Positions 1 through 45,167 of a stretch of 45,167 nt of DNA are shown here, piece by piece; position 1 is the stretch's first letter; every line of letters begins with the position of its first letter. Position numbers and translations under genes: made by a program. The stretch is taken from positions 1 to 45,167 of the IMG/VR virus record IMGVR_UViG_3300046507_000489. One strand, given 5' to 3'. The notes beneath the pieces were generated by a model. The model was not told the DNA's origin and did not search any database. It worked only from the letters and a program-made list of their open reading frames with translations. Origin of the DNA: a virus.

Positions 1-561
1 TTCCTTGTAGGCTTCCTCGAGCAGCGTGACGCCGGCTGCCTCCTCGACCAGGATCTTGATGTTCTTGTCGGTCATCGCCGGCAGGTCTGGCATCTTCTCC
101 TGGCCGGCATAGACGGCCGACGTGAACACCTCGAGGGACGCGCCGACGATCTTGTCGACCACTTGCTGCGTCAGCTTGTCGGTGCCTTTGGTCAGATCCT
201 TGGGCGCAGCGCCGATTGTGGTCGGAATGTGCTCAACCATCAGCGAGTTCTTGCCGGTCTTGTGCTTGCGGTGGCGTGCGATGCGATAGATTTGACCATC
301 GTCGTCGATCAGCACCTCAACCTTCGTGCCCTTGCCGGCTGTCTCGTTGATGACCGCATCGCCGGAGACACCGCGAGCTGTCTCGCCATAGATGCACCAG
401 CACAGCGCATCGGCGAGCGACGACTTACCGGCGCCATTGGAAGCGGCCGAGGTGTCGTCGTTGTTGACGCCCTGGATCAAAACGAGTCCGCGATCCGCGA
501 GCTCGACGGTCCCTTCCGAGATAGCCAGGAAGTTCTCGATTTTCAGTGTCTGGAATTTCAT
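1..561 (-). CDS. SbcC/Rad50-like (T4 gp46-like) recombination ATPase, N-terminal part, cut by window edge
   Basis: The first 187 codons of an open frame running off the left edge. It begins MKFQTLKIENFLAISEG, the typical N-terminal strand of SbcC/Rad50/RecF-type ATPases that dock onto DNA ends, followed by a Walker A motif, NGAGKSS, at about residues 42-48. The segment near residues 150-160 (AVYAGQEKM) corresponds to the Q-loop region of the family. In T4 the homologue gp46 forms a nuclease complex with gp47 that resects DNA ends for recombination-dependent replication; the Mre11/gp47-like partner is encoded just upstream in transcription order (1459-2565), with three small genes between. The ATG overlaps the stop of the preceding gene (ATGA), so translation is probably coupled. 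The coiled coil and Walker B region lie outside the window. Confidence 0.9.
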   Translation of the reverse strand, partial: MKFQTLKIENFLAISEGTVELADRGLVLIQGVNNDDTSAASNGAGKSSLADALCWCIYGETARGVSGDAVINETAGKGTKVEVLIDDDGQIYRIARHRKHKTGKNSLMVEHIPTTIGAAPKDLTKGTDKLTQQVVDKIVGASLEVFTSAVYAGQEKMPDLPAMTDKNIKILVEEAAGVTLLEEAYKE

Positions 562-764
562 TGCCGGTTGGTCTCCGTGATGCCGACGATCAGACAGAGC
601 ACGACCTGGACAGCAATGATCCAGGTGATGATCCGATAGACCGAGGCAGATGTGAAAAGGACGCCGAAGAGGAAGACGAGGAGCGCGACCAGCAGAACAG
701 CCGCCACCAACGCAATCGTCAGCAGCGTGTTTCTGGCGACGCTCAGCCAATAACTCCTGGTCAT
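558..764 (-). CDS. Small membrane protein with two predicted transmembrane segments
   Basis: A 68-residue protein beginning MTRSYWLSVARNT. The start at 764 was chosen because it lies one base after the stop of the preceding gene; the longer frame would overlap that gene extensively. Two hydrophobic stretches, roughly residues 14-38 and 43-62, separated by a short polar turn, predict a two-span inner membrane protein. It lies between a hypothetical gene and the SbcC-like gene and overlaps the latter by 4 bases (ATGA). No family was recognised. Small membrane proteins inside phage early operons often act on the host membrane or in superinfection exclusion, but nothing in the sequence shows this here. 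Confidence 0.7.
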   Translation of the reverse strand: MTRSYWLSVARNTLLTIALVAAVLLVALLVFLFGVLFTSASVYRIITWIIAVQVVLCLIVGITETNRQ

Positions 765-765
765 G

Positions 766-1053
766 TCAGGCTCCGTAGGGAAGGGCGCAGATGAAGTAGT
801 CGCGCCCGTTGATTTCGAGGGTTTGGAAGGAGCCGACATCGTTCATGCCGGCCATTGTGCCGTGATAGTCGGGATGTTCGAGCGTGGTTTGGCAGCCATT
901 CGCGTCAGTCGTGACCTGGTAGGCCTCGAGGTGCATGTCGAGACCGCCGATCCTGATGTGCGCGAGCAGCCGGGTTGCCGGGTCTTCCTCGCCAATCAGA
1001 TCCCAGGTGATCTGGTCGAGCGGAAGGCTTGGCGGATATTCGCGAAAAGCCAT
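766..1053 (-). CDS. Hypothetical protein, 95 residues
   Basis: Starts MAFREYPPSLPLDQ. This start was preferred over the longer frame because the ATG overlaps the stop of the upstream gene by one base (TAATG), a junction used repeatedly in this genome. It is a soluble protein of mixed composition, with a segment RIGGLDMHLEAYQVTTDANG that reads like a small beta-rich fold and a C-terminal NGRDYFICALPYGA. No catalytic motif or family was recognised. It is co-transcribed with the flanking small genes and with the Mre11/Rad50 pair, so a role in replication or host takeover is possible, but that is context only. Confidence 0.7.
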   Translation of the reverse strand: MAFREYPPSLPLDQITWDLIGEEDPATRLLAHIRIGGLDMHLEAYQVTTDANGCQTTLEHPDYHGTMAGMNDVGSFQTLEINGRDYFICALPYGA

Positions 1054-1403
1054 TAGTTTGCTCCCACGTTGATCGCCGCGGAGAGGTCGCCGGACGATGC
1101 TGCTTCGTTGATGGATTGTTGTTTCGACTTGCCAACCGCCTTGCGCGTTGCAGGCGGGTCGCGCTCGACCTGATGATGCTGAGTTTGACGCCGGCGCTTC
1201 TGAGCCGGCTCCTCGCTCTCTGCTGCCTGCGCCCACATACGGAAGTTCAGACCCACCATGCGCTCGCGATACATGTGCGCCGTCTGGAGAGGCAGGTCAT
1301 ACATGCGCTTGCGCTCGCGGAGCTCCGTCATGTCGACGTAGACGCCGTTTGCGAAGTTGCTGACGAGGGTCAACTGGTCATATTCGATGCTGAAAAGTTG
1401 CAT
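1053..1403 (-). CDS. Hypothetical protein with a C-terminal tail shared with another phage protein
   Basis: A 116-residue protein starting MQLFSIEYDQLTLV, preceded by AGGAG 8 bases upstream of the ATG and by a middle-type promoter motif at 1432-1453. The N-terminal half looks folded; residues 70-95 are polar and basic (QKRRRQTQHH) and probably a flexible linker. The last 20 residues contain GDLSAAIN and closely match the C-terminus of the otherwise unrelated protein at 22893-23441. Such shared short tails after a linker are typical of docking peptides that bind a common partner. Family unknown. It heads the unit that continues through two small genes into the SbcC-like gene. Confidence 0.75.
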   Translation of the reverse strand: MQLFSIEYDQLTLVSNFANGVYVDMTELRERKRMYDLPLQTAHMYRERMVGLNFRMWAQAAESEEPAQKRRRQTQHHQVERDPPATRKAVGKSKQQSINEAASSGDLSAAINVGAN

Positions 1404-1431
1404 TGCTTTCTCCTGAATCTTCTAAGTATTA

Positions 1432-1453
1432 CAATAGCTTGTCTGACTTAGGG
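1432..1453 (-). promoter_or_regulatory. Middle-type promoter motif upstream of the 1053-1403 gene
   Basis: On the minus strand the sequence reads AACCC, 13 bases, then CTATTG as -10-like element. It matches the repeated ACCC-N12/13-CTATTA motif and ends about 29 bases from the downstream ATG. Confidence 0.6.
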
Positions 1454-1458
1454 TTGCT

Positions 1459-2565
1459 TCAGGCTTCTTCGTGCACAGAGCGGGCTTTTGCGAGCACGTC
1501 GGCGCAGTCGGACTTCACACGGCTGCGGTCGACGAAGGTGGGCATATCCTTGTCGTTGTCGACGAAGGCGGTCACGCTTTCATCGAGCGAGGCACCGGAT
1601 TTCGCAGCGCCTGGTCGCCGGCCGGCTGCGGCCTTCTTGGTGGCGAGCACCGAGACGCCGAGGGCACCATTGTCAGCGAAGAACTTGCGGATCTCCGTGA
1701 CGTCGTTCGGCGTCATGTCTTTGCCCGAAAACCGCACATAGTTGCCCGTCGCGGCCAGAGCCATGTCGTCCTGGTCCAGACCGGTGACATCGACAAAGCG
1801 CGGCGCGTGGCTCGCGCTGAACTTGACCGAGCCGTCGTTTTCGACTGTCAGATAGCCGGCGCGCGAGCCGATATCGCCCCAGGTCTGATGCGTGGTCGCG
1901 CCGATCGAATAGACGCCGCCCTCGAAAGCCTTGTGATTGTGGTAGTGGCCGGCGAAGACATTCCTGAAGCCGAAGTCGGCGAGTGTCTTGGGCGACAGAC
2001 CGTGATCCGGCATGTTCGGCAGAACACCGTCGATGCCAGCGTGGATGACGAGGTCGTAGCTACCGACGTCGGCGCCCATCTGCTCACGGAGCTCATCGAT
2101 CTTCTCGAGGAGATCGCTGACCGACGAGCACCACGGCACAAATGCGAGGTGTCTCTCGTGATCACCGACGTTGTAGGTCATGAATTGCGGCTCATCGACC
2201 AGAATGAAGGTGCCTTCAGGACTGTTCGTCTCGGCGAGCGTCTTGATGGCATTGCCAAGCACAGTCGTCTCTTTTCCCGCCAGGTCGTGATTGCCTGGGA
2301 TCGCAATGATGTCCATGCCGAGATTGAGGATCGCGCGGATCGTCTCCTGGAGCGGATTGAGCACCTCCGGGTCGATCGAGCCGCGAACGTGCAGAATGTC
2401 GCCGGCGATGACCATCAGATCGACGCCGTTGGAGAGCGCTTCCTTCGCGGCGCGCAGCATTTCGTCGAGGATGATCTGAAGCCGGCCGTTGACGCCGTCG
2501 GCGTTCGTCTTGGCGAACAGGCTCCAGCGGTGAGCGTGGATGTCGGAGAGGACGATGTAGCTCAT
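1459..2565 (-). CDS. SbcD/Mre11-like (T4 gp47-like) metallophosphoesterase nuclease subunit
   Basis: A 368-residue calcineurin-like phosphoesterase. All the metal-binding motifs are visible: SDIH at 7-10, GD at 55-56, GNHD at 91-94, H175, and GHYHNH at 206-211. This arrangement is that of the Mre11/SbcD/gp47 family, the nuclease half of the Rad50-Mre11 complex that processes double-strand ends. The Rad50-like partner is the partial gene at the left edge. The start at 2565 is preferred because it has GGAG 10 bases upstream; the longer frame starts inside the operator palindrome. The leader has two operator palindromes (2586-2599, 2637-2650) and a promoter-like element between them, so expression is probably repressor-controlled. 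Confidence 0.92.
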   Translation of the reverse strand: MSYIVLSDIHAHRWSLFAKTNADGVNGRLQIILDEMLRAAKEALSNGVDLMVIAGDILHVRGSIDPEVLNPLQETIRAILNLGMDIIAIPGNHDLAGKETTVLGNAIKTLAETNSPEGTFILVDEPQFMTYNVGDHERHLAFVPWCSSVSDLLEKIDELREQMGADVGSYDLVIHAGIDGVLPNMPDHGLSPKTLADFGFRNVFAGHYHNHKAFEGGVYSIGATTHQTWGDIGSRAGYLTVENDGSVKFSASHAPRFVDVTGLDQDDMALAATGNYVRFSGKDMTPNDVTEIRKFFADNGALGVSVLATKKAAAGRRPGAAKSGASLDESVTAFVDNDKDMPTFVDRSRVKSDCADVLAKARSVHEEA

Positions 2566-2585
2566 GCGTGATAATCTCCAGTCAG

Positions 2586-2599
2586 TCAATGTTTATTGA
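2586..2599. promoter_or_regulatory. Dispersed operator palindrome (TCAATGTTTATTGA)
   Basis: Copy of the 14-bp TCAAT-N4-AYTGA palindrome, just downstream of the promoter-like element at 2608-2629 and upstream of the Mre11-like start. It would overlap the start of transcription. Confidence 0.75.
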
Positions 2600-2607
2600 T
2601 TACTCTC

Positions 2608-2629
2608 GTTATACGCATCGCAGAAAGGG
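2608..2629 (-). promoter_or_regulatory. Middle-type promoter motif upstream of the Mre11-like gene
   Basis: On the minus strand, GTCCC is followed after 13 bases by TATAAC, close to the CCC-N12/13-CTATTA motif. It lies between two operator palindromes. Confidence 0.5.
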
Positions 2630-2636
2630 ACGCAAG

Positions 2637-2650
2637 TCAATATTGACTGA
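2637..2650. promoter_or_regulatory. Dispersed operator palindrome (TCAATATTGACTGA)
   Basis: A 16-bp perfect palindrome when extended (AGTCAATATTGACT plus one pair). It sits upstream of the promoter-like element. The segment from here to the CCC element (ATTGACTTGCGTCCC, minus strand) is repeated almost exactly at 15877-15893. Confidence 0.75.
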
Positions 2651-2833
2651 CGAGCGCGTTTTAAACACATCCCTTGCAACGATAGAAGAAATGCCGTCGC
2701 GATAGTTAGATTTGATTATTTGCTGTGCAATGCAGCAAGCATAAAGGGCTATTATTTAAAGAAAAGGCAAATATTACATGTCGGATGGCGAAGAAAACAC
2801 CAACCGAGTGAACCAATTAACCGGGAGGGTGCT

Positions 2834-3205
2834 ATGAAAAGCTTGGCTATCCTGTTTGGTTCTGCGTTTGTTGCGTCTGTTTCAGTGATGAGCGTCCCTT
2901 CTCTGGCTTTGGCTGAATGCAGCGGGTGGGTAGCCTGCATGGCCGAAGGCACGTGGGCTGAAGGTGTGACAAAAGAGGGTGACAAACTCTTGAGGAGCAC
3001 CAAGAATCCGATCGGCAGACCTGTCTCACCGCAGGCTTCCCAGCAGCGGGTGGATCCGGACGATGCAAAACGAATGGCAGGCCTTGGAAATACCTGCTTC
3101 GCTGACGAAGGCTCGGTTGGCGGCGGCGACTCCTGGGGACCAATTGGACGCCGTTGCTATTTTTACGGCCCGAACGGGATAGTAGAAGGCCGAATCGGAC
3201 CGTAA
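2834..3205 (+). CDS. Small secreted protein on the opposite strand (moron-like)
   Basis: A 123-residue protein on the plus strand, amid minus-strand genes. The start is fixed by a strong GGGAGGG ribosome site 5 bases upstream. Residues 1-27 are a classical Sec signal peptide (MKSLAILFG, hydrophobic core, ending SLALA) with cleavage predicted before ECSGW. The mature protein has four cysteines (in ECSGWVAC, NTCFA and RCYFYG), suggesting two disulphides in the periplasm. It has its own terminator immediately downstream. Isolated opposite-strand genes with their own signals are often morons, for example for superinfection exclusion or lysogenic conversion. No family was recognised, so that role is only an inference. 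Confidence 0.75.
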   Translation: MKSLAILFGSAFVASVSVMSVPSLALAECSGWVACMAEGTWAEGVTKEGDKLLRSTKNPIGRPVSPQASQQRVDPDDAKRMAGLGNTCFADEGSVGGGDSWGPIGRRCYFYGPNGIVEGRIGP

Positions 3206-3220
3206 TCCTCCCGAACGAAA

Positions 3221-3253
3221 TTGCCCTCTGGGGGCGAGCCAGAGGGCTTATTT
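3221..3253 (+). terminator. Intrinsic terminator after the secreted-protein gene
   Basis: GCCCTCTGG (3223-3231) pairs with CCAGAGGGC (3239-3247) as a perfect 9-bp stem with a 7-base loop, followed by TTATTTG. It lies between convergent genes and could also weakly terminate the minus-strand gene ending at 3266. Confidence 0.8.
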
Positions 3254-3265
3254 GTGACCTCGCGC

Positions 3266-3685
3266 TTAATAGAGCGCGGTGATGGCGCGTGCCAGTCGGT
3301 CGTAGGTAGGCTTCGCGTCGGCCGGATCGTGAATGTAGGTGCGCTGGATTGGCCCCTCTTGGGTGAAGACATAGAGCGAGCGAACAGTGCCTGTCTGGCT
3401 GGTGACGAGGACGCCTGAAGAAACTTCGATCGACCTAACAAGAGATTTGACGCCGGTCAGGAGATCCTGAAGCTCCTTGGCACCAGCCAGCTCCTCATCA
3501 CGCAGGGACGTTATCGCGTCCGTGTCCGACAGATGTCGTCTAGCAGATCCAATTACATCGAACGCTAGCTGTTTAGGGTCGGTATCTGAAACGACATGAT
3601 AGCAACGCGACTCCTTTAGAGTTTCGTCACCCCATGCTCGAAAGAGAGTGTCGCCTGTTTCCAACGTGAATGAGAAAGATTTCAC
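3266..3685 (-). CDS. Hypothetical protein, 139 residues, GTG start
   Basis: Starts at GTG (KSFSFTLETG follows), with AGGAG 7 bases upstream. The protein is soluble, with no signal peptide or membrane segment. The middle part is helical and charged (KELQDLLTGVKSLVRS), and the ends look beta-rich. It is the last gene of the ASCH-lipoprotein group and converges on the terminator at 3221-3253. No family was recognised. Confidence 0.7.
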   Translation of the reverse strand: MKSFSFTLETGDTLFRAWGDETLKESRCYHVVSDTDPKQLAFDVIGSARRHLSDTDAITSLRDEELAGAKELQDLLTGVKSLVRSIEVSSGVLVTSQTGTVRSLYVFTQEGPIQRTYIHDPADAKPTYDRLARAITALY

Positions 3686-3697
3686 AGTGTTCTCCTG

Positions 3698-4093
3698 TTA
3701 TAGATTTCTGAGCTTGTTCGTCTCGGGAAAGGGATACCAGCGCAGGGCAGGGTTGAGGCACTCCGCGGTGTTCTCGAGGTAGCCGGTCAACTGACCGTTT
3801 ACGACGCCGATGCCACCTGTTTCGCGACCCTCGTATGCGCCAAAACCGTTCTTGGAGTTGAACTTCACGCAGACCACCTGGTAGCCCTTGGCGTTGACCG
3901 TGAAGATGCTGGAGATTTCCGCATCACGGACGGAGTAGGGGTCTTTGAGGAAGGTGCGCGCACCCTCAACGATCTGATTGCGCAGTTGCGGTGTCGGCGG
4001 CTTCTGGCTCGCCATGATCTGGTCGATCGGCATGGAAGAGACACAGCCGGCGACAGTCAGGCCGACGGCGAGAAGAGAAAGAATGCGATGCAT
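3698..4093 (-). CDS. Predicted lipoprotein
   Basis: A 131-residue protein with a lipoprotein signal: MHRILSLLAVGLTVAGC, lipobox VAGC with Cys17 as the lipidated residue. The mature part contains KDPYSVRDAEIS and YQVVCVKFNSKNGFGAYEG, a pattern seen in small uncharacterised outer-membrane-associated proteins of Proteobacteria. It would be anchored in the cell envelope of the infected cell. The start at 4093 has GGGGA about 6 bases upstream. Phage lipoproteins of this size include superinfection exclusion factors; nothing here identifies that role specifically. Confidence 0.7.
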   Translation of the reverse strand: MHRILSLLAVGLTVAGCVSSMPIDQIMASQKPPTPQLRNQIVEGARTFLKDPYSVRDAEISSIFTVNAKGYQVVCVKFNSKNGFGAYEGRETGGIGVVNGQLTGYLENTAECLNPALRWYPFPETNKLRNL

Positions 4094-4117
4094 GAAATCC
4101 CCGGCAGTTGGCGCCGG

Positions 4118-4516
4118 CTATCGGATTTTCACCTTCGCCGGCAAATGATGGAAGTGTTTGATGGGCAGGTAGCGCTGTTGCGCGCCACCGCGGCGTTCGT
4201 AATCGAGGAACTTCGAGAGGTTGCGGTTGAAGAAGTTGTCGATGCAGGTGACGTAGATGTCGGCGTTTTGCTTTACACGGACGCCGACCCACCGAATGCC
4301 CTTCAAGCGCATCTCCGTGAGCGTTTCCTCGTCAATCGCCCAGGCTGCTATCTCTTTGCGAAGCGCATCCGAGTTGTTTCTCTCGCCGAACCGGAAGATC
4401 TGGTCAAGCTTGCGCTCGGCGAGATACACATCTCTATTCGCAAAGTGATAAATGTGACCGTAGATCCGTCTTCCTTTTCGGATTGTGGTCGTCTTGACCT
4501 TGGTTTTGCGCGCCAT
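4118..4516 (-). CDS. Hypothetical basic protein
   Basis: A 132-residue protein starting MARKTKVKTTTIRKGRRIYG. The N-terminus is very basic (9 Lys/Arg in the first 17 residues), followed by a mixed domain with RWVGVRVKQNADIYVTCID, which suggests a small nucleic-acid-associated protein. The start at 4516 has GAAGG upstream and gives an 83-base overlap with the end of the ASCH gene. A longer start would make the overlap larger and is unlikely; a later start cannot be excluded. No family was recognised. Confidence 0.6.
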   Translation of the reverse strand: MARKTKVKTTTIRKGRRIYGHIYHFANRDVYLAERKLDQIFRFGERNNSDALRKEIAAWAIDEETLTEMRLKGIRWVGVRVKQNADIYVTCIDNFFNRNLSKFLDYERRGGAQQRYLPIKHFHHLPAKVKIR

Positions 4517-4943
4517 TTTCAAAGCCCTTCCATTCGAAGAGACCTTGGGCGCCGCGGATCGGGATGATGTGGTCAAGCTTTCTCGGATATCGCAAACGCC
4601 AGGCGAAACCGCCTTCCTTGAACCATCCGAACGCCTGCTCCTCGAGCGTGATGTCGTCGAGGAATTCCGGTGTCACCTGCTCGAAACTGTCCAGTCTGAC
4701 AGTCCCAAGCAAATAGCCACATGGAAGGTCTTCCAGCTCAAGCAACCCGGTCTGCTGATAGAAGAACTGGAAGTTCTCCTCGCCGTAGGTCGCCCGCTGG
4801 ATTGGCGTGACGTTCTTCGTTGACGCGATACCGATTTCTTGTCCGATCACCGATCCAGGCGGTGCCCAGGTCCGTGTCTCAAAAAATTTGAAGCCCTCGA
4901 CAATCAACGTTGCCCAGGGCTGCCAGATGCTAATCACCTTCAT
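4434..4943 (-). CDS. ASCH domain protein
   Basis: A 169-residue protein beginning MKVISIWQPWATLIVEGFK then FFETRTW, the hallmark N-terminus of the ASCH fold (PUA-related beta barrel), with the conserved Q-P-W-A and E-R/T-R positions. ASCH proteins bind RNA, and bacterial members include N4-acetylcytidine amidohydrolases; phages often carry stand-alone ASCH genes next to recombination genes. The C-terminal 40 residues (FENGAQNQGQDDHNPKRK) look disordered and overlap the next gene. Start at 4943 with GGAG 8 bases upstream. A middle-type promoter motif lies at 4972-4992. The fold is clear; the substrate is unknown. Confidence 0.82.
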   Translation of the reverse strand: MKVISIWQPWATLIVEGFKFFETRTWAPPGSVIGQEIGIASTKNVTPIQRATYGEENFQFFYQQTGLLELEDLPCGYLLGTVRLDSFEQVTPEFLDDITLEEQAFGWFKEGGFAWRLRYPRKLDHIIPIRGAQGLFEWKGFENGAQNQGQDDHNPKRKTDLRSHLSLCE

Positions 4944-4971
4944 GAAGTCACTCCGCTAGTTCAATGCTATC

Positions 4972-4992
4972 TAATAGCGTGAATTTAGCGGG
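4972..4992 (-). promoter_or_regulatory. Middle-type promoter motif upstream of the ASCH gene
   Basis: Minus strand: CCC, 12 bases, CTATTA. The -10-like hexamer ends 29 bases from the ATG at 4943, in the short gap after the 5001-5237 gene. Confidence 0.65.
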
Positions 4993-5000
4993 AGTGACTG

Positions 5001-5237
5001 TTAGGGATCGAGATTTTCCTCGGCATAGTCGTGATCGACGATGGCAATCACCTCTTCGACCGCGATTTCGCCGTTCTCGTGGGGTGCGCCCAGTGGTTCT
5101 GTCCACTGGGCCTCACCACGCGCAACAGCGCCGAGTGCTTTGGCGACCGCCTCTTGCTCGCTCTGTGCCTCGACCGACACATTTGCGTGGATCTTCACGA
5201 TCTGCTTGCGAGAGAGGCGAACGTCATAGCTGATCAT
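5001..5237 (-). CDS. Hypothetical protein, 78 residues
   Basis: Starts MISYDVRLSRKQIVKIHANV at the ATG that overlaps the recombinase stop by one base (TGATG), so the pair is translationally coupled. The sequence predicts a small alpha/beta domain: an N-terminal strand, a helix with SEQEAVAKALGAVARG, and an acidic C-terminal strand and tail (VIAIVDHDYAEENLDP). This strand-helix-strand pattern resembles small phage proteins of unknown function. It ends the SSB-exonuclease-recombinase operon. Confidence 0.7.
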   Translation of the reverse strand: MISYDVRLSRKQIVKIHANVSVEAQSEQEAVAKALGAVARGEAQWTEPLGAPHENGEIAVEEVIAIVDHDYAEENLDP

Positions 5238-6331
5238 CAAGCGGCTTCCGCTGCGTCGTCTTCTTCGAAGAGCTCCATGCTTTCAGCAATCGGCGCTTCG
5301 TATTTCGGAGGCAGCAGCTTGACGAGGTCCGCGAAGTTGCCGTCCTTCTCGATCCGGCGAGCAACGTCTTCCTTCGCCAGGTTCTTGCCATCCCAGACGA
5401 CCGTGCCGGCCTTGCCGCCCTTCTTGAGCGCCTCGATCGACTCCAGGAACTCAACCAGCGAGCGCTCGCGGTCGAAGCGACCGGTTCCATCCGGATTGAA
5501 CATGAAGCGCCACTTGGCTTCGGCGAACGGACGGGCGATCTTGTTCTTCACGAACTTGCCGGTCACTTCCATGCCGATGACTTCGGTGCCCTTCTTGATC
5601 TGCGAGGCCGACAGCCACAGACGCTGCGAGAAGTAGAATTCAGGCGCCTGGCCGCCGGTCGTCTTGCGCGGATCACCGAACATGACGCCGATCTTCATGC
5701 GCATCTGGTTGAGGAAGATCGCGCAGATGCCGAGCTCCTCGCAATGCTGTGCGAAGGTCGGGAACGAGTTTGACGTGGCGCGAGCCAGAGCCGAGTTGTC
5801 GTTCATGTTGCGATCCTCGAGCGACTTCTCGCCGACGACCTTACCGTTCTTCATTTCGAACAGCGCCGACTGCGGAACCATCGAGGCAAGGCTGTCGAAC
5901 ACCCAGCAGATCGGCGCGTCGGCGGGGATCAGCTTGTTCTTGCGGATGTGGTTGGCTGCGACCACGCAAAGCTGGAGCGACTGCTCAAACGTGCGCGGCT
6001 TCTTGAAGATGAAGCGACCCGGCGTGACGTCGAGGCCGAGGCGAGGGGCGAGCACGAGCGAGAAGGACCGCTCGTGGTCGTTGAAGCCGGCGATACCACC
6101 TGCCTTCTGCGCTGCTGCCATCGCAGCGGTGGCGATCGCGGTCTTGCCGGACGAGGGCGGGCCGGCGATTTCGAGCATGCGACCAACCGGCAGGCCGGCG
6201 TTCCAGTCGGCGGCCGAGGCATTGTTCAGGGGCGGGAAGCCGGTGTCGAGGAACTGGCGAACCGTTGCCTCCTCGTCATTCACGCCGATCACGCTTGCGA
6301 GCGCCTTGGCGATATCATCTGCACTTGCCAT
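5237..6331 (-). CDS. RecA/UvsX-like recombinase
   Basis: A 364-residue RecA-fold ATPase. Walker A GPPSSGKT is at 57-64 and Walker B-like ICWVFDSLAS at 141-150; downstream are AIFLNQMRMKIG (the RecA NQ...R region that contacts the nucleotide and DNA) and TTGGQAPEFY, equivalent to the L2-flanking GG-AL-FY motif. It would catalyse homologous strand exchange for recombination-dependent replication, with the gp32-like SSB and the Mre11/Rad50 pair. The start at 6331 has AGGAG 7 bases upstream; the longer frame extends into the upstream gene. The C-terminus is acidic (ELFEEDDAAEAA), as in RecA and UvsX. Distinguishing UvsX from a divergent RecA needs alignment. Confidence 0.92.
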   Translation of the reverse strand: MASADDIAKALASVIGVNDEEATVRQFLDTGFPPLNNASAADWNAGLPVGRMLEIAGPPSSGKTAIATAAMAAAQKAGGIAGFNDHERSFSLVLAPRLGLDVTPGRFIFKKPRTFEQSLQLCVVAANHIRKNKLIPADAPICWVFDSLASMVPQSALFEMKNGKVVGEKSLEDRNMNDNSALARATSNSFPTFAQHCEELGICAIFLNQMRMKIGVMFGDPRKTTGGQAPEFYFSQRLWLSASQIKKGTEVIGMEVTGKFVKNKIARPFAEAKWRFMFNPDGTGRFDRERSLVEFLESIEALKKGGKAGTVVWDGKNLAKEDVARRIEKDGNFADLVKLLPPKYEAPIAESMELFEEDDAAEAA

Positions 6332-6344
6332 TGAAGTCTCCTTT

Positions 6345-6848
6345 TTAGTCATCGATGAAGTCCACGCCGTCTTCAGGTTCGCCGGCGGTGGTCTGGTCCT
6401 CGTCTTCGTCGTCAATATTGACTGACGATTGCAGGCGTTTCATTTCCTCGCGCTGTCCACGCGTGAGGCGGCCGCCGAGTGCCTTTGCAGCGGCCTTACC
6501 GTCGAGCTTGGAAAGGTCGACATGCTCGCCCGCCTGCGGGAGTGCCGGGCCGGCCTTCATCGGCGAGACAACGACGTTGGTCACTGCAACCGGCGTGGCA
6601 GCCAGGGTGACAGGCGCTGCGATCGGCTGGTCGAGCGAGAACTCCGCGCTCGTGGTGGCTGCGATCTGCAGGTCGAGCAGTGCGCGCGAATGCGAGGCGT
6701 GCAGCGATGCATTCAGGTGCGCAAAGGCCTTCGCCACATCTTCCGGCGACAGTGACGCGGCGATCTTCTCGATCACCTTGCCGAGAGCCTGGATCTGCTT
6801 GCCCGCGGAGCCAACGGCCTTTTCGAGTTCCTTGCGATGCTCAGACAT
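6345..6848 (-). CDS. Hypothetical protein with acidic tail, upstream of the recombinase
   Basis: A 167-residue protein starting MSEHRKELEKAVGSAGKQIQ, with AAGGAG 6 bases upstream. The N-terminal 65 residues are helical and likely coiled coil (ALGKVIEKIAASLSPEDVAKAFAHLN), the middle is rich in Ala, Pro and Val and probably flexible, and the C-terminus contains LTRGQREEMKRLQSSVN followed by an acidic tail (DDEDEDQ). An operator-like palindrome lies inside the coding region at 6412-6425, encoding SVNID. It is located directly before the recombinase and could be an accessory factor; no family was recognised. Confidence 0.7.
   Translation of the reverse strand: MSEHRKELEKAVGSAGKQIQALGKVIEKIAASLSPEDVAKAFAHLNASLHASHSRALLDLQIAATTSAEFSLDQPIAAPVTLAATPVAVTNVVVSPMKAGPALPQAGEHVDLSKLDGKAAAKALGGRLTRGQREEMKRLQSSVNIDDEDEDQTTAGEPEDGVDFIDD
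6412..6425. promoter_or_regulatory. Dispersed operator palindrome inside a coding region (TCAATATTGACTGA)
   Basis: A perfect extended palindrome within the 6345-6848 gene, about 80 bases upstream of the recombinase start. It could act as a roadblock site for the downstream recombinase, or be a chance match. Confidence 0.6.
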
Positions 6849-7035
6849 TGGAGCTCCTTGCCATGCCGACCAGAGCGACCAGAATGCCGAGAACGACAAT
6901 CACCGGCCAGAAGAACAGCAGGACGATCGTGCGAGGGTCGTTGGTGTCCTCGCCGGACTCCGCGACGTAGCAGAGCATGGCAATGTAGCCACAGAAATAG
7001 AGAGTGATCAGAAGACTGATCAGGACGGTGTTCAT
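6841..7035 (-). CDS. Small membrane protein, two transmembrane segments
   Basis: A 64-residue protein starting MNTVLISLLITLYFCGYIAM. Two hydrophobic segments (about 3-24 and 37-57) are separated by a short acidic loop containing ESGEDTNDPRT, so both termini probably lie on the same side of the membrane. The ATG overlaps the exonuclease stop (ATGA), and the 3' end overlaps the next gene by 8 bases, so it is firmly embedded in the operon. No family was recognised. Confidence 0.75.
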   Translation of the reverse strand: MNTVLISLLITLYFCGYIAMLCYVAESGEDTNDPRTIVLLFFWPVIVVLGILVALVGMARSSNV

Positions 7036-7997
7036 GCTGCGAGATCCTCTTGGAGGTGGTGGAAGGCAGGAAAGACGCTGAGCCAGGTCGACAGATCCTT
7101 GGTCAGCGACTTGAACAGGAAGCGATCACAGAAGGTGCGGAACCGGTCGATATCCGGCGTGCCTTTGTCGATCTGCATATTGATGGGCGCGGGACGCGCC
7201 GAGGTGCGCAGGTCCATCAGACGCATGTTGCGCTGGAAGATCATCTGCTTCTCCTCGCTCTCGGCGAAGGTGCGGATCTTCTTGTGCAGCTTGGAGACGT
7301 CGATGCTCTTGTCGAGCACCATGTTCGAGAAGTTCGCGACCGTGCCGTAGAGCGCGAGAAAGTCCTGTGCGCCCTTGCCACCGATGCCACCGACGCCTGA
7401 AATGTTGTCACCGGCGTCGCCCATCAGGCACTTGAGCTCGAGGAACTGCTGGAAGTCACCGACGGTGTAGCCGAGTGCCTTTTCGACGTCTTCAGCCTTG
7501 CGGATCTTGCGATCTGCAATCGGATCGAACCAGATGATGCCATCACCGACGAGCTGGACCCAGTCACGGTCGCCGGACACGAGAACGATCTTGTCGCCGC
7601 GAGCGACGTAGCGGTCAGCGAGAATGGCAGCCAGGTCGTCAGCTTCCATATTCATAGCGCGAACCTGGGCGACACCCATCAGCTCGAGCGCCTTCTTGAT
7701 CGCCGGCATCTGGGCGGTGGCTTGCTTGCGGGCTTCCGCCTGCTCGATCTCGGCCTTGGTCAGCTCTTCGACCGGCTTGTTGCGGTTGGCCTTGTAGTCC
7801 GGATATTCCATCTTGCGCCAGGAAGCGCCGTCCCAAAGCACGATCGGCGTGACGTTGCCGTAGGTCGAAACAATCGAACGCAGGATGCGCAGAAAGCCAT
7901 AGACGGCCTGAACCTGCGTATTGCCGACCTTGAGGGGCTTGGTGTTGTTGGCGGCGTGCGTGATGTTGGGGCCGTCTACGAGCAAATAGCGGTTCAT
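7032..7997 (-). CDS. FEN1-like 5'-3' exonuclease
   Basis: A 321-residue protein of the 5' nuclease family (T5 D15, T4 RNase H, N-domain of DNA polymerase I). Visible motifs are VDGPNI at 7-12, WDGASWRK, the acidic MEADDLAA, VSGDRDWVQLV and the helix-two-turn-helix segment CLMGDAGDNISGVGGIGGKGA, which hold the catalytic carboxylates and the DNA-binding loop. It would remove RNA primers and 5' flaps before ligation; the phage also encodes a ligase (21351-22883). Start at 7997 with AGAGGA 5 bases upstream. Two hairpins separate it from the SSB gene, so it may be expressed at a lower level. Confidence 0.93.
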   Translation of the reverse strand: MNRYLLVDGPNITHAANNTKPLKVGNTQVQAVYGFLRILRSIVSTYGNVTPIVLWDGASWRKMEYPDYKANRNKPVEELTKAEIEQAEARKQATAQMPAIKKALELMGVAQVRAMNMEADDLAAILADRYVARGDKIVLVSGDRDWVQLVGDGIIWFDPIADRKIRKAEDVEKALGYTVGDFQQFLELKCLMGDAGDNISGVGGIGGKGAQDFLALYGTVANFSNMVLDKSIDVSKLHKKIRTFAESEEKQMIFQRNMRLMDLRTSARPAPINMQIDKGTPDIDRFRTFCDRFLFKSLTKDLSTWLSVFPAFHHLQEDLAA

Positions 7998-8009
7998 GAA
8001 ATCCTCTTT

Positions 8010-8057
8010 GAAATGAAAATGCCGGAAGCGTCTGGGAGACCTTCAAACGCTTCCGGC
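8010..8057 (-). terminator. Hairpin with U-rich tail between SSB and exonuclease genes
   Basis: GCCGGAAGCGT (8021-8031) pairs perfectly with ACGCTTCCGGC (8047-8057), an 11-bp stem. Read on the minus strand it is followed by ATTTTCATTTC, so it resembles a partial intrinsic terminator after the SSB gene, just before the exonuclease ribosome site. Confidence 0.65.
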
Positions 8058-8060
8058 TGA

Positions 8061-8093
8061 GACAGACCGGCTGATTGGCGAAACCGGTCTGTC
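8061..8093 (-). terminator. Second hairpin downstream of the SSB gene
   Basis: GACAGACCGG (8061-8070) pairs with CCGGTCTGTC (8084-8093), a perfect 10-bp stem with a 13-base loop. It immediately precedes the U-tailed hairpin in transcription order. It lacks its own U run, so it may protect the SSB mRNA 3' end rather than terminate. Confidence 0.5.
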
Positions 8094-8120
8094 AGATCAC
8101 TGCGGAAAGGGGCGCAGCGA

Positions 8121-9089
8121 TTAGAGGTTGTCGAGGTCCGCAAGGACGTCATCGAGATCGCTGTCGTCGATGGCTTCGGCCGCAACTTCTTCCTTCGCTG
8201 CGGCCTTCGGAGCCGGAGCGGTCTTCTTCGCAGCAGCCGTCGTCTGCTTGGCAGCAGTCTTCGGTGCCTCTTCGTCCGTATCGAACGGAGGTTCGTCGTT
8301 GAGATCCTGCGACAGATCTTCCTCGACGACCGTTTCTTCCTCTTCTTCGCGAACCTGAGCAGCGCGCGAGGTCAGGGCAGCGGTCGGCGTCTTGGAGCCG
8401 ATGCGCGGCACGTTGATCTGAGCGATCTGCGCGATGGCATTGATTGCCTTCGTTTCTTCGCCCTTGAAGAACTCCTTGTTGATGTGGTCGAGCAGGTTGT
8501 GGCAGCCGGCGAGATGTTCCTTCTTGACCGGCTGGGACGTGCCCGGCGCAGCGTTGACGGAATACTCGGTGTTAAGGCCCTTGCCGGAGCGAGAGATGGA
8601 GATGTCGATGCCGTTCTTCGGATCGAGCACGTCCTGGTCTTCTTCGGCGTATTCCTGGACGAGACCCATGATCTTGCCGAAGGTCGTGGTCGTGACCTCG
8701 AGGATCTGGACTTCATCCGGGTTGGTCGAGCCCTTCGAGCGATCAAGCACGTTCAGGAGAACGGACTTCTTCGCACGCCAGCTTTCGTAGAGCTTCTTGC
8801 TGTCTTCATCGAACGCCGAGGCAATCGCCTGGTCGATGGCGGTGTCGATTTCGCAGACTTCCTGGAAGACGACGTCACGGCAGCCAACAACGGCGACCGG
8901 CTTGTTGCTCTCGAGTTCCGTCTTGATCCAGTGCACACCGAGGTCGGCCCAGAACTGGACATCGGCGTCGGGAACGAGGATGCGGTAACGGTTGGTGCCT
9001 TCCTTCGGCTTGATGCGATTGCCGCTGGAGCGGGAATACTTGTTCGCAGCCTGGGAGACGAGCTTCTGAAGAGCGGGGGAGAGTGCCAT
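8121..9089 (-). CDS. gp32-like single-stranded DNA-binding protein
   Basis: A 322-residue protein. The N-terminal region contains RYRILVPDADVQFWADLGVHWI and further strands to about residue 160, the pattern of the phage gp32-type OB-fold SSB core. It has a flexible Ala/Pro/Lys-rich segment (APKAAAKEEVAAEAI) and ends in an acidic tail, DDSDLDDVLADLDNL, as used by SSBs to recruit polymerase, helicase and recombinase. Start at 9089 with AAAGGA upstream. The 88-base leader has repeated AGCGAAT-like motifs that could serve autogenous translational control as in T4 gp32. A middle-type promoter motif lies at 9178-9198. Confidence 0.85.
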   Translation of the reverse strand: MALSPALQKLVSQAANKYSRSSGNRIKPKEGTNRYRILVPDADVQFWADLGVHWIKTELESNKPVAVVGCRDVVFQEVCEIDTAIDQAIASAFDEDSKKLYESWRAKKSVLLNVLDRSKGSTNPDEVQILEVTTTTFGKIMGLVQEYAEEDQDVLDPKNGIDISISRSGKGLNTEYSVNAAPGTSQPVKKEHLAGCHNLLDHINKEFFKGEETKAINAIAQIAQINVPRIGSKTPTAALTSRAAQVREEEEETVVEEDLSQDLNDEPPFDTDEEAPKTAAKQTTAAAKKTAPAPKAAAKEEVAAEAIDDSDLDDVLADLDNL

Positions 9090-9105
9090 GCTTTTAGTCC
9101 TTTCG

Positions 9106-9170
9106 TTCGCTGATAAGCAGGTAATTTGATTCGCTGGTTAGTAGCTATTTCGCTAATTCGCGAATTCGCT
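9106..9170 (-). repeat. AGCGAA repeats in the SSB mRNA leader
   Basis: Read on the minus strand, AGCGAA occurs at 9170-9165, 9154-9149, 9135-9130 and 9111-9106, with a related CGCGAA at 9162-9157, all between the promoter motif and the SSB start codon. The first three are 8 bases apart. Confidence 0.6.
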
Positions 9171-9177
9171 AAAACTA

Positions 9178-9198
9178 TAATAGCGAGAGTTTGTTGGG
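9178..9198 (-). promoter_or_regulatory. Middle-type promoter motif upstream of the SSB gene
   Basis: Minus strand: ATCCC, 12 bases, CTATTA within CGCTATTATAG. One of the best matches to the repeated motif. Confidence 0.7.
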
Positions 9199-9208
9199 AT
9201 GCGCGTGG

Positions 9209-9451
9209 TTATTGCGCGACCAGTGCGGAAATCTTCGCGGCCTGGCTTGCTGCGGACTTTGCTGCTGCCGTCTTGGCGGCTGCACGGCGCGCGGCGCGCA
9301 CGGCTTCGGCGTCATGCGCTTCGGCCTCGGCACGGCTCTGGGCTTCGTGAGCCTGGAGCTTGGTGACGATCGAAGTGATCGGGCTGCAGATCGACTCCAC
9401 AGTTTCTTCGATACCGAACTGGCGCTTGATGAATGCGATGATCTTTCTCAT
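9209..9451 (-). CDS. Small alanine-rich hypothetical protein
   Basis: An 80-residue protein starting MRKIIAFIKRQFGIEETVES, with GAGGAG 5 bases upstream. The first 20 residues are basic and amphipathic; residues 33-75 are a long Ala/Glu/Arg-rich helix (AEAEAHDAEAVRAARRAAAK) likely to be a coiled coil. No catalytic residues or family were recognised. It has its own operator (9474-9487) and a weak promoter motif upstream and lies just before the SSB promoter. Confidence 0.65.
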   Translation of the reverse strand: MRKIIAFIKRQFGIEETVESICSPITSIVTKLQAHEAQSRAEAEAHDAEAVRAARRAAAKTAAAKSAASQAAKISALVAQ

Positions 9452-9473
9452 GTTGCTCCTCGAGTGTGATCAA

Positions 9474-9487
9474 TCAATGTTTACTGA
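9474..9487. promoter_or_regulatory. Dispersed operator palindrome (TCAATGTTTACTGA)
   Basis: Copy of the 14-bp palindrome located 3 bases downstream of the CTATTA hexamer at 9491-9496 on the minus strand, so a bound protein would cover the transcription start. Confidence 0.75.
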
Positions 9488-9490
9488 ACG

Positions 9491-9512
9491 TAATAGACAG
9501 GGAATCGTCGGA
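9491..9512 (-). promoter_or_regulatory. Weak middle-type promoter motif
   Basis: Minus strand: TCC, 13 bases, CTATTA. Only two of the three C residues are present. It precedes the operator at 9474-9487 and the gene at 9209-9451. Confidence 0.45.
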
Positions 9513-9524
9513 CTGCGCAGAGAA

Positions 9525-10105
9525 TTATGCGGCAATCGAACGATCGGCGGCTCGCTTCAGATACTTCTCCTTCAGGTCATCGACGTGAGCCTCGGACTCG
9601 CGCTTCTGCTGGATGGAGAGCTCGCCCTTCATCTCCTCGCGCATGATCAGACCCTGCTGGATCAGCATGTCGCGACGATGCCGGAAGGCTTCGACAGCCG
9701 TCTTGGCGACGGACTCGATCTGCTTGGCTTCGTTGAGCGCCCGGTTGACGGCGCGCACGCGCTCGTGGCGGGTCACCTGCTTCTCGACCTGGGCTTCCGT
9801 GACCTTCTCGCCACGATTGACCATGCCGTCGCGAATGACGCGGTAGACCTGCGCCTCGATGTTATCGAGGAGCATCTTGATGTTGTCGACCTGCCGGGAC
9901 GATTTCGCAGCGAGTTCGCCATAGTGGGCGAAGAGCGATGCCTGGCGCATCATCGCGTCCGACAGGTTGATCGTCGTATAGGAAAGGTCTTCCTTGAGCT
10001 TCGCCATGTCGATGAACTGGCGCACCGTGATTTTCTGTGCTTCTGTCACTGTTTCTTCCTTATGTGCTTTCTGAATAATAGCGCGTTCGCGCTTGGAATT
10101 GCTCA

Positions 10106-10106
<1 letters not shown>
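9525..10106 (-). CDS. Helical protein, possible UvsY-like recombination mediator
   Basis: A 193-residue, almost entirely helical protein. The start is GTG at 10106, overlapping the polymerase stop by one base (TAGTG) with no clear ribosome site, so translation is probably coupled. Residues 40-190 have a pattern found in UvsY-type mediators: helix, LFAHYGELAAKSS, a segment with YRVIRDGMVNRGEKVTEAQVEKQV, then a long charged helix. UvsY loads UvsX onto gp32-coated ssDNA, and both of those partners are encoded nearby. No diagnostic signature was recognised, so this is an inference from pattern and context. Another reading is a generic coiled-coil replication accessory protein. Confidence 0.75.
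10076..10097 (-). promoter_or_regulatory. Weak middle-type promoter motif inside a coding region
   Basis: Minus strand: TTCC, 13 bases, CTATTA, in the first codons of the 9525-10106 gene. It could drive a shorter product starting at an internal ATG near 10007, or be a chance match. Confidence 0.35.
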
Positions 10107-13459
<3,353 letters not shown>

Positions 13460-13460
13460 G

Positions 13461-13985
13461 TTATCTCCTCAGTGTGACTGCGCCGTCGATGACATCGACT
13501 GCGCCAATGTATGCGAGCGCCTGCATTGCCATGCGTGCGTGGCTGTCGGCTGTGCCCTTCGACCAGTTGAGCTTGGTCTCGAGCGCCATCGCCAAGACCT
13601 CGCGGCTCATCGGCTGCTTCAGCTTCAGAAGCAGATGCGAGGCGATGCGCATGAACTGCATGCCGGCGTTGTCGAAGGGATTGCGCCCTTCGCGGAAACC
13701 TTCGGTGACGCGGATCTTGGACCGCTCGATGCGCTCGACCAGCGCCTGGGTCTTCTTGGCGAGCATCATTGCCGGCGAGGGATGCGCCGATGGCTCTTCT
13801 TTTCGGTTTGGCGCTCTCTTCTTGACGCGAATGCCGAGCTTCTCGCGCAGCGCGATCAGGTTCAGTTCGTGAACCGGGCCACACTGATCCTTGAAGGTGC
13901 AGACCGAGCAGACCGGCGCGTTCTCGTCGAAGGCGAGTGCTGAGCCGAAGCAGCCAGGCGCAAATTGCGGTATCGTGTTGCTCAT
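13461..13985 (-). CDS. Hypothetical protein with a four-cysteine motif
   Basis: A 174-residue protein starting MSNTIPQFAPGCFGSALAF. Cysteines at 12, 26, 29 and 35 (C-x13-C-x2-C-x5-C) suggest a zinc or iron-sulphur site at the N-terminus. The middle is basic (RVKKRAPNRKEE), and the C-terminal 90 residues look like a winged-helix-like helical domain (MQFMRIASHLLLKLKQPMSREVLAMALE, then TADSHARMAMQALAYIGAVDVI). This could be a DNA-binding protein or a replication factor tied to the polymerase, whose gene starts directly after it. It overlaps the sigma-like gene by ATGA. No family was recognised. Confidence 0.75.
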   Translation of the reverse strand: MSNTIPQFAPGCFGSALAFDENAPVCSVCTFKDQCGPVHELNLIALREKLGIRVKKRAPNRKEEPSAHPSPAMMLAKKTQALVERIERSKIRVTEGFREGRNPFDNAGMQFMRIASHLLLKLKQPMSREVLAMALETKLNWSKGTADSHARMAMQALAYIGAVDVIDGAVTLRR

Positions 13986-14608
13986 GCCATTTTCCTCTGC
14001 ATCAGCGCGCCGAGCTTCCTGACTTCCTTCAGGATCTTCGTTCGCTCGAGGCGGTTGACGCCCATCACCTTGAATACGATCGCCGTCGTCAGGTGGCGGG
14101 GCGTGACGAAATCGACGCCGATGCTCTCGGCGTGTCTGGAGCGGCTCTCAAGCTGCAGGAGCTGGTCGAGCAAAAGGGTCGGCTGATCGTAGAGCAAGCG
14201 CAGGAACGTCGCGGCTTCCGGCGAGATGCGCTTGGAGACGTGCTCGAGGTGCGAGCGCTCCTCGTAGTCGTGGCCGATCTCCGGCTCGTCGCTGGCGATC
14301 TGGTCGTGCATCGAGCCTTCGTCCTCATCCGGACTGTCGAGCGTTTCTGTCCACTCGTCGTTGATCCGGTTGAGCAGCTTGCGGCGGAGATCCCAGCGCA
14401 CGTAGCGCTTCAAGCCTTCAATCATGTATGCCTGGAAGGGCACGTTCTGGCTCGCGTCGAACGTGTCGCGAGCCTTGCACCATGCGATCCAGAGCTCCTG
14501 CTCGACATCGTCGCGGGTGATGGAGCGAGCGCCAGCAGCGTGAAGCTGGCGCATAACGATCCACGCGATCCGCTTGATGCGCGGTGCGCTCTCGCGGTAG
14601 TCGATCAT
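13982..14608 (-). CDS. Sigma-factor-like protein (region 2 similarity)
   Basis: A 208-residue protein. Residues 10-80 read as sigma-70 family region 2: IAWIVMRQLHAAG, then TRDDVEQELWIAWCKARDTFD and VPFQAYMIEGLKRYVRWDLRR, matching the DL-QE--IAL--A---FD----VPF-TY---IRG-I-D--R pattern that binds the core beta' subunit and the -10 element. An acidic linker (DSPDEDEGSMHDQ) follows, and the C-terminal 80 residues could be a divergent region 4 (TTAIVFKVMGVNRLERTKILKEV). It could redirect host RNA polymerase to the repeated CTATTA promoters found in this window. It is ATGA-coupled to both neighbours. The region-2 match is moderate, and a DNA-binding protein without sigma activity remains possible. 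Confidence 0.72.
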   Translation of the reverse strand: MIDYRESAPRIKRIAWIVMRQLHAAGARSITRDDVEQELWIAWCKARDTFDASQNVPFQAYMIEGLKRYVRWDLRRKLLNRINDEWTETLDSPDEDEGSMHDQIASDEPEIGHDYEERSHLEHVSKRISPEAATFLRLLYDQPTLLLDQLLQLESRSRHAESIGVDFVTPRHLTTAIVFKVMGVNRLERTKILKEVRKLGALMQRKMA

Positions 14609-15804
14609 CCGAAGTGCCTTTGCATCATGTCTTCGATCGCCTTCTGGTCGACACGCGAGCAGCGATTGACGAAGGCTTGCTTCATGCCGAGCTTCGGGTT
14701 GTCGCCGTAGACGAGCGACAGTTCGGCCGCGTTGATCAGCTCGCGCGGCGACAGCGTCATTGAGATCGCGCCGTCGACGAATGCCTCGCGGACGGTGTTT
14801 GCGACCTTCACGAACTTGTCAGCATCCGGCTTGGTCAGACCGACGCGCGAGCGAAGCACAAGCGCTTCCTGGGCTGCCGGCATATACTTGACCTCTTCGG
14901 TGATGCCGAAGCGCGAGTAGGATGCTGCGTTCTGGATCATCGTGCCTTGATAGAGGCCCGTCTCGTCGCCGACGCCATTGGTGTTGCCGGTCGCAACGAA
15001 GCGGAAGTCAGGATGCGGATGAATGACGCGCTGATCGATCGGAGCGTCCTTGATGACGAGCGGCTCGCCTTCGAGCACCGGCTGATAGAGCGCGATGACG
15101 GAGGGCATGGCGAAGTCGTATTCGTCGGCGCAGTAGATCATGCCGTATTTCATGGCGAGCGCGAGCGGCCCGAGCTGGAACTCGGTGTAGCTGGCGCCCT
15201 GGTCGTTGGTCTTGACGACATACTGACCGAGAATGTGCGCCTCTTCGGTGTTGCCGGTGTGCTGGACGCGCATGAACGGGCGACCGGTGCGCGCGGCGCA
15301 CTGCTGAAGCACCGTCGTCTTGCCTGTGCCGTGCAGACCCCAGAGATAGATGTTCTTGCCGAGCTCGAAGCCGACGCAGACCGTCTTGATGAGGTCGATG
15401 TTGAAGACGTAGTCCGGATCGACCCTGCGAACGTAGGCGTCGGCCTCGGGGTGATGCTCGGTGAGCACGCGGATCGAGATCGGATTGCCGGTCGAGCTCT
15501 TGATCGGCTGCGGGCCGAGGTCGAAGACCTCATTCATCAGGCGCTCGGCGAAAGCGAAGGGCTGCGCCGGCGCGAAGCTCTGCATCCGCTGCTCGCGTTC
15601 GAGGGCGACCTTCTTCTTCTCCTGCTGCTGAATGGCAATGCGCTTGCCATATTCCGACAGGATCGGCTCGCCGGGATATTCCGACTTGTAGCGATCGATC
15701 GTCCAGTCAGGATGGTTGTCGCGCAGATAGATGCGAATGGAGTGGCACTGCCCGCCGTCGATCTTGCAAGTGATCGTGTTGGCAGCATCGGCTGTCTCGG
15801 TCAT
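14605..15804 (-). CDS. CobS-like AAA+ ATPase (MoxR-type)
   Basis: A 399-residue AAA+ protein closely following bacterial CobS: Walker A GLHGTGKT at 156-163, Walker B YCADEYDFA near 224-232, PHPDFRFVATGNTNG, GDETGLYQGT and a sensor/lid region with SPRELINAAE. The first 50 residues form a separate small module (GGQCHSIRIYLRDNHPDW). In bacteria CobS and CobT drive cobalt insertion in vitamin B12 synthesis, but without CobN this cannot occur. In phages the pair is better read as a MoxR/VWA chaperone or remodelling machine. Start at 15804 has GGAG 6 bases upstream; the longer frame begins inside an operator. It heads the operon running through the sigma-like protein to the polymerase. Confidence 0.9.
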   Translation of the reverse strand: MTETADAANTITCKIDGGQCHSIRIYLRDNHPDWTIDRYKSEYPGEPILSEYGKRIAIQQQEKKKVALEREQRMQSFAPAQPFAFAERLMNEVFDLGPQPIKSSTGNPISIRVLTEHHPEADAYVRRVDPDYVFNIDLIKTVCVGFELGKNIYLWGLHGTGKTTVLQQCAARTGRPFMRVQHTGNTEEAHILGQYVVKTNDQGASYTEFQLGPLALAMKYGMIYCADEYDFAMPSVIALYQPVLEGEPLVIKDAPIDQRVIHPHPDFRFVATGNTNGVGDETGLYQGTMIQNAASYSRFGITEEVKYMPAAQEALVLRSRVGLTKPDADKFVKVANTVREAFVDGAISMTLSPRELINAAELSLVYGDNPKLGMKQAFVNRCSRVDQKAIEDMMQRHFG

Positions 15805-15851
15805 CAAGGTCTCCGTTTGTTGCTCGCGATTTGTTTCGCTGTTTTGATAAG

Positions 15852-15865
15852 TCAATATTTACTGA
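15852..15865. promoter_or_regulatory. Dispersed operator palindrome (TCAATATTTACTGA)
   Basis: Copy of the palindrome in the leader of the CobS-like gene; the second of a pair with 15886-15899. Confidence 0.75.
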
Positions 15866-15885
15866 ATGTGCGATAGGGACGCAAG

Positions 15886-15899
15886 TCAATATTGATTGA
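15886..15899. promoter_or_regulatory. Dispersed operator palindrome (TCAATATTGATTGA)
   Basis: Copy of the palindrome next to the hairpin at the end of the CobT-like gene. Together with the adjacent sequence it repeats the 2627-2650 arrangement. Confidence 0.75.
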
Positions 15900-15901
15900 C
15901 C

Positions 15902-15937
15902 GCGCAAGATCCCAACTACTTCGTCAGGATCTTGCGC
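15902..15937 (-). terminator. Strong hairpin across the stop codon of the CobT-like gene
   Basis: GCGCAAGATCC (15902-15912) is perfectly complementary to GGATCTTGCGC (15927-15937), an 11-bp stem whose loop contains the stop codon. No U run follows on the minus strand, so it may be an mRNA-stabilising or attenuating structure rather than a complete terminator. Confidence 0.5.
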
Positions 15938-18450
15938 AGCTCGGTCATCACGGCGCCAGGCAGTTTGGCGATGTCATCGAGGACGATGTGGTTGTCGTAG
16001 AACCGGCTGACGGCGTCGTCCATGATGCCGATGCCGACGAGGTCGATGCCGGCCGCCATCAGCTTGGTCGTCATCATGCGGAGGTGTTCGGCGTCGCGTT
16101 GGGCGCCAGCGGGGTGACCGTCGGACAGCACCATGATCACCTTGCGCTTCTCCTTGCGCTGGACCAGGCGCATGGCTGCGTATTCGAGGGACTCGCCGTC
16201 GATGTTGCCGCCCATGTTCGGCTGCTTTGCGCGGAAGTGGGCGAAGCGCTTCTTGACGTCCGAGTTGATCCGCTCGTTGAAGTCCTTGAAGATCGGCATG
16301 TAGATCGGCATCACTCGGCAGAACTGGATGCCCGTCTTGCGCTGCTCCTCGTCGTAGTCGTTGATCAGCTTTTCCATCGCTTCGCGATTGAACCGCTCGT
16401 TGCTCGTCCACATGCCACCGGTCGTGAAGCCCAGGCATTCATGCGGAATGTTGACGCGCTCCAGCACGGAGGAAAGCGCGTAGCCGGCGGTTGTCGCCAG
16501 CGCTGCCTTTTCACCTTTCATCGAGCCGGAGTTGTCGATCAGCAGCGAGACGGCGGTGTCCTTTGCCGTGATCTCGTGGCGCTGCGAGAAGATGCGGGCG
16601 TCGCCGGCGATCAGTCGGTGCAGACCGGGACCGTTGAGCTTGCCGGAGCGCTGACCGCCGACGTTGAAGACGCGCGACTGCGCTGCCATCATGCGCTCGA
16701 TGTCCTTCTGCATGACACCGGTCATGGAGCGGACTTCGTCCTCGAGCTTGGTGACGTAGCTGCCGGCGTTCCAGTCCTTCGGGGTCGGATACGGCTCGAT
16801 CATGTCGTATTCGCGGGTATAGACCGTGTAGTCAGCCTCGCGGCAGGCTTCGATCGCTTCCTTCTGGATCATCACGACGATCGACGCGGAGAGATCCTTG
16901 TCGGCGACGTCCTCGTCCGTGAGCTCGTCGAAAGGATTCGGCCCGTCGTAGCCGACGCCGGCAACCTCGTTCTTGTTCTCGTCGTCCTCGGAAGCAGCCT
17001 CAGTGTCGTCGTCGGAGTCGGTCTCGACAGCTAGATTGTTGTTCGAGCCTTCCGCTTCGTCGCCGTCTTCACCTTCGTCGTCGTCTTCATCGCCGCCAGC
17101 GCCTGGCGATGAGCCATCCTCGCTCTGTGCATCACGATCAGCCTCGTCATCATCACCGGAATCGCCGGCATCACTTTCACCGTCATCAGCGGCTGATTGG
17201 TCGTCATCGCCGCCATCTTCACCCGCCTCATCTTTCTCGTCCTGATCTCCGGCCTCAGAATTGTCAGCCGACTTAGGTTCGTCACCGTCGGTCTGACCAT
17301 CATCGCCATCTTCATCATCGCCAGCGCCGGCAGATGCATCATCGGCATCGTCGTCTTCGCCATTTGACCTTTCTTCGTCCGACGCATCATCACTGGAACC
17401 AGAGCTTTGATCTGCCTGGTCTTCATCGTCGCCGGACTCTGCGTCACCTTTGCCTTTGCCTTCGTCGGCTTCGTCCTCGGGATCATCGCTCTTTCCATCT
17501 TTGCCGGAGTCACCTTCGTCCTCGCTCTCGCCAGGCTCGCCTTCGTCGGACGGCTCTTCACCGTCAGCGCCTTCGCCTTCGTCGTCGTCTTGCGGGTCGC
17601 TGTCCTCGTCGTCTTCACCGCCGGACGCGTTCTCGCTGTCTTCCTTGTGCTCGCGCTCGCCCTTGCCTTCACCGTCTTCAGAGGACTGCTCCTCGTCGGA
17701 GTGGTCTTCTTCGGACTCCTGGTCAGACGTGTCCTGGTCGCCGGACTGCGAATCCTGGTCGTCCTGCTCTTCGTCCTGGGGTTCAGGCTGGGGAGGGGCG
17801 GGCGGTGGTGGCGGGTAGAGGATAGCCTCGAGCTCGACCGCGGCGCGGTAGGTCTCCTCCGTGCTCGACAGATGGGGCACGCCGTCCTTGAACGACTGAG
17901 GCAGGCGCTTCATCAGCGCCTCAACAAGTGGATGATCCCAGTATTTGTTGTCGTCGAGGAAGTCCTGAAACTCTCTCTGACCGGAGAGCGCGCGCAGAAC
18001 GCCGACGAGGAGATAGCCGAACTGTTCTTCCTGGCTCTTGGCAGCAAGCACAGCCGGCTGCGTGATCTTCTCGGCGAACCAGCTCCGGAGCTGCGCAATG
18101 TTCTTGCGCGAACCGGGGAACATCTCGCCCATCCGGCGTTCGACATAGGTGTCTTCGAGCAGGTTGTGGAGATTATGCAGACGCTTGGACTTGTCCTTCG
18201 CCTTGAACAGGAAGTCGGTGCACAGGACGTGGCCGACTTCGTGATCGATGAAGCCCTGGATCGCGAAGATGAACTCCGGCTCAGCGTTGTCCGGAATGCA
18301 TGGAATGTTGATGTGGTAGGGCAGGCCAGTAACGGGGTGAGGCGCAACGTAGGCTCGAGTGCCGATCTGAGTGACTTTCAGACCTTTGCCGGCGATCATC
18401 GGGATCAACTTGGTGATCGCTTGGCGGAGGATTACAATTTCTTTGTTCAT
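15916..18450 (-). CDS. CobT-like VWA domain protein with an HExxH motif
   Basis: An 844-residue protein in three parts. Residues 1-205 resemble the N-terminal part of CobT but contain DHEVGH at 69-74 and LLEDTYVERRMGEM at 97-110, a HExxH...E arrangement like a zinc metallopeptidase. Residues about 210-520 are an extreme Asp/Glu/Ser/Gly-rich linker. The C-terminal 220 residues are a von Willebrand A domain with a MIDAS motif, LLIDNSGSMKG, and a later VLSDGHP segment. It should act with the CobS-like ATPase encoded next, as CobS-CobT or MoxR-VWA pairs do. The acidic linker is much longer than in typical bacterial CobT. It has its own operator and promoter motif upstream (18470-18509). Confidence 0.88.
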   Translation of the reverse strand: MNKEIVILRQAITKLIPMIAGKGLKVTQIGTRAYVAPHPVTGLPYHINIPCIPDNAEPEFIFAIQGFIDHEVGHVLCTDFLFKAKDKSKRLHNLHNLLEDTYVERRMGEMFPGSRKNIAQLRSWFAEKITQPAVLAAKSQEEQFGYLLVGVLRALSGQREFQDFLDDNKYWDHPLVEALMKRLPQSFKDGVPHLSSTEETYRAAVELEAILYPPPPPAPPQPEPQDEEQDDQDSQSGDQDTSDQESEEDHSDEEQSSEDGEGKGEREHKEDSENASGGEDDEDSDPQDDDEGEGADGEEPSDEGEPGESEDEGDSGKDGKSDDPEDEADEGKGKGDAESGDDEDQADQSSGSSDDASDEERSNGEDDDADDASAGAGDDEDGDDGQTDGDEPKSADNSEAGDQDEKDEAGEDGGDDDQSAADDGESDAGDSGDDDEADRDAQSEDGSSPGAGGDEDDDEGEDGDEAEGSNNNLAVETDSDDDTEAASEDDENKNEVAGVGYDGPNPFDELTDEDVADKDLSASIVVMIQKEAIEACREADYTVYTREYDMIEPYPTPKDWNAGSYVTKLEDEVRSMTGVMQKDIERMMAAQSRVFNVGGQRSGKLNGPGLHRLIAGDARIFSQRHEITAKDTAVSLLIDNSGSMKGEKAALATTAGYALSSVLERVNIPHECLGFTTGGMWTSNERFNREAMEKLINDYDEEQRKTGIQFCRVMPIYMPIFKDFNERINSDVKKRFAHFRAKQPNMGGNIDGESLEYAAMRLVQRKEKRKVIMVLSDGHPAGAQRDAEHLRMMTTKLMAAGIDLVGIGIMDDAVSRFYDNHIVLDDIAKLPGAVMTELRKILTK

Positions 18451-18469
18451 TGCGCTCTCACTGGTTCAA

Positions 18470-18483
18470 TCAATGTTTACTGA
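18470..18483. promoter_or_regulatory. Dispersed operator palindrome (TCAATGTTTACTGA)
   Basis: Lies 4 bases downstream of the -10-like element at 18488-18493 on the minus strand, and 19 bases before the CobT-like start codon. Confidence 0.75.
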
Positions 18484-18487
18484 ACAG

Positions 18488-18509
18488 TTATCGCATTAAA
18501 AAACTTGGG
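18488..18509 (-). promoter_or_regulatory. Middle-type promoter motif upstream of the CobT-like gene
   Basis: Minus strand: AACCC, 13 bases, CGATAA(C). The upstream box is perfect; the -10-like part is degenerate. It lies within the 3' end of the small membrane protein gene. Confidence 0.55.
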
Positions 18510-18714
18510 TTGCGAACGGCAAGAGAAGGATTGCTGCGCCGATCACAGGGATAATGATGTGGACGTTTCCATATTCAGGATGGTCGCCGCTAAAGATGGT
18601 CATACTGCCAATTTCCTTGCGGGCCTTATTCACCAGCCTATTTGCCTGCTCATAGGCATCTTCGAAGTCGAGTTCTTTGACGGCTTCGGACTGGTTCATG
18701 CGAAGAGTGTTCAT
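18496..18714 (-). CDS. Small protein with one C-terminal transmembrane segment
   Basis: A 72-residue protein starting MNTLRMNQSEAVKELDFEDA. Residues 10-37 are a charged helix (EDAYEQANRLVNKARKEI) and residues 51-70 form one hydrophobic segment (VHIIIPVIGAAILLLPFA), giving a tail-anchored topology with the helix in the cytoplasm. The ribosome site is weak (AAGGG about 12 bases upstream), and the second Met at residue 6 may be the real start. A palindromic operator (18744-18757) lies upstream, so the gene seems to form its own repressible unit between the regulator terminator and the CobT-like gene. No family was recognised. Confidence 0.65.
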   Translation of the reverse strand: MNTLRMNQSEAVKELDFEDAYEQANRLVNKARKEIGSMTIFSGDHPEYGNVHIIIPVIGAAILLLPFATQVF

Positions 18715-18743
18715 GCCCTGTTACCCTTTGGTGTGGTGATCGA

Positions 18744-18757
18744 TCAATATTTATTGA
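18744..18757. promoter_or_regulatory. Dispersed operator palindrome (TCAATATTTATTGA)
   Basis: Extended as GATCAATATTTATTGATC, an almost perfect 18-bp palindrome. It lies between the regulator's terminator and the small membrane protein gene. Confidence 0.75.
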
Positions 18758-18767
18758 TCATCTAGCT

Positions 18768-18800
18768 CAGAAAGAAAGCGGCCGCTACCCCCGCGGCCGC
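18768..18800 (-). terminator. Intrinsic terminator of the HTH regulator gene
   Basis: GCGGCCGC (18778-18785) pairs with GCGGCCGC (18793-18800), an 8-bp all-GC stem with a 7-base loop; read on the minus strand it is followed by TTTCTTTCT. Confidence 0.85.
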
Positions 18801-18826
18801 CGTGAAAGCTACAAATGTAGCAGGCG

Positions 18827-19234
18827 TTACGAAAACGCCTTAGTGATCGCCGAACGACGTTGATCGTTGAGACCCGGATCAGAAGCTCCGGAGATCTCGC
18901 GGATCAACGTGATGATGGCTTTTTCGTTGGCGCTCATGAACATGGCGTCAAAGAGCTGAGTGGTCTCCTTGTCGTCGTTGGTGAAGTAGAGCTTAATCGC
19001 CATGCGCATCAGATGCGCCGGGTCAGTCTCCAGTGCCTTCGCCAAACCGATGACCCGATCGAGCGGCAATTTGGCGTCGCCGGTCTTGATCATGGAAATG
19101 ATGCCTGGGGTCTTGAAACCCGCCTGTTGAGCGATCAATCTTTGGCTCTTGGTAGCCGCCAACTCATCGATGCGCTTGGAGAGGAACTTCGCCAGCTCGC
19201 TGTCAGCGTATGGACGTTCAATCATCTCGCTCAT
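18827..19234 (-). CDS. XRE-type helix-turn-helix regulator, candidate phage repressor
   Basis: A 135-residue protein. Residues 14-65 contain an HTH of the XRE/Cro-CI class: LSKRIDELAATKSQRLIAQQAGF, KTPGIISMIKTGDAKLPLDRV and IGLAKALETDP, with recognition helix around residues 46-54. The C-terminal 60 residues are helical and may mediate dimerisation. The leader contains an operator palindrome (19370-19383) overlapping the -35 of a probable promoter, which suggests autoregulation, plus a middle-type promoter motif (19308-19328). A strong terminator follows the gene. It is the best candidate for the protein that binds the dispersed TCAAT-N4-AYTGA sites. Similar proteins occur in rhizobial chromosomes, where they are also unassigned. 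Confidence 0.85.
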   Translation of the reverse strand: MSEMIERPYADSELAKFLSKRIDELAATKSQRLIAQQAGFKTPGIISMIKTGDAKLPLDRVIGLAKALETDPAHLMRMAIKLYFTNDDKETTQLFDAMFMSANEKAIITLIREISGASDPGLNDQRRSAITKAFS

Positions 19235-19307
19235 GTGTATATTAACCCCTTGTCCCTTCGAGTTTCTTTAGCGTTTATTCTGACAGCGTGTTTTTGTTCT
19301 ATGTCAG

Positions 19308-19328
19308 TAATAGCGCTCACTTCTTGGG
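19308..19328 (-). promoter_or_regulatory. Middle-type promoter motif upstream of the HTH regulator
   Basis: Minus strand: AACCC, 12 bases, CTATTA. It lies about 74 bases before the regulator start codon and would add a second, later promoter to that gene. Confidence 0.65.
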
Positions 19329-19342
19329 TTGATCGCGATTTT

Positions 19343-19373
19343 TTTATAGACAGATCGGCGAATGATAAGTCAA
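19343..19373 (-). promoter_or_regulatory. Probable sigma-70 promoter of the HTH regulator, overlapped by an operator
   Basis: Minus strand: TTGACT (19373-19368) and TCTATAAA (19350-19343), 17 bases from the first hexamer to TCTATA and 18 to CTATAA. The -35 hexamer is part of the operator at 19370-19383. Confidence 0.55.
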
Positions 19374-19383
19374 TACCTACTGA
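19370..19383. promoter_or_regulatory. Dispersed operator palindrome (TCAATACCTACTGA)
   Basis: Copy of the palindrome with a diverged centre, overlapping the -35 hexamer of the regulator's own promoter. Confidence 0.7.
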
Positions 19384-19478
19384 ACGCCCAATCGCCATTA
19401 AATTGCAACGGGGTTCAAAATATCCAAGATATTTGTATTTTATACCTATTTTAGGTTGAGTGACTGAAAGCTAATCGA

Positions 19479-19576
19479 AAGGATTCGTTGCACTGGTGCA
19501 ATTATTGGCGTCTTGAATTTGAAGGATTCGATTGGCTCCGGGGACCTAATTGTTGACATCGAAATCCAAGGATTCA
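19479..19576 (+). repeat. Three direct AAGGATTC repeats (iteron-like)
   Basis: AAGGATTCG at 19479-19487 and 19522-19530, and AAGGATTCA at 19568-19576, spaced 43 and 46 bases (about four helical turns), upstream of the RHH and repC genes. They could bind the RHH protein or form part of an origin. Confidence 0.5.
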
Positions 19577-19760
19577 TTTGAATTATAGACTTCGATTATT
19601 AGGACGCATTACATATCGCTGATTCGGCGTTTTAAGCTTCAAGTTCCATAAGCGCGGTTATGCCACATTCGGCCGTCCAATGATCGTTGAACGCCCGCCC
19701 CTTGCAAAATATAGAGAATCGCGTCACTTGTTATGGCGAGTGCATTATGGAGATTCGCGT

Positions 19761-19967
19761 ATGAGTCGCTCAGCCGAGAGAATGGCAGAACACAGGAAGC
19801 GCCTAAAGGAGGCAGGCCTGTTGCAATCCACAATCTGGCTATCGAAGGATGACGAGGTCAAGCTCTCGGAGTTTATGCAGGTCAACCAGATCAGCACGAA
19901 GTCGGAAGCGATCCAGAAGGCATTGAGACTGGCATTTACAGAGGACGAAATGGAAATGCGGGCCTAA
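19761..19967 (+). CDS. Ribbon-helix-helix-like small DNA-binding protein
   Basis: A 68-residue protein starting MSRSAERMAEHRKRLKEAG, with GGAG 8 bases upstream of the ATG. The basic N-terminal helix is followed by STIWLSKDDEVKLSEFMQ and TKSEAIQKALRLAFTED, the strand-helix-helix pattern of Arc/MetJ/CopG-type regulators. CopG-like proteins often control plasmid copy number. Here the gene sits directly upstream of repC on the same strand, 169 bases away, so control of repC expression is a reasonable inference. No toxin partner is adjacent, which argues against an antitoxin role. Confidence 0.7.
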   Translation: MSRSAERMAEHRKRLKEAGLLQSTIWLSKDDEVKLSEFMQVNQISTKSEAIQKALRLAFTEDEMEMRA

Positions 19968-20050
19968 CAAAGCCAAAGAGCCCCAGAACCGGCAAGTTCT
20001 GGAGCTCTCGATATCTGCGAATCAGTTGGGAGTCCCAACGACCGTTCACA
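19966..20050 (-). ncRNA. Candidate counter-transcript RNA antisense to the repC leader
   Basis: On the minus strand, opposite the repC leader, TTGACA lies at 20084-20079 (a possible -35, though the -10 is poor). About 75 bases downstream is an intrinsic terminator: GAGC (20007-20004), GTTCTGG (20002-19996) and their complements at 19978-19989, followed by TTTGGCTTTG. The expected RNA is about 75-85 nt. repABC plasmids of rhizobia have just such a small antisense RNA between repB and repC that limits RepC synthesis. The end points are estimates. Confidence 0.55.
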
Positions 20051-20113
20051 AGTCGTTTCTCCCATGAATTCAAAGTGGTGTCAACGCTCCTCGGAGCGAA
20101 CGGCGAAGTTTTG

Positions 20114-20127
20114 CCCCCGATTCGGGG
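20114..20127 (+). promoter_or_regulatory. Hairpin that can hide the repC ribosome binding site
   Basis: CCCCGA (20115-20120) pairs with TCGGGG (20122-20127), and GGGGA in the second arm is the repC Shine-Dalgarno sequence, 8 bases from the ATG. Opening of this hairpin would be needed for translation, as in repABC leaders. Confidence 0.6.
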
Positions 20128-20136
20128 ATATAAATC

Positions 20137-21246
20137 ATGGAGAAGACAACTAACTCCGGCTGGCGAAAGCTGCCGGAAGGCCCACCGATTCTGTTTAGTG
20201 GGCATCACGACGCCTCACGAAGTCAGTTATTTAGGGTTAAGAAACTTGCCGATCAGGCTCTAGGACTCGCGCGCTCAAGTATAGCGGTCCTCGGGAGTCT
20301 GATTAGCTTCTACCACGAGCCGCTCAAGGGAAGAATCCTCGTCTGGCCTTCCAACGAAGCACTCTGTGACGCCACCGGCTATTCAGAACGGGCGATCAGG
20401 ATTGCCTTGCGTGATCTGATCGACAAAGGACTCGTTGCTGCCAAGGACAGTCCCAACGGCAAAAGATTCTGCCAGCGCGACAAGAGGTCTGGACAGATCG
20501 TCGACGCCTATGGATTCGACCTCTCCGGGCTCATTGAACGCGAGAAAGAATTCAAGGAGGTCGTCCTCAACCAGAACGCCGAGCGCGATCTCAGGAAGCG
20601 CGAGTGGGATGATCTGACGGTGTGCCGGCGTTCCGTCGACCAGGTGATCCGGACCTTTGGCGAGTGGCATCCCGATTTCGACATACGCGAACTCGTGGCG
20701 AAGTTCGACCGGCTCCTGGCCCAGACACCGCGGCGGGCAAAAGATCGCGCTGCAGGCCCTCTCCTGGGCGCTTGGCGCGGGCTAAAGGAAGAGGCAGAAG
20801 CTCTGTTTCATACCGCCAATGACGGCAATAATTGCCGGCACAAAGAAGACAACAACGAAGCCTTTGACCAGTCTTGTAATAACGGCCAAGAAGGGTTGGG
20901 TAGGGGCGAAATCAGCCTGGGCGACGTGGTGGCGGCCTGCCCTGCTGCGATCGGCTATGCCGACAAGGTGCGAACCGAGACCGAGCTGGTATTGGAGGCC
21001 GGGCGACTGCGTGGCGCGTTCGGGACTCACCGGTCGGCCTGGGAGGAGGCCTGCGCCGATCTTGGGCGGGTGCGGGCCGCGGTGACCTTCTTCATGGTGC
21101 TCCAGCTTTACGACGACGATCAGAACGGCCGCCGGCAAATCAAGAACTTCGGCGGGCTCTTCAGGGCGACGGCCCGGCGCGTGGCGGCCGGCGAGCTGGA
21201 TCTTGTCGCCGAGATCGCACAGATGAAGCGACGACGGCACCACTGA
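20137..21246 (+). CDS. RepC-type plasmid replication initiator
   Basis: A 369-residue protein matching the RepC layout of rhizobial repABC plasmids: GWRKLPEGPP at the N-terminus, LADQALGLARSSIAVLGSLI, WPSNEALCDATGYSERAIRI, KDSPNGKRF and GQIVDAYGFDLSGLIERE in the winged-helix N-domain, a diverged linker, then a C-domain with FGGLFRATARRVAAGELDL, corresponding to the family's GGYLR-LT-KA--GEF. RepC binds oriV, which in plasmids lies within the repC gene itself, and starts theta replication. It is one of only three plus-strand genes in the window. No repA or repB is present. The leader carries a candidate antisense RNA and an SD-sequestering hairpin. The gene may initiate phage replication or maintain a plasmid prophage. 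Confidence 0.88.
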   Translation: MEKTTNSGWRKLPEGPPILFSGHHDASRSQLFRVKKLADQALGLARSSIAVLGSLISFYHEPLKGRILVWPSNEALCDATGYSERAIRIALRDLIDKGLVAAKDSPNGKRFCQRDKRSGQIVDAYGFDLSGLIEREKEFKEVVLNQNAERDLRKREWDDLTVCRRSVDQVIRTFGEWHPDFDIRELVAKFDRLLAQTPRRAKDRAAGPLLGAWRGLKEEAEALFHTANDGNNCRHKEDNNEAFDQSCNNGQEGLGRGEISLGDVVAACPAAIGYADKVRTETELVLEAGRLRGAFGTHRSAWEEACADLGRVRAAVTFFMVLQLYDDDQNGRRQIKNFGGLFRATARRVAAGELDLVAEIAQMKRRRHH

Positions 21247-21248
21247 CG

Positions 21249-21274
21249 AAAAAAGGGTGGTCCGAAGACCACCC
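21249..21274 (-). terminator. Intrinsic terminator between convergent repC and ligase genes
   Basis: GGGTGGTC (21255-21262) pairs with GACCACCC (21267-21274), an 8-bp stem with a CGAA/TTCG loop; on the minus strand a T6 run (21254-21249) follows. It ends minus-strand transcripts coming from the ligase gene or from the promoter motif at 21317-21337. Confidence 0.9.
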
Positions 21275-21310
21275 AGTTGACATGAACGGGAGACTATCGA
21301 TCACTCGATA
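21249..21310 (-). ncRNA. Candidate small RNA: middle-type promoter followed only by a terminator
   Basis: A strong copy of the promoter motif (21317-21337) lies between the ligase stop codon and the terminator at 21249-21274, with no gene after it. Transcription starting near 21309 would give an RNA of about 60 nt ending in the GGGTGGTC/GACCACCC hairpin with a T6 tail. It would be antisense to the 3' trailer of the repC mRNA. The start point is inferred from the -10 position. Confidence 0.5.
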
Positions 21311-21316
21311 ACACTA

Positions 21317-21337
21317 TAATAGCGCTCAAGAATCGGG
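21317..21337 (-). promoter_or_regulatory. Middle-type promoter motif with no downstream gene
   Basis: Minus strand: AATCCC, 12 bases, CTATTA in GCGCTATTATAG, nearly identical to the SSB gene promoter motif (9178-9198). Confidence 0.65.
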
Positions 21338-21350
21338 ATTGCGCAGAAAG

Positions 21351-22883
21351 TTACGCGGCCTTCTTCAGCTCACGAAGTGCTTCGCCGGCCTTGTCGTCAC
21401 GGAAGATGATTTTGCGCGGATGACGAAGAGAGCCGTCGGGCGTGACCTCGTTGAACTTCACCTCGATCATACGACCGAGGAACTTGAAGCCGCGATCGAA
21501 CACCTGGTCGAGTGGCAGGGAGTAGCCTGGTTTGAAGCCGACCTTCGGATCGATCCCGAGAATGGCCGCGTCGTGTTCCCAGTCCTTGTAAAGCTGGTCG
21601 CGTTCGTCTGAACTCCAGCCGCCACCAACGCGCACCTCGACATCTTCGTGGTCGACGATAGCACCACCGAGCCGATCCTCGTTCTCGGAACCGGCCTCGC
21701 CGTTGTAGAAGCCGGTGATGAAGAGATCCTTCGTTTCCTCCGGCTTGAGTTTCAGCCAGGTGTAGGACTTCTTCTTCTCGTAGGCGCCATCCCAGGTCTT
21801 GACCATCGCGCCCTCGAGGCACTTGGGCAGACCTGTCGCCTCGTCGATGAGGATCTCGAGGAGCTGGACCTCGCGCTCCTTGTCACCGCGAGCGAGATAA
21901 CTCGCCAGCGTCTGATTGGCATAGTGCTCGTAGATCCGGGCAATGTCGTCGTGGTTACGCGCGATCTGGATCTCGGTCGGGTAGATCGGCGACTGACCGA
22001 TGACCTGGGCGTTCTCCACGAAGAGCTGAAGCTGGATGCGCCGGGCAGCCAATGGCACCTGGTAGGGCTTGTTTCCGATGAAGCCGTCATAGGGGAGAAT
22101 ATCGAAGGCGTGGAGCTCTGCACCCTCTGCCTTCTCGCCCTTGCGTCGGAGCGCGCCGGTCGCCGAGAACAGACCCATCATTGCTTCGGTGTCGACCACG
22201 AAGGACGGATGCTCTTCGTCGCCGCGGAACAGCGTGCGCAGAAGATCCGCATAGTGCTTGTCGGCCTTCGCCTGGGTGCGCAGTTCATAGGCAGTCTTCA
22301 GCAACGGTTCGACCAGATACTGCAGCGCCTCGATCGCATTGCCGGAGCGGGTGAAGAAAGCCCCCTTCCCGTTCACCGCAATGAAGGTGCAGCGATAGCC
22401 GTCGAGCTTCGGTTCCTCTGCCACCGGGAACTTCGTGACGCGCTTTTCCTCGTAAGGATGGGCGCGCATGACGCCGAACGACGGCAAGAAGTCAGGCAGG
22501 ACGGCTGCGATCGTCGAGTTGGAGATGCCGACCTTCCAATCCTTCGCGAGGATCTTGAAGAGGATCTGCCGGCTCGGTTCGTCGAGGACACTGAAGAGAT
22601 CGTTGATCTCCTCCTTTGCCATGTTACCGGTCAGTGACCGTGTCGACAGCCTGGTTAAATGGCTTTCGACGATCGGATCATCGATGCTGATCTGCGCCTG
22701 GCTTGCGGCCGCCGGCATCTTCGTGACCTTGATCCCGTAGGTGATGAAGGGGTCGTAGGTCCACTTGCAGATGAACTGGCCGATATCGGTCTGCAAAAGA
22801 CCGGTCAGGATGAGCTGCTTGTCGATGCGACCAGGCGCCTGCCCGATCGCTTCGATCAACTCCAATGCATGTTTCGCTTCCAA
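21351..22883 (-). CDS. ATP-dependent DNA ligase
   Basis: A 510-residue ligase of the T4 gp30 / eukaryotic type. Motif I EPKLDGYR is at 157-164, with Lys159 as the AMP-accepting residue; later motifs include FVVDTEAMMG, HAFDILPYDG, LEGAMVKTWDG (motif IV) and YTWLKLKPE (motif V). The N-terminal 150 residues are the helical DNA-binding domain, and the C-terminal part (GGWSSDERDQLYKD, RHPRKIIFRDDKAGE) is the OB fold. It would seal nicks left by the FEN1-like nuclease. The start is TTG at 22883 with AGGAG 6 bases upstream; no in-frame ATG occurs before residue 56. Confidence 0.95.
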   Translation of the reverse strand: MEAKHALELIEAIGQAPGRIDKQLILTGLLQTDIGQFICKWTYDPFITYGIKVTKMPAAASQAQISIDDPIVESHLTRLSTRSLTGNMAKEEINDLFSVLDEPSRQILFKILAKDWKVGISNSTIAAVLPDFLPSFGVMRAHPYEEKRVTKFPVAEEPKLDGYRCTFIAVNGKGAFFTRSGNAIEALQYLVEPLLKTAYELRTQAKADKHYADLLRTLFRGDEEHPSFVVDTEAMMGLFSATGALRRKGEKAEGAELHAFDILPYDGFIGNKPYQVPLAARRIQLQLFVENAQVIGQSPIYPTEIQIARNHDDIARIYEHYANQTLASYLARGDKEREVQLLEILIDEATGLPKCLEGAMVKTWDGAYEKKKSYTWLKLKPEETKDLFITGFYNGEAGSENEDRLGGAIVDHEDVEVRVGGGWSSDERDQLYKDWEHDAAILGIDPKVGFKPGYSLPLDQVFDRGFKFLGRMIEVKFNEVTPDGSLRHPRKIIFRDDKAGEALRELKKAA

Positions 22884-22892
22884 GTTTGTCTC

Positions 22893-23441
22893 CTATGCTG
22901 CGACGGCGTTGATCGCGGCGGAAAGATCGCCGGTCATTGCTGCCTGGTTGATGGTGTGGTTGACAGGTTCGGGCTTCGGCCGGATGGCGGCCGGAGATGC
23001 GTGCTTGCGAGGTTCGATATGCTGGGTCTTCTTGCCGTCATAGCCAGGCGCGACCTTGAGCTGAGCTTCGACGCGCGGACGGGCTGACATGAGGAGCTCG
23101 CGCTCCGTGTCGGAGATACCGGCCCGTTCGAGCTCTCGCTGAATCGGAATGCGCGGTGCAATGCGCTCGAGGATGTCGGCGTGAAGCTTGCCCCTCTTCG
23201 GCTCGAGCGAGCCGTAGTCGTCTGAGACATCCTTGCCGTAGCTAATCTTGCGAACGATCTCAGCGGCCGGGCACATGGAGCAGTTCATGGCGGCCTGGCA
23301 CCCTCGCCGCTTTTCGACGTGCTTGCCCATCCACACCGCTTCGCGCAGCACCATGCATGACGCCATCTTGGTGTCGGCGTTGAAGACTGGGCAGGTGAAG
23401 CTGAACTGGTTCTGGTTCGACAGGGTCAGGTATTGAGCCAT
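22893..23441 (-). CDS. Cysteine-containing protein with the shared GDLSAAIN tail
   Basis: A 182-residue protein starting MAQYLTLSNQNQFSF at an ATG overlapping the stop of the WGR-like gene (TGATG). Cysteines at 17, 29, 48, 54 and 57 include NCSMCPAAE and could bind a metal. The middle is charged (REVEE-type helix, ELERAGISDTERELL), the region 130-160 is basic and flexible (KKTQHIEPRKHAS), and the last 20 residues contain GDLSAAIN, almost identical to the C-terminus of the 1053-1403 product. It lies between the ligase and WGR genes, so a DNA repair or replication role is likely, but no family was recognised. Confidence 0.75.
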   Translation of the reverse strand: MAQYLTLSNQNQFSFTCPVFNADTKMASCMVLREAVWMGKHVEKRRGCQAAMNCSMCPAAEIVRKISYGKDVSDDYGSLEPKRGKLHADILERIAPRIPIQRELERAGISDTERELLMSARPRVEAQLKVAPGYDGKKTQHIEPRKHASPAAIRPKPEPVNHTINQAAMTGDLSAAINAVAA

Positions 23442-23980
23442 CAAAATCTCCCGAAATTCTTGTTCTGGCGGTAGGTTGCTGCCTGCTCGGCAAGGTGCTG
23501 AGCCTCTTCGGCGCGCTTGGCTGCCTCGATCTCTTCGCGCGTATGGCTGCGCGGCTTCTGCTCACCGAGGTAAGTGCCGTTTTCAGCAAAGCGCGGCTGC
23601 TCGAGCTCACGGCGCTGGCTGGTGTCGATGCCGAGATCGAGGTGATCGAGCATGGAGCCGGGCAGCTTCGGCCAGAGGGCCGGTCCAAGTCCCATCCGGA
23701 GCTCGCGCTCGTCGTTGCACCTTTTCGTGGTGTTGGACTTGATCGCGTAGCCCTTGCGGGTCTTGGAGCTGAGCATGGACTCGAACTCCTTCTCGACCTT
23801 CGCCTGGTCGCCGGTGACGATGATAATCTCGCCGAGCCGGCCGTCGTTCTTGCCGTAGCGTTTGACGAGCGCGGACTTACCATCGGCACCGACGACACAA
23901 ATCAGGTTGTAGAATTTGTTCGACCTTTTACCGTCGCTGCTCTCAAGATTAATGTTAGCGATTTCAACTGGATAGCTCAT
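23441..23980 (-). CDS. WGR-like domain protein next to the ligase
   Basis: A 179-residue protein. Residues 20-80 fit a WGR domain: NKFYNLICVVGADGKSALVKRYGKND, RLGEI, then KVEKEFESMLSSKTRKGYA, matching the Y-L-----YVV-RWGRIG--G pattern and the terminal K---GY. WGR domains in PARPs recognise 5' phosphates at DNA breaks; the nearby ligase makes a nick-sensing role plausible. The C-terminal 60 residues are a charged helix (EEIEAAKRAEEAQHLAEQA) likely to be a coiled coil. A promoter motif (24010-24031) and an operator (24039-24052) lie upstream. The WGR call is a by-eye match and the tryptophan is replaced by tyrosine. Confidence 0.68.
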   Translation of the reverse strand: MSYPVEIANINLESSDGKRSNKFYNLICVVGADGKSALVKRYGKNDGRLGEIIIVTGDQAKVEKEFESMLSSKTRKGYAIKSNTTKRCNDERELRMGLGPALWPKLPGSMLDHLDLGIDTSQRRELEQPRFAENGTYLGEQKPRSHTREEIEAAKRAEEAQHLAEQAATYRQNKNFGRF

Positions 23981-24009
23981 GCTCTTTCTCGCTTTTGCTT
24001 ATGTCTCTG

Positions 24010-24031
24010 ATATAGCGCGATGTTGATTGGG
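24010..24031 (-). promoter_or_regulatory. Middle-type promoter motif upstream of the WGR-like gene
   Basis: Minus strand: AACCC, 13 bases, CTATAT. The hexamer equals the rhizobial sigma-70 -10 consensus. The hexamer ends about 30 bases before the ATG. Confidence 0.7.
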
Positions 24032-24038
24032 TTGTAAG

Positions 24039-24052
24039 TCAATGTTGACTGA
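24039..24052. promoter_or_regulatory. Dispersed operator palindrome (TCAATGTTGACTGA)
   Basis: Copy of the palindrome immediately upstream of the promoter motif at 24010-24031, next to the primase stop codon. Confidence 0.75.
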
Positions 24053-24059
24053 TGCCCTT

Positions 24060-25154
24060 TTACGCGCGTCGCTTTACCGCGTAGGGATTGCGCAGCCGCC
24101 ATTTGACATCGACAGCCGGCGTCCAGACGGTCGCGGCGTAGTAGGCCTGACGCACCACCTCGCCTGGCACTTCGTTCGGATCCTTGTCAGGTGGCAGCAG
24201 TGCAATGCGGGTCTGAATGCCGATCGCAGTCACGCGCTTGGCGGCGTCGAGCGCTGCGATCAGCGCCTTCGTCTCGCCGTCCCACATGATCGTCAGCCGT
24301 TTGATGCCCTGCCGGCGGAGCTGCGTCAGCCTACCGATCTGGTCGTCACCATCCAGTGACCCGTAGGAGAGGTGCTTGCCGAAGGAGCCGACCGGCACGA
24401 TCCGGCGCAGTTGCACATCCTCGTCGAAGGCGATCTTGATGGCGGCGACGTCGAAAGCCCCCTCGCCCATCGCGATCTCGTCGGTCATGACGACGTTCTG
24501 ACCGTTGTAGAGGTAGCGGCCCGTTCCAGGCAGTTCCTTGGGGAAGAGATACTTGCGGGTCTTGTTGCCGGTGAGGTCGCGCCCCTGAAATGTCTTCAGC
24601 GAGCCGTCGAGGTCGTAGACCGGGATGATGACGCGGTCGTCGAACTTCTGCATCGCCTTGTTGCCCTGCTCGTCTACGAACTGCCAGAAGCCGAACTGGC
24701 AATAGCGCAGGTTGAAGTAGCGGGCGTAGTCGCCGGTTATGCCGCGGTTCTCGAGGTATTCGAGGTTCTCGCCGTCTTCTGTCGGCAGCTCCTGCGAATA
24801 CGGCAGGATCACCTGGCCGGGATCGACCGCCACACCTGACAGCCGCTTCGGCCGCCAGCCTTGGTCAGAGAGGATCTCCTTGCAGAAGCGCAAGGTGTCG
24901 GCCCATTTGCCGGTTCCAAGGTGAGCGTGAACGAAGCGCGACTTGTTGTAGTGGGCATTGCAGGAGAAGCAGTTGCCAAGGCCGCTATCGGCGTTGAGAT
25001 AGACGCGGTAGCGATTATCGCCACACTCGGGACAATCGCGCGCGTTGATCTGCATGCCAGACGAGCCGCGGCCCATCTTGTAGGCGAGCGACTCCCGGTC
25101 GAAGAAGAACTCCAGGTCGAGGTTCTGGGTGATCTCCTCGAAGATGTTTTCCAT
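24060..25154 (-). CDS. DnaG-type primase
   Basis: A 364-residue primase. A zinc ribbon has CPEC (C41, C44) and CFSC (C62, C65). The catalytic core includes QFGFWQF, DDRVIIPVYDLDG, FQGRDLTG and KYLFPKELP (the RNA polymerase-like basic region), then the TOPRIM motif with AMGEGAFDVAAI and later IMWDGETKA (acidic metal-binding residues). It is shorter than bacterial DnaG (about 580) and lacks a helicase-interaction C-domain, as is common in phages. The ATG overlaps the helicase stop (TGATG), so primase and helicase are translated as a coupled pair. It would make RNA primers for lagging-strand synthesis. Confidence 0.92.
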   Translation of the reverse strand: MENIFEEITQNLDLEFFFDRESLAYKMGRGSSGMQINARDCPECGDNRYRVYLNADSGLGNCFSCNAHYNKSRFVHAHLGTGKWADTLRFCKEILSDQGWRPKRLSGVAVDPGQVILPYSQELPTEDGENLEYLENRGITGDYARYFNLRYCQFGFWQFVDEQGNKAMQKFDDRVIIPVYDLDGSLKTFQGRDLTGNKTRKYLFPKELPGTGRYLYNGQNVVMTDEIAMGEGAFDVAAIKIAFDEDVQLRRIVPVGSFGKHLSYGSLDGDDQIGRLTQLRRQGIKRLTIMWDGETKALIAALDAAKRVTAIGIQTRIALLPPDKDPNEVPGEVVRQAYYAATVWTPAVDVKWRLRNPYAVKRRA

Positions 25155-26530
25155 CAAACTCTCCCGAGAACCTTGGTGAGGAACTTGAGCTTGTCGCGCT
25201 CCTGACGAATGCGGATCGAGAAGCCGTCTTCAGAGTTTCGCGAGGCAGCCCAGAACAGACGCGCCTCGCCCGACTGCTTTTCAGCGTCGGTGGCGTTGAT
25301 GCCGATCACGACGTCGGCAATACGGATCTTGTTGAAGTCCTCAGACACGTCGGTCATCTTGGCGGTATGAGCACTGGCGCCGGCGCGGTTGGTCTGCGTG
25401 GCAGAGATCAGCGCCAGGTCGTGCTCGTGGGCAATGGCGCGGATATCGACGTAGATGGACTTGGAGTTCTCGATAATGTTGTCGGTGCGATACTCGGCCG
25501 CCATGATGTCAGCGTAGTCGACCGCCAGCAGATCGAGAATGATGCCTTCTGACCGCCAGCGCTCGAGGAGCCGGTAGATCGCCGATGGCTTCAGGGTGCC
25601 GGTCGCATAGTCGCGGAGCAGCAGCGTGCCGGCCTTTGCCTCGGCCGCCTTGATCCTGTTGCGCACCGTCTGCGGATCGTCCTTCAGCAAACGCATAGCG
25701 GTGTCTGCGAGGTTAGCGTCGAGACGATCGGCGATGATCGCCTTGCTCACTTCGAGCGACAGATAGGCGGTATTGTAGCCGAGCAGCGAGGCGTTCTTGG
25801 TGAACTCGCCAAGCGACAGTGACTTACCGGACTTTGCTGGACCCATCATCAGCGACAGTTCCTGCCTGCCCCATCCGTCGTGGTGGAGATGGCAATCGAT
25901 CTCGCTGTAGCCGGTCGAGATGCCGCGCTTGACGATCTTGCCGGCCTTCCAGTCCTCGCGGACCTGGGTTCGATTGTCGATCTCGGTCCAATAGTTGTAG
26001 TCGCCGTCATCAACCTCGGCGCCGACGAGCAGTGCTGCCTTCTGAAGCTTCTCGATCCCCTTGAAGTCGCCACGCTGCAGGAGCTCGACGCTCTTGATGA
26101 GCGCGTTCTCCATCGCCTGGTGCCTCGCGAAGTCCGTCACCTTCTCCAGCACGTAGCTCGAGTTGGAGAGGTCGGTGCGCATCGCATCTTTGATGGCCTC
26201 CTTGAGGTCGGGCATCATGTCGTCGCGGATGCGCTTCTTGGTGCGCTCGTCCTTGATGATCTGCGTGAGGATGCGCAGATCGGGAACAGCCCTGTGGACC
26301 TTGATGTGCTCCTTCACGAGCCGGACCAGCACTCCGCTGGCGCTGCTTGCCAGATAATCCGGGTCGATCAGATCCTTTGCGCGGTTGGCGAACTTGCTGT
26401 CGCGCAGGAACAGCGCCGTGACCTTCTTCTGGAAGGCCTCGTCAAAATCCCACTGTGCCACTTCAGCCGTTTGCTCTTCCGCGCCCTGCACTTCTTCAGT
26501 CTCTTCGGTTTGTGCTTCTGCGAGGGACAT
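25154..26530 (-). CDS. DnaB-type replicative helicase
   Basis: A 458-residue RecA-fold (superfamily 4) helicase. The first 30 residues are acidic and probably disordered. A helical N-domain (30-170) is followed by GISTGYSEIDCHL, Walker A GPAKSGKS at 230-237, YLSLEVSK (H1a-like), Walker B ILDLLAVDYADIM and H3-type ALISATQTNRAG. It should unwind the fork as a hexamer together with the primase encoded just downstream. Start at 26530 with AAAGGA 7 bases upstream. An operator palindrome (26552-26565) lies 21 bases upstream of the start codon. Confidence 0.94.
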   Translation of the reverse strand: MSLAEAQTEETEEVQGAEEQTAEVAQWDFDEAFQKKVTALFLRDSKFANRAKDLIDPDYLASSASGVLVRLVKEHIKVHRAVPDLRILTQIIKDERTKKRIRDDMMPDLKEAIKDAMRTDLSNSSYVLEKVTDFARHQAMENALIKSVELLQRGDFKGIEKLQKAALLVGAEVDDGDYNYWTEIDNRTQVREDWKAGKIVKRGISTGYSEIDCHLHHDGWGRQELSLMMGPAKSGKSLSLGEFTKNASLLGYNTAYLSLEVSKAIIADRLDANLADTAMRLLKDDPQTVRNRIKAAEAKAGTLLLRDYATGTLKPSAIYRLLERWRSEGIILDLLAVDYADIMAAEYRTDNIIENSKSIYVDIRAIAHEHDLALISATQTNRAGASAHTAKMTDVSEDFNKIRIADVVIGINATDAEKQSGEARLFWAASRNSEDGFSIRIRQERDKLKFLTKVLGRV

Positions 26531-26551
26531 ACAGCTTCCTTTCTCAATCAG

Positions 26552-26565
26552 TCAATATTTATTGA
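26552..26565. promoter_or_regulatory. Dispersed operator palindrome (TCAATATTTATTGA)
   Basis: Copy of the palindrome in the leader of the helicase gene, preceded on the minus strand by CTAAAG, a possible weak -10. Confidence 0.75.
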
Positions 26566-26649
26566 ACGCTTTAGGCTTAGAAAAAGCGCTCGTATCGACC
26601 TCTCATGAGCATCGCTCACATGAGAAGATATCGAATACAGCGCGGGTTG

Positions 26650-27360
26650 CTACTGGAGATACGTATAGACCCGCTGGACCTGTTCAGGCTCGTAGCGGGC
26701 TTCGACCTTGCTCAAGGGCAGCACGTCGTCGTTGACGAACTGTGCCAGATACATCGGCGGATTGGCACGCAATCCGGCCTGCTTGAAGAGCCAGTCGTGA
26801 TAGTCGTCCTGATGGGCGATCGAGCGATAGTTCTGGATCATGTAGCAGGGATCTTCGGAGAGATAGAGCTTGGTGGTCTGCATCTCCTCCCACTGTGCCT
26901 GCGTGTGCTCCACATCGAAGCTTCCGTAGAGGTGATGCGGCCGGGGCAGATGCTTCTGGTTCCAAAACCGGAGGCGCCGGCCCATCGTCGTGTGAATGTA
27001 TTCGCGGTATGGCATGCCGAGCGCATCGGCGACCTGGCGTCCGCGGTAGCAGGCGGCAAAGAGACCCTTGGCCTTGGCGTCGTTGTTGGCAAGACCGCTG
27101 AAGATCGACTCCACGCTGGGTGGTCTCACGAAGCTCGCTGTCTTGCGATCAACCTGGGCCGCGTAAAAAGCACGATAGACTTCCGTGAAGGCCTGAATAT
27201 AGAGCCTGGTCGCCTGGACCGGCGTCATCATCCGGTAGTCGAACCACTTGGAACGAAAAAGCTCCGGCTCAAGGGCCAGGAGCTTCTTCGAGGTATACAT
27301 GAGGGCGACGATGTCGTCCTCAAGCGGATTGTGTCGTTCAGTTTCGTTCAGCACCTGCAT
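26650..27360 (-). CDS. Hypothetical protein, 236 residues
   Basis: Starts MQVLNETERHNPLEDDI; the start at 27360 lies 23 bases inside the end of phoH and directly below a promoter motif (27408-27428). The longer frame would be antisense-shadowed by phoH and is not supported. The protein is soluble and rich in aromatic residues (RLRFWNQKHLPRPHHLYG, EDPCYMIQNYRSIAHQDDYHDW), with several conserved-looking histidines and acidic residues that might bind metal. No family was recognised. It lies between phoH and the helicase. Confidence 0.75.
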   Translation of the reverse strand: MQVLNETERHNPLEDDIVALMYTSKKLLALEPELFRSKWFDYRMMTPVQATRLYIQAFTEVYRAFYAAQVDRKTASFVRPPSVESIFSGLANNDAKAKGLFAACYRGRQVADALGMPYREYIHTTMGRRLRFWNQKHLPRPHHLYGSFDVEHTQAQWEEMQTTKLYLSEDPCYMIQNYRSIAHQDDYHDWLFKQAGLRANPPMYLAQFVNDDVLPLSKVEARYEPEQVQRVYTYLQ

Positions 27361-28174
27361 TGATGAATCTTTCGAGCCCCGCTCTGTCGCTTTCGTTCGT
27401 CTCATCATAATAGCGATCAGAAATCGGCGTTTCGTAAGCCTCGACAATTTTCTGCACGAGCCCATGACGGACGATGTCGCTATTCCGGAAGGAAACGGTA
27501 GCGATTTCATCCAGATGCTCGGTTCTCTTCATGGCATCCATCAGGCCCGATTTGATACCATTGTCGATCTGACGGGGATCACCGTTGATGATGAACTTGC
27601 CCCCTTCCCCGAAGCGCGTCAGCAGCATCTTGAACTCGGTCACGGTGGCATTTTGCATTTCGTCGGCAATAAGCCAGCCGTTCTTCAGGGTAGCGCCACG
27701 CATGAAGGCGAGCGGGCGCGCGTCGATCTTCTTGTTCTTCACCAGGTATTCGTAATAGCCGCGACCCAATGCTTCGATGAATGCCTCCTCGAGCGGAAGC
27801 AGGTAGGGCGCATACTTCTCCTCGAGCTCACCCGGAAGAAAGCCGAAGCCTCGCTCGACCTCCACCGCCGGCCTGGTGACGTAGATCTTCTCGATCTGGC
27901 GGTTCTTCAGGGCTTCGGCTGCGCGTTGCACGGCGAACCAGGTCTTGCCCGTCCCAGCAGGGCCAATACCAAACACGACATCGGCCTGTCGAATGGCTGC
28001 ATCGTAGGCGCGTTGACCAGGCGTCAGAGCCTCGACGAGCACCTGGCGCGCCGGTCTCGGCACCTCGTGATGGTTCGCTTCGAGGGCTGCCATGATCAGA
28101 TTTTGATGGGGATTTTCGGGGTGGCGCTTTGCCTTACGTTCTTGACGATTGGCGGCCTTGCGGGACTGGGACAT
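27338..28174 (-). CDS. PhoH-like ATPase
   Basis: A 278-residue protein. Residues 1-40 are basic, followed by TPGQRAYDAAIRQADVVFGI, Walker A GPAGTGKT at 71-78, KIYVTRPAVEVERGFGFLPGELEEK, then Walker B LIADEMQNAT and GDPRQID, all diagnostic of PhoH (SF1-helicase-like ATPase, often with a role in RNA metabolism). PhoH genes are frequent in phages, where their function is unknown. The start at 28174 has GGAG 6 bases upstream; the longer frame begins in the operator region. An operator (28232-28245) lies about 58 bases upstream. TTGATT within it and TAAACT 18 bases on could be the promoter. Confidence 0.92.
   Translation of the reverse strand: MSQSRKAANRQERKAKRHPENPHQNLIMAALEANHHEVPRPARQVLVEALTPGQRAYDAAIRQADVVFGIGPAGTGKTWFAVQRAAEALKNRQIEKIYVTRPAVEVERGFGFLPGELEEKYAPYLLPLEEAFIEALGRGYYEYLVKNKKIDARPLAFMRGATLKNGWLIADEMQNATVTEFKMLLTRFGEGGKFIINGDPRQIDNGIKSGLMDAMKRTEHLDEIATVSFRNSDIVRHGLVQKIVEAYETPISDRYYDETNESDRAGLERFINAGAERN
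27408..27428 (-). promoter_or_regulatory. Middle-type promoter motif inside phoH, upstream of the 26650-27360 gene
   Basis: Minus strand: GCC, 12 bases, CTATTA in TCGCTATTATG. It lies about 48 bases before the ATG at 27360. Confidence 0.55.
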
Positions 28175-28231
28175 CAGTAACTCCAGTGGGAGGGTATGTG
28201 TCACCAGTTTACCGGAAAGGTCGCCAATCAA

Positions 28232-28245
28232 TCAACATTGATTGA
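28232..28245. promoter_or_regulatory. Dispersed operator palindrome (TCAACATTGATTGA)
   Basis: Extended as TCAATCAACATTGATTGA (28228-28245). Lies between the last late gene and phoH. Confidence 0.75.
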
Positions 28246-28260
28246 TTACACCAAGGCGAT

Positions 28261-28917
28261 TTATTGCCACCACTTGTCGTCGGTGTAATCCATCGGGATA
28301 GGTGTCATCTCTTTCAGCGTCCAGGATGCCTTATACTGGCTCTCCACCCAACTCGAGCCGATGACGAAGACGGCAATCTGCTGCTGCGGGGTCAGTTCGT
28401 GATCGATATTGTCGGCATCGCGGAAGATCATCGTCGAGGTGTCGCCGGCCGAGAGCTTCAGCGAGGCAGCGGTTGCGCGCGCATTAAGGTTGGTCTGGTC
28501 TTCCGGACGACCCTGCATCGCGATCTCCCCGTATCCGGGAATGATGAGCCTGGCACCCTTCGCGATGCGCCGCGAGCGCTCTTCATTGATCATGCCTTCG
28601 GTCGGCTGAACAATACCGTCGAAAACCGGAGCCGGCGTGGCACTGGCCTGCGAATAGAGCCACTGAAGATTCTGAGCCGAGAAGCCGAGGATGTCATCCA
28701 TCTGCGGCCCGAGATGCGCGATAACACCATCGACAATCTGCTGCTTCGTGGCGTCGGCAGGAAGCGGAGCGATCGGCGTGGTGCCGCCCGACACTGTCGA
28801 GACGTCCGGAAGGTCCGGGTCCGTCAGCGTGATCATGAATTCGACGCTGGTGATCGATCCAGACGTCTTGTCGATCCACGCGCGATTAATCTTCCAGTCA
28901 AGTTCGAGGTTGCTCAT
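28261..28917 (-). CDS. Tail-associated protein with DUF4376-like C-terminus
   Basis: A 218-residue protein. The C-terminal 100 residues (RIAKGARLIIPGYGEIAMQGRP, STMIFRDADNIDHELTPQQ, ASWTLKEMTPIPMDYT) follow the pattern of DUF4376 domains (F-D-A-D-N--H-LT--Q followed by SW-LK), found in phage tail fibre and tail-tip proteins. The N-terminal part (LDWKINRAWIDKTSGSITSVEF) also looks structural. It is the last gene of the late operon, after the glycine-rich adhesin, and is probably a virion or fibre assembly protein. The ATG overlaps the upstream stop by one base. Confidence 0.75.
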   Translation of the reverse strand: MSNLELDWKINRAWIDKTSGSITSVEFMITLTDPDLPDVSTVSGGTTPIAPLPADATKQQIVDGVIAHLGPQMDDILGFSAQNLQWLYSQASATPAPVFDGIVQPTEGMINEERSRRIAKGARLIIPGYGEIAMQGRPEDQTNLNARATAASLKLSAGDTSTMIFRDADNIDHELTPQQQIAVFVIGSSWVESQYKASWTLKEMTPIPMDYTDDKWWQ

Positions 28918-30017
28918 TAGGTTGCTCCTACAATGGTGCCTGTGTTGTTGAGAGTGCGAGCGGTTCCGACGATGGCAGCACCTGCTGCTCCACCGCCAGC
29001 ACCAGGTGAGCCACCTGCGCCACCGCCATTGTTGCCTGCGCCGCCAGTTGCACCCGTTCCGCCGGTGTTGCCAGCCGTCGCCCAGGTGCCACCTGTGCCA
29101 CCGGTTCCACCAGTTCCACCCCAGCCTGCGTTGGTGCCCGGAGCGCCGCCACCTGCGCCGCCGCTTCCAACAGCAGCGTTATGATTAGATCCCTGCCCGG
29201 CACCGCCGTTACCACCTGCACCGCCACCGCCCCCATTGGTGTAGGTGCGATAGGATGAGGGATACTGGCGGGAGACCTGGAAGTTGTTGGCTTCGGTATT
29301 GGCGCCACGGAAGTAACTGATACCGCCGATGACCTGGGGATTGGCCGGCCACGCCGGAGCGGATGGCGCGCTATGGGGCGTGTCCCAGAGCAGCGTGCTG
29401 GCCCACCAGAGCTGTTTCCAGCCGTGCGGGGTGCCGCCAGCGTTATCACCATCTTGATAGTAGCCGTATTTAGGCGAGGTCTTCTGGTATACCGGACCTT
29501 CCGACGCGGTATAGCCCGTGTCGTAGAAGCCACCACCGCCCGAGCCGCCCGTTCCGCCGATGCCACCAGCACCGCCACCGCCACGGATCGCGCCGGTGTT
29601 ATTGATGGTGAGGCCGCTCTGCTGAACGTTGATGGCATGACCGCCCGCACCGCTGTTTGGATTGCCACCCGCCGCGTGAATGCTGCCGGCGTTGTCAAGG
29701 ACGAGCAGACCACCGCCGGCAGTTCCTGTAGAGAAGGCAGCGGTAGCCGGCGTCGTCGACCCGATAATCACGCCTGCATTGATCACCACACGCTTGCGCT
29801 TGTCCGAGGCCCAGTCTGCGGCCGAGAACAGGTTCTGCATGACGACGTTGTTAGCGTTCGCCGAGAGCGTGACGACGACTTCAGCCGAATAGACCTGGGT
29901 CCAGGTGCCGGAGACCTTCGAGGAGACCTCCTTGACCTCAACCCAGGCACCGTTCTGCTTGACGTAGACGCTCTTGACCGTCTTCCAGGTGCCCGCGTCC
30001 TTGACGAGAAGGGTCAT
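28917..30017 (-). CDS. Glycine-rich tail adhesin (Gp38-like polyglycine type)
   Basis: A 366-residue protein. Residues 1-50 have two short repeats (GTWKTVKSVYVKQNGAWVEV, SGTWTQVY) typical of phage fibre attachment. The middle part reads like a beta structure with NNTGAIRGGGGAGG, and the C-terminal 130 residues consist largely of glycine-rich blocks (GGGGGAGGNGGAG, GGTGGTGGTGGTW) interrupted by variable segments, ending in ARTLNNTGTIVGAT. Such glycine blocks form polyglycine-II lattices in T-even type Gp38 adhesins, where the loops between them determine the receptor. It is likely the receptor-binding tip of the tail fibre encoded just upstream. Start at 30017 with AGGAG 6 bases upstream. Confidence 0.85.
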   Translation of the reverse strand: MTLLVKDAGTWKTVKSVYVKQNGAWVEVKEVSSKVSGTWTQVYSAEVVVTLSANANNVVMQNLFSAADWASDKRKRVVINAGVIIGSTTPATAAFSTGTAGGGLLVLDNAGSIHAAGGNPNSGAGGHAINVQQSGLTINNTGAIRGGGGAGGIGGTGGSGGGGFYDTGYTASEGPVYQKTSPKYGYYQDGDNAGGTPHGWKQLWWASTLLWDTPHSAPSAPAWPANPQVIGGISYFRGANTEANNFQVSRQYPSSYRTYTNGGGGGAGGNGGAGQGSNHNAAVGSGGAGGGAPGTNAGWGGTGGTGGTGGTWATAGNTGGTGATGGAGNNGGGAGGSPGAGGGAAGAAIVGTARTLNNTGTIVGAT

Positions 30018-30026
30018 GCCAGCTCC

Positions 30027-31880
30027 TTAGATCATGAAGCAGACGTCACCGTCGGCGCCATCAGTGGATGTCGGAGTGGTGGTCTGGATCCTAAGCGCTC
30101 GACGCCCGTTCGAGCCGACAAGGCCCTGCACGAAAGCAGTGGTCGCGATCTGTGTAGAGTTGTCGGTCGAAGCCGGCGTTGGTGCTGTTGGCGTGCCGGT
30201 GAGTGCCGGGCTCGCCAAAGGCGCCTTCAGCGACAACTGAGTGGTCATCGTCGCGGAGAAGTTGGCGTCGTTTCCGAGAGCGGTTGCCAGTTCCTTGAGC
30301 GTATCGAGGGCTGCCGGCGCGGCTGCAACGAGAGCAGCGACCGTCGCCTGGACAAAGGCAGTGGTGGCGACCTGTGTCGTATTGTCTCCAACCGCGGCAG
30401 TCGGCGCGACCGGCGTGCCAGTCATCGTCGGCGAAATGAAGGAAGCCGTGACGGTCGAGTTCAACTCATTGACGGTTGCCAGGCTGACGCCGCCAAAAGT
30501 CGGGCGCGCACCAAAGCTAACGGCACCGGTGGACTCGGCAATAGTGATCGCGTCGAAGGAGACGGAACTCGCATCGACCTTGAAAATCCGGAACGCGTTC
30601 GAGGCATTGACATCGACGTTCCAGGTGTTTGCGCCCTGACCGGCGATCGTCTTCGCGACCGCTCCGCCGTAACCAAGAACAAGCTGCCCGCCCTCGGTAT
30701 CGCCTCCCCTTGCGACGACATTGTCACGAACGATCACAGAGCCGGCGACGGTAGCATTGCCAGTGAAGCTGGGGCTGGCGATCGGTGCCTTGAGACCCAA
30801 CTGGGTTGTCATGGTCGTCGAAAAGTTCGCGTCGTTGCCAAGGGCGTCAGCGAGCTCCTTGAGCGTGTCGAGGGTCGCGGGCGAGCTATTGACGAGGGCT
30901 GCGACAACGGCCTGCACGAAGGCCGTGGTAGCAAGCTGCGTCGTGTTGGTGTTGGTGGGCGCAGTCGGTGCGCTAGGCGTGCCAGTGAACGCCGGAGAGA
31001 GCGCAGGTGCTGCCCAAGCCGTGACGTTCATGCGGATCTTCGCAGACGTCCAGAGATAGCCGGCGGTGTCTGCACCACCCTGCGCAATGGCGTCACTTGG
31101 AATGGTGAGCTTTGCCTGGCCGCCGATATTCGTCAGCACCTGGGCGGGATTTGCGAAGTCCGAACCGTTGTTCGCCTTCGACACCAGAGACGCAGGGTTG
31201 AAAGCTGCGAGCGCTTCGGCGGAAGCGGCTGCATCTTCTGCCGAGCTCGCCGCGTCAGCAGCACTCTGGCCGCTGTTTGTTTCGTAGGTCTGGGCGTTTC
31301 GCGCGGACTCGTCGGCCTGCGATGCGCTCGTTTCAGCAGCCTGCTTGGCCGCAACAGCCTCATCTCGAGCCGTGGTCACCGTCGCAACGGTCGCCTGGTT
31401 CGTGTCGCGCGCCGCTTGCGCGTCGATCTTTGCCTGAACAGCCACAGCTCTTGCTGCGTCCGCTGTCTGTGCGTGCGCAAGCGCCTGTCCCTCAGAGGCA
31501 GTAGCATTCAGTTCAGAGGTGTGAGCAGCGCCTGCGGAGTCGGCAGCATCTTCAGCGGCCTGCTGGGAGGCCGAGACACTGCTGACGATCGAGGCTGCAT
31601 CATTGTGAGCCGACAGGGCAGAAGCCGCCGCGGCGTTCTGGGAGCTGACCGCCTGGTCGCGCGCAGCGCCGGTCTGATCGAAAAGCGCCTGAAGCTCCGC
31701 CGTGATATCGCCCTTGTCGCCCTTTGGGCCGACGCCATAGCCGACAACCTGCGGAACGACCGTATCGTCGCCAAAGGTGGTGATCTCGATGTCGCCGTCG
31801 TCACCGTCGATAGTGAGGATGGCTGCCGTCTGGGGAAACTTGACGTCGACATCGCCGACTTCAACGATAATCGTATCCAT
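30027..31880 (-). CDS. Tail fibre protein with collagen-like and repeated trimerisation modules
   Basis: A 617-residue fibre. Residues 1-45 form a beta-rich attachment domain, followed by a short collagen-like GPKGDKGD, a long Ala/Ser/Thr-rich coiled coil (about 60-230), and then repeats of a module with FTGTPSAPTAP, NTTQLATTAFVQA, LDTLKELADALGNDANFSTTMT and LKAPIASPSFTG. Two full copies and one partial copy are visible. This module is common in phage tail fibres. The C-terminus ends SNGRRALRIQTTTP then TSTDGADGDVCFMI. It is TAATG-coupled to the upstream gene. It probably forms the trimeric fibre shaft that carries the glycine-rich adhesin. Confidence 0.9.
   Translation of the reverse strand: MDTIIVEVGDVDVKFPQTAAILTIDGDDGDIEITTFGDDTVVPQVVGYGVGPKGDKGDITAELQALFDQTGAARDQAVSSQNAAAASALSAHNDAASIVSSVSASQQAAEDAADSAGAAHTSELNATASEGQALAHAQTADAARAVAVQAKIDAQAARDTNQATVATVTTARDEAVAAKQAAETSASQADESARNAQTYETNSGQSAADAASSAEDAAASAEALAAFNPASLVSKANNGSDFANPAQVLTNIGGQAKLTIPSDAIAQGGADTAGYLWTSAKIRMNVTAWAAPALSPAFTGTPSAPTAPTNTNTTQLATTAFVQAVVAALVNSSPATLDTLKELADALGNDANFSTTMTTQLGLKAPIASPSFTGNATVAGSVIVRDNVVARGGDTEGGQLVLGYGGAVAKTIAGQGANTWNVDVNASNAFRIFKVDASSVSFDAITIAESTGAVSFGARPTFGGVSLATVNELNSTVTASFISPTMTGTPVAPTAAVGDNTTQVATTAFVQATVAALVAAAPAALDTLKELATALGNDANFSATMTTQLSLKAPLASPALTGTPTAPTPASTDNSTQIATTAFVQGLVGSNGRRALRIQTTTPTSTDGADGDVCFMI
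30116..30957 (-). repeat. Repeated module within the tail fibre gene
   Basis: The stretch 30763-30957 is closely similar to 30200-30385, and 30116-30165 repeats part of it again. Each copy encodes ATTAFVQ, LDTLKEL and ALGNDANFS. The repeats could recombine and change fibre length. Confidence 0.7.
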
Positions 31881-32230
31881 TACGGCGCAATCCTCGTGAT
31901 CGCCCGGCGAACGGGAACGCTGAGCTGAAATCCGAGGTGCTGGTAGGGCTCGATATCGGTGCGAACGACGTCGATATAGGCCGTTCGGTTCGGCCAGTTG
32001 AGCGTGTCCTCACCGAGGATGCGGATCTCGAGCGTGGTATCATCGATACGACGCACACCACCATTTGCCGAAGTGAGCGTGACCAGCACGTCGTCGGCAT
32101 TCGGATCGCGCCGGACCTGCGACGTGAAGATGGAGCCGGCCGGAAATGTCACAGCCGAACCCGCGAAGCTGAGCCGAATGCTCCAGTCGTAGCCGGCGGT
32201 GATAACCTTGCCCTTAAACTTCTGCGCCAT
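31880..32230 (-). CDS. Small virion-associated protein upstream of the tail fibre
   Basis: A 116-residue protein starting MAQKFKGKVITAGYDWSIRL with AAGGAA upstream; the longer frame would begin before the ribosome site. The sequence alternates short strands and turns (LTSANGGVRRIDDTTLEIRIL, YIDVVRTDIEPYQHLGFQL) and looks like an all-beta domain, as in small baseplate or fibre-attachment proteins. The stop overlaps the fibre ATG (TAATG), so the two are probably made in fixed ratio. No specific family was recognised. An operator lies upstream at 32276-32289. Confidence 0.7.
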   Translation of the reverse strand: MAQKFKGKVITAGYDWSIRLSFAGSAVTFPAGSIFTSQVRRDPNADDVLVTLTSANGGVRRIDDTTLEIRILGEDTLNWPNRTAYIDVVRTDIEPYQHLGFQLSVPVRRAITRIAP

Positions 32231-32275
32231 GTGCAATTCCTTGTTGGAGACCAAATTCTATCAGCGGTGAATGCA

Positions 32276-32289
32276 TCAGTAAATATTGA
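32276..32289. promoter_or_regulatory. Dispersed operator palindrome, inverted orientation
   Basis: TCAATATTTACTGA on the minus strand, between the HTH-phosphoesterase gene and the fibre group. Confidence 0.7.
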
Positions 32290-32298
32290 TTGATGACA

Positions 32299-34152
32299 CT
32301 AGGCACGCCACTTGGCATTTTGGAGGGTAATCAGCGTCCGGTTGCCATCGGGATATTGAACGACATGGGCGATCGCCCAGCCACTCGGTCCCTTGTTGTA
32401 GCCCTGGCGCAGATTCATACAGCCAGCGACGAAGACATTGTCGCAGATCTCCGGCGCGTGCTTGTCGGCGATCGTCATCTTTCGGCCGAGCGCTGCGAAG
32501 CCCGCGACCGTTCCCCTCGCCCCGTTGGCGCCGCGGAAGCCGTGGTTGCCAAGTTCGACGCCGTTGACCTGGAAGGAGTAGCCGTCATGGACCCAGGAGA
32601 CGTTGCTCAGATCCAGTCCCTTGCGATCAGCGATCATGTCGACCGCGTATTCGAGCAGCGAGAAGCTTTCGACCGGTGCGCCAGCGTCGATCGCCAGGCC
32701 GGTCTCCTCACGCCATGCGAGATAGGCGTCCTCGAGCTGCAGGCCGAGCCGGATGTTGATGCCGTCGTTGCGATAGCGCCCCTCCTTGACGTAGCGCTCC
32801 AGCGCGATGTCATGGTTGGACTCGACGACGGTTACATCGAGCTGGTCAGCCAGCTCCTCGAGCAGGACTGCCACCGCCTCGATTTCGGCGAAGACGCTCT
32901 CTCGCCCGCGCACTGCCATTTCGTATGAGTAGGCGTTGTCGTGGACGTGGTGGTGATTGCGGGTTTCGTTGTCGAAGATGTCATGGGCAATGGCTCGCTT
33001 GGCCCCAAGGACGCGCGTCAGCGCGGTTGACGCTCTGAATGTAGCATCGGCGTTGGCCGGCTGAAGTTTCGCTGTGTGCAGGTCTCCCATGACGACGAGA
33101 TCGACGCCGTCGTGCAGATCAACCACGCCGTTCGAGACGACATATTCCAGGTCGTAGAAGGTGCCGTTCTCGCCGGCGGTGATCTGCCGGCAGAAGAGGT
33201 CGCCATCCTGGTCGAATTCGACGATCGTGGCACCGAGCGTGTGATAGCTCAGCGCCTTGATGCCAGCCTTGCGCGGGATGATCTTCGGACGCGTCACCAT
33301 ACCGGTCGTCATCACCTGGTGCGCCTGCTTGGCCGGATCAACCGAGGGCACCGACTTGAGTTGGAGCTTGGCGTGCGGGAAGACGGTCCACTTGCCCTTC
33401 GAGTAGGTCGTCAGATCCGAGATCGGCCTGTTGGCCGTCGGGAGCATGTTCATCTCGCCGGAGAAGACGAAGTCGTCGCCAATCTCCATCTGCCCGAAGC
33501 AGAGGAACTCCGCGATCGTCTGATCGTAGGCGCGAACCGCCGGATTGTTCTCGGACCACCACTGCGTTTCGTAGGTGCCCGGCCCGACTACAATGTCGGC
33601 GTCAAGAAAGTCGGCATAGGCCGTCAGGTTCCGCCAGAAGTCGGGATCGACCGTCGCGTCATTCTGGGCGCCGGTGAAGAGAAAGCGCCGGCCTCGAGGA
33701 TCAGCAACGCGCTCGACGCGCAGAGTGTCTGTGAGCCAGGTGCGCGGCACACCTTCGGTCTCTTCACGCTCGCCGGTCAGCCGATCGTAACGCGTGGAGA
33801 TAGTGCTGTCGATGACCACAGCGTTCGGATTGGTGACCGGATAGCGCGACCCGGTGAGGAGCTCGTTGATCTCTTCGCGCAGGATATCCGCACGTCGGTT
33901 GGCGTGTTGGCGCGGATCAGGCTTATCCTTCTGTGTGGCAACCACGACGCGGGAGATCAGGACCGGAACATCTTCACCACGCTTGGCACGACCTTTCAGG
34001 ATCGAACTCTTGTTGCGCACCGTCTGATAGCTGATACCTAGTTCCAGCGCCACATCCGTTAGATTAGGGAACCGGTCCGTGTCATTGTAAATGCGAGCAA
34101 AAGCTTCATCCGCGTCGGTGCGAGAAGAGCTTTCCGGTCCGTGTGCTGTCAT
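32299..34152 (-). CDS. HTH plus metallophosphoesterase protein, resembling phage T5 A1
   Basis: A 617-residue protein. Residues 25-60 contain a helix-turn-helix (NLTDVALELGISYQTVRNKS). The rest includes calcineurin-like phosphoesterase motifs: LVVMGDLHTAKL, ESNHDIALERY (NHD) and ELGNHGFRGANG, which would provide metal ligands. The order HTH then phosphoesterase resembles the T5 A1 protein family, linked to host DNA degradation, but this assignment is from memory of the architecture and needs alignment. Its place between the lysis cassette and fibre genes is unusual for a nuclease. Start at 34152 with AGAGAG about 11 bases upstream. Confidence 0.8.
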   Translation of the reverse strand: MTAHGPESSSRTDADEAFARIYNDTDRFPNLTDVALELGISYQTVRNKSSILKGRAKRGEDVPVLISRVVVATQKDKPDPRQHANRRADILREEINELLTGSRYPVTNPNAVVIDSTISTRYDRLTGEREETEGVPRTWLTDTLRVERVADPRGRRFLFTGAQNDATVDPDFWRNLTAYADFLDADIVVGPGTYETQWWSENNPAVRAYDQTIAEFLCFGQMEIGDDFVFSGEMNMLPTANRPISDLTTYSKGKWTVFPHAKLQLKSVPSVDPAKQAHQVMTTGMVTRPKIIPRKAGIKALSYHTLGATIVEFDQDGDLFCRQITAGENGTFYDLEYVVSNGVVDLHDGVDLVVMGDLHTAKLQPANADATFRASTALTRVLGAKRAIAHDIFDNETRNHHHVHDNAYSYEMAVRGRESVFAEIEAVAVLLEELADQLDVTVVESNHDIALERYVKEGRYRNDGINIRLGLQLEDAYLAWREETGLAIDAGAPVESFSLLEYAVDMIADRKGLDLSNVSWVHDGYSFQVNGVELGNHGFRGANGARGTVAGFAALGRKMTIADKHAPEICDNVFVAGCMNLRQGYNKGPSGWAIAHVVQYPDGNRTLITLQNAKWRA

Positions 34153-34179
34153 ATTATTATTCTCTCTTAGAAAGATAAC

Positions 34180-34500
34180 TTACTTTGACTGAGCTTGGCT
34201 TCCGGAACGCTCGTAGAAGTCGATCACCGCGTCCGCGTCCTTGATCCACTGCAGCGTCTTGACCTTGTTCGCAGGCAGCTTCCGGGCGTTCTCGAAGGTC
34301 ATGCACACGAACAGCGCCGGATCCTCGTGCGGACAGGCGACGAAGGTCTCGTCTTCGAGCTTCAGAGGTGCCGGCCGGTTCGGTTGATACTGCTCCACCT
34401 TGGGTGCAAGCACCGGAACCTTATCGGCTCGACTGCTCAAGCATCCGGTTAGTGTCAGCATTGAGAGCGTTGAGGCGATCAACAACAGAGCCTTGGGCAT
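34180..34500 (-). CDS. Rz1-like outer membrane spanin (lipoprotein)
   Basis: A 106-residue lipoprotein: MPKALLLIASTLSMLTLTGC, lipobox LTGC with Cys20 lipidated, followed by a Pro-containing segment (PVLAPKVEQYQPNRPAP). It starts within the Rz-like gene in another frame, the standard embedded Rz/Rz1 arrangement. The start at 34500 has AGGA 8 bases upstream; an alternative ATG three codons earlier has none. Spanins fuse inner and outer membranes in the last step of lysis. At 106 residues it is longer than lambda Rz1 (60), but o-spanins vary widely. Confidence 0.8.
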   Translation of the reverse strand: MPKALLLIASTLSMLTLTGCLSSRADKVPVLAPKVEQYQPNRPAPLKLEDETFVACPHEDPALFVCMTFENARKLPANKVKTLQWIKDADAVIDFYERSGSQAQSK

Positions 34501-34813
34501 TGGAAGCATCCTGAGTGAAGAGGTCGTCGAGGCGGAGGATGAAAGGATCGATAGCCGCCTGGTTGTCCTGGCGGGCGGTCTCAAGCGTCTTGATGTTGGT
34601 GAGCTGGTCCTTCATCTGCGCCTGCGTGTCCGCAAGCGTGAGCTCAGCGGTTTTGCGGGCGAGATCGGCGACTGCGAGGTCAGTCTCGGCCGTCTTCACC
34701 TTCTGGTGCTGCCAGGCGCCATAGGCGAGTGCGACGACCAGCATGATCGCCAGCAGGCAAAAGAGAACGGTCTCGAGCTTGAGCCGCTTGAAGAGAGCGA
34801 GAAGCACGGTCAT
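34421..34813 (-). CDS. Rz-like inner membrane spanin
   Basis: A 130-residue type II membrane protein: a single N-terminal transmembrane segment (about 15-33, TVLFCLLAIMLVVALAYGAW) followed by a long periplasmic coiled coil (VKTAETDLAVADLARKTAEL, ALNADTNRMLEQSSR). It follows the holin candidate with an ATGA overlap, and the Rz1-like gene begins within its 3' end. This topology and the nested partner identify the i-spanin. Confidence 0.85.
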   Translation of the reverse strand: MTVLLALFKRLKLETVLFCLLAIMLVVALAYGAWQHQKVKTAETDLAVADLARKTAELTLADTQAQMKDQLTNIKTLETARQDNQAAIDPFILRLDDLFTQDASNAQGSVVDRLNALNADTNRMLEQSSR

Positions 34814-35115
34814 TCGCCGGTTCCTGTGGGCTGCGGCACGACAGTCGGATCGGACGTGTCGACCTGGGTCATGTCGGGAAAGCAGCGTCGGCGCTTGTCG
34901 GTGTCATCCCAGATGGCACCGAAAACGTAGGAGCCGATGATCGCGGCGATGAGGGTCAGCAGGCCCAGGAACGCGTTCATGAACAGGCCGGAGTCCTTGC
35001 CGAAGATCAGGATGTATTGGGCATTGCCCATCGCCCAGATGAGGACGATCTTCATCCAGCGCCGACGGCGAGGCCAGTTGTCGAGAACGAGTGCCTGGGT
35101 GATCTGCTTATGCAT
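34810..35115 (-). CDS. Holin candidate, two transmembrane segments
   Basis: A 101-residue protein starting MHKQITQALVLDNWPRRRRW. Two hydrophobic segments (about 21-38 and 44-69) with a short loop containing GKDSG, a basic N-terminus, and a polar C-tail (DKRRRCFPDMTQ). Located between the endolysin and the Rz/Rz1 pair, with 4 to 8 base overlaps with its neighbours, it fits a class II-type holin. The 36062-36397 membrane protein is the other holin candidate in the cassette, and the sequence alone cannot decide between them. Confidence 0.72.
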   Translation of the reverse strand: MHKQITQALVLDNWPRRRRWMKIVLIWAMGNAQYILIFGKDSGLFMNAFLGLLTLIAAIIGSYVFGAIWDDTDKRRRCFPDMTQVDTSDPTVVPQPTGTGE

Positions 35116-35536
35116 TAAGGCGCTCGTTGAGCATCAAGCGGCGGGTGTTGAGGAGATCCACGAGCTGACCTGGCCGGTCCTCGGCAAGCTTGGCAGCCGT
35201 ATCGATATCTGCCTGGATGAGCGTCCCGGTGATGTGGATCTGCGGATTGAAGGTGTTGAGGGCGGCCTGGAGCAGGATCGTCGCGCGCTGTTCGCCGAGA
35301 TCCCAGGCATTGCGAGCCATCTGAGGCTGGATCTCTTCCGGCAGGTCGTCGAAGAAGTTCACCTCGACGAGCTCCACGTAGAGCACATCCTCGATATCCT
35401 CCGCGGCAAGCTGATGACCCTCATCTCGAAGGCCGTCGAGCTTGCTCTGAAGTTCGGAATGACGGAGCACCGCCGTTTCGTCGCTAATCAGCGAATTAGC
35501 GATTTCGCGGAGTGCCAGTGCAAGAGCTTCGGTCAT
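35108..35536 (-). CDS. Hypothetical protein in the lysis cassette
   Basis: A 142-residue soluble protein starting MTEALALALREIANSLISDE, largely helical and acidic (LAAEDIEDVLYVELVEVNFFDDLPEEIQ). The start at 35536 lies just after the endolysin stop; the earlier Met in the longer frame is inside the endolysin gene. It overlaps the holin candidate by 8 bases. No family, signal peptide or membrane segment was seen. It may be a virion or lysis accessory protein. Confidence 0.7.
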   Translation of the reverse strand: MTEALALALREIANSLISDETAVLRHSELQSKLDGLRDEGHQLAAEDIEDVLYVELVEVNFFDDLPEEIQPQMARNAWDLGEQRATILLQAALNTFNPQIHITGTLIQADIDTAAKLAEDRPGQLVDLLNTRRLMLNERLNA

Positions 35537-35537
35537 A

Positions 35538-36053
35538 TTATGCTTCGTTCGTGGAGAGCTTGCCATCGCTCGAGATCACAGGCAGGTCGAAACGGCTCTC
35601 AGCAGGCGCGATAGACGGCCAGCGGTAAGAGGTGATGCGAGCAGTGGCGAACGGCTTGATACAGACTGCGTCGCCCTGGTTGCCACCGAGCACCATCAGG
35701 TTGCCGTGCTGGTCCTTGCCGACGACGAAGCCGACATGCCCCTTCCCGCTCGACGGGCTGTCGCGCCAGAAGGTGACGATCGCGCCGACGGCAGGCCGGT
35801 CGAGCTTATTGCCGTAGCGCTCCCAGTTGCGGGCGCCGGCTGGGTTAGCGACGACGGCCATTCCGCACTCGTTGAGGACGCCACCGACGAAGGTTCCGCA
35901 CCAGGCGGTTTCGTCGTCGCGCCAGCCGAGCTTGAGCTTGGCGAGCCAGTCAGCGATTTTCGGGGTGGTTTTCGGGCCGTGGGTCTCGGTCAGTCCAAGA
36001 TAGGACATGGCCTTGTCGATCCACGGAAGACCGGTCGGTGTGAAATTCGGCAT
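35538..36053 (-). CDS. CHAP-like endolysin (TIGR02594-type)
   Basis: A 171-residue peptidoglycan hydrolase. LPWIDKAMSYLGLTE, PKIADWLAKL, then DDETAWCGTFVGGVLNECG gives the catalytic Cys52, and GKGHVGFVVG gives His106; the pattern matches the TIGR02594 family of phage lysins and cell wall hydrolases related to CHAP/NlpC amidases. There is no signal peptide, so export depends on a holin. Start at 36053 with GAGGT 7 bases upstream. Neighbours are two membrane proteins and the spanin pair, making a complete lysis cassette. Confidence 0.9.
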   Translation of the reverse strand: MPNFTPTGLPWIDKAMSYLGLTETHGPKTTPKIADWLAKLKLGWRDDETAWCGTFVGGVLNECGMAVVANPAGARNWERYGNKLDRPAVGAIVTFWRDSPSSGKGHVGFVVGKDQHGNLMVLGGNQGDAVCIKPFATARITSYRWPSIAPAESRFDLPVISSDGKLSTNEA

Positions 36054-36061
36054 GGTTTACC

Positions 36062-36397
36062 TCAGTTCTTGTTGGCGATCCTGGACGGATCAGCACCGAT
36101 GGTGGGAAAGGGAAGCATTCCGACCTTGCGCTCGCGCAGCGTAGCCACGAGATCGGCAACCTGGAGATTGAGACCGCTGATGGAGGTCACGAGGGAGCTG
36201 ATCTGCTGATCCTGCTTCTCGCTCTTTTCCTTGCGGTCCTTCTCGGACTGAAAGAACAGGTCGTCGTTGGCGTCCTTGTCCTTCATCCACGAGACTCCGT
36301 GGTAGAAGAGAGTTGCCACTGCGACGATCGACAGGAAAAAGGACACTCGCTTCTGCGTGACGAGCAGCCCACCGCTCTTTTCATCTTCGCTCGACAT
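36062..36397 (-). CDS. Single-pass membrane protein in the lysis cassette
   Basis: A 111-residue protein: a short charged N-terminus, one transmembrane segment (about 19-38, SFFLSIVAVATLFYHGVSW), then a charged coiled coil (FFQSEKDRKEKSEKQDQQISS). Topology with one span and a long periplasmic or cytoplasmic coiled coil is seen in class III holins, antiholins and some tail-chaperone proteins. It directly precedes the endolysin. The ribosome site lies in a small inverted repeat (GAGGAATCCTC, 36400-36410), which could limit initiation. It has its own promoter and operator upstream. Confidence 0.72.
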   Translation of the reverse strand: MSSEDEKSGGLLVTQKRVSFFLSIVAVATLFYHGVSWMKDKDANDDLFFQSEKDRKEKSEKQDQQISSLVTSISGLNLQVADLVATLRERKVGMLPFPTIGADPSRIANKN

Positions 36398-36419
36398 GGG
36401 AGGAATCCTCTTAGATCAG

Positions 36420-36433
36420 TCAACATTGATTGA
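36420..36433. promoter_or_regulatory. Dispersed operator palindrome (TCAACATTGATTGA)
   Basis: Lies 3 bases downstream of the TATAAT at 36437-36442, over the presumed transcription start of the lysis cassette. Confidence 0.75.
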
Positions 36434-36436
36434 TCA

Positions 36437-36465
36437 ATTATAGTTGCGGTGGAATCGAAAATCCA
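36437..36465 (-). promoter_or_regulatory. Probable promoter of the lysis cassette
   Basis: Minus strand: a perfect TATAAT (36442-36437) with a weak TGGATT (36465-36460) 17 bases upstream. A GTGGA/TCCAC hairpin covers the upstream part. Confidence 0.5.
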
Positions 36466-36469
36466 CACC

Positions 36470-36889
36470 TTATGCAGCGAGTGCGGCGATATCGCTCCAG
36501 TCGATGGCATTCTTGATTGCGCGGGCGCCGGCTGGCGTCGTGGCAGCGTCGATCAGTGCCTTTGTGACCAGCCGGCGGTCCTCGATCGAGGGCGACACCA
36601 TCGCCCACTGCTGCGCAATCGTCAGCACCACGACGGCCATGTCGTAGCGCGACACGCCATTGGTTGCCGCTTCCCTTGTCAGGTGAGGTGTCTCGCTCTC
36701 GGGCACATTGACCCCCTGCCCTGCGTCGGCAGCAATCAGCTCGGCCTCACGTTGTTTCGCCTGATAGACCATCTCCTGGCCGGCGCCCGTCGAGATGAAT
36801 AGCTGGCGGACGAAGCCAGCCTCGGCGTCGATCTGAGCCTTGAGCTGAAGCTTCAGTTCGGCAAGGTCAGTCTTGATATCAAATCGCAT
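36470..36889 (-). CDS. Hypothetical late protein, possibly a tail fibre chaperone
   Basis: A 139-residue protein starting MRFDIKTDLAELKLQLKAQI. It is entirely helical, with FISTGAGQEMVYQAKQREAE and a C-terminal LTIAQQWAMVSPSIEDRRL then AIKNAIDWSDIAALAA. Proteins with this N-terminal pattern are frequent next to tail tip or fibre genes in alphaproteobacterial phages, where they resemble fibre-assembly proteins. Location directly after the J-like gene supports that. The ATG overlaps the upstream gene by 11 bases. Role inferred only. Confidence 0.72.
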   Translation of the reverse strand: MRFDIKTDLAELKLQLKAQIDAEAGFVRQLFISTGAGQEMVYQAKQREAELIAADAGQGVNVPESETPHLTREAATNGVSRYDMAVVVLTIAQQWAMVSPSIEDRRLVTKALIDAATTPAGARAIKNAIDWSDIAALAA

Positions 36890-37319
36890 GGATGGTCACC
36901 GTCTTATCGAGGAACTGAACAGGCGGGCGGATGGTGAAAACGTAGTCGCCCGGCGTTTCGGTCGTGAAGGCAAAGCTGCCTTCGGCATCATGGAGATCGT
37001 CGCCATAAATGATGGTGGTTCCAGCGGGGAGCTCGAAGGAAACCTCCCCTGCCCCGTCGGCCGCGATCTGGTAGGTGTTTTCGATCGGCAGGGGCTGGCG
37101 GTCGACGAGCGCGCCATCAACGACATAGTAGGTGAGGTCGAGGAAGAACCGGCTGTGCTCTGCCGGGATCTCGAGCACAGTCCCGCCGGTCTGGTGCGGA
37201 AAGGCTTCCTCGTCGCACCAGCCGTTGGAGAGAATTCGTCCGGTCGCATCATGCACGACGAAGTGCACGGTCCTTGCGTCCAGCGTCTCAGCCTCGGGAA
37301 GGGTTGTTTCTTCGGTCAT
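36879..37319 (-). CDS. Tail-associated hypothetical protein
   Basis: A 146-residue protein starting MTEETTLPEAETLDARTVHF with AGAGGT 5 bases upstream; the longer frame lies within the J-like gene and is a shadow. The sequence is beta-rich: VVHDATGRILSNGW, YYVVDGALVDRQPLP, then a C-terminal Ig-like domain (GTTIIYGDDLHDAEGSF, GDYVFTIRPPVQFLDKTVT). It lies immediately after the J-like tail tip gene and before the helical late protein, so it is likely a minor virion or fibre-associated protein. No specific family was recognised. Confidence 0.75.
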   Translation of the reverse strand: MTEETTLPEAETLDARTVHFVVHDATGRILSNGWCDEEAFPHQTGGTVLEIPAEHSRFFLDLTYYVVDGALVDRQPLPIENTYQIAADGAGEVSFELPAGTTIIYGDDLHDAEGSFAFTTETPGDYVFTIRPPVQFLDKTVTIHAI

Positions 37320-37321
37320 GA

Positions 37322-40300
37322 TTACCTCTTGAAGACGGTCGCGAGCAGCGCGCGCATGGTGACGTTGACGGTGAAGTTCTGGGGCAGCAGCAGGAACTGG
37401 TAGGTGTGCGTGCCGGCGCCCGGATAATCGACCCAGCAGAAGTTGACCATGCCACCGCAATAGTTGTGGTAGGTCGTCGTCTGACCGGTGCCATTCGAGC
37501 CGCCGGAGCCCGAGACAGTGACAACCGTTCGGGTCTGGTTGATGTAGTCTTGCGATCCATAGATCCCTGCGCCGTTGCGCCAGACGTAGAGCGCGCAAGG
37601 GATGGAGTCAGAAAGGTTCGTCTCGCGCTCGGCGATGGCCGCAGAGCCCCAGAGCTGAACGTAACCGCCAGCCGGAACAGCAATCGCAACCGCCAGAATG
37701 CTCGTGTAGCCGCCGGCACCACAGCCAATCGTATCGCCGGCAGCCGCCGCGGCCGAGCCGGAGCAGGCACCAACGGCCAAAGCGTTGATATCGACACCGC
37801 CGACCGTCAGGAGGTCGGTCGAGATCGAGTGCGCCTTGATGACGGTGGCATCGAGCGAGCCCGCGGCGATCTTGTCGGCGGTGATCGAGCGGGCCGCCAG
37901 CTTGTCGGTGGTGATGGCGTTCGCCTGGATCTTGTTGGCGTTGATCGAGTTGGCGACCAGGTTGTTGGTGTCGATCGAGTTCGCCTGCATATGCGTGGCG
38001 CCGATCGAGTTGGCGGCGATCTGATCGGCCTGGATGGTGCCGGTCTGGATCTTGGCACCATCGATGATCGTGCGACCGTAGTCGACGACCATGTCGTTCG
38101 CACCACGATAGACTGCGACAACCAGGTTGCTCGGATCGAAGGCCGTAACAGCATCGGGGCTCGCGAGAAGCGTCGTGCCACCCTTCACCCAGTAGAGATA
38201 GAGAACGCCAGTCGTCCAGACGGCGAAGTTGGCAGCGATGTTGCGCGAGGCGACGTTGCCGTCGTCGTCGGTGTAGCGGATCGTGCCGGAAGACCAGGCA
38301 ATGTTGTTGACCGTCGGGCTGTTCGAGGAGAACTCGATGCCTTCGACGACAACGCCGCGCTGGCCGATCACCAGCGAGTTTGCCTGGATCGTGTTGGCGC
38401 TGATCACCCCACCGTTGATCTCGGTCGCGTCACTGCCCGAACGCCAGTCAGCAAGCGTCGTCGTGCCGGAGATCTTGATCTTGCCGGGATCGATCTGGGT
38501 CGTGCCGGCGTTGACGAGCCCACCACCATTGGAAAGGTCGACATTGCCGGCCGAGGTCGAAACCTTGACCGTTCCCGCGATGACAGAGCCAGCTTTCAGC
38601 TTACCTGCATCCATCTCAACGATCTGAGCGGACTCGATGAAAGCGGTATCGATCAGTGCGAAGGACGAAATGAGAGCATCCGCGGGCAGTTCACCAGGAT
38701 TGATGGCGCCGACGGTCGCGGAAACTGGTGCTGACCAGTCCGAGCGATTGTTGGAGGTGTCGACCGCACGAATGCGGAAGCTCCAGGAGTCGCCGACCGT
38801 CAGGTTCGAATGAATGAAGGGAGGTGCTGCGCAGGGGTAGATAGATGCCAGACCAGCCTTCGAGGCCTCGATCTCATAGAAGTCGAGGTCGCTGTCGCTG
38901 TTCGGCGTGCAATCGACCCAGACCGAGCGGAAAAGGCCCGTCGCGTGCAGACCGGTCGGGATAGCCGGCGGTGTCGTGTCGACCGCGGCGACGATCGACT
39001 GCTCGGCGCAATAGACAGACGGATTGTTGACGATGTCGAGGGCGCGGACGCGAACCGTATAGGTCCGGCCAGGCATGACCGTCCACTGGTAGTTCGGCTG
39101 ACCCGACGAGCTGGTGACGTAGTTGCCCGCCCCTTCCTTGATCTGAAAGTCGTAGCGGGCAAAGTCGGTTTCGGTATTCAGCGTGACCGTCGCCGACACA
39201 GTCGCGCGCAGCGAGCCGTCGGGCGCGGTGTCGATGCTGGTGGTCAGCGTCAGACCGGTCGGAACAGATGGCGCCTGGGTGTCGAGCAGGCGCTCGGTGT
39301 GCACCTGGACCGGCGGCGCGATCAGCATGCCGTCCTTGCCGAAGGTGTCGTAGGCGCCGATGCGGATGAAATAATCGGTCGCATCCTCGCCAGGGAAGAC
39401 CAGGCGGTCGGCAGTGCCCTCGTAATAAGGCTTGATGGCGGTCGGATCGTAGGTTCCGTTCTTCTCGACCCAGACCTCGACGGCTGCGAAGTCGATCAGG
39501 TTCGGATTTTCCCAGTCGATATAGATCGTTCGGCCGTTGACAGCGGTCTCGATCGCCAGCTCGGGCGGAGGCGGGTTGGAGACCGCAAGGGGTGCCGACA
39601 GGCTTTCGCGCCCGTAGATGTCGGTGACGGTCACCTCGAAGCGGAGATTGCGCGACGGCCAGGCGCTGCCATGAGCAGCGTTGTCGGCGCGGTTCATCTC
39701 GTAGGTATAGACGTAGCTCGGCGTGAAGCAGCGATCGGTGCGCAGCAGCGCGCCATCGGAGGGCCGATAGACCTTGACCGTGTTGTAGGAATAGAACGGG
39801 CTGACGGCGTCGGCGGACAGAAAGCCCGCGGCGATCTGGCTCGTCGTCTGGGCGAAGTTGTTCGACCAGGTGATCGAGGCATTCGGGCCGGTGAAGATGG
39901 GCGAGCCGGGGTGTTCGGTCAGATGAACGTCGGAGACCGTCGGCATCGGCAGATTACCGAAGCCCGCATAGTGATAGGCGAGCGACGCCGGGACCGAACG
40001 CACGGAAGAGTAGCTGACGCCAGAGACCAGGAAGGTGTAATCGCCGACGTCGGGGTCGTCGAGGTCGCAGGACGTGCCCTTGGTGGTCGCCAGCACATAA
40101 TAGCCCTTGGTCGGATGGATGACACCGACTTCATAGGAGCGCGTCGTCCAGTCGGTTCCACCGGCAGACCAGGACAGCGTCAGGCGCTGATGCGTGCGCC
40201 CGTCAGCGATGAAGGAGCTTTCATCGATGCGCAGGCCGGTCGGTGTGTCAGCGGTGGTGCTCGGCCGGGTGTAGGTCTTTGGCTTGAGCGTGATGTCCTG

Positions 40301-42205
40301 TTCGACGCGGGCATACTTGTTCGGATCGTGGAAGAGCGCCGTGACCTTGAAGATGTTCTTCTTCTCTTCCGACATAGCAATGACGCGGTAAAGCCGCGGC
40401 TGAATGTCGGTGCCGGTGATCACCCACATCGCATTGACCATAGGCTGCTCGGTGAGAGCGGCCTTCAGGTTGACGCGCGTGAAGCCCTTCGAGACGCCCT
40501 CCTCGAAGACCTCGTCGGCGAATGAATCAATATTGACTGTCTGCACCTTGCCCGAAGGAAGGGCGACGATGATCGAATAGGTCTCGCCGACCACCCGCTC
40601 GAACGGGAAGTCGAGGTTGAGGTAGTTGGTGCCGAAGCCAGCCAAGCGGCCGCCGAGACGGATCTGAGCCTTGCGCGGATCAGCAACAGCAATGACGTCG
40701 CCAGGCCGAACGTCGGCATGGTCCCAGGAAGCCGAATATTCGACCGTCTCAGTTTCGTTCTCCTCGATGTCGAGGATCCATTTGCCATAGCGATGCGCCA
40801 GGCCGCGCGAGGTGCAGCCGAGATAATCGACGGACTTCTCACGCCAGCCGAAGCGCTGGAGCAGGCTGTTGTTGATGACGACCTCGACGTTCGGCTGATA
40901 GAAGTCGTCCGGATCGTTGTAGGTGACGATCGCAACCGAGTGACGGGCCTTCTTGGAGGTGCCGGAGTATTCGAATTCACCGTCGATGACGTTGGCCGGC
41001 GTGACCAGCTTGACCGGGTCGGCCGGCATATCGGCAGTCGCAAAGACCTGGCCGAGCGACCAGTAGCACATGCCGCGCCAGGCGGTGGTGATCTGCTGGA
41101 GCACCTTATAGGCGTCGTCGCGCGACTTCAGGACACCGTTGAAGGTGTAGCGAGGCTCGTAGATGTCGGCGCCGGTGTCAGCGTTCTTGAAGCCCGACTT
41201 GACCGCCTGGTCGCAATACTGGGCGATCGAGTAGAGCGACCACTTGTCGACCGTGTTGACGTTCAGGAACTCGCCCAGACCATAGCGGTTGTTGGTGAGC
41301 AGGTCGTAGAAGATCCAGGCCGGGTTATTGGTCCAGGCATTCTTGAACGTGCCGTTCCAGATGCCCGAATAGGTGCGATTGATCGGATCGTAGTTCGAAG
41401 GCACCAGCACGATGCGCCCGCGCCAGCGGTAGTAGCGCGCCGGAATGCTCTGGCCCATGTCCTCGGCGTTGACCTCGAGGGCGACAATGCCGGAGTTCGG
41501 ATAGGAGAACTTGCCCTCGATGAGGACCGTGTAGCTTTCGAAATGGGTCTGGTTCTGCAGGCGCTCGTTGGCGCTGTCTGCTGTGAGGCGCACGACGCGG
41601 ATATCCCAGGGACAGCCACCATAGGGCAGCGGAACACGGTGGGCGCGCTGGACCGCCGAGGTGCACTTCTGATTGTCGAGGTGGACTTCCTCAGTGCGCT
41701 GCCAGGAGCCACCATAACCACGCACCTCGAGCGCATAGGCGACCGAAGCGGTCTTCAACTGGCCGCTCTTGGCATCCTGCTCGACAAGCGACGGAAGGTT
41801 GATGATGACGCGCACGGCGTCGGCGTCTGTCTCGTTGATGGTGCGGGTGACCGGGCCGGTCGCAGCCTTCACCTCGACGTTGACGTCATAGGGCACTTCA
41901 GCGGTCGGGAAGCCAGTCAGATAGTCCTGGTCGGGCGTGCCGAGACGCTGCTGCCAGACAACGTTCTGGAAGTTCAGCGAGCCGCCTTCGTTGCGAACCG
42001 GCGTCTGCTCGAAATAGATGCTGGCGTCGCCATTGACGAGGCCGACGTTCGGGCCTTCGCCGACGAGCTCGATGAGACGGGCGCGCGCCTTGGAACGCAG
42101 AGTGTCGGAAGCACTGCTGCCACCGCCACTGCTGGAGCCCTTGCCCTTGCCACCGCTGCTACCGCCCTTGGAGCCCGAGATCAACGTCTTGTCGTGAATG
42201 GTCAT
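37322..42205 (-). CDS. Lambda J-like tail tip / host specificity protein
   Basis: A 1627-residue protein, the largest in the window. After a Gly/Ser/Lys-rich N-terminus (SGSKGGSSGGKGKGSSS), the core has J-type motifs: VNGDASIYFEQTPV, NNPAWIFYDLLTNNRYGLGE, DVRPGDVIAVADP and ELSAPL-type fibronectin III repeats in the middle (ADTPTGLRIDESSF, APSVPTGLTLTTS, PAIPTGLHATGLF). Near the C-terminus is a ladder of short repeats (SIDTNNLVANSINANKIQAN and similar, residues about 1395-1460) likely to form a trimeric stalk, followed by a terminal receptor-contact domain with TYQFLLLPQNF. Preceded by K- and I-like genes in lambda order. An operator-like palindrome lies inside at 40527-40540. Confidence 0.94.
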   Translation of the reverse strand: MTIHDKTLISGSKGGSSGGKGKGSSSGGGSSASDTLRSKARARLIELVGEGPNVGLVNGDASIYFEQTPVRNEGGSLNFQNVVWQQRLGTPDQDYLTGFPTAEVPYDVNVEVKAATGPVTRTINETDADAVRVIINLPSLVEQDAKSGQLKTASVAYALEVRGYGGSWQRTEEVHLDNQKCTSAVQRAHRVPLPYGGCPWDIRVVRLTADSANERLQNQTHFESYTVLIEGKFSYPNSGIVALEVNAEDMGQSIPARYYRWRGRIVLVPSNYDPINRTYSGIWNGTFKNAWTNNPAWIFYDLLTNNRYGLGEFLNVNTVDKWSLYSIAQYCDQAVKSGFKNADTGADIYEPRYTFNGVLKSRDDAYKVLQQITTAWRGMCYWSLGQVFATADMPADPVKLVTPANVIDGEFEYSGTSKKARHSVAIVTYNDPDDFYQPNVEVVINNSLLQRFGWREKSVDYLGCTSRGLAHRYGKWILDIEENETETVEYSASWDHADVRPGDVIAVADPRKAQIRLGGRLAGFGTNYLNLDFPFERVVGETYSIIVALPSGKVQTVNIDSFADEVFEEGVSKGFTRVNLKAALTEQPMVNAMWVITGTDIQPRLYRVIAMSEEKKNIFKVTALFHDPNKYARVEQDITLKPKTYTRPSTTADTPTGLRIDESSFIADGRTHQRLTLSWSAGGTDWTTRSYEVGVIHPTKGYYVLATTKGTSCDLDDPDVGDYTFLVSGVSYSSVRSVPASLAYHYAGFGNLPMPTVSDVHLTEHPGSPIFTGPNASITWSNNFAQTTSQIAAGFLSADAVSPFYSYNTVKVYRPSDGALLRTDRCFTPSYVYTYEMNRADNAAHGSAWPSRNLRFEVTVTDIYGRESLSAPLAVSNPPPPELAIETAVNGRTIYIDWENPNLIDFAAVEVWVEKNGTYDPTAIKPYYEGTADRLVFPGEDATDYFIRIGAYDTFGKDGMLIAPPVQVHTERLLDTQAPSVPTGLTLTTSIDTAPDGSLRATVSATVTLNTETDFARYDFQIKEGAGNYVTSSSGQPNYQWTVMPGRTYTVRVRALDIVNNPSVYCAEQSIVAAVDTTPPAIPTGLHATGLFRSVWVDCTPNSDSDLDFYEIEASKAGLASIYPCAAPPFIHSNLTVGDSWSFRIRAVDTSNNRSDWSAPVSATVGAINPGELPADALISSFALIDTAFIESAQIVEMDAGKLKAGSVIAGTVKVSTSAGNVDLSNGGGLVNAGTTQIDPGKIKISGTTTLADWRSGSDATEINGGVISANTIQANSLVIGQRGVVVEGIEFSSNSPTVNNIAWSSGTIRYTDDDGNVASRNIAANFAVWTTGVLYLYWVKGGTTLLASPDAVTAFDPSNLVVAVYRGANDMVVDYGRTIIDGAKIQTGTIQADQIAANSIGATHMQANSIDTNNLVANSINANKIQANAITTDKLAARSITADKIAAGSLDATVIKAHSISTDLLTVGGVDINALAVGACSGSAAAAAGDTIGCGAGGYTSILAVAIAVPAGGYVQLWGSAAIAERETNLSDSIPCALYVWRNGAGIYGSQDYINQTRTVVTVSGSGGSNGTGQTTTYHNYCGGMVNFCWVDYPGAGTHTYQFLLLPQNFTVNVTMRALLATVFKR
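40527..40540. promoter_or_regulatory. Operator-like palindrome inside the J-like gene (TCAATATTGACTGT)
   Basis: One mismatch at the last base. It lies within coding sequence, about 1.7 kb from the gene start, so it could be a silent match or a binding site acting on elongation. Confidence 0.45.
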
Positions 42206-42208
42206 GCG

Positions 42209-42805
42209 TCAGTTCCCGAGCTGTTCAATGTCGACGCCGCCGGAGATCAGAACTCCGCCGGTGATCACTTCGCCGTAGACGATGGGAATGGGTGAGCCTT
42301 GGGCATACGAGTTGCCGGGGCCACCGAAGATGTAGCTTTCGTTGTTGGCGCTATCGTCGGTCTTGGCTTCCGGCGACAGCATCTGCGAGACGCCCGATGC
42401 AGCCATGGCAAGACCCATCATTGCGAGGCTGCCTGCCTTGACCATGCCACCTGTGAAGGGCACGGCCGCCGCGAGGCCGCCAGGCACGAGGAAGGCAGCG
42501 CCGATCAGGGCAACGCCGATCACGACCTTCATCAGGCCGGAGCGCTTGGAGCCGGCGATGACAGGAACGATGTGCAACGGTGCCCTGCCGAGCCGGTAGG
42601 TCGAGCAGAGCTCCAGGTCGAGATCCATACCGCTCTTCAGCGTTTCGCCGCGAACGACATGCCAGTCACCGGAGCGGATCGCGCCGGCAAATTCCGGGAA
42701 GTTGACCGAGAGCGCACGCACGGCTTCCGCCGCGGTTTCCACCTCGAGCTCGAATTCGCGTCCGAACTTCTTTCCGAGCGAGCCGTGCAGAATGATCTTA
42801 CGCAT
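42209..42805 (-). CDS. Lambda I-like tail assembly protein
   Basis: A 198-residue protein starting MRKIILHGSLGKKFGREFEL; the N-terminal 80 residues resemble the ubiquitin-like fold of lambda gpI (AAEAVRALSVNFPEFAGAI). A hydrophobic stretch follows (VVIGVALIGAAFLVPGGLAAAV), then a glycine-rich C-terminus with SPIPIVYGEVITGGVLISGG, conserved in this family. It lies between the K- and J-like genes, in lambda order. The start at 42805 overlaps the end of the K-like gene by 8 bases. Confidence 0.88.
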   Translation of the reverse strand: MRKIILHGSLGKKFGREFELEVETAAEAVRALSVNFPEFAGAIRSGDWHVVRGETLKSGMDLDLELCSTYRLGRAPLHIVPVIAGSKRSGLMKVVIGVALIGAAFLVPGGLAAAVPFTGGMVKAGSLAMMGLAMAASGVSQMLSPEAKTDDSANNESYIFGGPGNSYAQGSPIPIVYGEVITGGVLISGGVDIEQLGN

Positions 42806-43550
42806 TGTCAGGCCCCACATAACGAAGCCAGACATCAGCGTTTCGCGCCCAGAGCGATGCGGGCTCGCGCCGCGACAGACGATTGGGGAAATGCTGAATG
42901 ATCAACTGATTGTCGACCAGCACGCCCCCATGATTGATCTTGTCGCTGTGAACCTTGATCAGGTAGACGTCGCCCGAGCGGATTTCCGAGAAGTCGATCT
43001 GCTTGAAACCGGCGCGCTTGAAGTTGTCGAGGTAGAGATCCTCGCCCTTGTCCCACCACTGATCGTCGCGCGGGCCTTCCGGCAGCACGATCGGATCGAA
43101 AGGCCAGCCGATGTCCTGTTCGGCGAGCTTGTCCTTGCCGAGCGCGTAGACGTCGCGGATGATCGAGTAGCAGTCGGAGACGCCATGAACGAACTGGCGG
43201 CCGACGATCGGCGCGATGTTGTCGCGATCACCCCAGACGATCAGGTCGCCCATGCGGTCTTCGTCGAGAGGCACGATCGCCCACGGCACGTCGCTGGCGA
43301 CCTGACCTTCCATGTCGGACTTCGACGGATACATCGGCCCGTTCGGGTGCGAATGAATGACCATCTCGATCGGCGCGATCTTGACGACCTTGGCCTGGTC
43401 AGCCGGCGCGATGACGAAATCCTTGAGCGGGTCTTCGGCGATGTTTCGGCAGGGGAAATACTTGCCGGCCGCCACGAGCCCGCAGGACTCGCGTGGGTAT
43501 TCTGCCCTGGCATGCTCTTGTGCTGCCTTGGTGACGGATGCCTCAATCAT
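42798..43550 (-). CDS. Lambda K-like tail protein with JAMM and NlpC/P60 peptidase domains
   Basis: A 250-residue protein with two domains. The N-terminal JAB1/MPN domain has Glu21 in RESCG and HSHP-x7-S-x2-D from His66, the zinc-binding JAMM motif. The C-terminal NlpC/P60 domain has the catalytic Cys127 in GVSDCYSIIRDVY, and His in INHGGVLVDNQ. In lambda, gpK is such a fusion and helps the tail tip assemble or pierce peptidoglycan. The ATG overlaps the L-like stop by one base (TAATG). Confidence 0.93.
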   Translation of the reverse strand: MIEASVTKAAQEHARAEYPRESCGLVAAGKYFPCRNIAEDPLKDFVIAPADQAKVVKIAPIEMVIHSHPNGPMYPSKSDMEGQVASDVPWAIVPLDEDRMGDLIVWGDRDNIAPIVGRQFVHGVSDCYSIIRDVYALGKDKLAEQDIGWPFDPIVLPEGPRDDQWWDKGEDLYLDNFKRAGFKQIDFSEIRSGDVYLIKVHSDKINHGGVLVDNQLIIQHFPNRLSRREPASLWARNADVWLRYVGPDNA

Positions 43551-43560
43551 TATTGACTGA
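43547..43560. promoter_or_regulatory. Operator-like palindrome at the L/K gene junction (TCATTATTGACTGA)
   Basis: One mismatch to TCAATATTGACTGA. It covers the stop of the L-like gene and the start of the K-like gene. Confidence 0.5.
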
Positions 43561-44260
43561 CCCTTCCTGCGCCGGGAAAGCCGCCGAAGGGCAGAACGTT
43601 GCCCCTACCGAAACGCGTCTCGCAGCAGGTCTGCGTGCGGGACGGCGTGTCCTTGTCGGCGGTGGTTGGATTGTTGTTGATGTCGTAGTAGCGATTGCCG
43701 GTGTATGGGCACTGCGCCTTCGAGTAGTCGAAGTTCAACACAGACTTGTTCCAGGCGCGGTAACGCCAGAGGCAAGTGTCGCGCACGACCATGCGACCAG
43801 GGATCATGCGACCTTCCTGGTCGATCGAGGCCGACAGTTCCCATTCGATATAGACCGGGTTCTCGGACGCCTTGCGCTCGATCAGGAAGACGTCGGGACC
43901 GAAGAAGGCGCCGGGATCTGCATCCGGCTGACCATCGAGATGACGCTTGAAGGTGCGGATACGCCGGACCTCACACCCGAGCAGATCGCCCCAGGTGTTG
44001 ACCGCGTTCTGCGCAATGCCATCGGTGTTGGCGAGACGGATGGTCGGCGTGGGCAAAGCCCCCTGCCCCGTTACCTCCAGGCCAGTGAACTCGACGTCCA
44101 TCGGCTGATAGGAGATTCCATCGAACTTGACCGTGTCGGAGATCTCCGCGCCCTGCGTGAAATACTCCACGCCTCCGCCGACCGAGGTAAGGTCGAGACG
44201 GAAGAGTGAAACGTATTCGCCGGGCGAAAGCCTCTGAGCGGTTTGATAGATCGTGACCAT
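43550..44260 (-). CDS. Lambda L-like minor tail protein (Fe-S cluster type)
   Basis: A 236-residue protein. N-terminal TAQRLSPGEYVSLFRLDLTS and FDGISYQPMDVEFTGLEVTG match the gpL pattern, and the C-terminal half has cysteines in VRDTCLWRYRAWN, KAQCPYTG and TQTCCETRFG, equivalent to the four cysteines that bind an iron-sulphur cluster in lambda gpL. It is followed by the K-like gene with a one-base overlap. Start at 44260. The gap upstream contains a promoter whose spacer is filled by an operator palindrome. Confidence 0.9.
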   Translation of the reverse strand: MVTIYQTAQRLSPGEYVSLFRLDLTSVGGGVEYFTQGAEISDTVKFDGISYQPMDVEFTGLEVTGQGALPTPTIRLANTDGIAQNAVNTWGDLLGCEVRRIRTFKRHLDGQPDADPGAFFGPDVFLIERKASENPVYIEWELSASIDQEGRMIPGRMVVRDTCLWRYRAWNKSVLNFDYSKAQCPYTGNRYYDINNNPTTADKDTPSRTQTCCETRFGRGNVLPFGGFPGAGRVSQ

Positions 44261-44286
44261 AGCACCTCGTAGGAGAAGAGGAGACT

Positions 44287-44315
44287 ATCATAAGTCAATA
44301 TTGATTGATCATCAA
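44287..44315 (-). promoter_or_regulatory. Promoter with an operator in its spacer, upstream of the L-like gene
   Basis: Minus strand: TTGATG (44315-44310), 17 bases, TATGAT (44292-44287). The operator 44295-44308 fills the spacer exactly. Confidence 0.6.
44295..44308. promoter_or_regulatory. Dispersed operator palindrome (TCAATATTGATTGA)
   Basis: Located between the -35 and -10 hexamers of the tail gene promoter at 44287-44315, where a bound repressor would exclude RNA polymerase. Confidence 0.75.
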
Positions 44316-44323
44316 CCAAACGA

Positions 44324-44337
44324 TCAGCAATTATTGA
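44324..44337. promoter_or_regulatory. Weak operator-like palindrome (TCAGCAATTATTGA)
   Basis: Diverged copy 15 bases from the operator at 44295-44308; a possible second site for cooperative binding. Confidence 0.4.
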
Positions 44338-44340
44338 ACG

Positions 44341-44697
44341 TCAGGTCTCCAGCGTGTGCGACTGCTCAAAGGTCGCGTTGATCTTGCGCAGGCCACTCGA
44401 CTGAACGTCGTCGGACCAATCAGAGCAAGTCCATTTGACGGGCGTCGTCTCGCGTGGTGGCGTGTAATAGAACGCCTGATCGCCGCCCCGCTCGTCGAGG
44501 AACGATCCGATATCGTCGGCCTGTTCGTCGGTCAGCACGTCCCAGGTCAGCGTCAGCTTGCGCTTGCGATGATTGTAGCCGTCTCGGGTGGGCTGGCTGT
44601 AGCCCTCCCCAAAATCAGCAGCCAGGATCTTGTAGTCGATCTTCCGACCGGTCGCCGGCGAGGGATCGATCGGCGGTTCGAAGGTAGTCAGGGCCAT
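44341..44697 (-). CDS. Lambda M-like minor tail protein
   Basis: A 118-residue protein starting MALTTFEPPIDPSPATGRKI. The core has DFGEGYSQPTRDGYNHRK, LTLTWDVLTDEQADDIGSF and a C-terminal VKWTCSDWS, matching the gpM / phage minor tail family. It lies between the tape measure and L-like genes, as in lambda. Its stop lies 4 bases from the weak operator at 44324-44337. Confidence 0.88.
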   Translation of the reverse strand: MALTTFEPPIDPSPATGRKIDYKILAADFGEGYSQPTRDGYNHRKRKLTLTWDVLTDEQADDIGSFLDERGGDQAFYYTPPRETTPVKWTCSDWSDDVQSSGLRKINATFEQSHTLET

Positions 44698-45167
44698 TAG
44701 GTTCTCCTTCCAGAATTCATGATGTTGCCCGGACGCATCTGTCGGACCATTTCGTCGGCGACGACCCGACGCATCGAGCCTTCCATCTCCTGGGCGACCT
44801 GCTTGGCGAGATCAGCGTTCTGGGCAGGCGAGCCACCACTTGCATTGACGGTCACCGGCGCGTTGATCGACACCTGGTTGATCTGCCCGCCCTGCCCGGC
44901 GCCAAGCGCCTTCATCTGCTCGGGCGTGAAGATGCCTTCGTCCTTCTTCGCAATGATCGGAACCTCGCCGGGCAGCAGGCGCGGGCCGGTCATGCTCATG
45001 GCGCCGGAGTGCAGACGACGAGCACCCTTGAACACGCTCGGGTCGATCATGCGCATCTGCGGAGGCATGCCTGCGAGACCGCCGGTGTGTGCCTGGCCGA
45101 CCTTGGAGAAGAGAGCCTTGGCGCCGGTTGCAGAGCCGGCCGCCGGCGTTGCTCCGCCCTTCATGTT
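44697..45167 (-). CDS. Tape measure protein, C-terminal end, cut by window edge
   Basis: The last 156 codons of a frame running off the right edge. It contains GLAGMPPQ, ARRLHSGAMSMTGPRLLPGE then VPIIAKKDEGIFTPEQMKAL, the conserved C-terminal segment of lambda gpH-type and related tape measure proteins, followed by a polar tail (NADLAKQVAQEMEGSMRRVV). The protein sets tail length and is ejected during infection. Its position right before the M-like gene supports the assignment. Its stop overlaps the M-like ATG by one base. Confidence 0.85.
   Translation of the reverse strand, partial: NMKGGATPAAGSATGAKALFSKVGQAHTGGLAGMPPQMRMIDPSVFKGARRLHSGAMSMTGPRLLPGEVPIIAKKDEGIFTPEQMKALGAGQGGQINQVSINAPVTVNASGGSPAQNADLAKQVAQEMEGSMRRVVADEMVRQMRPGNIMNSGRRT

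What the first reader, a model, noticed from the sequence alone, without database searches (positions are those of the whole stretch)
1432..27428. A phage-specific two-part promoter: ACCC-N12/13-CTATTA
Upstream of minus-strand genes a CCC box (often AACCC) is followed after 12 or 13 bases by CTATTA or a close variant: 1432, 4972, 9178, 18488, 19308, 21317, 24010, 27408 and, less well, 2608, 9491 and 10076. Most lie 29-90 bases from a start codon. Other TAATAG occurrences inside genes that I checked lack the CCC box at that distance. The -10 part resembles the rhizobial sigma-70 -10 (CTATAT), but the other box sits near -30 rather than -35. This is the geometry of T4 MotA-dependent middle promoters, with a different sequence, so a phage activator or sigma factor probably reads the CCC box.
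Basis: partly seen in the sequence, partly recalled or inferred. Interest (0 to 1): 0.88.

Follow-up and report, generated by a model that had tools for sequence, protein, structure and literature searches.

The report
Promoter class of a phage sigma factor
A family of bacteriophages of rhizobia and related bacteria carries its own two-part 'start here' DNA signal in front of its replication and metabolism genes but not its particle genes, and the signal is most likely read by an RNA-polymerase specificity (sigma) factor that the same phages encode.

Summary
The window is part of a ~115-kb RepC phage-plasmid-like siphophage related to RHEph10. The element recurs as (c)GCAnYCC-N11-YGCTATAA (window clade: GCAACCC-N10..12-CGCTATT). 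A model trained only on two distant relatives finds 7 strong sites on the window's coding strand (0.34 expected, maximum 3 in 200 shuffles) and none on the other strand. Sites occur in 218 of 685 leaders outside the virion module but 3 of 154 inside it. The rest of one lysogen's genome has no exact match. The syntenic Pseudomonas phage nickie, which lacks the sigma gene, lacks the motif. In a motif-first scan of viral contigs, the only four contigs rich in sites all encode the sigma. Between two clades infecting the same host genus the -10 letter changes with the phage sigma clade. I conclude that the phage sigma (13982-14608) most likely reads both boxes. The 8-N11-8 spacing equals that of sigma-28 (FliA), not T4 MotA. 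Binding and transcription starts are untested. No earlier description was found in the papers held.

The parts
1429..1458 (-). promoter AGCAACCCT-N10-AGCTATTGTAA, upstream of gene 1053-1403
   Evidence: orthologous leaders in N1_10, Y2_11, Pqam (17-19 bits) and RHEph10, G006 (11)
2606..2634 (-). weak promoter TGCGTCCCT-N9-GCGTATAACGA, upstream of metallophosphoesterase
   Evidence: weak score; good promoters in the same leader of Pqam, LM21, Shin, G003
4969..4998 (-). promoter GTCACTCCC-N10-CGCTATTAGAT, upstream of ASCH-domain gene
9175..9203 (-). promoter CGCATCCCA-N9-CGCTATTATAG, upstream of ssDNA-binding protein gene 8121-9089
   Evidence: present in the SSB leader of nearly all sigma-bearing relatives, absent in nickie
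9488..9517 (-). promoter CGCAGTCCG-N10-GTCTATTACGT, upstream of 9209-9451
10073..10103 (-). promoter AGCAATTCC-N11-CGCTATTATTC, upstream of 9525-10049
   Evidence: rank 9 with independent model; counterparts in RHEph10, N1_10, Y2_11, V1VFA, LM21
18485..18514 (-). promoter CGCAACCCA-N10-TGCGATAACTG, upstream of cobT-like gene
   Evidence: rank 1 with two independent models; conserved in clade A
19305..19333 (-). promoter ATCAACCCA-N9-CGCTATTACTG, upstream of HTH protein 18827-19234
   Evidence: found in the same leader of all 14 sigma-bearing relatives compared
21314..21343 (-). promoter CGCAATCCC-N10-CGCTATTATAG, followed ~40 nt on by an intrinsic terminator; possible short RNA
21255..21274 (-). 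terminator hairpin GGGTGGTC-TTCG-GACCACCC TTTTTT
   Evidence: similar hairpins at the same place in relatives
24007..24036 (-). promoter TACAACCCA-N10-CGCTATATCAG, upstream of WGR-domain gene; operator 24037-24050 abuts it
27405..27434 (-). promoter CGAAACGCC-N10-CGCTATTATGA inside the PhoH gene, upstream of 26650-27360
   Evidence: same place conserved in most relatives although inside coding sequence
13982..14608 (-). phage sigma factor (208 aa), proposed reader of the promoters
   Evidence: Pfam Sigma70_r2 in 18 of 18 family members; AF2 model and Foldseek hits to sigma factors
18827..19234 (-). HTH_3-like protein; candidate reader of the 14-bp operators, rival candidate activator
   Evidence: Pfam HTH_3 just below cut-off; in all 14 sigma-bearing genomes compared, absent from nickie
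24037..24050 (-). 14-bp operator-like palindrome AGTCAACATTGACT abutting the promoter
   Evidence: 14 such sites in window, 0.3 expected
2635..2648 (-). 14-bp operator-like palindrome AGTCAATATTGACT abutting the promoter

Best explanation
The element is the promoter of the phage's own sigma factor. The 208-aa protein of 13982-14608 (sigma region 2, a linker and a sigma-4-like C-terminal domain, no room for region 3) would join host core RNA polymerase, read YGCTATAA/CTATT with region 2 and GCAnYCC with its C-terminal HTH, and so start transcription of the replication, recombination, nucleotide-metabolism and accessory genes, but not of the virion genes. Several sites are flanked by a 14-bp palindrome, probably the operator of a phage repressor that silences them in the plasmid (lysogenic) state. 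Shown: the motif, its orientation, spacing, conservation, gene-class restriction, and its co-occurrence with the sigma gene. Inferred: that the sigma protein contacts the boxes, that transcription starts a few bases downstream, and the timing.
For: (1) Independent-model enrichment on the coding strand only and conservation in orthologous leaders of up to 14 relatives: typical scores 10-22 bits, while coding-sequence null windows have 99% quantiles of 8-11. (2) Every complete genome with the sigma has the motif; the syntenic nickie, with cobT-cobS-dnaE but no sigma, has 1 leader site and scores <=3.8 in all shared leaders but one (cobS, 7.2). (3) Motif-first scan of IMG/VR: 18 contigs hit; the four with 5-23 sites all encode the sigma, the 14 with 1-3 sites do not. 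(4) In Ancylobacter rudongensis all 4 exact matches lie on the 114-kb phage contig, none in the other ~4.4 Mb. (5) The 5th base of CTATx is A in 42/46 sites of V1VFA-S/X66 but 11/52 of RHEph10/N1_10/Y2_11, all Rhizobium phages, so specificity follows the phage and not host sigma-70; the sigma segment after region 2.2 (HINRxxEK) is replaced in the same clade. (6) 8-N11-8 spacing equals sigma-28. (7) Pfam and Foldseek place the protein among sigma factors.
Against: No binding or transcription data. Pfam finds no region 4; the C-terminal fold hits are mostly sigma-4 domains but with E>2. Co-occurrence cannot single out the sigma: other proteins, including the HTH_3-like protein, are also in all motif-bearing genomes and absent from nickie. 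nickie infects a gammaproteobacterium, so host and sigma are confounded there. Most relatives were collected by way of the sigma; only the IMG/VR motif scan was free of that. The -10 difference rests on one split between two clades, and sites within a clade are not independent.
Confidence: 0.78

Rival explanations
1. MotA-like activation: host sigma-70 reads the TATA-like box as an (extended) -10 and a phage activator, for example the HTH_3-like protein or another conserved small protein, binds GCAnYCC near -30 in place of the -35.
For: The box is centred near -30; YGCTATAA can be read as TGn-TATAA (extended -10); rhizobial sigma-70 uses a CTATAT-like -10 (own knowledge). The HTH_3-like protein co-occurs with the motif.
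Against: Box to -10 distance is 13-14, not 12+-1; no preferred T at -7 (8 of 46 in V1VFA-S/X66), although MotA promoters need an excellent sigma-70 -10 (PMC2988021); the -10 itself differs between phage clades of one host genus; the HTH_3-like protein is better matched to the symmetric 14-bp operators.
Confidence: 0.15
2. An ordinary promoter of a host alternative sigma factor that the phage exploits.
For: A two-part sigma-type promoter in a bacterial virus.
Against: In a lysogen genome all exact matches and 11 of 21 matches with up to one mismatch lie on the phage contig; the rest of the genome is not above the reversed-pattern control.
Confidence: 0.04
3. Not a promoter but another strand-oriented leader element (e.g. 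a processing or regulatory RNA element).
For: No transcription starts are mapped.
Against: Two boxes at fixed spacing, a TATA-like second box, typically 30-70 nt from start codons, strict strand bias, and a conserved copy inside the PhoH gene at promoter distance from the next gene.
Confidence: 0.03

Closest known systems
phiEco32/7-11 type phage sigma factors and their promoters (PMC4331800)
   Same: A small phage-encoded sigma with a dedicated promoter set, in phages that use host RNA polymerase
   Different: Their promoter is one box (tAATGTAtA) and serves middle and late (structural) genes; here there are two boxes and virion genes are excluded
E. coli sigma-28 (FliA) promoters TAAAGTTT-N11-GCCGATAA (PMC2859248)
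   Same: Same 8-N11-8 layout; the -10 is an octamer ending at about -8; the window cobT promoter is TGCGATAA
   Different: -35 sequence unrelated; the phage sigma has no room for region 3 and matches the FliA/WhiG model only weakly
T4 middle promoters, MotA/AsiA (PMC2988021)
   Same: Phage box near -30 plus a TATA-like box, before replication-type genes
   Different: Spacing 12+-1, host sigma-70 -10 with T at -7, needs activator and co-activator
SPO1 gp28 middle promoters (own knowledge)
   Same: Phage sigma for middle genes with two boxes
   Different: Different sequences, spacing and host; not compared by computation here

Membership tests
Dedicated promoters of a phage-encoded sigma factor | Phage encodes a sigma-70-family protein | tested here: met
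   Pfam PF04542 in 18/18 members; Foldseek top hits sigma factors
Dedicated promoters of a phage-encoded sigma factor | Repeated motif upstream of phage genes, absent from host genes | tested here: met
   one host genome examined
Dedicated promoters of a phage-encoded sigma factor | Motif occurs with the sigma gene and not without it | tested here: met
   only one full-length sigma-less relative (nickie) examined
Dedicated promoters of a phage-encoded sigma factor | Core polymerase plus this sigma starts at the motif | not testable with these tools
   needs in-vitro transcription
Sigma-28 (FliA/WhiG, group 3) | 8-N11-8 promoter layout | tested here: met
Sigma-28 (FliA/WhiG, group 3) | Regions 2, 3 and 4, match to the FliA model above its cut-off | tested here: not met
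   208 aa, only region 2 recognised; 16 bits against a cut-off of 189.6
T4 MotA-type middle promoter | Box 12+-1 nt from a sigma-70 -10 with T at -7 | tested here: not met
   13-14 nt; T at -7 in 8/46 sites of V1VFA-S/X66
T4 MotA-type middle promoter | MotA and AsiA homologues in the phage | not tested
   no dedicated profile search for MotA or AsiA was run; none appeared among the ten window proteins scanned
ECF (group 4) sigma factors | Regions 2 and 4 only | tested here: inconclusive
   two helical parts with a linker; C-terminal domain resembles sigma-4 with non-significant E-values; TIGR02937 below cut-off

The most novel reading that the evidence does not exclude
A two-domain phage sigma without region 3 reads a sigma-28-spaced, octamer -10 promoter, and many such promoters are overlaid with operators of a dispersed repressor, so that one sigma and one repressor together set the lytic or plasmid state of a widespread family of alphaproteobacterial phage-plasmids, with the boxes diverging in step with the sigma.
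Probability: 0.3. Interest if true: 0.72.

Novelty: new member of a known kind. Interest (0 to 1): 0.58.

Why it matters
It gives a sequence-level, testable transcription map for a widespread and little-studied family of phage-plasmids of nitrogen-fixing and plant-associated bacteria, assigns a probable target set to an orphan sigma family, and supplies several natural sigma/promoter pairs (GCAACCC..CTATT, GCAnTCC..CTATAA, a Methylobacterium variant) for studying how sigma specificity evolves or for building orthogonal promoters.

Tried and rejected
De novo EM without masking locked onto the palindromic operators in clade A; masked EM solved this. Single-genome EM in clade A is not better than shuffles by information content, so I relied on models trained on other genomes. 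I first suspected that 27408 was a chance codon run in the PhoH gene; orthologous positions showed it is conserved. The PDB sequence search recognises mainly region 2. Folding the C-terminus alone to show region 4 gave suggestive but not significant hits. E. coli-type sigma-70 promoters: 0 found against 2.3 by chance in 17.5-24.5 kb. The paper on B1VFA/V1VFA-S (PMC12509600, read whole) and that on LM21 (PMC5537653, no mention of promoter or sigma) do not describe this promoter; PMC10783043 ran a motif search on alphaproteobacterial phages, and the passages found there do not report it (its supplements were not read).

Full report
WHAT WAS CHECKED. The eleven reported sites were read out and all carry the described sequence or a variant of it. 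The window is a fragment of a siphophage with 75-78% nucleotide identity over parts to Rhizobium phages RHEph10, RHph_N1_10 and RHph_Y2_11. The related phages B1VFA and V1VFA-S are described as phage-plasmid-like, with parA, parB and repC (PMC12509600), and pLM21S1 of Sinorhizobium sp. LM21 is a related phage-plasmid (PMC5537653). Nearly all window genes, and all the sites, are on the minus strand.

THE MOTIF. Genes were predicted and leaders collected from the window, from 14 complete or near-complete relatives with the sigma gene, from smaller fragments and from nickie. Dyad counting without seeds found CCC/CCG-N12..13-CTATT in window plus RHEph10 (5-6 leaders, shuffle maxima 4-5), led by GCA-N17-CTATT (8 leaders), and CCC-N13-CTATA in 12 of 65 G003/G005 leaders. 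Expectation-maximisation gave GCAxTCC-N10..11-CGCTATAA for V1VFA-S/X66, GCAxCCC..CGCTATA for G003/G005 and GCAaCCC-N10..12-CGCTATT for the window clade. Base frequencies from 287 sites in five groups: box G, A, C, C mostly at 55-100%; -10 part G, C, T, A, T at about 73-100%; median 36-43 nt to the start codon.

NOT CHANCE. To avoid circularity the window was scanned with the model trained only on G003/G005. Seven minus-strand sites reach 13 bits; 200 shuffled windows give a mean of 0.34 and a maximum of 3; the plus strand gives none. Leader by leader, the element is conserved at the same genes in up to 14 relatives whose spacers have otherwise diverged: for the SSB, HTH, WGR and ASCH leaders and the gene after PhoH most relatives score 10-22 bits, whereas 200-nt windows from coding sequence have 99% quantiles of 8-11 bits. 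The site at 27408 lies inside the PhoH gene but has counterparts in V1VFA-S, LM21, Ancylobacter, G003, MAMS5 and others at 40-70 nt from the next start.

WHICH GENES. In 14 complete or near-complete genomes sites occur from dnaB through replication, recombination, nucleotide metabolism and accessory genes, and are nearly absent from terminase to the end of the tail genes: 3 of 154 leaders against 218 of 685 (Fisher p = 1e-18; genomes are related, so this overstates the evidence). It is therefore an early or middle class, not a late one; the timing itself is inferred.

WHO READS IT. The 208-aa protein 13982-14608 has Pfam Sigma70_r2 in all 18 aligned members. The AlphaFold2 model (pLDDT 80.8) shows region 2 with a long helix, a linker and a helical C-terminus ending in a putative HTH. 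The listed Foldseek hits in the PDB are nearly all sigma factors, and most named viral hits are too, best viral E 7e-6; the C-terminal domain alone matches mainly sigma region 4 but without significance. Four lines link motif and sigma. First, the Pseudomonas phage nickie has the same cobT-cobS-hypothetical-dnaE order but no sigma gene anywhere, and no motif. Second, starting from the motif alone, IMG/VR gave 18 contigs; the four with 5-23 sites all carry the sigma and the fourteen with one to three do not. Third, in the Ancylobacter genome that carries such a phage, exact matches are confined to the phage contig, so no host sigma uses this promoter widely. Fourth, V1VFA-S/X66 and RHEph10/N1_10/Y2_11 infect the same host genus, yet the base after CTAT is A in 42 of 46 sites of the first group and 11 of 52 of the second, scored with a model blind to that position; the segment following region 2.2 of the sigma (HINRxxEK) is replaced in the second clade. 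If host sigma-70 read the -10, no such difference would be expected. These points favour the phage sigma over an activator, but none is a binding experiment, and other proteins co-occur equally well, the HTH_3-like protein among them.

GEOMETRY. GCAnYCC ends 13-14 nt before the TATA part. T4 MotA boxes lie 12+-1 nt from a sigma-70 -10 (PMC2988021). Sigma-28 promoters are TAAAGTTT-N11-GCCGATAA, 14 nt to GATAA (PMC2859248), the same as here, and the window's cobT promoter even has TGCGATAA. So the short distance that suggested MotA does not require an activator. The protein is nevertheless not a FliA member: it is too short for region 3 and scores far below the FliA cut-off.

SECOND LAYER. A 14-bp palindrome A(G/A/T)T(C/A)A-N4-T(G/T)A(C/T/A)T occurs 14 times in the window (0.3 expected) and up to 48 times per relative, mostly in leaders including those of virion genes, and is absent from nickie. 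At 2634 and 24036 it abuts the promoter box, and at 9488 and 18485 it lies just after the -10. It looks like the operator set of a phage repressor, reminiscent of the stoperators of cluster A mycobacteriophages (own knowledge), and would let the plasmid state silence these promoters. This is inference.

NOVELTY. No paper found in the library held describes this promoter. Phage sigmas with dedicated promoters are a known kind (phiEco32, 7-11, T4 gp55, SPO1), so this is a new member, with an unusual sigma-28-like layout and gene-class restriction.

Noticed in passing
window 44293, 36418, 32278, 28230, 26550, 24037, 18468, 15884, 15850, 9472, 2635, 2584 (lowest base of each 14-bp site): Dispersed 14-bp palindrome, 14 copies in the window and 8-48 in most relatives, in leaders of nearly all modules; half-sites differ by clade and Ancylobacter has another form. 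Looks like the stoperator-type operator set of a phage-plasmid repressor.
   Followed up: partly
window 21250-21343 (-): A strong promoter of this class between the ligase and repC genes is followed about 40 nt on by a terminator and no gene: a possible ~50-60-nt RNA. The layout recurs in Pqam and Shin and, with a weaker promoter, in G006, RHEph10, N1_10 and Y2_11.
   Followed up: partly
window 10106-18450: Gene order cobT-cobS-sigma-hypothetical-dnaE; nickie has the same order without the sigma, so the sigma was gained or lost exactly between cobS and the hypothetical gene.
   Followed up: yes
window 15805-15900, leader of the cobS-sigma operon: This leader has a GCATCCC box with a borderline promoter in RHEph10, N1_10 and Y2_11 (10.5 bits), degenerate in the window (5.7 bits): possible self-activation of the sigma.
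   Followed up: partly
window 37899-37931: 33-bp exact match to minor tail protein genes of Streptomyces phages inside the large gene 37322-42205; unexplained.
   Followed up: no
Methylobacterium phage-plasmids NZ_CP006993 and NZ_CP090351, and viral contig G009: Their -30 box drifts to GAAnCCC/AAAnCCC with about the same spacing, another natural variant of the promoter.
   Followed up: partly
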